In this document: one piece after another, positions 1 through 26,185 of the stretch
Layout of the letters: the number at the start of each line of letters is the position of its first letter
Numbering within the stretch: the stretch's first letter is position 1
Source of the DNA: a virus
IMG/VR virus record: IMGVR_UViG_3300028654_000063
Span: 1-26,185 of that record
Direction: 5' to 3' (one strand)
Length of the DNA stretch: 26,185 bases
Notes under the pieces: model-generated
Seen by the model: the letters and a program-made list of their open reading frames with translations, nothing else
Database searches by the model: none
Told to the model about the DNA's origin: nothing
Position numbers and translations under genes: made by a program

Positions 1-586
1 CACCAAATGCACCGCCAGATGCTGCATTTCCTATGCCAGTAAATATGTTACCCCATAGGTCAGATTGGTTTTTATTTTTTTGCGCTTGGCCGTTGAATGC
101 TGCGTTCCCTTGCTGGGCTAAAGTTTCTGCCTCTACATCGGCTTGATTTTTGCCAGCGGTAGCACCTGTATTGTAAAAGTTCTCATTTCCGCTTAAGCCT
201 TTTCCATAAAGTCCTAACGCTTTATCCATCCAATTATTATAATCTTGAGATGCTATATCATTAGCCAATTGCATATTTTGTTGTGAATGCTGCGGACTTC
301 CTGCCATACCGCCAGCAGCAGCAGCATTTCCAGAAGCTTGCAGCGCTTGTTGAATGGCAAATTTCATTCCAGGTGATTCTTTATAAGATTCGCCAAATTT
401 ATTCATCATTCCACCGGGATCGTTCATCAGGCCACTATATTGACCTTCAAGATTTTTCCCCGCATTAATTCCATTATTAAAATAAGGCTCGAAATAGGGT
501 TTTGTAGCCCCAGGAATTTGACCATAGTATGGTTGTGCAACATCCGCTGGATTCTTGCCCCCGCTAAACATATCCCAAAAGCTCAT
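1..586 (-). CDS. partial virion protein, probable DNA-ejection (internal) protein
   Basis: The reading frame starts at 586 (MSFWDMFSGGKNPADV) and runs open off the left edge, so only the first 195 or so residues are seen. The protein is rich in Gly, Ala, Asn and Gln, with no signal peptide and few charged clusters. Its low-complexity Ala/Gly/Gln segment around residues 70-95 and its place after the gp10-like gene match the ejection-protein slot of P22 (genes 7, 20 and 16 follow 10 and 26). I infer an internal or ejected virion protein from position and composition; no catalytic motif is visible. The AAGGA ribosome site lies 7 nt upstream of the ATG, inside a small hairpin. Confidence is high that this is a gene, moderate for the role. 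Confidence 0.75.
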   Translation of the reverse strand, partial: MSFWDMFSGGKNPADVAQPYYGQIPGATKPYFEPYFNNGINAGKNLEGQYSGLMNDPGGMMNKFGESYKESPGMKFAIQQALQASGNAAAAGGMAGSPQHSQQNMQLANDIASQDYNNWMDKALGLYGKGLSGNENFYNTGATAGKNQADVEAETLAQQGNAAFNGQAQKNKNQSDLWGNIFTGIGNAASGGAFG

Positions 587-602
587 GATTCATCCTTAAA
601 TC
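587..602 (-). promoter_or_regulatory. AAGGAU-loop hairpin over the ribosome binding site
   Basis: On the minus strand GATTT-AAGGAT-GAATC directly abuts the ATG at 586. It folds as a 5-bp stem (one G-U) that presents the Shine-Dalgarno in a six-base loop. This is one member of the repeated AGGA-loop set described in the findings. Confidence 0.5.
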
Positions 603-688
603 ATTTGTATTATTAAGTAATTTTTCCTTAGAGTACCTTTTCATTCCAATGATTGTCGCACCCCTATTACTATATCACATCGCTATTA

Positions 689-1069
689 TTACGTTATGGT
701 GAATGTCCACCATCGAGCTGCCGTCACATTAGGTGGTGTTGCTGCATCGAAATTAATAATAAATATTTGTGGTACTGTTAAAGTTGTATTGTATATCATT
801 TGACCGCTAATGTCTGGTATTCCGGGCGGTAACGGAATAGGTGATGGTGTATAGTAAGGCACATAAAGTGCAGCAATGTCGGCTGCTTGCGAATCAGTCA
901 ATGGCGGTATCATAATGCCTTCACTTTTATAATTTACCTGTAACGCCTGAAATAAAGAAGCAAAGCCAAGACTCCAAAATGGACTAAAATTACCTTCTTT
1001 ATCAACTACCGGAAATTCTCTAGGCAAATCTGGAAATATTCCACTAAATATACTGTTAGTTGTTGGCAT
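689..1069 (-). CDS. hypothetical phage structural protein, 126 aa
   Basis: The gene starts with MPTTNSIFSGIFPDLPREF and has AAGGATATACAAAAG before the ATG, a good ribosome site. The protein is acidic to neutral and rich in aromatic residues, Pro and Thr, with a Pro-rich stretch near residues 74-87 and a beta-like C-terminus (TLTVPQIFIINF, ending WWTFTIT). There is no membrane segment or catalytic motif. It lies between the gp10-like gene and the ejection-type gene, where P22 carries the tail-needle gene 26. It shows no heptad-rich needle signature, so I do not assign that role. A small virion or tail-accessory protein is the best inference. Confidence 0.65.
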   Translation of the reverse strand: MPTTNSIFSGIFPDLPREFPVVDKEGNFSPFWSLGFASLFQALQVNYKSEGIMIPPLTDSQAADIAALYVPYYTPSPIPLPPGIPDISGQMIYNTTLTVPQIFIINFDAATPPNVTAARWWTFTIT

Positions 1070-1278
1070 CTTTTGTATATCCTTAGTGTTAACTGGGGTT
1101 AAGTTCTATATAACATTCTTCTTAAAAGTTCTTAACATTTAATTCTATGTCTAATACAGTACTTTCCCACATCTTTAAAATATAATAACTATATGATTTT
1201 TATATATTTTTAATTACTATACATAAAAACAGGCTGCATAATAACAATAATAAATAATATATATTTATATTATTATTA
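1070..1278. other. very AT-rich intergenic spacer
   Basis: This 209-base gap after the gp10-like gene is mostly A and T, with runs of TATTAT and ATATAT that can pair imperfectly near 1225-1285. No start codon with a ribosome site and a useful frame was found. It may act as a weak terminator or pause for the gp10 transcript, or hold an AT-rich promoter for the 126-aa gene. No convincing -35/-10 pair is visible. Confidence 0.4.
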
Positions 1279-2994
1279 TTATATGCGAACGTTTGCAATT
1301 CCATCCGTTACAACAAATCGCCCCATACCCCAGAACTTAAACTGAGGAACAAAATCATTTGCAATACCGCACTGCCACCACATCAATCGATTCTTTCTAT
1401 GACCAATTGCTGGCAGATAATAAGCCCACTGATTACCAAATGAAGCCCCGCCATCGGTAGATATAGATAAATCTACATGAGGCAAGGATAGATCACCAAA
1501 ACCCGTATTTGCATCTTGTTGTGCGATTAACCAAGCTTCTGTACCTGCAGCATTGTTTTGGGAAACTATCAGATCAAAATCTTGAGTTTCTAAGTAATTG
1601 AAGTTTTGATAAATCAAGCCAATAAAATCACCTTGAGTTTCTAAGATCAAACCATCTTGAGTTATAAAAATAATCTCACCTAATGATTGTTGCTGGTAAT
1701 CTGTTTCACCGGATTCAATCGTAAAACCTACATCATTGATGACGTGATATTCCTGATCTGGACTGCGTATATTTGCACAGGTTCTTATTCTAGGTATTTC
1801 ATGATTCTCTAGTTCACCAACTCTATTTACATCTTGGTACGTATAAAATTGAGTATCGAATGCATATAAGTTGCCATTGTTTCGTGAAACAAAATAATAT
1901 TGGTTATTAATGTAGGCCACTTCGGACGCAATGAAGTAATTAAGATCCTGGTCAGATGCATGATAGAATTTTTTAGTGATGAAATCATAAAAAAGGGAAA
2001 GATTATCGCTATAGAAATTAATATGGTAAAAGAGATGGCCATCTTGACGATAGAGGAAGGCTTGAGAATCTTCAGGATTCTGTAGTGTAGAAAAAAGATA
2101 ATCAATCCCGTCCGTAGTAATCTTCTGAGGCATTCCACCATTTGAATAAACGATAATTGGACCAGACTTCTCATTCTGAGCGAGCCATACGACCATTTCA
2201 TCCATATACGCAACTGTTGCAGGTGATAGACATCCATAATCAATGTTAAATTGAGTAGTACGTTGGTAAGGAAATAATTGCGCGCCAACATTAAACCATG
2301 CCTCCGTAACGATACTACCCATAACAAATATCATATTACCTTTAGATGGGAAACGCACTACAGCTTTGGTATTATCTGGTTTCGTTGATAAGAGTCCAAT
2401 CTTAGATGATGTAGATGGCCAACTGGTACCTTCATTACTGTCAGACAAACGCCAAGTATTATTTACGGGTGCCCCCTTATAAGTATCTTGACTGGCTGCT
2501 AGTATGAAGTATGTATCATGGAATGTAAGATATCCAGGCGTGAAATTAAGTGGTACGGCTTGAAATACCGGGGTTAATGATGGGTCATAAATATAAAATG
2601 CTGTTCCGTCTGATATACCAATTTGAGGTTTATTATTTTCAGCGATGTAAACTACGCCTGTTTGCGTTTGCAATGTTCCAATCAGTATCACCTGTTCAGA
2701 GATAACACGTTGTTGTTGCTGTGAAAAATTGATAGTAACCAGATAAACATTAGAGCCTATTACTACGACCATTTTCCCAAATTTGGTGCTTGTGAAAACC
2801 GCTCTTCCTTCTGTTCCATTATTAAATTCATTTGATCGAACGCCAACTTTGTATCCTGCGTAAGGCACCATGAAGTCATCGCTAATAAACATGTTGTAGG
2901 TCTTCTCTACGCTTATCTTAGGATATCTTCCGAAGATGCTAGAGCCTACTATGTTTATTGGAATTTGTTTGAAATTCTGGCCTCTTGTTATCAC
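1279..2994 (-). CDS. P22 gp10-like packaged-DNA stabilization / head-completion protein
   Basis: This 571-aa protein matches the P22 gp10 family, which plugs the portal-tail channel after packaging. The family style is visible in the N-terminal line about a named set of values (SVEKTYNMFISDDFMVPYAGY), the repeated beta-propeller-like strands, and the block around residues 215-300 containing FPSKGNMIFVMGS, QFNIDYGCLSP and MVVWLAQNEKSGP. It is somewhat longer than P22 gp10 (about 470 aa), with a C-terminal extension (IESGETDYQQQSLGEI, ending FVVTDGIANVRI). The start codon is GTG, with AAGGA ten bases upstream inside a strong hairpin. It follows the gp4-like gene apart from the HNH and small-gene insert. 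Assignment is by sequence style and gene order. Confidence 0.85.
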   Translation of the reverse strand: MITRGQNFKQIPINIVGSSIFGRYPKISVEKTYNMFISDDFMVPYAGYKVGVRSNEFNNGTEGRAVFTSTKFGKMVVVIGSNVYLVTINFSQQQQRVISEQVILIGTLQTQTGVVYIAENNKPQIGISDGTAFYIYDPSLTPVFQAVPLNFTPGYLTFHDTYFILAASQDTYKGAPVNNTWRLSDSNEGTSWPSTSSKIGLLSTKPDNTKAVVRFPSKGNMIFVMGSIVTEAWFNVGAQLFPYQRTTQFNIDYGCLSPATVAYMDEMVVWLAQNEKSGPIIVYSNGGMPQKITTDGIDYLFSTLQNPEDSQAFLYRQDGHLFYHINFYSDNLSLFYDFITKKFYHASDQDLNYFIASEVAYINNQYYFVSRNNGNLYAFDTQFYTYQDVNRVGELENHEIPRIRTCANIRSPDQEYHVINDVGFTIESGETDYQQQSLGEIIFITQDGLILETQGDFIGLIYQNFNYLETQDFDLIVSQNNAAGTEAWLIAQQDANTGFGDLSLPHVDLSISTDGGASFGNQWAYYLPAIGHRKNRLMWWQCGIANDFVPQFKFWGMGRFVVTDGIANVRI

Positions 2995-2997
2995 GTT

Positions 2998-3015
2998 TAA
3001 ACCATCCTTGGTTTA
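2998..3015 (-). promoter_or_regulatory. AAGGAU-loop hairpin at the gp10-like start
   Basis: Minus-strand TAAACC-AAGGAT-GGTTTA is a perfect 6-bp stem that displays the Shine-Dalgarno in a hexaloop, three bases before the GTG start. The same arms recur at the gp4-like gene (5226-5245), with AAGGAC in the loop. Confidence 0.65.
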
Positions 3016-3021
3016 TTTAAT

Positions 3022-3255
3022 TCATTCTATTTCTATCAATAATCCATGATTATTTGCATTATTATTTATTTTTCCCACTACTTTATACCTGCACCCCATT
3101 ACACAAAAAATTTTATTTACAGCAGCCATATTGGATTTAAAGATTATAAATTTTTTTTCATAACTTGTTATTGAAATCAATCTTGCCTTAATAAGACTTT
3201 CAATACAAATTTTTTGCTTTATTTTTTTCCATTTATTTTTTAGATTCACAATCAA
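3022..3255 (-). CDS. small basic hypothetical protein, 77 aa
   Basis: This open frame of 77 codons is very rich in Lys, Ile and Asn, with no recognisable domain. No ATG opens it: the frame begins after a TGA with TTG at 3255, and an internal GTG lies two codons later. A weak AGG precedes either start. It sits just downstream of the third copy of the repeated leader (3265-3281), in the same position as the two small genes upstream, which supports its being a gene. In another frame the repeat's own ATG gives only a 13-codon peptide. The low-complexity composition and lack of ATG leave real doubt; the alternative is a decayed gene. Confidence 0.4.
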   Translation of the reverse strand: MIVNLKNKWKKIKQKICIESLIKARLISITSYEKKFIIFKSNMAAVNKIFCVMGCRYKVVGKINNNANNHGLLIEIE

Positions 3256-3264
3256 ACAACCTGA

Positions 3265-3281
3265 GTTGAATCATCCTTGAT
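3265..3281 (-). repeat. repeated leader element, copy A
   Basis: Minus-strand ATCAAGGATGATTCAAC, identical over 17 bases to the copies at 3492-3508 and 3700-3716. ATC and GAT can pair around an AAGGAT loop. Here the downstream GGAG of the other two copies is changed to CAGG. Confidence 0.7.
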
Positions 3282-3291
3282 ATTTATGTGG

Positions 3292-3480
3292 TTAAATAAT
3301 CCATTTAAATCCATGAGCCATTAAACTCAACAATCCTACAAATCCTGTGCCCATCAATCCGAGCATCCACCGTTGATTAGACATAATTTGCTTCAATGTT
3401 TCATTGAAACTGTCATTCTTTTGCTTTAATAGTTCAATATTTAACTGCTCTCTTGTGAAATATTCTGTTTCTTTACTCAT
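3292..3480 (-). CDS. small coiled-coil plus C-terminal membrane-segment protein, 62 aa
   Basis: I place the start at 3480 (MSKETEYFTREQLN) because CTGGAG lies seven bases upstream. The neighbouring gene uses the same GGAGTTATYC leader, so a start at 3501 would leave the GGAG inside the gene. Residues 8-40 form a polar, heptad-like helix (REQLNIELLKQKNDSFNETLKQIM). Residues 43-58 are a hydrophobic segment (WMLGLMGTGFVGLLSLMA). This layout of an amphipathic helix followed by one C-terminal membrane helix is like XhlA-type accessory or small holin-like phage proteins. Function is inferred only from topology. Confidence 0.6.
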   Translation of the reverse strand: MSKETEYFTREQLNIELLKQKNDSFNETLKQIMSNQRWMLGLMGTGFVGLLSLMAHGFKWII

Positions 3481-3491
3481 GAATAACTCCA

Positions 3492-3508
3492 GTTGAATCA
3501 TCCTTGAT
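3492..3508 (-). repeat. repeated leader element, copy B
   Basis: An exact 17-base copy of the leader at 3265 and 3700. In this copy the stem extends to AATC/GATT around AAGGAT. It precedes the GGAG ribosome site and the ATG at 3480. Confidence 0.7.
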
Positions 3509-3519
3509 TTAATTAACTC

Positions 3520-3687
3520 TTATGTTAAATGTACTGCATGCAAGGCAATTGGCGCTAAAATAACTGTAAAAATTGCACCGCAAACAGTCATGATTATATT
3601 GAGTTTTCGATTCAATTGCTTATAACATAACTCTTGCATTCTTATTCGAACTTCATGATCTATGAACACTTCTCTTTCTTCTATCAT
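3520..3687 (-). CDS. small single-membrane-segment protein, 55 aa
   Basis: The frame MIEEREVFIDHEVRIRMQEL, ending LHAVHLT, runs from ATG at 3687 to TAA at 3520. The ribosome site CCGGAG is well placed. The first 28 residues are a charged helix; residues 31-51 are a membrane segment (IIMTVCGAIFTVILAPIALHA). Topology is the same as in the 62-aa neighbour, so the two may be a pair of small inner-membrane or lysis-accessory proteins. The start overlaps the stop of the homing nuclease gene as ATGA, which suggests translational coupling. No homology is claimed. Confidence 0.6.
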   Translation of the reverse strand: MIEEREVFIDHEVRIRMQELCYKQLNRKLNIIMTVCGAIFTVILAPIALHAVHLT

Positions 3688-4316
3688 TGGATAACTCCGG
3701 TTGAATCATCCTTGATGTGTTTGTGTTGCTTTAGGTATTGTATCGCTGATTCTAGTAGATTGATATTGTCTTTAAACTTTCCTAAACCAGTATTGCACCC
3801 ATGACATAATAAACCTCTTATTTTTCCACTATCATGACAGTGGTCAATAGCTAATCTGCATATTCCGCCGTTCCTGCTTTTTCGTGTTTCCTCATTGCCA
3901 CATATAGCACATAAGTTCTGATGCTTTCCTAACAATGACTCATAAACGTCTAAGGTTATGCCCAATTGCCTCAAAGACTCATGCACGCTATTTTTTTTCC
4001 AATGTTTCTTTTTTGATTTTTGAACCCATTCTTTATATTTTTCGGGATGTTCTTTTTTATCTTCTCTAGCCCAAATATTTGCTTTTGGTTCAATGTCAAT
4101 TATGCCTTCTCTATATAGTTTCCGTGCTTCATTTCGCGCCGTACATGCCGATGCATTATGCTTTTCTCTATTCTCTTCTTTCCATTTTCTATCTTTATTA
4201 AGTTTGCATAATCTACATCTTAATGTATAGCCCCGCTTAGCTGATTTGTTTGGTTCTATAATAATATTTTCTTGTTCCAATTCACCATGAATCTTGCAAG
4301 TTTTTTCGTGTTGCAT
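3684..4316 (-). CDS. endonuclease VII-type HNH homing endonuclease
   Basis: The 210-aa protein has a Cys-rich N-terminal part (C34xxC37 in RCRLCK) and a very basic middle. Its C-terminal domain is of recombination endonuclease VII type: CAIC at 136-139, IDHCH at 157-161, CHGC at 171-174, then GLGKFKDNINLLESAIQYL. These are the zinc ligands and catalytic His of the beta-beta-alpha-Me fold. It is inserted between the gp4-like and gp10-like genes, a place where phages often carry free-standing homing nucleases. It has its own promoter, and a hairpin that can hide its GAGGT ribosome site. Its last eight codons are made from copy C of the repeated leader, so its 3' end was fitted onto the next gene. 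Host-DNA or rival-phage cleavage is inferred. Confidence 0.85.
   Translation of the reverse strand: MQHEKTCKIHGELEQENIIIEPNKSAKRGYTLRCRLCKLNKDRKWKEENREKHNASACTARNEARKLYREGIIDIEPKANIWAREDKKEHPEKYKEWVQKSKKKHWKKNSVHESLRQLGITLDVYESLLGKHQNLCAICGNEETRKSRNGGICRLAIDHCHDSGKIRGLLCHGCNTGLGKFKDNINLLESAIQYLKQHKHIKDDSTGVIQ
3700..3716 (-). repeat. repeated leader element, copy C (inside the homing nuclease 3' end)
   Basis: The same 17 bases as copies A and B, followed by CGGAGTTATCC. It codes the end of the nuclease while serving as leader for the 55-aa gene. Confidence 0.7.
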
Positions 4317-4323
4317 TTTGTTA

Positions 4324-4344
4324 CCTCTGTAAATAAAACAGAGG
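4324..4344 (-). promoter_or_regulatory. hairpin that sequesters the homing-nuclease ribosome site
   Basis: Minus-strand CCTCTGT-TTTATTT-ACAGAGG is a perfect 7-bp stem with a 7-base loop. The 3' arm contains the GAGG of the ribosome site for the ATG at 4316. In any transcript that enters from upstream, the site would be paired. Confidence 0.75.
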
Positions 4345-4346
4345 CA

Positions 4347-4375
4347 ATAATATGCAATTTACATAAATTTGTCAA
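4347..4375 (-). promoter_or_regulatory. consensus sigma70 promoter for the homing nuclease
   Basis: On the minus strand TTGACA (4370-4375), a 17-base spacer, then TATTAT (4347-4352). The predicted start of transcription falls near 4339-4340, within the 5' arm of the hairpin at 4324-4344. The RNA from this promoter should therefore lack most of that arm. Confidence 0.75.
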
Positions 4376-4441
4376 GGACTCCTTCCCTCAATATTTGAAT
4401 AAATTATAATCTAATTCAATCTATATTGTATTAAAAATATA

Positions 4442-5224
4442 CTAATTGCGCCATCCGTGACCAATATTGACGTCGCCCCAGTTGTAGCCAGGGTTGGAGT
4501 CCGCATAGAGAATCGACAGCTTTTTCCCAGTAACATCAGGTGGATCTTCATACATCAATTTACGCTTATAACTGTCCAAAATCTTCTGTGATTGAGGATT
4601 GAATACGATCCCGTATTCCGAGCACATAAAAGCTGCGAGACTGTAGCGCAGATACTCCAAATAAGCCGTGTCATAGCCCTGAATCCCATTATTAATAAAA
4701 GTATACGGCGTGTAGTATTGGACGTTGTACGTATTAACAAAGCTTGCAGTCACATCTTGCATGTCGGTTTGAAGGTCTACATCAACTAAAAAGATTTTAG
4801 CCTTCATCTTCATGGGGTATGGTTTATCTGGAATGAAGTAGGTTGCAAAGGTTCCACCACCAACACCCCGTTCGTAGTTCCATGAAAAAGGGAGCGTATA
4901 GATGTTATCAACGCGTGAGGAGCCGAAGTAATTGCTACGACTTGTAGAGACCATAGGATAGCGTACTACGCCAATGTTAAAGGTTGAGGTCTCAATTGCT
5001 GCAACATAGGGTAGAAAATAATATTCTTGAGTAGGCACTGCATTAAACGTAATGTATTGCCAATAAGGAATTAAATCGGTTTCAATTTGTTTGAAGTTCA
5101 ACAAGTCGTTCAGCATGTGCAGACCGTCGTAAATCTGGTCGCCTGTAGGAACTTGTAGATTTCGCGCTACGATTCCAGAAAGAAACCAAGAGCGAGTTAT
5201 TAAATCTTGCGCTGTATAGGCCAT
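4442..5224 (-). CDS. P22 gp4-like tail accessory / head-completion protein
   Basis: The 260-aa protein begins MAYTAQDLITRSWFLSGIVARN. Its TGDQIYDGLHMLNDLLNFKQ block is typical of the gp4 family, whose members bind the portal ring and begin tail assembly. The start at 5224 is preferred over the in-frame ATG at 5254: AAGGAC lies nine bases upstream of 5224, and the earlier ATG would run through the ribosome-site hairpin. The middle is rich in Tyr and Phe; no lysozyme motif can be seen. It follows the 288-aa structural gene and precedes the homing nuclease. In P22 the order coat-4-10 is the same, which supports the call. Confidence 0.8.
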   Translation of the reverse strand: MAYTAQDLITRSWFLSGIVARNLQVPTGDQIYDGLHMLNDLLNFKQIETDLIPYWQYITFNAVPTQEYYFLPYVAAIETSTFNIGVVRYPMVSTSRSNYFGSSRVDNIYTLPFSWNYERGVGGGTFATYFIPDKPYPMKMKAKIFLVDVDLQTDMQDVTASFVNTYNVQYYTPYTFINNGIQGYDTAYLEYLRYSLAAFMCSEYGIVFNPQSQKILDSYKRKLMYEDPPDVTGKKLSILYADSNPGYNWGDVNIGHGWRN

Positions 5225-5225
5225 G

Positions 5226-5245
5226 ATAAACCGTCCTTGGTTTAT
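5226..5245 (-). promoter_or_regulatory. AAGGAC-loop hairpin at the gp4-like start
   Basis: Minus-strand ATAAACC-GTCCTT complement-GGTTTAT: a perfect 7-bp stem that shows AAGGAC in the loop, one base before the ATG. It shares its arms with the gp10-like leader. Confidence 0.7.
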
Positions 5246-5247
5246 GT

Positions 5248-5279
5248 AGACCATCCCGAGACCATGCTCGAAATGGTCT
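5248..5279 (-). terminator. intergenic stem-loop (terminator or processing hairpin)
   Basis: AGACCAT (5248-5254) pairs with ATGGTCT (5273-5279), with an inner CGAG/CTCG stem. There is no U tract on the minus-strand side, so a pause or RNase processing site is as likely as a terminator. Confidence 0.5.
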
Positions 5280-5287
5280 TATTTTAC

Positions 5288-6154
5288 TTATACGAGTGCT
5301 GGATATGCAGTGTTAGAAACGCCAATCCATGACGCTACAGACACGCTTACCGCGTCACCGCTTGCAGTTACTTTGTAATCTATTTCTGGTTTAGAAGAGC
5401 CTACGCCTGCGATAACTTGGATGTACTGAGTTTGTGCAACACCTGCTGCAACTCCTGTAATCGTTACAAGACCGGCCGTTGCAGTAGATCCTGTAGGTCT
5501 GAATTGGACTATGTCGCCAGCAGCAACTGGAGTAAAAGTTACGAACAATTCAACAATCACATTAGGAAGAGTAGTCGTAGGAATTGCAGAACTTGCAGTT
5601 AAATCTATTGCGGTGAATGTAGTAGCATTTCCACCAGCTAAGACGCTAATCGCAGGGCTATTGATATACTGCAAGGCGAACTTCATATTTTGTGGTTTTT
5701 GAGTTGCGTACACAAAATTTGATGAGCCATCAGTAGCAGCAAAGCCTAACAAACGATACGAATCATATCCAAAGGGAAGAGTAGGAAATGCATTAGATGT
5801 TAATGAGATTACCGCCCCAACTTGGTTATATCCTCTTGAGTCGCCAATTAGGTAGATTGCATATTGTGAACTTGCAGCAATCGCCCCTGTATCGACACCA
5901 TTAACGCCTGTAATCCTGGAATTGATTAATAGGGGTTGTTGGTAGTTTTGATATAGGACAGTAGGGTAAATGTTGCCACTCGCGTCTGGGAAGCTTATAG
6001 GCATATCAATGACATCGTTCGCGTCACGGGCTTGGCCTGGAGCGATTGCAATGACAGTGGTGGAAGCAAACGAAATATTCATGCCGTCAATGTATAGATG
6101 TGGCAATGCATAAATAGGATCGTTCTGTATTGTTGGTGTAGAAAATGTAGCCAT
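5288..6154 (-). CDS. phage structural protein, possibly head decoration, 288 aa
   Basis: The start MATFSTPTIQNDPIYALPHLYIDG follows GAGGAAAAATC, a good ribosome site. The protein is rich in Ala, Thr, Ser, Val and Ile with regular beta-strand alternation, no charged catalytic clusters and no signal peptide. The C-terminal 100 residues (ALQYINSPAISVLAGG, ending IGVSNTAYPALV) look like a separate all-beta domain. It sits directly after the coat gene. In many podoviruses a capsid decoration or head protein occupies this slot. I cannot name a family from sequence alone. Confidence 0.7.
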   Translation of the reverse strand: MATFSTPTIQNDPIYALPHLYIDGMNISFASTTVIAIAPGQARDANDVIDMPISFPDASGNIYPTVLYQNYQQPLLINSRITGVNGVDTGAIAASSQYAIYLIGDSRGYNQVGAVISLTSNAFPTLPFGYDSYRLLGFAATDGSSNFVYATQKPQNMKFALQYINSPAISVLAGGNATTFTAIDLTASSAIPTTTLPNVIVELFVTFTPVAAGDIVQFRPTGSTATAGLVTITGVAAGVAQTQYIQVIAGVGSSKPEIDYKVTASGDAVSVSVASWIGVSNTAYPALV

Positions 6155-6180
6155 GATTTTTCCTCAATTTGTTAAGTTAA

Positions 6181-6219
6181 TCACCGCAATTACGACATAG
6201 TTCTTCGCAATTGCGGTGA
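6181..6219 (-). terminator. 11-bp inverted repeat after the coat gene
   Basis: TCACCGCAATT (6181-6191) and AATTGCGGTGA (6209-6219) are perfect complements around a 17-base loop, between the coat gene and the 288-aa gene. It lacks a U tract, so it is probably a partial terminator or a barrier that keeps coat mRNA stable. Confidence 0.6.
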
Positions 6220-6226
6220 CTTCCAA

Positions 6227-7543
6227 TTAGCCTTGTGATAACGGTATGACATAACGCATTGAGTACTCAGGTACGATAACAGAGCCATGAGTTTCGTCAT
6301 AAATCATTCCAGTTTGGTTTTGACCGAACAATGAACCGTAAGTCAGACGTAATGAGCACCCTGTGTCGTCATCATATTCATTTGCGGTGTCGTACGGACT
6401 TTGCTCTGGTAATTGAGGCATAGCTAAATAGAACGCATCACCACCTAAAATTCCACCGCAACGATGCGAAGGAAGTCCAAGAATCTGCATCCCAGCAACG
6501 ATTGGGTTGTTCAGGTTTTGGTTTTGACCACCAGCCCAGTTGAGCGCTGGAGTAATATTGATTGTCACTACGCCTGAAGCGTTGGAAACTGCATTTGCTG
6601 TAGCTCTGAACTGTACTGCGTTTGCAGATGGGAAATGACCAATGAACGTTAAATAACGCATATTTGGCTGTCCGCTTACGCCGTCTTGGAATGAGAACAA
6701 ATCCCCAGAAAAAACTGCGCTTGCATCACTTGCAGAAGCCCCAGACACAGTGATTTGAGTGACGTTTTGGCCTGTAGGATCGTTTACAGAAACTACGGTC
6801 AATGTTTGTTGCAGAACGCCTGTATTACCTGAAACATGGATAGGCATTAAGTTAGACTGATAATAATTTACACGAGGTGTACCAAAATCACCCACTTCCC
6901 AACTCATTGCTATCTCATCGTTACGATGTGGAACGAACTGATTTAGACCATTTCCGACGATGCTAGGAACTACGGTATCAGGCAAGTAAACTTTGATTCC
7001 TTCAGCAACAGAACCGTAGTTCTTGAAGAACATGATTGCTTGCGCTAATTGTTGGTAGGAAGTAAGCGCTTGGGTTCCGTTCCCGTAGAAGCGATATGGA
7101 CCTGAGTAAGTATTGAGCGTATTGGTTAATTGTGAGTTAACTGCTGATGCCCAGTTTAATGCAACGTTACCTTCTACTTGTGTAGCAAGTTCAGCAATAG
7201 CTGACTTTCCGAAGACTCTCATATAGTCTTCTTCGCCTTTCTCTAAGTTAAAGATACGTTGTTGGTTCGTCACAGCAAATGAGGTGTTATTCGCTTGGTC
7301 ACAGGCAAGAGTTTGAACTCTTTGTACTGCGGGCTCAAATGATGCCACTAAGCTTGCAGTAGTGGTGAAGCGTGGTGGTAAATCGAAGGTAACGTTAGAA
7401 CCTAAATTCGCTTGAATTTTGTCGAAATCTTTGAATTTTGTATTAGCCGTTGCGATGTGACAGCAAAGGTTTTGTAACAGTGCAAGACCTGAGCGTTGAT
7501 AGGTTTGCACCTGTTGTAAAATATTCGTTGGAAAAACTGCCAT
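6227..7543 (-). CDS. major capsid protein, P22 coat (gp5) type
   Basis: The 438-aa protein is close to the length of P22 gp5 (430 aa). It has the same plan: an N-terminal helix with MAVFPTNILQQVQTYQRSGLALL, a DLPPRFTTTASL strand, then LACDQANNTSFAVTNQQRIFNLE as the long P domain begins. A Thr/Val-rich inserted domain lies near residues 240-340 (TLTVVSVNDPTGQNVTQITVSG), like the I-domain that helps P22 coat fold. The ribosome site TTAGGAGTT lies before the ATG at 7543. Its neighbours, scaffold upstream and gp4/gp10 downstream, fit the P22 order exactly. Confidence 0.9.
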   Translation of the reverse strand: MAVFPTNILQQVQTYQRSGLALLQNLCCHIATANTKFKDFDKIQANLGSNVTFDLPPRFTTTASLVASFEPAVQRVQTLACDQANNTSFAVTNQQRIFNLEKGEEDYMRVFGKSAIAELATQVEGNVALNWASAVNSQLTNTLNTYSGPYRFYGNGTQALTSYQQLAQAIMFFKNYGSVAEGIKVYLPDTVVPSIVGNGLNQFVPHRNDEIAMSWEVGDFGTPRVNYYQSNLMPIHVSGNTGVLQQTLTVVSVNDPTGQNVTQITVSGASASDASAVFSGDLFSFQDGVSGQPNMRYLTFIGHFPSANAVQFRATANAVSNASGVVTINITPALNWAGGQNQNLNNPIVAGMQILGLPSHRCGGILGGDAFYLAMPQLPEQSPYDTANEYDDDTGCSLRLTYGSLFGQNQTGMIYDETHGSVIVPEYSMRYVIPLSQG

Positions 7544-7586
7544 TTGTATAACTCCTAACTAGAATTAAGCTAGGACTCAGGCGGGT

Positions 7587-8312
7587 TTACGCTCTATATT
7601 TGTTCTTCAAATCCTTCATAGACAGCGCACCGCCAGAATCCGTTCCGGTGTTAGAAGGTCGCTGTTGTGACAATGGTGAATTGGATGACTTTATTCTTGA
7701 AGTATCATCGTTTGCCTTGATGGAAGAAGACAAGCGCTGAATCTCGTATATAGCGTCTTGAGGATTATGTTGGCACACGGACTCAATTTGATGTAATTTA
7801 GTCCTGTTGCGCGCTAAGTCATAAAAGACATCAGCAGCGTTATCAACGTGCTCAGCTAAAAGTTGAACAACATTGGGATAATATCGCATATCCACGTTAT
7901 TCGTGACGGCCTCGAAATCTTGATATTTGTCTTTACCCGCAGATATTTTCTCTTGGTAAGAGCTCACAATTCGTTTCGCTGCATCGGCTTGTTGACGTTC
8001 AAGGTTTTGCCTTTCCCAGTCTTCGCGCTGGCGATTCAGTTCTTCGCCTGTTAGGCGCTTTACGTCGTCTTCAGATAACGATTTTTGCGAATTAGTTTGT
8101 TCGTAAGTCGTAGAATTTTGTCTTTTATATTCTTCGACTGCTCGCTGAGCTGCCTTTTCAGCGGCTTCACGACGTGCATTACCAACTAACTCATTTACCT
8201 TTGATTGCGGTAGCATTCGTTCCGCTTCCTGCGTCACAGCTGCTACTGCTGCCTCTACGGGTGCCTGATTCATATCAGACGCTGTGTTATCCATAACACT
8301 ATTATCCATCAT
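7587..8312 (-). CDS. scaffolding protein
   Basis: The 241-aa protein is highly charged and rich in Gln, Glu, Lys and Asp. It has long coiled-coil stretches at about residues 50-130 (ARREAAEKAAQRAVEEYKRQ and the ELNRQREDWERQNLERQQAD region) and a short basic C-terminus (MKDLKNKYRA), as in P22 scaffold, whose basic C-terminal helices bind coat. It lies immediately before the coat gene. The start at 8312 has AGAAGGAACG upstream; a second ATG follows at once. The protein is shorter than P22 gp8 (303 aa). The call rests on composition, length and synteny. Confidence 0.8.
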   Translation of the reverse strand: MMDNSVMDNTASDMNQAPVEAAVAAVTQEAERMLPQSKVNELVGNARREAAEKAAQRAVEEYKRQNSTTYEQTNSQKSLSEDDVKRLTGEELNRQREDWERQNLERQQADAAKRIVSSYQEKISAGKDKYQDFEAVTNNVDMRYYPNVVQLLAEHVDNAADVFYDLARNRTKLHQIESVCQHNPQDAIYEIQRLSSSIKANDDTSRIKSSNSPLSQQRPSNTGTDSGGALSMKDLKNKYRA

Positions 8313-8623
8313 CGTTCCTTCTAGCTATTTCCCCGCCACGGTAACGCCTCTGCCTATCGAACAGGTCTCGAACTATTACGCCGTCACGCTAAAAATCTAC
8401 CCCACATAACGCGTGAGTTTCGTTGTGGGTCGCAATCCTTTGCTGCCAATCCTTGGCTCCCACACTGACAATGTAGACAAAGAATTGATGTCACTCAACG
8501 AAGGGTATAGAGCGGTATGAATCAGTATGTCTTTTGCACAACAAATATTAATGTCGCGTTTGTTTATTTGAACTAAAATGGTTATTGATTACGGAATAAC
8601 AGATGATTGAAAGGAAAATTAAA
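8313..8623. other. 310-base intergenic region between scaffold and the plus-strand cassette
   Basis: It holds the structured element at 8401-8464 and must hold the promoter of the plus-strand gene at 8624. Candidate -10 boxes such as TAAAAT near 8573 are present, but no convincing -35 partner was found. No open frame with a ribosome site was found on either strand. Confidence 0.5.
8401..8464 (-). ncRNA. two-hairpin AGGAU element with mutually exclusive pairings, upstream of scaffold
   Basis: Read on the minus strand, TGTGGG (from 8459-8464) and CCCACA (from 8424-8429) enclose two hairpins, GCCA-AGGAT-TGGC (8445-8457) and GCA-AAGGAT-TGC (8432-8443). The same CCCACA can instead pair with TGTGGG from 8401-8406, extended by an ACG/CGT pair. 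The element lies 90-150 bases before the scaffold start. It looks like a regulatory leader; the plus strand of this region also carries the cassette promoter zone. Confidence 0.6.
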
Positions 8624-9127
8624 ATGAATAATTCTTATGAGTTTGATCCATGTACTTTGGATGATTCGGAAGAGGATGATATTACTTTAGATAATTGGAA
8701 GCCTACACCGAAAGAAAATAAGATTATTCAATCTAAATGGAGAAAGGCCAAGATAGGTGAGAACAATAATCAAGAGCCTGGGCTTGATGAATTAAATAAA
8801 ATAGAAATGTATTTAAAGCGTAAATCACCTGATTCAGAGATTATGAAGGTATTTGGTATTACAGCAGAAACTCTTGTAGCCATTAAGCGTGGACGATATT
8901 GCCCGGTTGATGGAATAGGTCTTGATAACCTGAGTAAGATTCAAAATGAATTCAAACGCCTTGATAATGCTTTAATCAAGACCCGAAGAGGCATAGAGTA
9001 TCTTGCCAAGACTTTGTTTATAAATACAGAAGACTTAAAAGAATTTAAAGATTATTGCGAGAACAAAAAGAAAAAAGCTCAAGGACGAAAAAGAAAAGAA
9101 GTCATAACTTGTGACGAAGAGGAATAG
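8624..9127 (+). CDS. hypothetical protein of the plus-strand cassette, possible DNA-binding regulator
   Basis: I place the start at 8624 (MNNSYEFDPCTLDDSEEDD), since AAGGA lies eight bases upstream within the longer frame that begins at 8603. The product is 167 aa: an acidic N-terminus, then a helix-rich region with a helix-turn-helix-like stretch (PDSEIMKVFGITAETLVAIKRGRY), then a basic Lys-rich tail. It is encoded against the late operon, is more AT-rich than the flanking virion genes, and is followed four bases later by a small winged-helix gene. This is the usual form of a moron inserted between virion genes. The regulator call is an inference from the HTH-like segment. Confidence 0.65.
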   Translation: MNNSYEFDPCTLDDSEEDDITLDNWKPTPKENKIIQSKWRKAKIGENNNQEPGLDELNKIEMYLKRKSPDSEIMKVFGITAETLVAIKRGRYCPVDGIGLDNLSKIQNEFKRLDNALIKTRRGIEYLAKTLFINTEDLKEFKDYCENKKKKAQGRKRKEVITCDEEE

Positions 9128-9130
9128 GGC

Positions 9131-9322
9131 ATGCTTACAATTAATGGTGAAAAATACTTGGTTGAAAAAGAGGCATCATCCAAATACGGACTTTCGATAC
9201 ATTGGTTTAGACGGACACGTTATGAAGGCAAAAGTCCTCCATATCATAAATTGAATGGAAAAGTATATTACCGAGAACATGATGTTGATGAATGGTTTAA
9301 AGCAAATATGAAACCAAATTAA
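9131..9322 (+). CDS. small excisionase/AlpA-like helix-turn-helix protein, 63 aa
   Basis: MLTINGEKYLVEKEASSKYGLSIHWFRRTRYEGKSPPYHKLNGKVYYREHDVDEWFKAN follows the MerR-superfamily HTH_17 plan: a first helix with a gap (SSKYGLS), a recognition helix (HWFRRTRYEGKSPPYHKL), then a wing (GKVYYREHDVDEWF). Such proteins include excisionases and AlpA-type activators. There is no integrase in the window, so excision is not implied. It starts four bases after the upstream gene's stop; the end of that gene (GAAGAGGAATAGGGC) can supply the ribosome site. The two genes form one transcription unit. Confidence 0.75.
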   Translation: MLTINGEKYLVEKEASSKYGLSIHWFRRTRYEGKSPPYHKLNGKVYYREHDVDEWFKANMKPN

Positions 9323-9325
9323 AGG

Positions 9326-9370
9326 TCTCAGGCTTAATCAAAAAGGAAGTAAAAACTATTAAGCCTGAGA
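9326..9370. terminator. 13-bp inverted repeat between convergent genes
   Basis: TCTCAGGCTTAAT (9326-9338) and ATTAAGCCTGAGA (9358-9370) are perfect complements around a 19-base A-rich loop. It lies between the plus-strand cassette and the end of the minus-strand fibre-like gene, so it can stop both transcripts. Neither side has a clear U tract. Confidence 0.7.
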
Positions 9371-9395
9371 GGGGTTTACAACTCTATTATAACAC

Positions 9396-10685
9396 TTATT
9401 GTGGTGCAATATACGCTATATAACTTAACGCACATGTTGCGCCAGGGTCGCCTGTAAATGTCACATTAAAACTTCCACTTGCTGGAATAACCTGAGCCAC
9501 CGCCACGAGATTACTTGATGTTACAATAGTCGCAACAACTACTGAAGTGGAAGTCAAACCAGGAACTGAAACGGTAATTGGTCCAGCGCCACCACCACCT
9601 ATATTTCCTGTAACTGCTGCTTTAACTTGAGTTTTTAGCTGCACATTAGTCGTAGCAACACCAGAATCAACAGTAACCCCAGCAGTACCTGAAGCTTGAA
9701 TCAAGTTTCCACTAACAAATGCTGCTGTTTTAGCAAGAATTTGTCCAGTAGCAGCTGTGACATCAGGAATACTATAAACAGTAGATTGAGCCATTGCACT
9801 ATTGCTGATAGTCGTATTAAATGCGCCACCTGCGTTTGTAGCCACTAATCTTAAACTACCATTTGCAGCTGTAGCAGGGAATGAAACTACTGTTCCTGCT
9901 GTACCTGAAAGACCGGCTTGTATATTTCCGCCATTGATTGCTGTGGCAGCATCTTCACCTAAATTTCCTGTAGTATTGGTAAAGACTGCAATATGGTTAG
10001 CAATCGTTGGAGAGGTGAAAGTAGGAACACTTGTCGCAGCAATTCCTGAGTCAGCGATTAACCCTGCCGTACCACTTGCTTTAATAAGATTATTATTCAC
10101 CAAAGCAGCTGGAGCCACAGCAAAGTTAGCGGTTGCAGTGGCAGGATCAGGAATACTAACCACGGAAGCTTGACCCATCGCAGAATTAGAAATAGTAGTA
10201 TTCGTGTTTCCGGTATTAGCAACACCTGCCAATATCAGAGAGCCTTTACTTGCAGCAGAAGGGAAAGAAGCTAACGTTCCTGCTACTCCAGACAAACCCG
10301 CTGCAATATTTCCTGGCTGAATGACATTGCCAGCTCCAGATGATATGGTTCCAGTAGTATTGATGAAATGCGCAAGATAATTAGCTGTAGTAGGTAATAA
10401 AACATCTCCGGGATTAGACCATACTGAAAGAGTAATTTGCCCTGTCGCAGGCGCAATATTAACTGTAAAGATGCCGAACGTACCTGTTTGAGTTTGTTGA
10501 TTAAAACTATAAAGTGCCATTACAACATCTGCATTAGATAGAGGAAATCCAGAAGAAATATTACTGCTATTCATGTAACCTGATGTTGTGACAGTTGTTA
10601 AATTATCGCTAAAAACGGCAAATTTAAATTGAGGAAAGTTCCCATTGGTTACAGGAATAGGAACTGGTGACTGAAGAATACCCAT
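9396..10685 (-). CDS. repeat-containing fibre-like or decoration structural protein, 429 aa
   Basis: The protein is rich in Ala, Thr, Ser, Val and Gly, with an N-terminal beta domain of about 100 residues. Two internal repeats offset by exactly 128 residues follow: GNIAAGLSG at 125 and GNIQAGLSG at 253, and NTTISNSAM at 162 and 290. A Gly-rich hinge (GNIGGGGAGPI at 360-370) leads to a C-terminal beta domain ending SYIAYIAPQ. Such repeats are typical of phage fibres, head fibres or decoration proteins. It is placed between the portal-linked small genes and the scaffold, which is unusual for a tail fibre and favours a head-attached role. The role is inferred. Confidence 0.65.
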   Translation of the reverse strand: MGILQSPVPIPVTNGNFPQFKFAVFSDNLTTVTTSGYMNSSNISSGFPLSNADVVMALYSFNQQTQTGTFGIFTVNIAPATGQITLSVWSNPGDVLLPTTANYLAHFINTTGTISSGAGNVIQPGNIAAGLSGVAGTLASFPSAASKGSLILAGVANTGNTNTTISNSAMGQASVVSIPDPATATANFAVAPAALVNNNLIKASGTAGLIADSGIAATSVPTFTSPTIANHIAVFTNTTGNLGEDAATAINGGNIQAGLSGTAGTVVSFPATAANGSLRLVATNAGGAFNTTISNSAMAQSTVYSIPDVTAATGQILAKTAAFVSGNLIQASGTAGVTVDSGVATTNVQLKTQVKAAVTGNIGGGGAGPITVSVPGLTSTSVVVATIVTSSNLVAVAQVIPASGSFNVTFTGDPGATCALSYIAYIAPQ

Positions 10686-10690
10686 GATGT

Positions 10691-10704
10691 TAATGTCCTT
10701 ATTA
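10691..10704 (-). promoter_or_regulatory. AAGGAC-loop hairpin before the fibre-like gene
   Basis: Minus-strand TAAT-AAGGAC-ATTA is a 4-bp stem with the ribosome site AAGGA in its loop, five bases before the ATG at 10685. Confidence 0.5.
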
Positions 10705-10721
10705 TTTATGAAATTTATTCA

Positions 10722-10937
10722 TTAAGCTTTTCTTGGTGTTAATGAATCGCCTTTTCGTGACCACTCAGCTTTATCACCTTTACCCATTTTCCCATGATGA
10801 CCAGCCACATCCATTTTGTCATGACCGCGCTGTAAAACACGTTTAATACCTTGTTGATGATTATCGTTTACTTTCCGATTATCAATCATTCCTTTCATAC
10901 AGCCAGAAGATTTGTTATATCCACCATGTTGTTTCAT
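10722..10937 (-). CDS. small basic Gly/His-rich protein, 71 aa
   Basis: MKQHGGYNKSSGCMKGMIDNRKVN, ending TPRKA, is basic and rich in Gly, His and Lys, with no predicted domain. The start follows GGAGAATAAC and lies one base after the stop of the 76-aa gene, so the two are translated together. It is the last gene of the small-gene run after the portal. The repeated motif HDKMDVAGHHGKMGKGDKAEW suggests a disordered basic protein, perhaps one that binds DNA or the head. No function is claimed. Confidence 0.6.
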   Translation of the reverse strand: MKQHGGYNKSSGCMKGMIDNRKVNDNHQQGIKRVLQRGHDKMDVAGHHGKMGKGDKAEWSRKGDSLTPRKA

Positions 10938-10938
10938 G

Positions 10939-11169
10939 TTATTCTCCAGTTAATTTATTATCATAAAAGTGATTTTTTTCTCTGACATAATCAGCGTAAG
11001 TCAATCCACTAACTTGTTGGTTGCCATGCGCAGCCTTTCTCAAATGATTTGGTAATTTGTTAAAAATATCTTTTTCATATTCTTTCAATTTAGAAATCAA
11101 TTCTTTTGGGCGCTCTTTAAATTGTTTCTCAATACTAGATTTAACATTGATTGAATCTTCAGCACTCAT
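10939..11169 (-). CDS. small charged helical protein, 76 aa
   Basis: MSAEDSINVKSSIEKQFKERP, ending FYDNKLTGE, is mostly helical and charged. Its segment of residues 20-50 (RPKELISKLKEYEKDIFNKLPNHLRKAA) looks like a coiled or helical hairpin. The ATG at 11169 overlaps the upstream TAA as TAATG, so it is coupled to the 60-aa gene. No family was recognised. The unbroken coupling through this gene cluster supports its being real. Confidence 0.65.
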   Translation of the reverse strand: MSAEDSINVKSSIEKQFKERPKELISKLKEYEKDIFNKLPNHLRKAAHGNQQVSGLTYADYVREKNHFYDNKLTGE

Positions 11170-11351
11170 TACTTTGACCTCAACCCTTTCAACGTCTTAG
11201 CTAAATTAGCTTCTCTTCTGATTGACGGGCTTTTGCTATGCTCCGCTTTTGCGAGTTTCTTAGCAGGGATTTTTTCTCCTTGAGCCACATGTAAGTCTCT
11301 ATGCAACTTCCCTGGATTTTTTATGGCACCTTGAATCCATTTCTCAGCCAT
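11169..11351 (-). CDS. small conserved phage protein with KNPG/KIPAKKLAKA motif, 60 aa
   Basis: MAEKWIQGAIKNPGKLHRDLHV continues with GEKIPAKKLAKAEHSKSPSIRREANLAKTLKGLR. This compact basic pattern (W-IQ-AI-K-PG-L, then K-IP-KKL, then an R-rich helix ending LAKTLK) is familiar from short genes near phage portal and terminase regions, but no biochemical role is known to me. The ribosome site CTAGGAG sits seven bases before the ATG. Possibly nucleic-acid binding, from its basic charge. Confidence 0.7.
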   Translation of the reverse strand: MAEKWIQGAIKNPGKLHRDLHVAQGEKIPAKKLAKAEHSKSPSIRREANLAKTLKGLRSK

Positions 11352-11360
11352 GATGCGCTC

Positions 11361-11606
11361 CTAGCAATCTTTTTTCATGGGTTTTTTCATATCCCGTTTC
11401 AAATGTGAAACAGGTTTTTCTTTTTTTACAGTATCACCAACAATACGCGATTTCGTAGTTTTTCTACGTGTTTTATTAGTGTCTTTAGCCACTGGTTTTA
11501 CCGATTTATTTACAGACTTAAATGCTTTGGCTGTATCTTTCTCTTCACGTCTTAAGAACGGGCTTTTATTTTTGCCAGTTTTAGACGATTTTTTTCTGTC
11601 ATCCAT
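11361..11606 (-). CDS. very basic Lys/Thr-rich hypothetical protein, 81 aa
   Basis: MDDRKKSSKTGKNKSPFLRREEKDTAKAFKS, ending MKKPMKKDC, has about one Lys in four residues, is disordered in character and carries no domain. It starts at 11606 with AAGGA eight bases upstream, and its first 55 bases lie inside the end of the 63-aa gene in another frame. The SPFLRREE motif resembles SPSIRREAN in the 60-aa product, so the two may share a small KSP-(x)-RREx element. Possible roles are DNA condensation or scaffold assistance; these are inferences from charge alone. Confidence 0.6.
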   Translation of the reverse strand: MDDRKKSSKTGKNKSPFLRREEKDTAKAFKSVNKSVKPVAKDTNKTRRKTTKSRIVGDTVKKEKPVSHLKRDMKKPMKKDC

Positions 11607-11743
11607 TTCTCAATCCTTTCCAGTCTTTGATGCATACCATGCAATGCTTCCACGCACATCGTGGCACCTTCTTCAAATTCATTCTTCTGATGTTCAAGTG
11701 ACTCAAGTACTGCATCCAATTTATTTTCTAAATCCACACTCAT
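11552..11743 (-). CDS. small coiled-coil protein, 63 aa
   Basis: MSVDLENKLDAVLESLEHQKNEFEEGATMC begins an almost continuous amphipathic helix, with heptads such as LENKLDAVLESLEHQK and MHQRLERIEKWMTEKNRLKLAK. The ATG at 11743 has AAGGAAAGTTTGAA upstream. The -1 frame extension of the His-rich gene ends exactly on this ATG as ATGA. The acidic first half and basic last ten residues suggest an oligomeric linker or scaffold-like helper. No family is recognised. Confidence 0.65.
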   Translation of the reverse strand: MSVDLENKLDAVLESLEHQKNEFEEGATMCVEALHGMHQRLERIEKWMTEKNRLKLAKIKARS

Positions 11744-11807
11744 TTCAAACTTTCCTTTTTAACCATTTTACGAATTAATATTTCATCTTTTTTTTCATCA
11801 GCATGAT

Positions 11808-12005
11808 TTACTTTTTTTTTGCATGACCTTTATGGTGATGACTCATCATCTTTTCATGATGTTTTAATTCTTTCATGTGGTGTTTATGCATCTCTTTGTG
11901 ATGATGATGCATGTCTTTATGTGCTTCATGCTTGTGATGTTCTTTTTTGTGATGTTCTTTTTTCTCATGCTCTTTGTGATGTTCTTTTTTATGCTCGTGT
12001 TTCAT
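11808..12005 (-). CDS. extreme His/Lys/Glu-rich protein, 65 aa
   Basis: From MKHEHKKEHHKEHEKK to HHHKGHAKKK, more than a third of the residues are His and most of the rest are Lys, Glu or Met, with repeated KEHH, HKEMHKHH and HHEKMM units. I start at 12005: AAGGAG lies seven bases upstream, while the longer frame from 12080 has no ribosome site. His clusters with nearby Met suggest metal binding (Ni, Zn or Cu) or pH-dependent assembly, but that is inference. The 3' end is a run of nine A's, a likely frameshift site. The start site is inside an AGGAG-loop hairpin. Confidence 0.75.
   Translation of the reverse strand: MKHEHKKEHHKEHEKKEHHKKEHHKHEAHKDMHHHHKEMHKHHMKELKHHEKMMSHHHKGHAKKK
11811..11820 (-). 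other. slippery A-run at the end of the His-rich gene
   Basis: On the minus strand nine A's then G give the heptamer A AAA AAG just before the TAA stop. A -1 shift there opens 23 further codons (VNHADEKKDEILIRKM, then VKKESLK) that end exactly at the ATGA overlap with the next gene. An indel in the homopolymer would give the same picture. Confidence 0.5.
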
Positions 12006-12006
12006 T

Positions 12007-12021
12007 TGACACTCCTTGTCA
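12007..12021 (-). promoter_or_regulatory. AGGAG-loop hairpin at the His-rich gene start
   Basis: Minus-strand TGACA-AGGAG-TGTCA is a perfect 5-bp stem with the Shine-Dalgarno as its loop, one base before the ATG at 12005. It also overlaps the stop codon of the preceding gene. Confidence 0.6.
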
Positions 12022-12180
12022 TTTATGTTTTTTAGATGGCTTCTTTTTTCCAGACTTTTGTCTAGATTCGCTGTAAGCAATTGCTACCGCTTGTTTTTGC
12101 GGTTTTCCTGCTGCAATTTCTGCTTTTATATTCTCTTTAAACCCGGTGCTTCCTGGTTTTGCGCCTTTCTTAAGTGGCAT
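12019..12180 (-). CDS. DUF6496-like small basic phage protein, 53 aa
   Basis: MPLKKGAKPGSTGFKENIKAE continues as IAAGKPQKQAVAIAYSESRQKSG, then a Lys tail. The core AAGKPQKQAVAIAYSESR is the signature of a widespread family of very short phage proteins of unknown role, usually found near portal or head genes. The start at 12180 has GGAG six bases upstream and overlaps the end of the 60-aa gene by 11 bases. It has no cysteine and no membrane segment. Family recognition is fairly secure, function is not known. Confidence 0.8.
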   Translation of the reverse strand: MPLKKGAKPGSTGFKENIKAEIAAGKPQKQAVAIAYSESRQKSGKKKPSKKHK

Positions 12181-12352
12181 AATCTACTCCATCTATTAAA
12201 CATTCGAGCTCAAGAATTGCACCACGTGCATTCTCGATTTCTTTTTTAATAATTTTTGTGCGCTCTTTAAGAAGCTGTAATGATTCTTCGGTTGCATGAA
12301 GTGTTGTAGTCAGCATATCTTTTCTATCTTCTAATGCTTTTTTAGTAATCAT
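12170..12352 (-). CDS. small coiled-coil protein, 60 aa
   Basis: MITKKALEDRKDMLTTTLHATEESLQLLKERTKIIKKEIENARGAILELECLIDGVDYAT is one long amphipathic helix with heptad leucines and isoleucines. Such short coiled-coil chaperone-like proteins are frequent in phage head regions. The ATG overlaps the TGA of the upstream gene as ATGA at 12349-12352. No family was recognised; the tight coupling supports a real gene. Confidence 0.65.
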   Translation of the reverse strand: MITKKALEDRKDMLTTTLHATEESLQLLKERTKIIKKEIENARGAILELECLIDGVDYAT

Positions 12353-12525
12353 TGCTTCTTATCCCAAACTGTTTTATAAAGTTCTCTGCGTTCTCTATTA
12401 TCCGCGCCATCCATATGACGTCTTACCTGGTTCTCAAGTTGTTGGTCATTGAGCTTGTAGGTTTTCTTAAGTTCTTTAAACGTTCCAGAATGTAAATCAT
12501 TCCAAGTCACTTTCCCTTTCGACAT
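12349..12525 (-). CDS. small hypothetical protein, 58 aa
   Basis: I start at 12525 (MSKGKVTWNDLHSGTFKELK), because GGAGAAAGTA lies just upstream and the longer frame to 12537 would include it. The protein has a WxDLHSGTFKELKKTYKLNDQQLENQVRRHMDG core that looks like a short helical, possibly HTH-type, fold, and ends ELYKTVWDKKQ. Its 5' end overlaps the 54-aa gene by 29 bases in another frame. Function unknown. Confidence 0.6.
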   Translation of the reverse strand: MSKGKVTWNDLHSGTFKELKKTYKLNDQQLENQVRRHMDGADNRERRELYKTVWDKKQ

Positions 12526-12661
12526 TACTTTCTCCATATATTAAATAATCTTTGTACACTTCATCAAATGATGCCCCGGTTAGTTCTTTAACCAATTCAC
12601 CAAAGCTAATCGTGTCCATCTGTTTTCCTTGTGCATCAATGATGCGCGCTTCCATGTCCAT
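12497..12661 (-). CDS. short acidic protein hidden between portal and the 58-aa gene, 54 aa
   Basis: The frame MDMEARIIDAQGKQMDTISF continues GELVKELTGASFDEVYKDYLIYGESNVERESDLE. Its ATG at 12661 lies inside the last codons of the portal gene, with AAGG seven bases upstream, and its end overlaps the following gene by 29 bases. The composition (acidic, balanced, with an LTGASFDEVYKDYLIYG helix) is protein-like and differs from noise. It fills an otherwise empty 98-base gap in a run where every other gene is coupled. It is an easily missed gene; role unknown. Confidence 0.6.
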   Translation of the reverse strand: MDMEARIIDAQGKQMDTISFGELVKELTGASFDEVYKDYLIYGESNVERESDLE

Positions 12662-14729
12662 GAGGCTGCCTTATTTTATGATGAGTTTCTAAAGCTTCTT
12701 TAATGTGCTTATGACCCATATCTTTATGTTTCAAAGAAAAATCAACTTGTTTTGCAAATCGTTCCGTCATTGCTTTTAGCACTTGTACACTGTTAGATTG
12801 TTGGCCTAATTGCAAATCGGCAGCTACTTTTTGCTCTGCTTGTTTTAATTTAGCCATATCGATTTGGAATTGAGCTTGTGATTTTTGCTGGTCATGTTGT
12901 AATCGTGCCATATCCACTTGAGCTTTCATGGCTGCAGGATTTTGTTGCTGTGCTTGTTGCGCCTGCGCTTTCTCTTGTTGATATTGTTGTACCCATTCAT
13001 TAATCAACGATTTTAATTCTTCAACACCTTTACCTTCCATGTTATCCAGAATGAAGTTCAAGCCTTTTTCCGCCATGAACTGCGCAACTAAAGGCGACAT
13101 ACCCATAATCTCTTTGACCATCATAATTGTTCTAGATTTCTGAACTTGGAAGCTTGCGCCCGCTTTCAATGATACATTTAGGGCATTCGTGTCAAAATCC
13201 ATGGCCATACCATCTTCGGAATTGATTCGAACGAAATGTCTTCGTCCCTCTTCATCTAATATAGGCAAAGTTCGCGGCGTTGTGAAGTATTTTGGCATTA
13301 AATCAACGTAAATTTGAGCCACGCGCTGGAATCCCTGCAGGCAACCAACGATATATGGCATTGCAGTGGCATTCGACTGACTTGCAGCTTCAACAATGGC
13401 CACGCCAGACAGTTGATTGTTATTAATACCAAGACTAGCATCATAGGAGCCAAGCACGTTCTGAATAAGCGAATCAGCACCTGTAAATGCTTGCGCAATC
13501 TCAGGCGGAGCGGGAACCCGTTGTACTTCTCTTATAGGATTATTAATAGGCTGATCAGGGTTAGACTCATGTACAGAATTATATACAAGTACAGATTCTT
13601 TTTGGACATCTCTGTAGGCATCAAGGAATTGTTCTTCTTTTGGAAGCGCTTCTTTAGCGACCATAAACTTGTGCTGTACAGTATTCTCAATCTCATTCGC
13701 AAGTGATATCCCCGCATAATTCTTAAGGCGTTGAGCGCCCTTAGCATGATAAACATAGGGTCGAGTTACCTGTCTGATGTTTCCGTTAATAGGGGTTTTG
13801 ATGAGCAATGAATGACCATCTACGAAAACGAGAGGTAAATGACTGTAGTCAGTTTCTTCATACTCAATGACTTGGTTTTCAATGACACGATAGCGACAAA
13901 TCGTATCAAGCATTGTCTTACGTGGCTTGCCAATAATGGACGGGGGAACGGTGATATCATCCCATTCATCTACCATCTTTCGATATTTACGCATGGTCAT
14001 TACACCAGCGTCACGCACCTCTACAATGGATTCTTCTTTGCGTTTCTTCTCATAGTAATCACCAACAACTACAATCTTGCTGTTGTCATTAAGATAAGAC
14101 CAATTGAATCCTGAAAAGTCCCTGCGGAAATTTAATGTGTTAATGGATACATCTGGGTATTCCTCTTGAAATTCATCTGAGTCTTTGGGGAATAATTCAA
14201 AGCAAAAATTACCGTCGCCTTTATGAGAATAGCGTGCAATCTTGTCAAAACCACATAGTGTAGGTTCGCATCGCGCAAACTTAATCGCCTGGTTCATCGA
14301 CATAGGATGTTCATAGTCTGTATAGACTTTCATCACACTAAACCCACCCGATAACAGGTCTTTATAGACTTCGTATCGTGTGTGCTCGTTGTTGGAATCC
14401 ATGAACACATGTTTGAGATGTTGTTCGACTACTTTAATCGTAATCGGATCGGCTTTGTCTTCATCAAAAGCGCTGACTTCAATGTCTGGCTCTTGCTTAG
14501 AGAACTCACCTAAAAGCCTACTAATATAAGCTTCTAAGACGTTAAACTCTAGTTGAGGCCGGTTCATGGTCATCAATAAAGTGATTTCGTCTGCTGTAAG
14601 CGAAGACTCAAACACAAACTTCCGAAACTCATTGTAACGGTCGTAATTGTGCTTAAAATAGTCATGCGCATTGCGTACTTTTTTCTTGATGCGCGCAAGA
14701 TTATCTTGATAGCGTTTCGCTACGTCCAT
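12636..14729 (-). CDS. portal protein, P22 gp1 type
   Basis: The 697-aa protein is close to the 725 aa of P22 gp1. It has the family's start (a helical N-terminus with YFKHNYDRYNEFRKFVFESSLTADEITLLMTMNRPQLEFNVLEAYISRLLGEFSKQEPDI), a long alpha/beta core, then a Gln-rich coiled-coil tail at about 585-660 (QQYQQEKAQAQQAQQQNPAA), as in the P22 portal barrel. A His-rich C-terminus (HGHGSAHH) is unusual. The portal is the ring through which DNA is packaged and ejected; it works with TerL upstream. The start at 14729 has AAAGGAGC upstream and a strong AGGA-loop hairpin before it. Confidence 0.9.
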   Translation of the reverse strand: MDVAKRYQDNLARIKKKVRNAHDYFKHNYDRYNEFRKFVFESSLTADEITLLMTMNRPQLEFNVLEAYISRLLGEFSKQEPDIEVSAFDEDKADPITIKVVEQHLKHVFMDSNNEHTRYEVYKDLLSGGFSVMKVYTDYEHPMSMNQAIKFARCEPTLCGFDKIARYSHKGDGNFCFELFPKDSDEFQEEYPDVSINTLNFRRDFSGFNWSYLNDNSKIVVVGDYYEKKRKEESIVEVRDAGVMTMRKYRKMVDEWDDITVPPSIIGKPRKTMLDTICRYRVIENQVIEYEETDYSHLPLVFVDGHSLLIKTPINGNIRQVTRPYVYHAKGAQRLKNYAGISLANEIENTVQHKFMVAKEALPKEEQFLDAYRDVQKESVLVYNSVHESNPDQPINNPIREVQRVPAPPEIAQAFTGADSLIQNVLGSYDASLGINNNQLSGVAIVEAASQSNATAMPYIVGCLQGFQRVAQIYVDLMPKYFTTPRTLPILDEEGRRHFVRINSEDGMAMDFDTNALNVSLKAGASFQVQKSRTIMMVKEIMGMSPLVAQFMAEKGLNFILDNMEGKGVEELKSLINEWVQQYQQEKAQAQQAQQQNPAAMKAQVDMARLQHDQQKSQAQFQIDMAKLKQAEQKVAADLQLGQQSNSVQVLKAMTERFAKQVDFSLKHKDMGHKHIKEALETHHKIRQPHGHGSAHH

Positions 14730-14743
14730 GTAGCAGCTCCTTT

Positions 14744-14761
14744 AAGAGAATCCTTTCTCTT
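14744..14761 (-). promoter_or_regulatory. AAGGAU-loop hairpin upstream of portal
   Basis: Minus-strand AAGAGAA-AGGA-TTCTCTT is a perfect 7-bp stem (or 6 bp with hexaloop AAGGAT). It lies 15 bases before the ATG and just ahead of the real ribosome site AAAGGAG. Confidence 0.65.
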
Positions 14762-14789
14762 TATAGTTTTATTGTAGCTTAATAATTAA

Positions 14790-16334
14790 CTATTTTGTAT
14801 AAGCATTTTTCCTTAGCCGGCTTAAATTAACTTGATTCATTGTTAGTGACTTAGCCATTTGGTCATAATCGGTAGCTTTGATATGAGCTGCAATAAGAAC
14901 TTTATCAATGAGCGCCATTCGAATTGCGTCTGCACATGTATCTGCGATGTCATCCCAACGATGCGTTTCATTTGCGGTAATTTTGCTCATATGTTCTATA
15001 CATAGTTTCACGTGCCTGCCTGACGCAGGAAAAGAAACTCTGCGTTCTGCTACATATGGCTGCACTTCAAGAAATCTTTTTGTTTTATTCCCTTGCTCTC
15101 TAGTTCTGGGGATGTCCATTAGCGTTACTGTGCGTATTTCGTCTAAAAGACTAAGCAATGTACCTCCGGTTGATTTCTTTTCAATAGCAACCATTTGAGG
15201 GGGTCGTTTATATCTCATACATTGTTGCCAGAAATCTAAAAATGTTGGCTTCAAATCTTTTGGCTCAATTCGAGTTTCTAATGTATCAATCCAGTGTACT
15301 CCATATTTACCGGTTTTAATGCCAAAAGATTCAATCTCATATACACCCCAGAAACTAAACACGGTTGCATCATTGTAACTCTTTGCTGTTTCTGCGGTAT
15401 CTGCTGTAATAAAACTATACAACACATTGGGCTCATCTTCCAGCATGACGAACCATTCGGGTTTGAATAATGCACCACCTGCAGGTATAGGATTCTGCTG
15501 ATACTGGCTTGCAAACACATAAGGGTCTGTTTCTTGTTTCGTTAAAAGCATCTCCAAAGGATTAACTTCTGGATACATGGCATTTCCTGCGCCATCAATG
15601 CTTTCTAAAATGACTTTGTGCCAATCGTAACCGTCTTTGCCTTCAATCAGATAGGCTGCTAGGTCATCTTCATGAAGTCTTTGACCCAAGAAGATTGTTG
15701 GGACATTAATTCCTCTCGCTCGCTGCTGGATAGTTTCGCGATAGTTATCAATAACCGAGATTCTAATAGTATCAGAATGTACTTCATCTGGCTTATGAGC
15801 ATCGTCGATAATAACAGCCCCTGAAAATCGCGCCAATCCGGGCAGACCTGCATCTTGTCCCGTGATTGCTCCGCCACTTCCGAAAGCAGCAACCGCGCCT
15901 CCAGCAGTTGTTTGGAAATACTCTCTGGCTTTTGAATCATGTCTAATCCTTACGTCAAATAGATATCCATAGGTTGAAAGCTGCATGATACGTTTGATTG
16001 TTTCAGTATGTTTTGCAGCCAACACTTTTGAATAGGAAATATATAGAAATCGTGAATCTGGGTACTTCGCCATAGTCCATGCGACCCACATGGCCAGCAA
16101 TGTTGATTTTCCTGAGCCAGGACTTACGTTAATTAATAATTTATGATTAGGTATTTCAAGACGAGCAGCCTGTGTTAGCGCTTCACTAATAATGAGGTGA
16201 TGAGATTGTCTGCCCTTTGGATTTGAGACGATAAAACTTCTACCCGTAAGCAACGAATAGAAGTATTTTGTAAACTCAATAAGACTGCCTTTGAGTTTCG
16301 CTCTTAAGCGAAGGCGATCATCATTTTCACTCAC
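14790..16334 (-). CDS. terminase large subunit (ATPase and nuclease)
   Basis: The 514-aa protein has a Walker A box SPGSGKST at residues 71-78, a Walker B strand VIIDD at 174-178, and a coupling motif region near 212-220 (TIFLGQRLHED). A C-terminal RNase H-like nuclease follows, with acidic residues in ITADTAETAKSYND and RWDDIADTCADAI. It drives DNA into the head through the portal ring and cuts the concatemer. The start is GTG at 16334, eight bases inside the end of the 171-aa gene, with only a weak AGG nearby. That makes translation coupling to the upstream gene likely. The family resembles the Terminase_6 group. Confidence 0.9.
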   Translation of the reverse strand: MSENDDRLRLRAKLKGSLIEFTKYFYSLLTGRSFIVSNPKGRQSHHLIISEALTQAARLEIPNHKLLINVSPGSGKSTLLAMWVAWTMAKYPDSRFLYISYSKVLAAKHTETIKRIMQLSTYGYLFDVRIRHDSKAREYFQTTAGGAVAAFGSGGAITGQDAGLPGLARFSGAVIIDDAHKPDEVHSDTIRISVIDNYRETIQQRARGINVPTIFLGQRLHEDDLAAYLIEGKDGYDWHKVILESIDGAGNAMYPEVNPLEMLLTKQETDPYVFASQYQQNPIPAGGALFKPEWFVMLEDEPNVLYSFITADTAETAKSYNDATVFSFWGVYEIESFGIKTGKYGVHWIDTLETRIEPKDLKPTFLDFWQQCMRYKRPPQMVAIEKKSTGGTLLSLLDEIRTVTLMDIPRTREQGNKTKRFLEVQPYVAERRVSFPASGRHVKLCIEHMSKITANETHRWDDIADTCADAIRMALIDKVLIAAHIKATDYDQMAKSLTMNQVNLSRLRKNAYTK

Positions 16335-16842
16335 TTAAAGCAAACCTAGCAGACATCTTTTCCTTTTTAGTATATGCTTCTTTTAAAGAAGTATAATATG
16401 TAACATTATTGATAATAAAGTTTAAGTCTTCTTTATTATCAATATTAAATGCAGCAACTTGAATTCCATCAACAGAAATTAAATCATTAATAATGGGGCA
16501 GCATAAATACCAAATTTTATCACCAATTTTGAGAGGTGATTTTTCTTGTACTTTAGTGATTTCATTAATAATGTCTGGCTGAATTTTTCTTAAAATCCAA
16601 TGCGATTGAACTCCATCTGCCCATTTTTCAACTTCAATTTCTAATCCATATTTTTTTAATTCATCACGAGAACTAAAACGGGAGCTCGATGGATTTTTAT
16701 TACCAAGTAATTTAAAAAGCTCAAAAGTAAAAATTCCCTTTGGTCTTGCTGCAAGTGCTTTAACTAAATTTCGTTGATTTCTTGGCAAATCGCGCTCAAG
16801 TTCCCACGGCACAACAATTACTTCATCTGTAACATTTTCCAT
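16327..16842 (-). CDS. hypothetical protein between TerS and TerL, possible winged-helix, 171 aa
   Basis: MENVTDEVIVVPWELERDLPRNQRN starts after AAAAGGAAAGAAA, a good ribosome site. Residues 22-85 (RNLVKALAARPKGIFTFELFKLLG and EVEKWADGVQSHWILRK) look like a small winged-helix domain. The second half (KIGDKIWYLCCPIIND onward) may be a separate beta fold. It overlaps the TerL start by eight bases. Proteins here are often terminase helpers or DNA-binding regulators. It lies right after the structured RNA at 16883-17014. No family is recognised. Confidence 0.6.
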   Translation of the reverse strand: MENVTDEVIVVPWELERDLPRNQRNLVKALAARPKGIFTFELFKLLGNKNPSSSRFSSRDELKKYGLEIEVEKWADGVQSHWILRKIQPDIINEITKVQEKSPLKIGDKIWYLCCPIINDLISVDGIQVAAFNIDNKEDLNFIINNVTYYTSLKEAYTKKEKMSARFALSE

Positions 16843-16882
16843 TTTCTTTCCTTTTACTAGTTTAAAATCCGTTTAAATTAGT

Positions 16883-17014
16883 GAGGGGCTTTCACCCTCT
16901 TCAATCCATATTACTGCCGACTCTTGCAGAGCACGTAAGAGCATTTACCTGTCTAAAGTGACAGCAGCTCATTTGGGGCGTGTGCTTGCGCCCATCGGTC
17001 ACCATTAACGGTGA
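16883..17014 (-). ncRNA. multi-hairpin structured leader before the 171-aa gene
   Basis: On the minus strand five perfect 5-bp hairpins follow each other: TCACC/GGTGA, GGGCG/CGCCC, CTGTC/GACAG, CTCTT/AAGAG and GAGGG/CCCTC. The third lies inside an outer GAGC/GCTC pairing. The segment is clearly richer in G and C than its AT-rich neighbours, and no open frame with a ribosome site was found. It is either a noncoding RNA or a long regulated leader. No known family is recognised. Confidence 0.55.
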
Positions 17015-17046
17015 TGACTGAATTATGGAGACATCCTTTCATAAAG

Positions 17047-17352
17047 TTAGATTAAATTCTTTTTGTATTCTATTGCTGCCTCAGTAATCTCAAGATACTC
17101 TTCTATTCGCTTAAGCCACTTCAAATCATCTTCTATAATATTATCTATTATTCTAATCATTTTAACACGAGACGAATCTAAAAAAGAAAACATCCCATAA
17201 TCGTCTTTATATTTACTGAGGCATATTATTAACTCATTTTTACATTTCTTTACGTTATTTATTTTTTCTAAAGAACGTTGTCTATCATCTATTAATTTTT
17301 CTAGTGACATGTCTTTTATTTTTTCTATTTGTTCTGCTGTTAAAGTATACAT
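17047..17352 (-). CDS. hypothetical helical protein, 101 aa
   Basis: MYTLTAEQIEKIKDMSLEKLIDDRQRSLEKINNVKKCKNELIICL, ending YLEITEAAIEYKKNLI, is Lys/Ile/Glu-rich and almost wholly helical, with several coiled-coil-like heptads. The ribosome site is AGAGAGATAT at 17352. It is encoded in the AT-rich insert between TerS and TerL, directly downstream of the tRNA-like element. No motif or family is seen. It is probably an accessory gene. Confidence 0.55.
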   Translation of the reverse strand: MYTLTAEQIEKIKDMSLEKLIDDRQRSLEKINNVKKCKNELIICLSKYKDDYGMFSFLDSSRVKMIRIIDNIIEDDLKWLKRIEEYLEITEAAIEYKKNLI

Positions 17353-17368
17353 ATATCTCTCTTGTTAA

Positions 17369-17505
17369 TGGTGACAATCGACGGGAATTGCACCCGTTAA
17401 AGGTGGCCACCTCAGTGATAAGAATTTTATGGAAGGAGGCCATTACATTGTATTCCAAAATTCGTCTTATCTATGCGCTATAGTGCTGTCTATAGTACGA
17501 TTGTC
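17369..17505 (-). ncRNA. 137-nt tRNA-like RNA with 8-bp acceptor and CCA end
   Basis: Read on the minus strand the ends GACAATCG and CGATTGTC pair over 8 bp and are followed by ACCA. A 5-bp T arm (ACGGG-TGCAATT-CCCGT) abuts them. Near the 5' side CTATAG-ACAGCA-CTATAG gives a 6-bp D-like arm. A long middle arm follows (GATAAG/CTTATC, AATTTT/AAAATT, GGAA/TTCC), then a GGTGGCCACC variable arm. The T loop lacks the usual TTC, and the middle arm is about 30 nt too long for an anticodon arm. It is a tRNA-like fold, not a normal tRNA. Confidence 0.65.
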
Positions 17506-17509
17506 GTAT

Positions 17510-17566
17510 TGGCTCCGCGTGATGGAATCGAACCACCACTAGAAAACTCTCCATTTAAACTGTTTT
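17510..17566 (-). pseudogene. 3' half of a tRNA, overlapping the end of the HNH gene
   Basis: The minus strand shows a good T arm (GGTGG-TTCGATT-CCATC), an acceptor 3' strand ACGCGGA and the end GCCA. A 5-base variable region and an AAAAC/GTTTT stem with a 14-base loop precede it. No matching 5' acceptor (TCCGCGT) is found upstream; the last HNH codons run into this region. It is best read as a tRNA cut by the HNH gene, with the 3' part retained. Confidence 0.55.
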
Positions 17567-17973
17567 GCCGTTCGTCTACGATGACAATTACAACATCTGA
17601 TTTCACATTTCTGAATTTCTTCCTTAATCTTTTCTAATGAATTGCAATCACGAACCATTATTGAGATATTTTTATTTTTACTCTCAATTGAAACATGGTC
17701 AAATTCCAAAACTATTGGGTCGTTTTCTCCGCAATCTATGCAAGGATTTTTTTTTAAATAATCATTCACAAATAAATAATTTCTTTCTCTTAGTTGCCCG
17801 TTAGCTTTATGAATCTTTATCCTTCTAGATTTCGATTCTCTATAATGTTTTTTCTGATATATCAACGTACAGCTTTTGCATTTTGGTTGTCGTATATTTT
17901 TTAACTTATTTTTGTACCAATATTCCTCTATGCCTTTTTCTTCCTTGCATTCACTACATACTTTACAGCTCAC
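17539..17973 (-). CDS. small zinc-finger HNH endonuclease inserted in a tRNA cluster
   Basis: The 144-aa protein has an N-terminal Cys cluster (CKVCSEC at 3-9, KCKSC near 31-35) and a basic linker. Its HNH core is CIDC at 78-81, FDH at 91-93 and CCNCHRRRT at 127-135. This is the pattern of free-standing homing nucleases. The start is GTG at 17973, five bases after the tRNA-Asn. Its only good ribosome site, AGGAG, lies in the tRNA's 3' acceptor strand. The end overlaps the 3' half of another tRNA. It may spread by cutting tRNA-cluster sites; that target is inferred from location. Confidence 0.8.
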   Translation of the reverse strand: MSCKVCSECKEEKGIEEYWYKNKLKNIRQPKCKSCTLIYQKKHYRESKSRRIKIHKANGQLRERNYLFVNDYLKKNPCIDCGENDPIVLEFDHVSIESKNKNISIMVRDCNSLEKIKEEIQKCEIRCCNCHRRRTAKQFKWRVF

Positions 17974-17977
17974 GCTT

Positions 17978-18052
17978 TGGCTCCTAGGGTTAGAGTCGAA
18001 CTAACATCTTACAAATTAACAGTTTGTTGCCTTACCATTAGGCTACCTAGGA
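17978..18052 (-). tRNA. tRNA-Asn (GTT)
   Basis: The 75-nt minus-strand cloverleaf is complete: acceptor TCCTAGG/CCTAGGA, D arm GCCT-AATGGTA-AGGC, anticodon arm ACAAA-CTGTTAA-TTTGT with anticodon GTT, variable AAGAT, T arm GTTAG-TTCGACT-CTAAC, then GCCA encoded. It reads AAC/AAU codons. Its acceptor 3' strand doubles as the ribosome site of the next gene. Confidence 0.93.
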
Positions 18053-18059
18053 ATTATAC

Positions 18060-18101
18060 TATAATTAACAGTCAACTGTACTACCATTGTGCTAGCGGGG
18101 A
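18060..18101 (-). pseudogene. 5' half of a tRNA-Asn-like sequence
   Basis: The minus strand shows TCCCCGC, TA, a D arm with AATGGTA and an anticodon-like loop CTGTTAA. It then runs into a 15-base palindrome (18052-18066) and the intact tRNA-Asn. No T arm follows. The 5' acceptor pairs with the 3' half at 17510 at only five of seven positions, so they may or may not be parts of one old gene. Confidence 0.5.
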
Positions 18102-18202
18102 ATAACTCTTTTCTTTTTCTTTTCCAATCTTCTTTTGTTTCGTGCAGACAAGCCTAAATTTGCACCGCCCTGAGGAAGTCCCTTTTTGCATCTTGGCATC
18201 AT
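18092..18202 (-). CDS. very short Lys/Arg-rich protein, 36 aa
   Basis: MMPRCKKGLPQGGANLGLSA continues RNKRRLEKKKKRVIPR. The ATG at 18202 follows the stop of the 67-aa gene by two bases; a second ATG follows. The ribosome site is weak (AGGAG about 15 bases upstream), so translation may depend on the upstream gene. The peptide is strongly basic, like an RNA-binding arginine-rich peptide. Its TAG stop lies within the 5' tRNA-like fragment. A role in nucleic-acid binding would be inference only. Confidence 0.45.
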   Translation of the reverse strand: MMPRCKKGLPQGGANLGLSARNKRRLEKKKKRVIPR

Positions 18203-18204
18203 TT

Positions 18205-18408
18205 TCAAAACCAAATCTCCTTTTTACCATCTATCTCTGGTGCTGGCTCAGGAACGCCACAGAAGTAAGCATAAGATACATGAGCATATGTATATCCCGC
18301 ATCGAGTAAATCAGTTAAGTCGCACTTATGTTGTTCTGTTAGCTTTCTGCCACATTCATTCTGGCAATTAGGACTACCACAATAGGTTCGGTCTAAATAA
18401 TAGGTCAT
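18205..18408 (-). CDS. small Cys-rich, possibly zinc-binding protein, 67 aa
   Basis: I start at 18408 (MTYYLDRTYCGSPNCQNECG), where GGAGG is placed ten bases upstream. The in-frame TTG at 18411 is not needed. Cysteines at 10, 15, 19, 29 and 50 suggest a zinc or structural knuckle, and a Pro/Glu-rich tail ends GKKEIWF. The ATG overlaps the upstream TGA as TGATG, so it is coupled to the 74-aa gene. Function unknown. Confidence 0.65.
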   Translation of the reverse strand: MTYYLDRTYCGSPNCQNECGRKLTEQHKCDLTDLLDAGYTYAHVSYAYFCGVPEPAPEIDGKKEIWF

Positions 18409-18632
18409 CAAAATACCTCCAGTCGTGATTCATAGACTTGAGGCAATGATAAAGGATAGCCTTCGGAACTGTCTAGCAGTGAATCCAATTGCTTTTCTAA
18501 GTCGAGGAGTGCGGATTTATAGCCTGTATTGTAACCACATGCGAAACTTGCAGCATCTTGATGTGTTAAGGTCGGTAATTTGTTCGCTATATCAGCTAGC
18601 TTGCTATCAATCCAACTGTTTAATAATGCCAT
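18408..18632 (-). CDS. small hypothetical protein, 74 aa
   Basis: I start at 18632 (MALLNSWIDSKLADIANKLP), just after AAAGGGAATTGAA. The longer frame to 18800 would translate the structured RNA zone at 18664-18774 and is rejected. The protein has an N-terminal amphipathic helix, an Ala/Gly/Ser middle (AASFACGYNTGYKSALLDLEKQLDSLLDS) and a short C-terminus ending ESRLEVF. Its start follows the paired three-way-junction RNA, which may regulate it. No family is recognised. Confidence 0.6.
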   Translation of the reverse strand: MALLNSWIDSKLADIANKLPTLTHQDAASFACGYNTGYKSALLDLEKQLDSLLDSSEGYPLSLPQVYESRLEVF

Positions 18633-18663
18633 TTCAATTCCCTTTAAATTAGTTGCCCCTTTT

Positions 18664-18774
18664 TGCACACCACAGGGGCGATGGCCGACAATCCTTGTCG
18701 AAATAGTGCATAATTCTATGCCCATTCTGCACGCCGTAGGGCTGACGGCCAACAACCGAGGAGACCGGTGTGCA
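18664..18774 (-). ncRNA. tandem pair of 47-nt three-way-junction RNA units
   Basis: Units 18728-18774 and 18664-18710 are each 47 nt long, 17 nt apart and about 60% identical. On the minus strand each has an outer TGCAC/GTGCA stem with two inner hairpins. Inner stem GCCGT/ACGGC in one unit becomes GCCAT/GTGGT in the other, so pairing is kept by paired or wobble changes. The other inner stem is ACCG/CGGT or CGACA/TGTCG, the latter with an AGGAT loop. The minus strand is favoured, since its wobbles would be A-C mismatches on the other strand. Confidence 0.65.
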
Positions 18775-18779
18775 TTTAT

Positions 18780-18849
18780 CTTTACACTCTGTTGAAACAC
18801 TTCAAACTTTGGCGGTGAGAATGTTTCAACAGGGCAGTGTGCTGTAAAG
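18780..18849. other. long extended dyad next to the tandem RNA
   Basis: CTGTTGAAACA (18789-18799) pairs with TGTTTCAACAG (18822-18832) over 11 bp, and CTTTACA (18780-18786) with TGTAAAG (18843-18849) over 7 bp outside it. The loop is 22 bases. It could be the 5' end of the tandem RNA, a terminator or a protein site. There is no U tract on either side. Confidence 0.5.
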
Positions 18850-18911
18850 AATTCTATTAAATCTTTTATATTTCACGTATATTACACTTAAATTTATTAT
18901 TCAATTTATTT

Positions 18912-19037
18912 ATGAAAATAATTACTCTAACAGTAGTATTTTTACTTACTTCTTGCAATGTTCCGCCCAATCAGAACTGTAAATCTAAAGGGACTGGTGA
19001 GATTGAGCGCTTGTTCTTTAATCAGTGCAAGAGTTAA
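18912..19037 (+). CDS. candidate 41-aa lipoprotein on the plus strand
   Basis: MKIITLTVVFLLTSCNVPPN continues QNCKSKGTGEIERLFFNQCKS. It has a basic start, a hydrophobic core and a lipobox LTSC with Cys at 15, so signal peptidase II cleavage would leave a 27-residue lipoprotein with Pro and Cys. Small Pro-bearing lipoproteins of this kind include the outer spanin Rz1 and bacteriocin lysis lipoproteins; I do not assign either. There is no Shine-Dalgarno before the ATG, and its stop overlaps the end of the convergent 89-aa gene. No signal of its own promoter was found. This is a modest-confidence call. Confidence 0.4.
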   Translation: MKIITLTVVFLLTSCNVPPNQNCKSKGTGEIERLFFNQCKS

Positions 19038-19303
19038 TCAGGCCTCCTGGGCTTGTTTCGTTCAATGATTTTTGCTGCTAATTCCAAGATTGATGCATCG
19101 TGCTTCTGCATTTGATGCGAATGCTGCATGACCTGCTCAGCAAATTGAGCTGTTTTCTGTACATTTTTTAATAATTCAATCTGTGCTGTTAATTTTTCTA
19201 TTTTTCTATTCAACGAGCTGAGGTCTATGCAAATTTCTTTAATACTTATTTCACTGTAATCATAATCGTGTAAGTCAACATCCTGCGGTATTTCATTAAT
19301 CAT
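19034..19303 (-). CDS. hypothetical coiled-coil protein, 89 aa
   Basis: MINEIPQDVDLHDYDYSEISI begins an acidic N-terminus, then heptad-rich helix at 28-60 (LSSLNRKIEKLTAQIELLKNVQKTAQFAEQ), then a His/Met-rich segment and a basic tail ending RNKPRRPD. The ribosome site AAAGGAAGAAAGATA is strong. It is the second gene after TerS. An assembly or regulatory adaptor is possible; no family is recognised. Confidence 0.6.
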   Translation of the reverse strand: MINEIPQDVDLHDYDYSEISIKEICIDLSSLNRKIEKLTAQIELLKNVQKTAQFAEQVMQHSHQMQKHDASILELAAKIIERNKPRRPD

Positions 19304-19322
19304 TATCTTTCTTCCTTTATAG

Positions 19323-19386
19323 ATACCCGCAAAATAAAAATTTATTCGGAATGTATGACTAAATTCAATAATGATTATGCGGGTAT
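19323..19386. repeat. 9-bp inverted repeat between late genes
   Basis: ATACCCGCA (19323-19331) and TGCGGGTAT (19378-19386) are perfect complements around a 46-base AT-rich loop. It fills the gap between the 68-type and 89-aa genes. It may be a weak terminator, an RNA structure or an operator. Confidence 0.45.
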
Positions 19387-19392
19387 GTTCTT

Positions 19393-19593
19393 TTATTCTT
19401 CTTCGTAATCGTAAATGTTATCGACAAATTCGGTAAGCTTTTGCTTTGCTTCGTCTTTACTTAATCCAGATGTTTTCAATGCAGAAATATAAGCTGCGCC
19501 GCAAAGTGCGAACATCAATGGCCCATCTTTTGGGCCGTAAGATTCTAGGAAATCAATCAGTTCTAGTCTTAAATCGATATTTTCTTCGTCCAT
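19393..19593 (-). CDS. small acidic helical protein, 66 aa
   Basis: I start at 19593 (MDEENIDLRLELIDFLESYG), where AAAGGA is eight bases upstream; the longer frame would use TTG. The protein is acidic and helical (DGPLMFALCGAAYISALKTSGLSKDEAKQKLTEFVDNIYDYEEE). The ATG overlaps the TerS stop as TGATG, so the two are coupled. It may be a TerS partner, but no family was recognised. Confidence 0.65.
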   Translation of the reverse strand: MDEENIDLRLELIDFLESYGPKDGPLMFALCGAAYISALKTSGLSKDEAKQKLTEFVDNIYDYEEE

Positions 19594-20054
19594 CAACAAT
19601 CCTTTTTATATTCTTCTTCTAGTTGCTTCTCATGTTCCAATGCTTTTTGGCTTTCTGCTGCATGTGATGTGTCAATTTCGTTTTTAACATCACCGAACTT
19701 CTTGGGCTTGAGCTTTCCTGCTTGCCATTTCATTGTGTCCATCTTAAGACGTAACATCGGAACATCGACTCGTATTTTTCCAGTGTCTTTTTCTTCATAA
19801 AGATGAGATTCATTCATTAATTCTTGCATATATTCAACACAAACTTCAGTCTGTTCTTCTTTGGCCTTTTCGTATTTAACTCGAAAGTCCTCATGCTTGC
19901 GACGCCATTTAAATATGTTTGACCTGTCAGGCCAATGTGGATTGGCATTGCATAAATGCATTAAGCCAAGCTCAGATGAGGCGATTGCTTCGCATATCTC
20001 ATCGCCTAATTCAGGCGTATATTTTGTAGGTCTTCCGACCTTCTTAGTAGCCAC
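19593..20054 (-). CDS. terminase small subunit, Sf6 gp1-like
   Basis: The 153-aa product MATKKVGRPTKYTPELGDEICEAIASSELG follows the Sf6 gp1 plan: an N-terminal GRPTKYTPEL helix-turn-helix, the middle SNIFKWRRKHEDFRVKYEKAKEE, then RLKMDTMKWQAGKLKPKKFGDV and a variable acidic tail. Small terminases bind the packaging site and hand DNA to TerL. The start is uncertain: GTG at 20054 has GAGG six bases upstream, while GTG at 20066 overlaps the previous stop as GTGA without a ribosome site. TerL is more than 3 kb away, which is unusual. Confidence 0.85.
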   Translation of the reverse strand: MATKKVGRPTKYTPELGDEICEAIASSELGLMHLCNANPHWPDRSNIFKWRRKHEDFRVKYEKAKEEQTEVCVEYMQELMNESHLYEEKDTGKIRVDVPMLRLKMDTMKWQAGKLKPKKFGDVKNEIDTSHAAESQKALEHEKQLEEEYKKDC

Positions 20055-20062
20055 AATGCACC

Positions 20063-20290
20063 TCACCCGTTGTTATAGGTATCTTCGAATAGCTTAACAG
20101 CTTTTTCGCGTGATAGGTCTGGATCTGAGGCCATAAGCTCTTTTATTGCATCTTTATACGCTTTACTCTTCTTATCAATCTTCTTTTCTTTAGACTCATA
20201 ATTGCCATCGCCTTCACAAGTAGAACAATCAATCTTAATCATTCCATTGCCATAAATTTCACCGGTACCACCGCATCTACTACAAAACAT
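20063..20290 (-). CDS. small DnaJ-like zinc-motif protein, 75 aa
   Basis: MFCSRCGGTGEIYGNGMIKI carries CxxCGGTG (C3, C6) and DCSTCEGDG (C22, C25), the same spacing as two half-knuckles of the DnaJ Cys-rich domain. A Lys-rich helix follows (YESKEKKIDKKSKAYKDAIKELMAS). Such short zinc-knuckle proteins are common next to phage terminase genes. The start is in a hairpin whose loop is the ribosome site. It is the first gene of the late operon in this window. Zinc binding is well supported by motif; the biological role is not known. Confidence 0.75.
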   Translation of the reverse strand: MFCSRCGGTGEIYGNGMIKIDCSTCEGDGNYESKEKKIDKKSKAYKDAIKELMASDPDLSREKAVKLFEDTYNNG

Positions 20291-20291
20291 A

Positions 20292-20305
20292 AGCTATCCT
20301 TAGCC
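20292..20305 (-). promoter_or_regulatory. AAGGAU-loop hairpin at the zinc-motif gene start
   Basis: Minus-strand GGCT-AAGGAT-AGCT (one G-U) puts the ribosome site in a hexaloop, one base before the ATG. Confidence 0.5.
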
Positions 20306-20365
20306 AAAGTAACCATAAAGTTTGACCATTTGTTCCCAAATAGTCCCAAACTCCCCATTTAGGCA

Positions 20366-20374
20366 ATCATAACA
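20366..20374 (-). promoter_or_regulatory. possible extended -10 promoter of the late operon
   Basis: Minus-strand TGTTATGAT matches an extended -10 (TG then TATGAT); the candidate -35 TTGCAT 16 bases upstream is poor. Downstream there are two TCCCAAA copies exactly ten bases apart (20334-20340 and 20344-20350), which could bind a regulator. Confidence 0.35.
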
Positions 20375-20425
20375 GGCTAATTTTACTATGCAAGCAAGGT
20401 ATTTATATCTTAATGACTAAAACAC

Positions 20426-20454
20426 TTGACATAAATGAGCCAAACAGTCATAAT
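20426..20454 (+). promoter_or_regulatory. sigma70 promoter of the plus-strand early operon
   Basis: TTGACA (20426-20431), 17 bases, then CATAAT (20449-20454): five of six at -10, six of six at -35. It places transcription start near 20461, before the ATG at 20486. The half site TTGACATA is shared with the divergent promoter at 24190. Confidence 0.75.
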
Positions 20455-20485
20455 GACCACATCAGACAACATAGAGGAAAAGAAA

Positions 20486-20818
20486 ATGAAAAATATAGAT
20501 GAGGTTTGGGAAAAAGTAGAAGACCCCGCAAAAGCTGTTTGCTGGCATCACACGGGGTACAGAGTTGTCAAAAAGAAATCCAATGACTGCGATTTTCAGA
20601 AGGCACATTTTTCCTACCGAGATGGTTATATTTTGGTAGTTGACCATGAAAATGGTTCGGGTGGAATTATACATGAAAGTTATTTTGACGATTTGTTTTA
20701 CATGAATATTACAACTTTTAACCAACAACGAAAAAATCAAGAAAATTATGACAATAGAATGAAGCAAGAAATTAAATGGCATGTAGATAACGCTATAGAA
20801 AAAATGAAAAAAAATTAA
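20486..20818 (+). CDS. hypothetical protein, first gene of the plus-strand operon, 110 aa
   Basis: The start at 20486 (MKNIDEVWEKVEDPAKAVCW) is preferred: GAGGAAAAG is upstream and the promoter at 20426-20454 would begin transcription after the longer start. The protein has a mixed alpha/beta core (TGYRVVKKKSNDCDFQKAHFSYRDGYILVVDHENGSGG) and a Lys/Asn-rich tail. Two Trp and several His/Asp residues occur, but no known site. It sits in the opposite direction from the late operon. Possible antirepressor, antiterminator or host-takeover factor; not assigned. Confidence 0.6.
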   Translation: MKNIDEVWEKVEDPAKAVCWHHTGYRVVKKKSNDCDFQKAHFSYRDGYILVVDHENGSGGIIHESYFDDLFYMNITTFNQQRKNQENYDNRMKQEIKWHVDNAIEKMKKN

Positions 20819-20868
20819 ATAAAAAATAGATTCGCTAAAAACTTTTAATAATAACTATCGAGGAAATT

Positions 20869-21075
20869 ATGAATTTTGCAGATTTAACTGATACTGACTT
20901 TACATTTCAATGTGAAATAGCCAATGATAAATGTGACCACTGGGAATATGATTTTTCAGTGGAACGTTGGGATGACAAGTACTGTCGTAATCTAAGTCAG
21001 TTCGAAATAGAACAGCTCAAAGCCAATTGCAAAGGGATTTTAAACGCAATTAGCGCACTTCAAGGAGGATGTTGA
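20869..21075 (+). CDS. small acidic hypothetical protein, 68 aa
   Basis: MNFADLTDTDFTFQCEIAND, ending ALQGGC, has four Cys residues (15, 22, 39 and 68 region), a CDHWEYDFSVERWDDKYC motif and an acidic charge. The ribosome site CGAGGAAATT lies in a leader almost identical to that of the exonuclease gene. It is co-transcribed with the 110-, 33- and 64-aa genes. A zinc- or disulfide-type small fold is possible, but no function is recognised. Confidence 0.6.
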   Translation: MNFADLTDTDFTFQCEIANDKCDHWEYDFSVERWDDKYCRNLSQFEIEQLKANCKGILNAISALQGGC

Positions 21076-21076
21076 G

Positions 21077-21178
21077 ATGACGTATCGAGGAATGATGGAA
21101 GGATGGTATGAGGACGAATTCGGAATCATATACGGGGAATCTGACGAGTATTATGACGAAGAATTCATTGAAGACTAA
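21077..21178 (+). CDS. very short acidic Tyr/Glu-rich protein, 33 aa
   Basis: MTYRGMMEGWYEDEFGIIYGESDEYYDEEFIED starts ten bases after AAGGAGG and two bases after the upstream TGA. It is almost all Glu, Asp, Tyr and Gly, so it could be a DNA-mimic or inhibitor-type peptide, but that is a guess from charge. Good ribosome site and coupling support translation. Confidence 0.55.
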   Translation: MTYRGMMEGWYEDEFGIIYGESDEYYDEEFIED

Positions 21179-21188
21179 GGAGAGTGAC

Positions 21189-21383
21189 ATGGATGAAATT
21201 AGTAAATTAGTACCAATGTTGTGGGATATGGCGAAGAATAAAAAACGCTTTACAGTTAATTTACATTCTAAAGAAAATGAAATTATCGTCAATATTTTAA
21301 GCGGTAATCGATGGAGACGATTTAAAAATAAAAGCCCGGACGTTTTAGTGAATGAGATTAAAGATTCGCTTGTGCTCGCCTAA
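21189..21383 (+). CDS. small basic protein, last gene of the plus operon, 64 aa
   Basis: The start at 21189 (MDEISKLVPMLWDMAKNKKR) has AAGGAG nine bases upstream; the longer frame from 21108 overlaps the 33-aa gene. The protein has a helical start, a central beta pair (FTVNLHSKENEIIVNILSG) and a basic loop (NRWRRFKNKSPDVL). It may bind nucleic acid. The operon ends in a clear terminator at 21439. Confidence 0.6.
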   Translation: MDEISKLVPMLWDMAKNKKRFTVNLHSKENEIIVNILSGNRWRRFKNKSPDVLVNEIKDSLVLA

Positions 21384-21438
21384 GGATTTTATTACACTGA
21401 AAATACATATTTTTTCATGGTATGTATCCTTATAGTGA

Positions 21439-21463
21439 AAGGGGTGGTTCCCTTGGTTTTTTT
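21439..21463 (+). terminator. intrinsic terminator of the plus-strand operon
   Basis: AAGGG-GTGGTT-CCCTT, then GG and seven T's. An upstream second dyad (ATACATA 21403-21409 with TATGTAT 21421-21427, and CACT/AGTG outside) may strengthen it or be a processing site. Confidence 0.75.
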
Positions 21464-21483
21464 ATTTCCGTTCATTTCCTTCT

Positions 21484-21702
21484 TTAAGGGGCTTCGTGCC
21501 CCTTTACATAATCCGGCATGTCATTATCCATCCAAGCTCTAATATGGCACCTTAAAGCTTCGAGAGGCAAATTAGCTGCCTTCATATCAACCTTATCCTC
21601 TTCGCTCAATAAACGCGAAATTACGAGCTTTGGTGACACTCCTAACTCGAAACCGAGCTTGCTTATTATCTTTTTACAATCTTTAGCACTAAGTAGCTCC
21701 AT
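21484..21702 (-). CDS. hypothetical small protein after P, 72 aa
   Basis: MELLSAKDCKKIISKLGFELGVSPKLVISRLLSEEDKVDM, ending PDYVKGHEAP, is helical with a possible HTH (KLGFELGVSPKLVISRLLSEEDK). Its start lies 14 bases inside the P-like gene end. The last codons form a 7-bp AAGGGGC/GCCCCTT hairpin, so the stop region probably ends the O-P transcript. It may be a ninB-like or helicase-loader partner gene by position, but no family was recognised. Confidence 0.65.
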   Translation of the reverse strand: MELLSAKDCKKIISKLGFELGVSPKLVISRLLSEEDKVDMKAANLPLEALRCHIRAWMDNDMPDYVKGHEAP

Positions 21703-22345
21703 TTTCTTTCATTCCGAGCATTTCCTTTATGTGGCTCATGTTGCTTTCATAGCCCTTTAAATTATCAAAATCCTTTTTGATTTCATTTTGCTTTTCAATC
21801 TCTGCCGTTTCAGAGCTTTTATCCTCAATACCTTTAGCAATCGACTTCAGATTTCCTCCCATAAAGTCTCTTACAGCAATCTCGTAATTACGATAAAAGA
21901 CGGGTTGAGTCTTGTTCATATTGTTAGTTTTCAAGAAGTGTCTGTCCGATTCCCTAATGGTGTGCTCAAGAACGACTAGCTGACTATCCGACATGCCAGC
22001 AATGTCTCCATCTCTCATCAACTGATAAGCACGATTGTAAGCCTGTTCTTTGGGAAGTAAATCATAATCAGCCAATGTAGGCTCATTCCAGCTTAAGAAC
22101 TCGCCTAACTGAGGAGGTTTGTGAAACTTATGGCGTTCCAAACTTCTCATAGCTTTTTGAATTTGATCTGGATGACGCAGGTTGTCTCTGGTGAATGCTG
22201 CATACCATAAGGTTTTTTCTGCCTTCAGGCGGTCTTCATCAGCAAACAATGCATCACTTCCACGACATAGAAGATAGAACTTAGCAAACACGAACTCCAC
22301 GAGCCTCACCGAAAATTCGTTCAGCTGATTAATGTTATCAAGCAT
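21689..22345 (-). CDS. replication protein P-like helicase loader
   Basis: The 218-aa protein (MLDNINQLNEFSVRLVEFVFAKFYLLCRGSDALFADEDRLKAEKTLWYAAFTRDNLRHPDQIQKAMRSLERHKFHKPPQLGEFLSW) matches the lambda P family, which binds host DnaB helicase and brings it to O at the origin. The HKPPQLGEFLSW segment near residue 75 is typical of the family. It overlaps the O-like gene by one base: its ATG starts at 22345, where the O frame ends. Lambda P is 233 aa, so length fits. Position after O and the pair's coupling make the call reliable. Confidence 0.8.
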   Translation of the reverse strand: MLDNINQLNEFSVRLVEFVFAKFYLLCRGSDALFADEDRLKAEKTLWYAAFTRDNLRHPDQIQKAMRSLERHKFHKPPQLGEFLSWNEPTLADYDLLPKEQAYNRAYQLMRDGDIAGMSDSQLVVLEHTIRESDRHFLKTNNMNKTQPVFYRNYEIAVRDFMGGNLKSIAKGIEDKSSETAEIEKQNEIKKDFDNLKGYESNMSHIKEMLGMKENGAT

Positions 22346-23196
22346 TAAAATACGCCCTGCATTAGGTCGTTAGTAATCTCACCCCAGGTTTTAATTTTCG
22401 TTTGATTATTACTTGGTTGGGTGTTCTCATAAATCTCGCCTTCCCACTCACGTCCATTGAGGTATGTCGCAGGAAATGGAATCTTGCTTTTGTCGCGTCC
22501 TTTCCAGTTGTTGTTTATTCGATTCGTAACATCGATGCAAAGCATCTGCGTAAATTCATTATCCGGCTTAAGCTTCAGAAATGCCTTGTATGCAACTTGA
22601 GGCTTCTGTTTGTTTGGATAGCGGTTGTAAAAATACATGAAAAGAGCATCATGCTTGTATGAAACCTTCTCGGTCGATTTCGAAGAATCGACATAAAGGT
22701 TTTCTATACTCTCTTTGTTTTTTAACTTCTTTGTTTTATATGCGTCTGGAATAACCATATCTGGAATAACCATATCTGGAATTTCCAGACACGGTGATAA
22801 CTCAGTGCTGGCGCGGGTTTCAGGCTGGTCGATTCCAAAATCGACTAGATTTCGACTTTCCGAAAATCGACTAAGATGGACAGTGTAGTGAGATGTTGTA
22901 AATTGACCGTTTTCCTTTCTTCTTGTGCAGGTTATAAGCTTCTCGTCAAGTAGATGATTTAGGCCTTTATAAATTTTGTCTTTATTGCATTGGAAGTGTG
23001 TTGCAAGGTGCTTTACGTTTAATTTCCAGGATTTTGGACGCGTTAAAAGATAAGAGTAAATGGCTAGAGACTCCATATTTCTTATTGAAGCTATGGATTG
23101 GTTGACTATGATGGTAACGCCAAACTCTTCTTTGTCGAACGTACCTTCAAATTTTTCTATACCATGTGCATTATTGTTGTTATTAGTTGCAGACAT
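22345..23196 (-). CDS. replication protein O-like initiator
   Basis: The 283-aa protein has a winged-helix DNA-binding domain at about residues 40-110 (ESLAIYSYLLTRPKSWKLNVKHLATHFQCNKDKIYKGLNHLLDEKLI) and a variable linker with tandem IPDMV units. Its C-terminal domain ends in KSKIPFPATYLNGREWEGEIYE, a tail common in O-like phage initiators. Like lambda O it should bind iterons inside its own gene, here at 22673-22871, and recruit P. The ATG at 23196 has AAGGAAATTATACACT upstream. The 5' leader is nearly 200 bases. Confidence 0.8.
   Translation of the reverse strand: MSATNNNNNAHGIEKFEGTFDKEEFGVTIIVNQSIASIRNMESLAIYSYLLTRPKSWKLNVKHLATHFQCNKDKIYKGLNHLLDEKLITCTRRKENGQFTTSHYTVHLSRFSESRNLVDFGIDQPETRASTELSPCLEIPDMVIPDMVIPDAYKTKKLKNKESIENLYVDSSKSTEKVSYKHDALFMYFYNRYPNKQKPQVAYKAFLKLKPDNEFTQMLCIDVTNRINNNWKGRDKSKIPFPATYLNGREWEGEIYENTQPSNNQTKIKTWGEITNDLMQGVF
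22673..22871. repeat. candidate replication origin repeats inside the O-like gene
   Basis: AATCGAC or its complement GTCGATT occurs at 22673, 22686, 22828, 22839 and 22865, twice as close inverted pairs, with a related TTTCGACT at 22850. A 15-base unit TCTGGAATAACCATA is repeated at 22745 and 22760, and the next TCTGGAA (22775) forms the palindrome TCTGGAATTTCCAGA. In lambda the origin iterons are in gene O, so this placement fits. Confidence 0.55.
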
Positions 23197-23330
23197 AGTG
23201 TATAATTTCCTTGTTGTACCTGATTTCCACTGGTAGATGTATGGACGTAATAGAGCCCAATGGTTAAATCATTGTAAGTGAAGGTGAAAAAGGCCGGCGA
23301 AGCACACATTCACACCGTAGTTTCGAAGCA

Positions 23331-23349
23331 TTAAGGCAGGATGCCTTAA
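23331..23349 (+). other. 7-bp hairpin with AGGAT loop in the O leader
   Basis: TTAAGGC-AGGAT-GCCTTAA is perfect over 7 bp on the plus strand; its complement has ATCCT in the loop. It lies in a 196-base gap (23197-23392) that also holds CAATG/CATTG pairing at about 23262-23279 and no open frame with a ribosome site. It may be a terminator, a leader structure or an antisense RNA. Confidence 0.45.
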
Positions 23350-23392
23350 ACTTCTTTAATGATAATACCCCTTCCCAAAATAAATTAAAACC

Positions 23393-23560
23393 TCAACCCT
23401 CTTTTTTATTCAAAAAATAGTTAATTGATTCAATTATCTGCTCTGTGATCTCATTTAAGCTCTCTTGTGTGAGAGTTTTGCCAATGTGGCAGCATAGATT
23501 TGACCTCAGAAGAGAGGTCAGAGATTCGTTATTTAGCATCACTTTTATTTCGTCCTGCAT
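23393..23560 (-). CDS. small helical protein, 55 aa
   Basis: MQDEIKVMLNNESLTSLLRSNLCCHIGKTLTQESLNEITEQIIESINYFLNKKEG begins at 23560 with AGGAG six bases upstream, three bases after the stop of the 69-aa gene. It is helical, with a Cys pair (CC at 23-24), and has no membrane segment. It lies between cro-like and O, where lambdoid phages keep small early genes such as cII and ren. No family is recognised. Confidence 0.55.
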   Translation of the reverse strand: MQDEIKVMLNNESLTSLLRSNLCCHIGKTLTQESLNEITEQIIESINYFLNKKEG

Positions 23561-23563
23561 TGA

Positions 23564-23773
23564 CTACTCCTGCTTCCTGCATTCTTCTACGTCATTCATA
23601 ATTGATTTTAGTATCTGTCTGCATCGATGAACTGCCAACAAATACCCTACGCCCATATGATAATGTATATCCGGTCTGTGCTCGATAGTATCTAGTACGG
23701 AACTGATTTCCACGTCGCTCAGCGTATAAAACAAATTCTCAATATCTTCCTTTTTCAATGTAATTTCTTTCAT
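23564..23773 (-). CDS. small early hypothetical protein, 69 aa
   Basis: MKEITLKKEDIENLFYTLSDVEISSVLDTIEHRPDIHYHMGVGYLLAVHRCRQILKSIMNDVEECRKQE is acidic to neutral and helical. It has a His-rich middle (HRPDIHYH) and no motif that I recognise. Its ATG lies one base after the stop of the 68-aa gene, with only a weak GAGTTAAC ahead, so it depends on coupled translation. It is part of the leftward early operon. Confidence 0.6.
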   Translation of the reverse strand: MKEITLKKEDIENLFYTLSDVEISSVLDTIEHRPDIHYHMGVGYLLAVHRCRQILKSIMNDVEECRKQE

Positions 23774-23774
23774 G

Positions 23775-23981
23775 TTAACTCGAAATAATTAATAACGGGG
23801 GTTGAGGTCCAATGGTACGAAAACGTACGCTAAGGATCATCAATATCATCATCATAACCAGCTTAGCTATTGCGAAAAAAAACAGCGTATATATGTAATA
23901 CGATTGCGTTCTCAATTCTGACTTCAATTCTTTAATGTCTCTTTCCAGTTTTTCTGGAGTATATTTGTTAGAATCACTCAT
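23775..23981 (-). CDS. small single-pass membrane protein of the early operon, 68 aa
   Basis: MSDSNKYTPEKLERDIKELKSELRTQSYYIYTLFFFAIAKLVMMMILMILSVRFRTIGPQPPLLIISS has a charged helix at 9-26 and a membrane helix at about 31-52. A Pro-rich C-terminus may face the other side. The ATG overlaps the Cro-like stop as ATGA. Such a gene beside the repressor may be an exclusion or immunity-type protein, but this is speculative. Confidence 0.6.
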   Translation of the reverse strand: MSDSNKYTPEKLERDIKELKSELRTQSYYIYTLFFFAIAKLVMMMILMILSVRFRTIGPQPPLLIISS

Positions 23982-24163
23982 TCTTTATCCTCTAAGTTAG
24001 CTGTTAATTTTCTATTTGTTATTACTTCAATATAACATTGCATCTTAAAAGGAATATGGTCATTATCTCGCCATGAATTCACTGTTTCACGTGCAACATG
24101 TAAATTCCTATAAATGTTTTTTAACTTATAATCATAATACCCCATTAACTCACTAAACTTCAT
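23978..24163 (-). CDS. Cro-like repressor, 61 aa
   Basis: MKFSELMGYYDYKLKNIYRNLHVARETVNSWRDNDHIPFKMQCYIEVITNRKLTANLEDKE fits a Cro/CI-type helix-turn-helix: a first helix (KLKNIYRNLHV), the turn, the recognition helix ARETVNSWR, and the typical IPFKMQCYIEVITNRKL closing helix, as in YdaS/Cro-like proteins. AAGGTGATTT gives a good ribosome site. It is transcribed from the leftward promoter of the 24190 element and probably binds there. The CI gene that would oppose it is not in the window. Confidence 0.75.
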   Translation of the reverse strand: MKFSELMGYYDYKLKNIYRNLHVARETVNSWRDNDHIPFKMQCYIEVITNRKLTANLEDKE

Positions 24164-24179
24164 AAATCACCTTATTTTT

Positions 24180-24189
24180 TGCTATAGCA
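24180..24189. promoter_or_regulatory. 10-bp palindrome beside the divergent promoters
   Basis: TGCTATAGCA, at the predicted start of the leftward transcript. It may be a second operator; its small size makes chance possible. Confidence 0.35.
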
Positions 24190-24190
24190 G

Positions 24191-24219
24191 TTGACATATC
24201 ATAGCGATTTAGGCATTAT
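24191..24219 (+). promoter_or_regulatory. rightward promoter for the recombination genes
   Basis: TTGACA (24191-24196), 17 bases, CATTAT (24214-24219), a full -35 and a four-of-six -10. Its -35 lies in one arm of the inverted repeat GTTGACATAT/ATATGTCAAC. Confidence 0.65.
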
Positions 24220-24226
24220 ATGTCAA
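24198..24226 (-). promoter_or_regulatory. leftward promoter for cro-like and O-P
   Basis: On the minus strand TTGACA (24221-24226), 17 bases, TATGAT (24198-24203). It overlaps the rightward promoter almost symmetrically, so one repressor dimer at 24190-24227 could block both. Confidence 0.7.
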
Positions 24227-24254
24227 CGCCATTGAATGGCTGAAGGAGCAAATC

Positions 24255-24302
24255 ATGAAAACGGATTTTTCATATTTAACAATAACTATAGAGGAAAATT
24301 AA
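24255..24302 (+). CDS. 15-codon leader peptide abutting the exonuclease start
   Basis: MKTDFSYLTITIEEN follows AAGGAGCAAATC, a strong ribosome site, and its TAA is followed at once by the exonuclease ATG. The GAGGAAAA ribosome site of the exonuclease lies inside it. The layout suggests coupled or attenuated translation. It could also be a chance short frame, but the site strength speaks for use. Confidence 0.45.
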   Translation: MKTDFSYLTITIEEN

Positions 24303-25142
24303 ATGATTACAGAACAACAGAAAATAGAACGTCTTTTAGGTATCGGTGGTTCTGACATGCCCATCATTATGGAATTGTCGTCCTACAAAACACCTTATCA
24401 ATTATATTTAGAAAAGATAGGAAGCACAGAAATTTCTTATGAAATGACTGAAGCTCAATATTGGGGTCATAAACATGAGCCGACCATACGAAAAGAGTTC
24501 GAAGAGAGGCATCATGTTACCGTCGAAACGCCAGACACACTGATTCATCCTGATTATTCTTTTTTACGTGGCAATCTCGATGGCTTTATCCCTAGTTATA
24601 ATGCTGTGCTTGAGATTAAAACCCATTCAGAATTTGCTGCAAGCGAATGGGGTGCAGAAGGTACCAATGCCATCCCACGAGCCTATCTTGTACAAGTAGC
24701 TCATTATTGCATTATTACTAACGCTGATTGCGCTTATATTGCAGTATTGATTGGTAATGGTAAATATAGAGAATACAAATATACACGTGATGCTGAGTTT
24801 GAAAATCGTATACTTAATGCAGCAAAAGACTTTTGGAACTGTGTACAAACAAAGACACCGCCTAAATTAAAAGACGAACATGATGTACGGCTTATGTTTC
24901 CTATTCATGAAGAAGATAAACAAGTTATTGCCTCCAACGAAATAGAAAAGCAATTTACAAATTTAACCGAAACGCGATTCCAACTCAAAATGCTAGGGGA
25001 TGTTGAAGAAAAATATAAATTCAACATCATGAAGCATATGAAGGATGCAGAAGCGTTAGTTGATAATTCAGGGCAAATTCTGGCTACATTTAAAACAAAT
25101 AAACGCGGTTCTCGCACATTTCTAATAAAAGGATTACATTAA
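24303..25142 (+). CDS. YqaJ-type viral exonuclease
   Basis: The 279-aa protein has the lambda exonuclease/YqaJ plan: LGIGGSDMP at 12-20, WGHKHEP at 54-60 (catalytic Glu), GNLDG at 90-94 (catalytic Asp), LEIKT at 103-107 (Glu and Lys of the active site) and QVAHY at 131-135. It chews the 5' strand of double-stranded ends so the Bet/RecT partner can anneal the remaining strand. The partner gene follows after a 57-aa gene. The start follows the 15-codon leader and a GAGGAAAA site. This is a standard phage recombination pair. Confidence 0.9.
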   Translation: MITEQQKIERLLGIGGSDMPIIMELSSYKTPYQLYLEKIGSTEISYEMTEAQYWGHKHEPTIRKEFEERHHVTVETPDTLIHPDYSFLRGNLDGFIPSYNAVLEIKTHSEFAASEWGAEGTNAIPRAYLVQVAHYCIITNADCAYIAVLIGNGKYREYKYTRDAEFENRILNAAKDFWNCVQTKTPPKLKDEHDVRLMFPIHEEDKQVIASNEIEKQFTNLTETRFQLKMLGDVEEKYKFNIMKHMKDAEALVDNSGQILATFKTNKRGSRTFLIKGLH

Positions 25143-25143
25143 A

Positions 25144-25317
25144 ATGACAAATTATTGGTACGAGTTAACAACAAATGAATTCGGTTTACATGGCGTAGCG
25201 ATCATCGCTAACTCGGATATGGTCGATTATCTTAAAGACTACGATTCAGAAGAAAAAGCGGAAATAGCAGGGAAGGCATTTATTCAAGGCTTGAAGTTTG
25301 CACGAGGTGAAGAATGA
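25144..25317 (+). CDS. small acidic protein between exonuclease and Bet, 57 aa
   Basis: MTNYWYELTTNEFGLHGVAIIANSDMVDYLKDYDSEEKAEIAGKAFIQGLKFARGEE begins one base after the exonuclease stop, with AAAGGA ten bases upstream. Its end overlaps the Bet start as ATGA. It has an aromatic start, an acidic middle and a helical end. Small partners between exonuclease and annealing protein are known but diverse; this one has no recognised family. Confidence 0.6.
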   Translation: MTNYWYELTTNEFGLHGVAIIANSDMVDYLKDYDSEEKAEIAGKAFIQGLKFARGEE

Positions 25318-26147
25318 GTAATGTAATTGCATTAACCTATGATAGAAAGCAAGACATATGGTACAACGAAGCCGACTTGCAGGAAATTAGGAATCTTATT
25401 TCAACCACTCCTTTGACAGACATTGAGTTCAGAACCTTTGTCGAGATAGGGCGTGTAACGGGTCTTAACCCGTTTCTACGTGAGCTATGGGCGGTTAAGT
25501 ATGGCGATAAAGCAGCGCAAATATTCATTGGCCGAGATGGCTATAGAATTAGTGCAAGAAGGCATCCTGATTATGAAGCACATCAAGTTGAAGCGGTTTA
25601 TTCGGATGAAAAGTTTAAAATTATTAATGGTGTTATTCATCATGAATGCGGGTTCAGTGAAACTCCTGCAAAGGACAGAAAGCTTTTAGGTGCTTATTGC
25701 AAAGTAAAGAGACGACATGCCAGCGATTGGACTTATGTAAAAGTATCCATGGAAGAATACAACAAGAAACAAAGTGTATGGAATGAAAAGCCTGAAACAA
25801 TGATTAGGAAGGTAGCTGAGGCACAAGCGCTACGCCAAGCGTTCCCTGAAATATTTAACGGAACTTATCATGAAGCTGAGTTAGATCCACCATTAAAAAT
25901 AATTGAAGGAGAAAATAAGGTACAAGAATTAAATGATGTATTAGAACAAAAGGAATTGGAATCCCATGATTACTTGGGAGAAATTGAAAGACTAATTCAA
26001 GAAATAGAGTTGCCGGAAGACCGTTTCGATAAAGCATTAGCATTGTTTAGTGTTAACTCAGTTGAAGAAATGGACGAAGTGCAACAAGAAGTTTTTCTAA
26101 ATATGTTAAAAAAATTAAAATCAAAATCAAGGAATAATAATGTTTAA
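25314..26147 (+). CDS. Bet/RecT-type single-strand annealing protein
   Basis: The 277-aa protein shows the Bet superfamily core: LTDIEFRTFVEIGRVTGLNPFLRELWAVKYGDKAAQIFIGRDGYRISARRHPDY, then CKVKRRHASDWTYVKVSMEEY, then WNEKPETMIRKVAEAQALRQAFPEIFNGTYHEAE. It binds the strand left by the exonuclease and anneals it to a homologous strand; rings and filaments are known in the family. The C-terminal tail is acidic and Lys-rich. The start is coupled to the 57-aa gene (ATGA), and its stop lies eight bases inside the ssb gene. Confidence 0.9.
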   Translation: MSNVIALTYDRKQDIWYNEADLQEIRNLISTTPLTDIEFRTFVEIGRVTGLNPFLRELWAVKYGDKAAQIFIGRDGYRISARRHPDYEAHQVEAVYSDEKFKIINGVIHHECGFSETPAKDRKLLGAYCKVKRRHASDWTYVKVSMEEYNKKQSVWNEKPETMIRKVAEAQALRQAFPEIFNGTYHEAELDPPLKIIEGENKVQELNDVLEQKELESHDYLGEIERLIQEIELPEDRFDKALALFSVNSVEEMDEVQQEVFLNMLKKLKSKSRNNNV

Positions 26148-26185
26148 TAATGCAACTCTGCTTGGACGTATTGGTAAAAAGGAAA
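26140..26185 (+). CDS. ssb: partial single-stranded DNA-binding protein (SSB)
   Basis: The first 15 codons MFNNATLLGRIGKKE fit the start of bacterial and phage SSB (N-x-x-LLGRIGK), after AAGGAATAATA. It begins inside the last codons of the Bet gene and is cut by the window edge. SSB beside an exonuclease and annealing protein is the expected recombination context. The call rests on 15 residues and position. Confidence 0.6.
   Translation, partial: MFNNATLLGRIGKKE

Follow-up and report, generated by a model that had tools for sequence, protein, structure and literature searches.

CsrA and its relatives RsmA and RsmE are translational repressors that recognize A(N)GGA in the loop of a short stem at or near the Shine-Dalgarno (SD) sequence, as in hcnA and similar leaders and in the stem-loops of RsmZ. 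The high-affinity form of the CsrA/RsmE site is an ANGGAX hexaloop (PMC4005645), an RsmZ hairpin with AAGGAU in its loop binds RsmA with a Kd of 276 nM (PMC4066749), and CsrA dimers bridge sites that lie 10-63 nt apart (PMC10746276). Alleles of csrA are also borne by phages and plasmids, being present in 30 of 2517 phage genomes (PMC7366521), and in the Bcep22-like podovirus JC1 the gene lies between the portal and major capsid genes (PMC9144972). Those reports describe the protein as a "moron" and leave its targets open. A further precedent for one post-transcriptional regulator acting on many phage ribosome-binding sites is the control of T4 mRNAs by RegA and RegB, although RegA sites lack conserved structure and RegB acts mainly on early genes (PMC3014915). 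Here we describe a group of P22-like phages in which small RNA hairpins that hold GGA in the loop are found at or just before the start sites of several virion genes, so that CsrA may control when structural proteins are made. The candidate sites differ from known CsrA targets in being on phage virion genes, several per genome, and in that many of the loops are closed by A-U and fold as 4- or 5-nt loops. They differ from the reported phage csrA alleles in that candidate targets are found in the phage's own virion genes, mostly in phages without a csrA, and from the RegA and RegB sites in being conserved stem-loops on virion genes.

The sequence analysed, referred to as the window, is the whole 26,185-nucleotide stretch of IMG/VR record IMGVR_UViG_3300028654_000063. 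A preliminary description of the window reported recurring AGGA-loop hairpins in minus-strand leaders, and this observation is confirmed, as each listed element is present in the sequence. All window features given here are on the minus strand. The hairpin at 585-604, AUGAUUUA-AGGA-UGAAUCAU, has 8 bp with one G-U and a minimum free energy (MFE) of -5.2 kcal/mol. Its loop is the SD and its 3' arm reaches the AUG of the ejection-type gene, and similar leaders occur in five related loci (L081, L107, L023, L067, and L006). Over the SD of the gp10-like gene (1279-2994) is the hairpin UAAACCA-AGGA-UGGUUUA (2998-3015; core CAAGGAUG), which has 7 bp rather than the 6 first described. The gp4-like gene has AUAAACC-AAGGAC-GGUUUAU over its SD (5226-5245, 7 bp), and the His-rich gene has UGACA-AGGAG-UGUCA over its SD (12007-12021, 5 bp), with too few relatives of the latter to test. 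The zinc-motif gene (20063-20290) carries GCUA-AGGA-UAGC over its SD (20292-20305), which extends at 20291-20306 to 4 bp plus a G-U. In the portal leader, the 7-bp hairpin AAGAGAA-AGGA-UUCUCUU (14744-14761) instead lies upstream of a separate SD, the GGAG at 14737-14740, which is 14 nt after the hairpin GGA.

Other sites are weaker. The element over the SD of the fibre-like gene, UAAU-AAGGAC-AUUA (10691-10704), has only 4 A-U pairs and is not predicted to fold in this phage, although stems of 5-7 bp are found in many relatives. Three related 29-nt leaders are repeats of one another. One contains AAUCA-AGGA-UGAUU (3496-3509) upstream of the SD of ORF 3292-3480, and the others contain the weak copies AUCA-AGGA-UGAU at 3270-3281 and 3705-3716. 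A hairpin absent from the earlier list, UUUAAA-CGGAU-UUUAAA (16861-16877), is upstream of the SD of gene 16327-16842. Element 18686-18700, CGACAA-GGA-UUGUCG, has 6 bp but is not seen in the relatives examined and is not in the predicted fold of its surroundings, and it was dropped for lack of support. Element 8432-8457, in the scaffold 5' leader, is two adjacent hairpins, GCCAAGGATTGGC and GCAAAGGATTGC, of which the first (GCCAAGGAUUGGC) is at 8445-8457 and the second (GCAAAGGAUUGC), conserved with compensatory changes, is at 8432-8443. A possible outer stem, UGUGGG (8459-8464) with CCCACA (8424-8429), would enclose both (8424-8464) and is seen by eye in the window and in several relatives, but it was not the predicted MFE fold. 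Not every late gene has a hairpin, as coat, TerL, TerS, and most small genes of the window do not.

Whether shuffling would give as many hairpins had been named in advance as a condition that could overturn the proposal, and it did not. For GGAs in minus-strand leaders, stems of at least 5, 6, and 7 bp number 6, 4, and 3, against 0.63, 0.15, and 0.03 expected with shuffled arms, and 0 of 300 shuffles reach this, while the plus strand shows little excess (4 versus 3.7 at 5 bp or more). The MFE z-scores of single hairpins are modest (-0.5 to -2.1, with fibre positive), so folding energy alone does not make the case and covariation does. In 79 related IMG/VR loci, late-strand GGA-loop hairpins number 166 against 46 expected, and GGA is the most enriched of 64 loop cores (140 versus 40), although the relaxed loop and stem definition was chosen after the finding had been seen. 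In contrast, nine other P22-like phages and prophages, which share homologous portal and, where checked, other virion genes, show almost none (9 versus 6.7). These controls include Vibrio D478, Thalassomonas BA3, Pseudomonas PAE2, APSE-2, and Rickettsiella prophages. An exact search of IMG/VR with the 16-mer AAACCAAGGAYGGTTT gave 86 stretches, which we judge not informative in itself because chance alone could give a number of that order, and Rfam gave nothing beyond tRNA and one sub-threshold overlap with it.

Loss of the stems in homologous phages had likewise been proposed beforehand as a refutation, but the stems persist with compensatory changes. Arms co-vary within phages, and swapping arms between phages destroys the stems for portal, fibre, gp10 (p<0.001), gp4 (p 0.001 for stems of at least 5 bp), the zinc gene, and an opposite-strand HTH gene (e9131), but not for the accessory genes g12349, g12170, g689, and g5288. 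At portal, 6 of 7 pairs are changed on both sides, with 0 of 500 shuffles matching this and all slides lower. Covariation is also seen for gp10 (44 double-change cells), the zinc gene, and the scaffold leader. For fibre, MAFFT shifted the GGA register of several leaders, so this case rests on the ungapped arm-swap test, in which 25 of 38 leaders have a stem of at least 4 bp against 10.8 after the swap. The coat SD itself is not in a GGA-loop hairpin (arm-swap p 0.75-0.91). Coat leaders of many relatives instead have a long stem that pairs the SD, in some with GGA in the loop, and this loop GGA gives p<0.001 at 4 bp or more and 0.095 at 5 bp or more.

The loops are (A)AGGA followed by U or C, close to the CsrA/RsmE consensus A(N)GGAX. 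Among 87 hairpin sites, A is at position -2 in 82 and U or C follows GGA in 74, against 128 of 245 for GGAs not in hairpins. The sites also have the expected position, as the loop is itself the SD in gp10, gp4, fibre, and the zinc gene, and the spacing from the portal hairpin to the SD GGA is 10-17 nt in 17 of 19, within bridging distance. The fit to the high-affinity hexaloop is mixed and does not settle the matter either way. It is exact for gp4, where AAGGAC sits on C-G, but holds for gp10 only if the top A-U opens, while portal folds as AGGA or AGGAU closed by A-U. Many loops take such tetraloop or pentaloop forms, which are expected to bind less well than a hexaloop unless that pair opens.

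A search for csrA in the host or the rest of the phage had also been suggested at the outset. CsrA genes over the Pfam cut-off (PF02599) were found in 3 of 36 longer related records, L173, L174, and L175, with E-values of 1e-20, 5e-19, and 1.5e-14. These proteins have the conserved N-terminal MLxL.R and the basic residue aligned with R44, and those of L173 and L175 have PDB matches to CsrA. Two further hits are weak or truncated and sub-threshold, L176 being one that falls below the cut-off. The csrA of the L174 phage has GCAC-AGGAU-GUGC 19 nt before its own SD. However, CsrA is absent from the 26-kb window and from a 35-kb relative (L003), and the relative with the strongest CsrA (L046) has no stem of at least 4 bp in the leaders recovered. 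A portal profile search for the host found misbinned-looking MAG contigs and Rickettsiella prophages at about 46% identity that lack the hairpins, and none in 368 other genomes of the class at E<=1e-100. The protein is encoded by 15 of 16 genomes of the Rickettsiella order that hosts distant relatives, yet the related prophages there do without the hairpins. As the host of the window phage was not identified, these data leave undecided whether a CsrA protein is present in the infected cell.

The earlier interpretation, that the late operon is translationally governed by a host or phage CsrA or by a phage protein of similar taste, is partly supported. "The late operon" is too broad, as the hairpins are carried by portal, tail (gp4 and gp10), fibre, the zinc gene, and, in relatives, one opposite-strand gene, while many small late genes lack them. 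What the computations demonstrate is that short stems presenting (A)AGGA(U/C) are under selection at, or 10-17 nt upstream of, the SDs of several virion genes in this P22-like clade, and that some relatives encode CsrA; that the hairpins are binding sites for a CsrA/RsmA-type dimer is our inference and the best explanation, held with moderate confidence. There are no binding or expression data, and the direction of any effect is not shown. In this view, host CsrA, or the phage's own in some relatives, would occupy the loop. Where the loop is itself the SD (gp10, gp4, fibre, the zinc gene, and the ejection gene), it would block the ribosome, while at portal one subunit would bind the hairpin and the other the nearby SD GGA. 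It is possible that the many sites on abundant late mRNA titrate CsrA, giving a threshold so that virion proteins start together, or that late expression is tied to host physiology through the host's Csr small RNAs. A stronger form of this view, which we consider about as likely as not, is that the clade places its virion genes under a CsrA-type regulon, in which host CsrA, or a phage-encoded CsrA in some members, holds portal, tail, and fibre translation off until late mRNA titrates it or host physiology releases it. This would give phage csrA genes a function in the phage's own cycle. If CsrA binds, virion production is coupled to a global regulator of host metabolism, and the question of what phage CsrA is for can be tested with short leader RNAs.

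Alternatively, the hairpins may be read by a different, phage-encoded RNA-binding protein with a taste for GGA loops, for example the conserved small zinc-motif protein, comparable to Com of phage Mu. The zinc-motif gene occurs in 44 related loci and carries the hairpin itself, as an autoregulator would, and the hairpins are clade-specific although CsrA hosts are common. We consider this unlikely, as no RNA-binding function is known for the zinc protein, the loop and flanks fit the published CsrA/RsmE preference, and CsrA is actually encoded by several clade members. About as unlikely is an effect of RNA alone, in which a small hairpin that presents the SD in a loop, or caps the 5' end of the mRNA, tunes translation or protects mRNA without any specific protein. 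The coincidence of loop and SD in four genes fits this, and in portal leaders a TAYAAT-like -10 lies 20-28 nt before the GGA in 37 of 58, so the hairpin would sit near the mRNA 5' end, as in stabilizing hairpins. However, such an effect would not require GGA in the loop of a portal hairpin that is not the SD, nor favour U or C over G after GGA, and other P22-like phages do not do it. Cleavage by an SD-cutting ribonuclease such as T4 RegB is very unlikely; GGA is at the SDs of many genes under one system and RegB can act on an unpaired GGA, but it needs GGAG/U with an A-rich 3' side and is inhibited by structure (PMC3014915), whereas here C or A follows GGA in 24 of 87 hairpin sites, a stem arm rather than an A-rich run follows, and stems are kept (a regB-like gene was not sought specifically). 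Chance or duplication of one leader is refuted for the main set by the shuffles, arm swaps, covariation, and controls, only the three 29-nt leaders being copies while the rest differ in their arms, as the preliminary description had argued.

The scaffold leader also holds a previously unreported conserved tandem pseudoknot, which is not part of the GGA system. Module 1 (8372-8422) is assigned by sequence similarity, as this window copy was not itself in the alignment, and module 2 is at 8324-8370.

The 26,185-base IMG/VR virus record encodes a P22-like late block on the minus strand, made up of portal, TerL, scaffold, a gp10-like head-closure protein, endonuclease VII, a TerS-like protein, and replication genes, with YqaJ and RecT on the plus strand. 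The preliminary description reported short inverted repeats around AGGA in the leaders of minus-strand (late) genes and from these inferred control of the CsrA/RsmA type. The hairpins that it reported do exist in the sequence. Comparison with shuffled leaders had been proposed as a way in which the observation could fail, and here, among 44 GGAs in minus-strand leaders, 6, 4, and 3 have perfect stems of at least 5, 6, and 7 bp, while shuffling the arms gives 0.63, 0.15, and 0.03, with no shuffle of 300 reaching the observed values. The plus strand shows no excess at 5 bp (4 vs 3.7) and 2 stems of at least 7 bp against 0.26. Two of the reported hairpins are weak, as that of the fibre gene has four A-U pairs and is not predicted to fold in this phage, while that at 18686-18700 is not seen in the relatives examined and is not in the predicted fold of its surroundings. 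The YqaJ leader on the plus strand (24255-24273) also contains a 7-bp GGA hairpin, ATGAAAA-CGGAT-TTTTCAT. Three copies of a 29-nt leader (3253-3281, 3480-3508, and 3688-3716) lie around small genes and the endonuclease VII end, as if shuffled as a unit.

A search with the portal protein finds 79 loci at 45-95% identity. In their coding orientation, over 56 non-redundant loci, GGA is the most over-represented of the 64 trinucleotides in the loops of hairpins with stems of at least 6 bp (140 vs 40). With GGA held fixed and the arms shuffled, the late strand has 166 hairpins against 46 and the other strand 59 against 29. By comparison, late regions of five P22-like phages together with four Rickettsiella prophage stretches have 9 against 6.7, while unrelated viral contigs, which were selected by a pattern that was then masked, have 79 against 53. 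The strong excess therefore belongs to this clade and strand, although a mild general excess exists.

Loss of the stems in related phages had likewise been named in advance as grounds for rejection, but the arms were instead found to change together. When the 5' arm of one phage is combined with the 3' arm of another for the same gene, the stems collapse. For stems of at least 5 bp, the portal upstream GGA has 15 observed vs 4.8, the portal Shine-Dalgarno (SD) GGA 9 vs 1.0, fibre 15 vs 5.8, gp10 8 vs 1.9, gp4 5 vs 0.9, and e9131, a small HTH_17 gene on the opposite strand, 7 vs 1.8 (all p<=0.001 in 1000 swaps). The zinc gene has 5 vs 1.9 (p 0.02), or 13 vs 4.4 (p<0.001) for stems of at least 4 bp. 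The accessory genes g12349, g12170, g689, and g5288 show none. About twenty gene sets were tested, and as such, single p values near 0.02-0.05 should not be leaned on. The HTH_17 gene (9131-9322, plus strand) carries the same GGA hairpin over its SD in many relatives, e.g., TAATTA-AGGA-TAATTA, though not in the window. In the portal alignment, 6 of 7 pairs have changes on both sides and 88% of cells pair, no column shuffle reaches the number of double changes, and every slid register is lower. The alignments of gp10, the zinc gene, and the scaffold-leader hairpin agree. The statement in the preliminary description that the arms differ while loop and position persist is thus now supported by measurement.

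The hairpins are found in two ARRANGEMENTS. In the first, the loop is itself the SD, as in gp10, gp4, fibre, the zinc gene, and the ejection gene. In the second, the hairpin stands upstream of a separate SD, and in portal the GGA-to-GGA distance is 10-17 nt in 17 of 19 cases, mostly 13-15. In 37 of 58 portal leaders with a hairpin, a TAYAAT-like -10 lies 20-28 nt before the hairpin GGA, so that the hairpin would be near the mRNA 5' end. In one relative, L016, the 3' half of the portal hairpin is duplicated (AGGATTTCTCTAAGGATTTCTCT). Within hairpins, GGA is followed by U or C in 74 of 87 cases and by G in 5, while non-hairpin GGAs of the same leaders have G in 62 of 245, a preference that an SD-only need would not favour. 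At the coat leader (about 7554-7574 in the window, and in relatives), the coat SD of many relatives is paired in a long stem (TCCTAACTT..AAGTTAGGA), in some with (A)NGGA(C/U) in its loop.

The published high-affinity site for CsrA/RsmE is an ANGGAX hexaloop on a stem (PMC4005645), an RsmZ hairpin with AAGGAU in its loop binds RsmA with a Kd of 276 nM (PMC4066749), and a CsrA dimer bridges sites 10-63 nt apart (PMC10746276). The gp4 hairpin is exactly AAGGAC on a C-G pair, while that of gp10 is CAAGGAUG. Of 36 longer related records, three encode CsrA over the Pfam cut-off and one a sub-threshold version, and a fifth record is cut off at a contig end within a CsrA-like start. These csrA-like genes of metagenomic P22-like phages (records L173, L174, and L175, and the weak L176 and L200) lie beside replication or small early genes or near TerS. 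The proteins of L173 and L175 match CsrA structures by sequence, and the csrA of L174 has GCAC-AGGAU-GUGC 19 nt before its SD.

Other findings speak against this assignment. Most relatives carry no csrA, and L046, the relative with the best CsrA, shows no stem of at least 4 bp in the leaders recovered. Related prophages (L190-L194) were found in 6 of 16 genomes of the Rickettsiella order, several with stops in the portal frame, and although 15 of 16 genomes of this order have csrA, Rickettsiella prophages lack the hairpins. The interpretation given in the preliminary description is therefore supported only in part: the excess of the hairpins and the co-evolution of their arms come from the analysis itself, whereas a host CsrA is assumed, as the host was not identified and no binding data were obtained. 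It remains possible that another phage protein reads the hairpins, or that they have a protein-free role.

Most likely, CsrA represses, masking the SD where the loop is the SD and bridging hairpin and SD at portal. With many sites per late transcript, accumulating mRNA would titrate CsrA and release the virion genes together, or alternatively, host Csr RNAs would do so. These steps are inferred, and the opposite sign (stabilisation or activation) is not excluded. CsrA control, CsrA hairpins, and phage csrA genes are all known, but no report of CsrA-type sites on phage virion genes was found in the literature searched, which did not extend to subscription papers, and it is the placement of such candidate sites on virion genes that differs from what has been described.

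The scaffold 5' leader (8324-8422, minus strand) contains tandem RNA modules of about 47 nt (CGAGAC..stem..ACCGUNRCGGGG..AAUAGC) with an H-type pseudoknot that is supported by covariation. In an alignment of 33 sequences, 96.5% of cells are paired, and there are 48 double-change cells against 14.5 after shuffling. A search of Rfam gave no match, while similar sequence is present in the scaffold leaders of Rickettsiella prophages. The scaffold protein of P22 autoregulates its translation, so the modules may be its operator; otherwise, they may be a small-molecule or protein sensor. The minus strand also encodes a tRNA-Asn (17978-18052), and relatives carry tRNA-Tyr, Gln, Asn, Met, Pro, or Ile in various sets.
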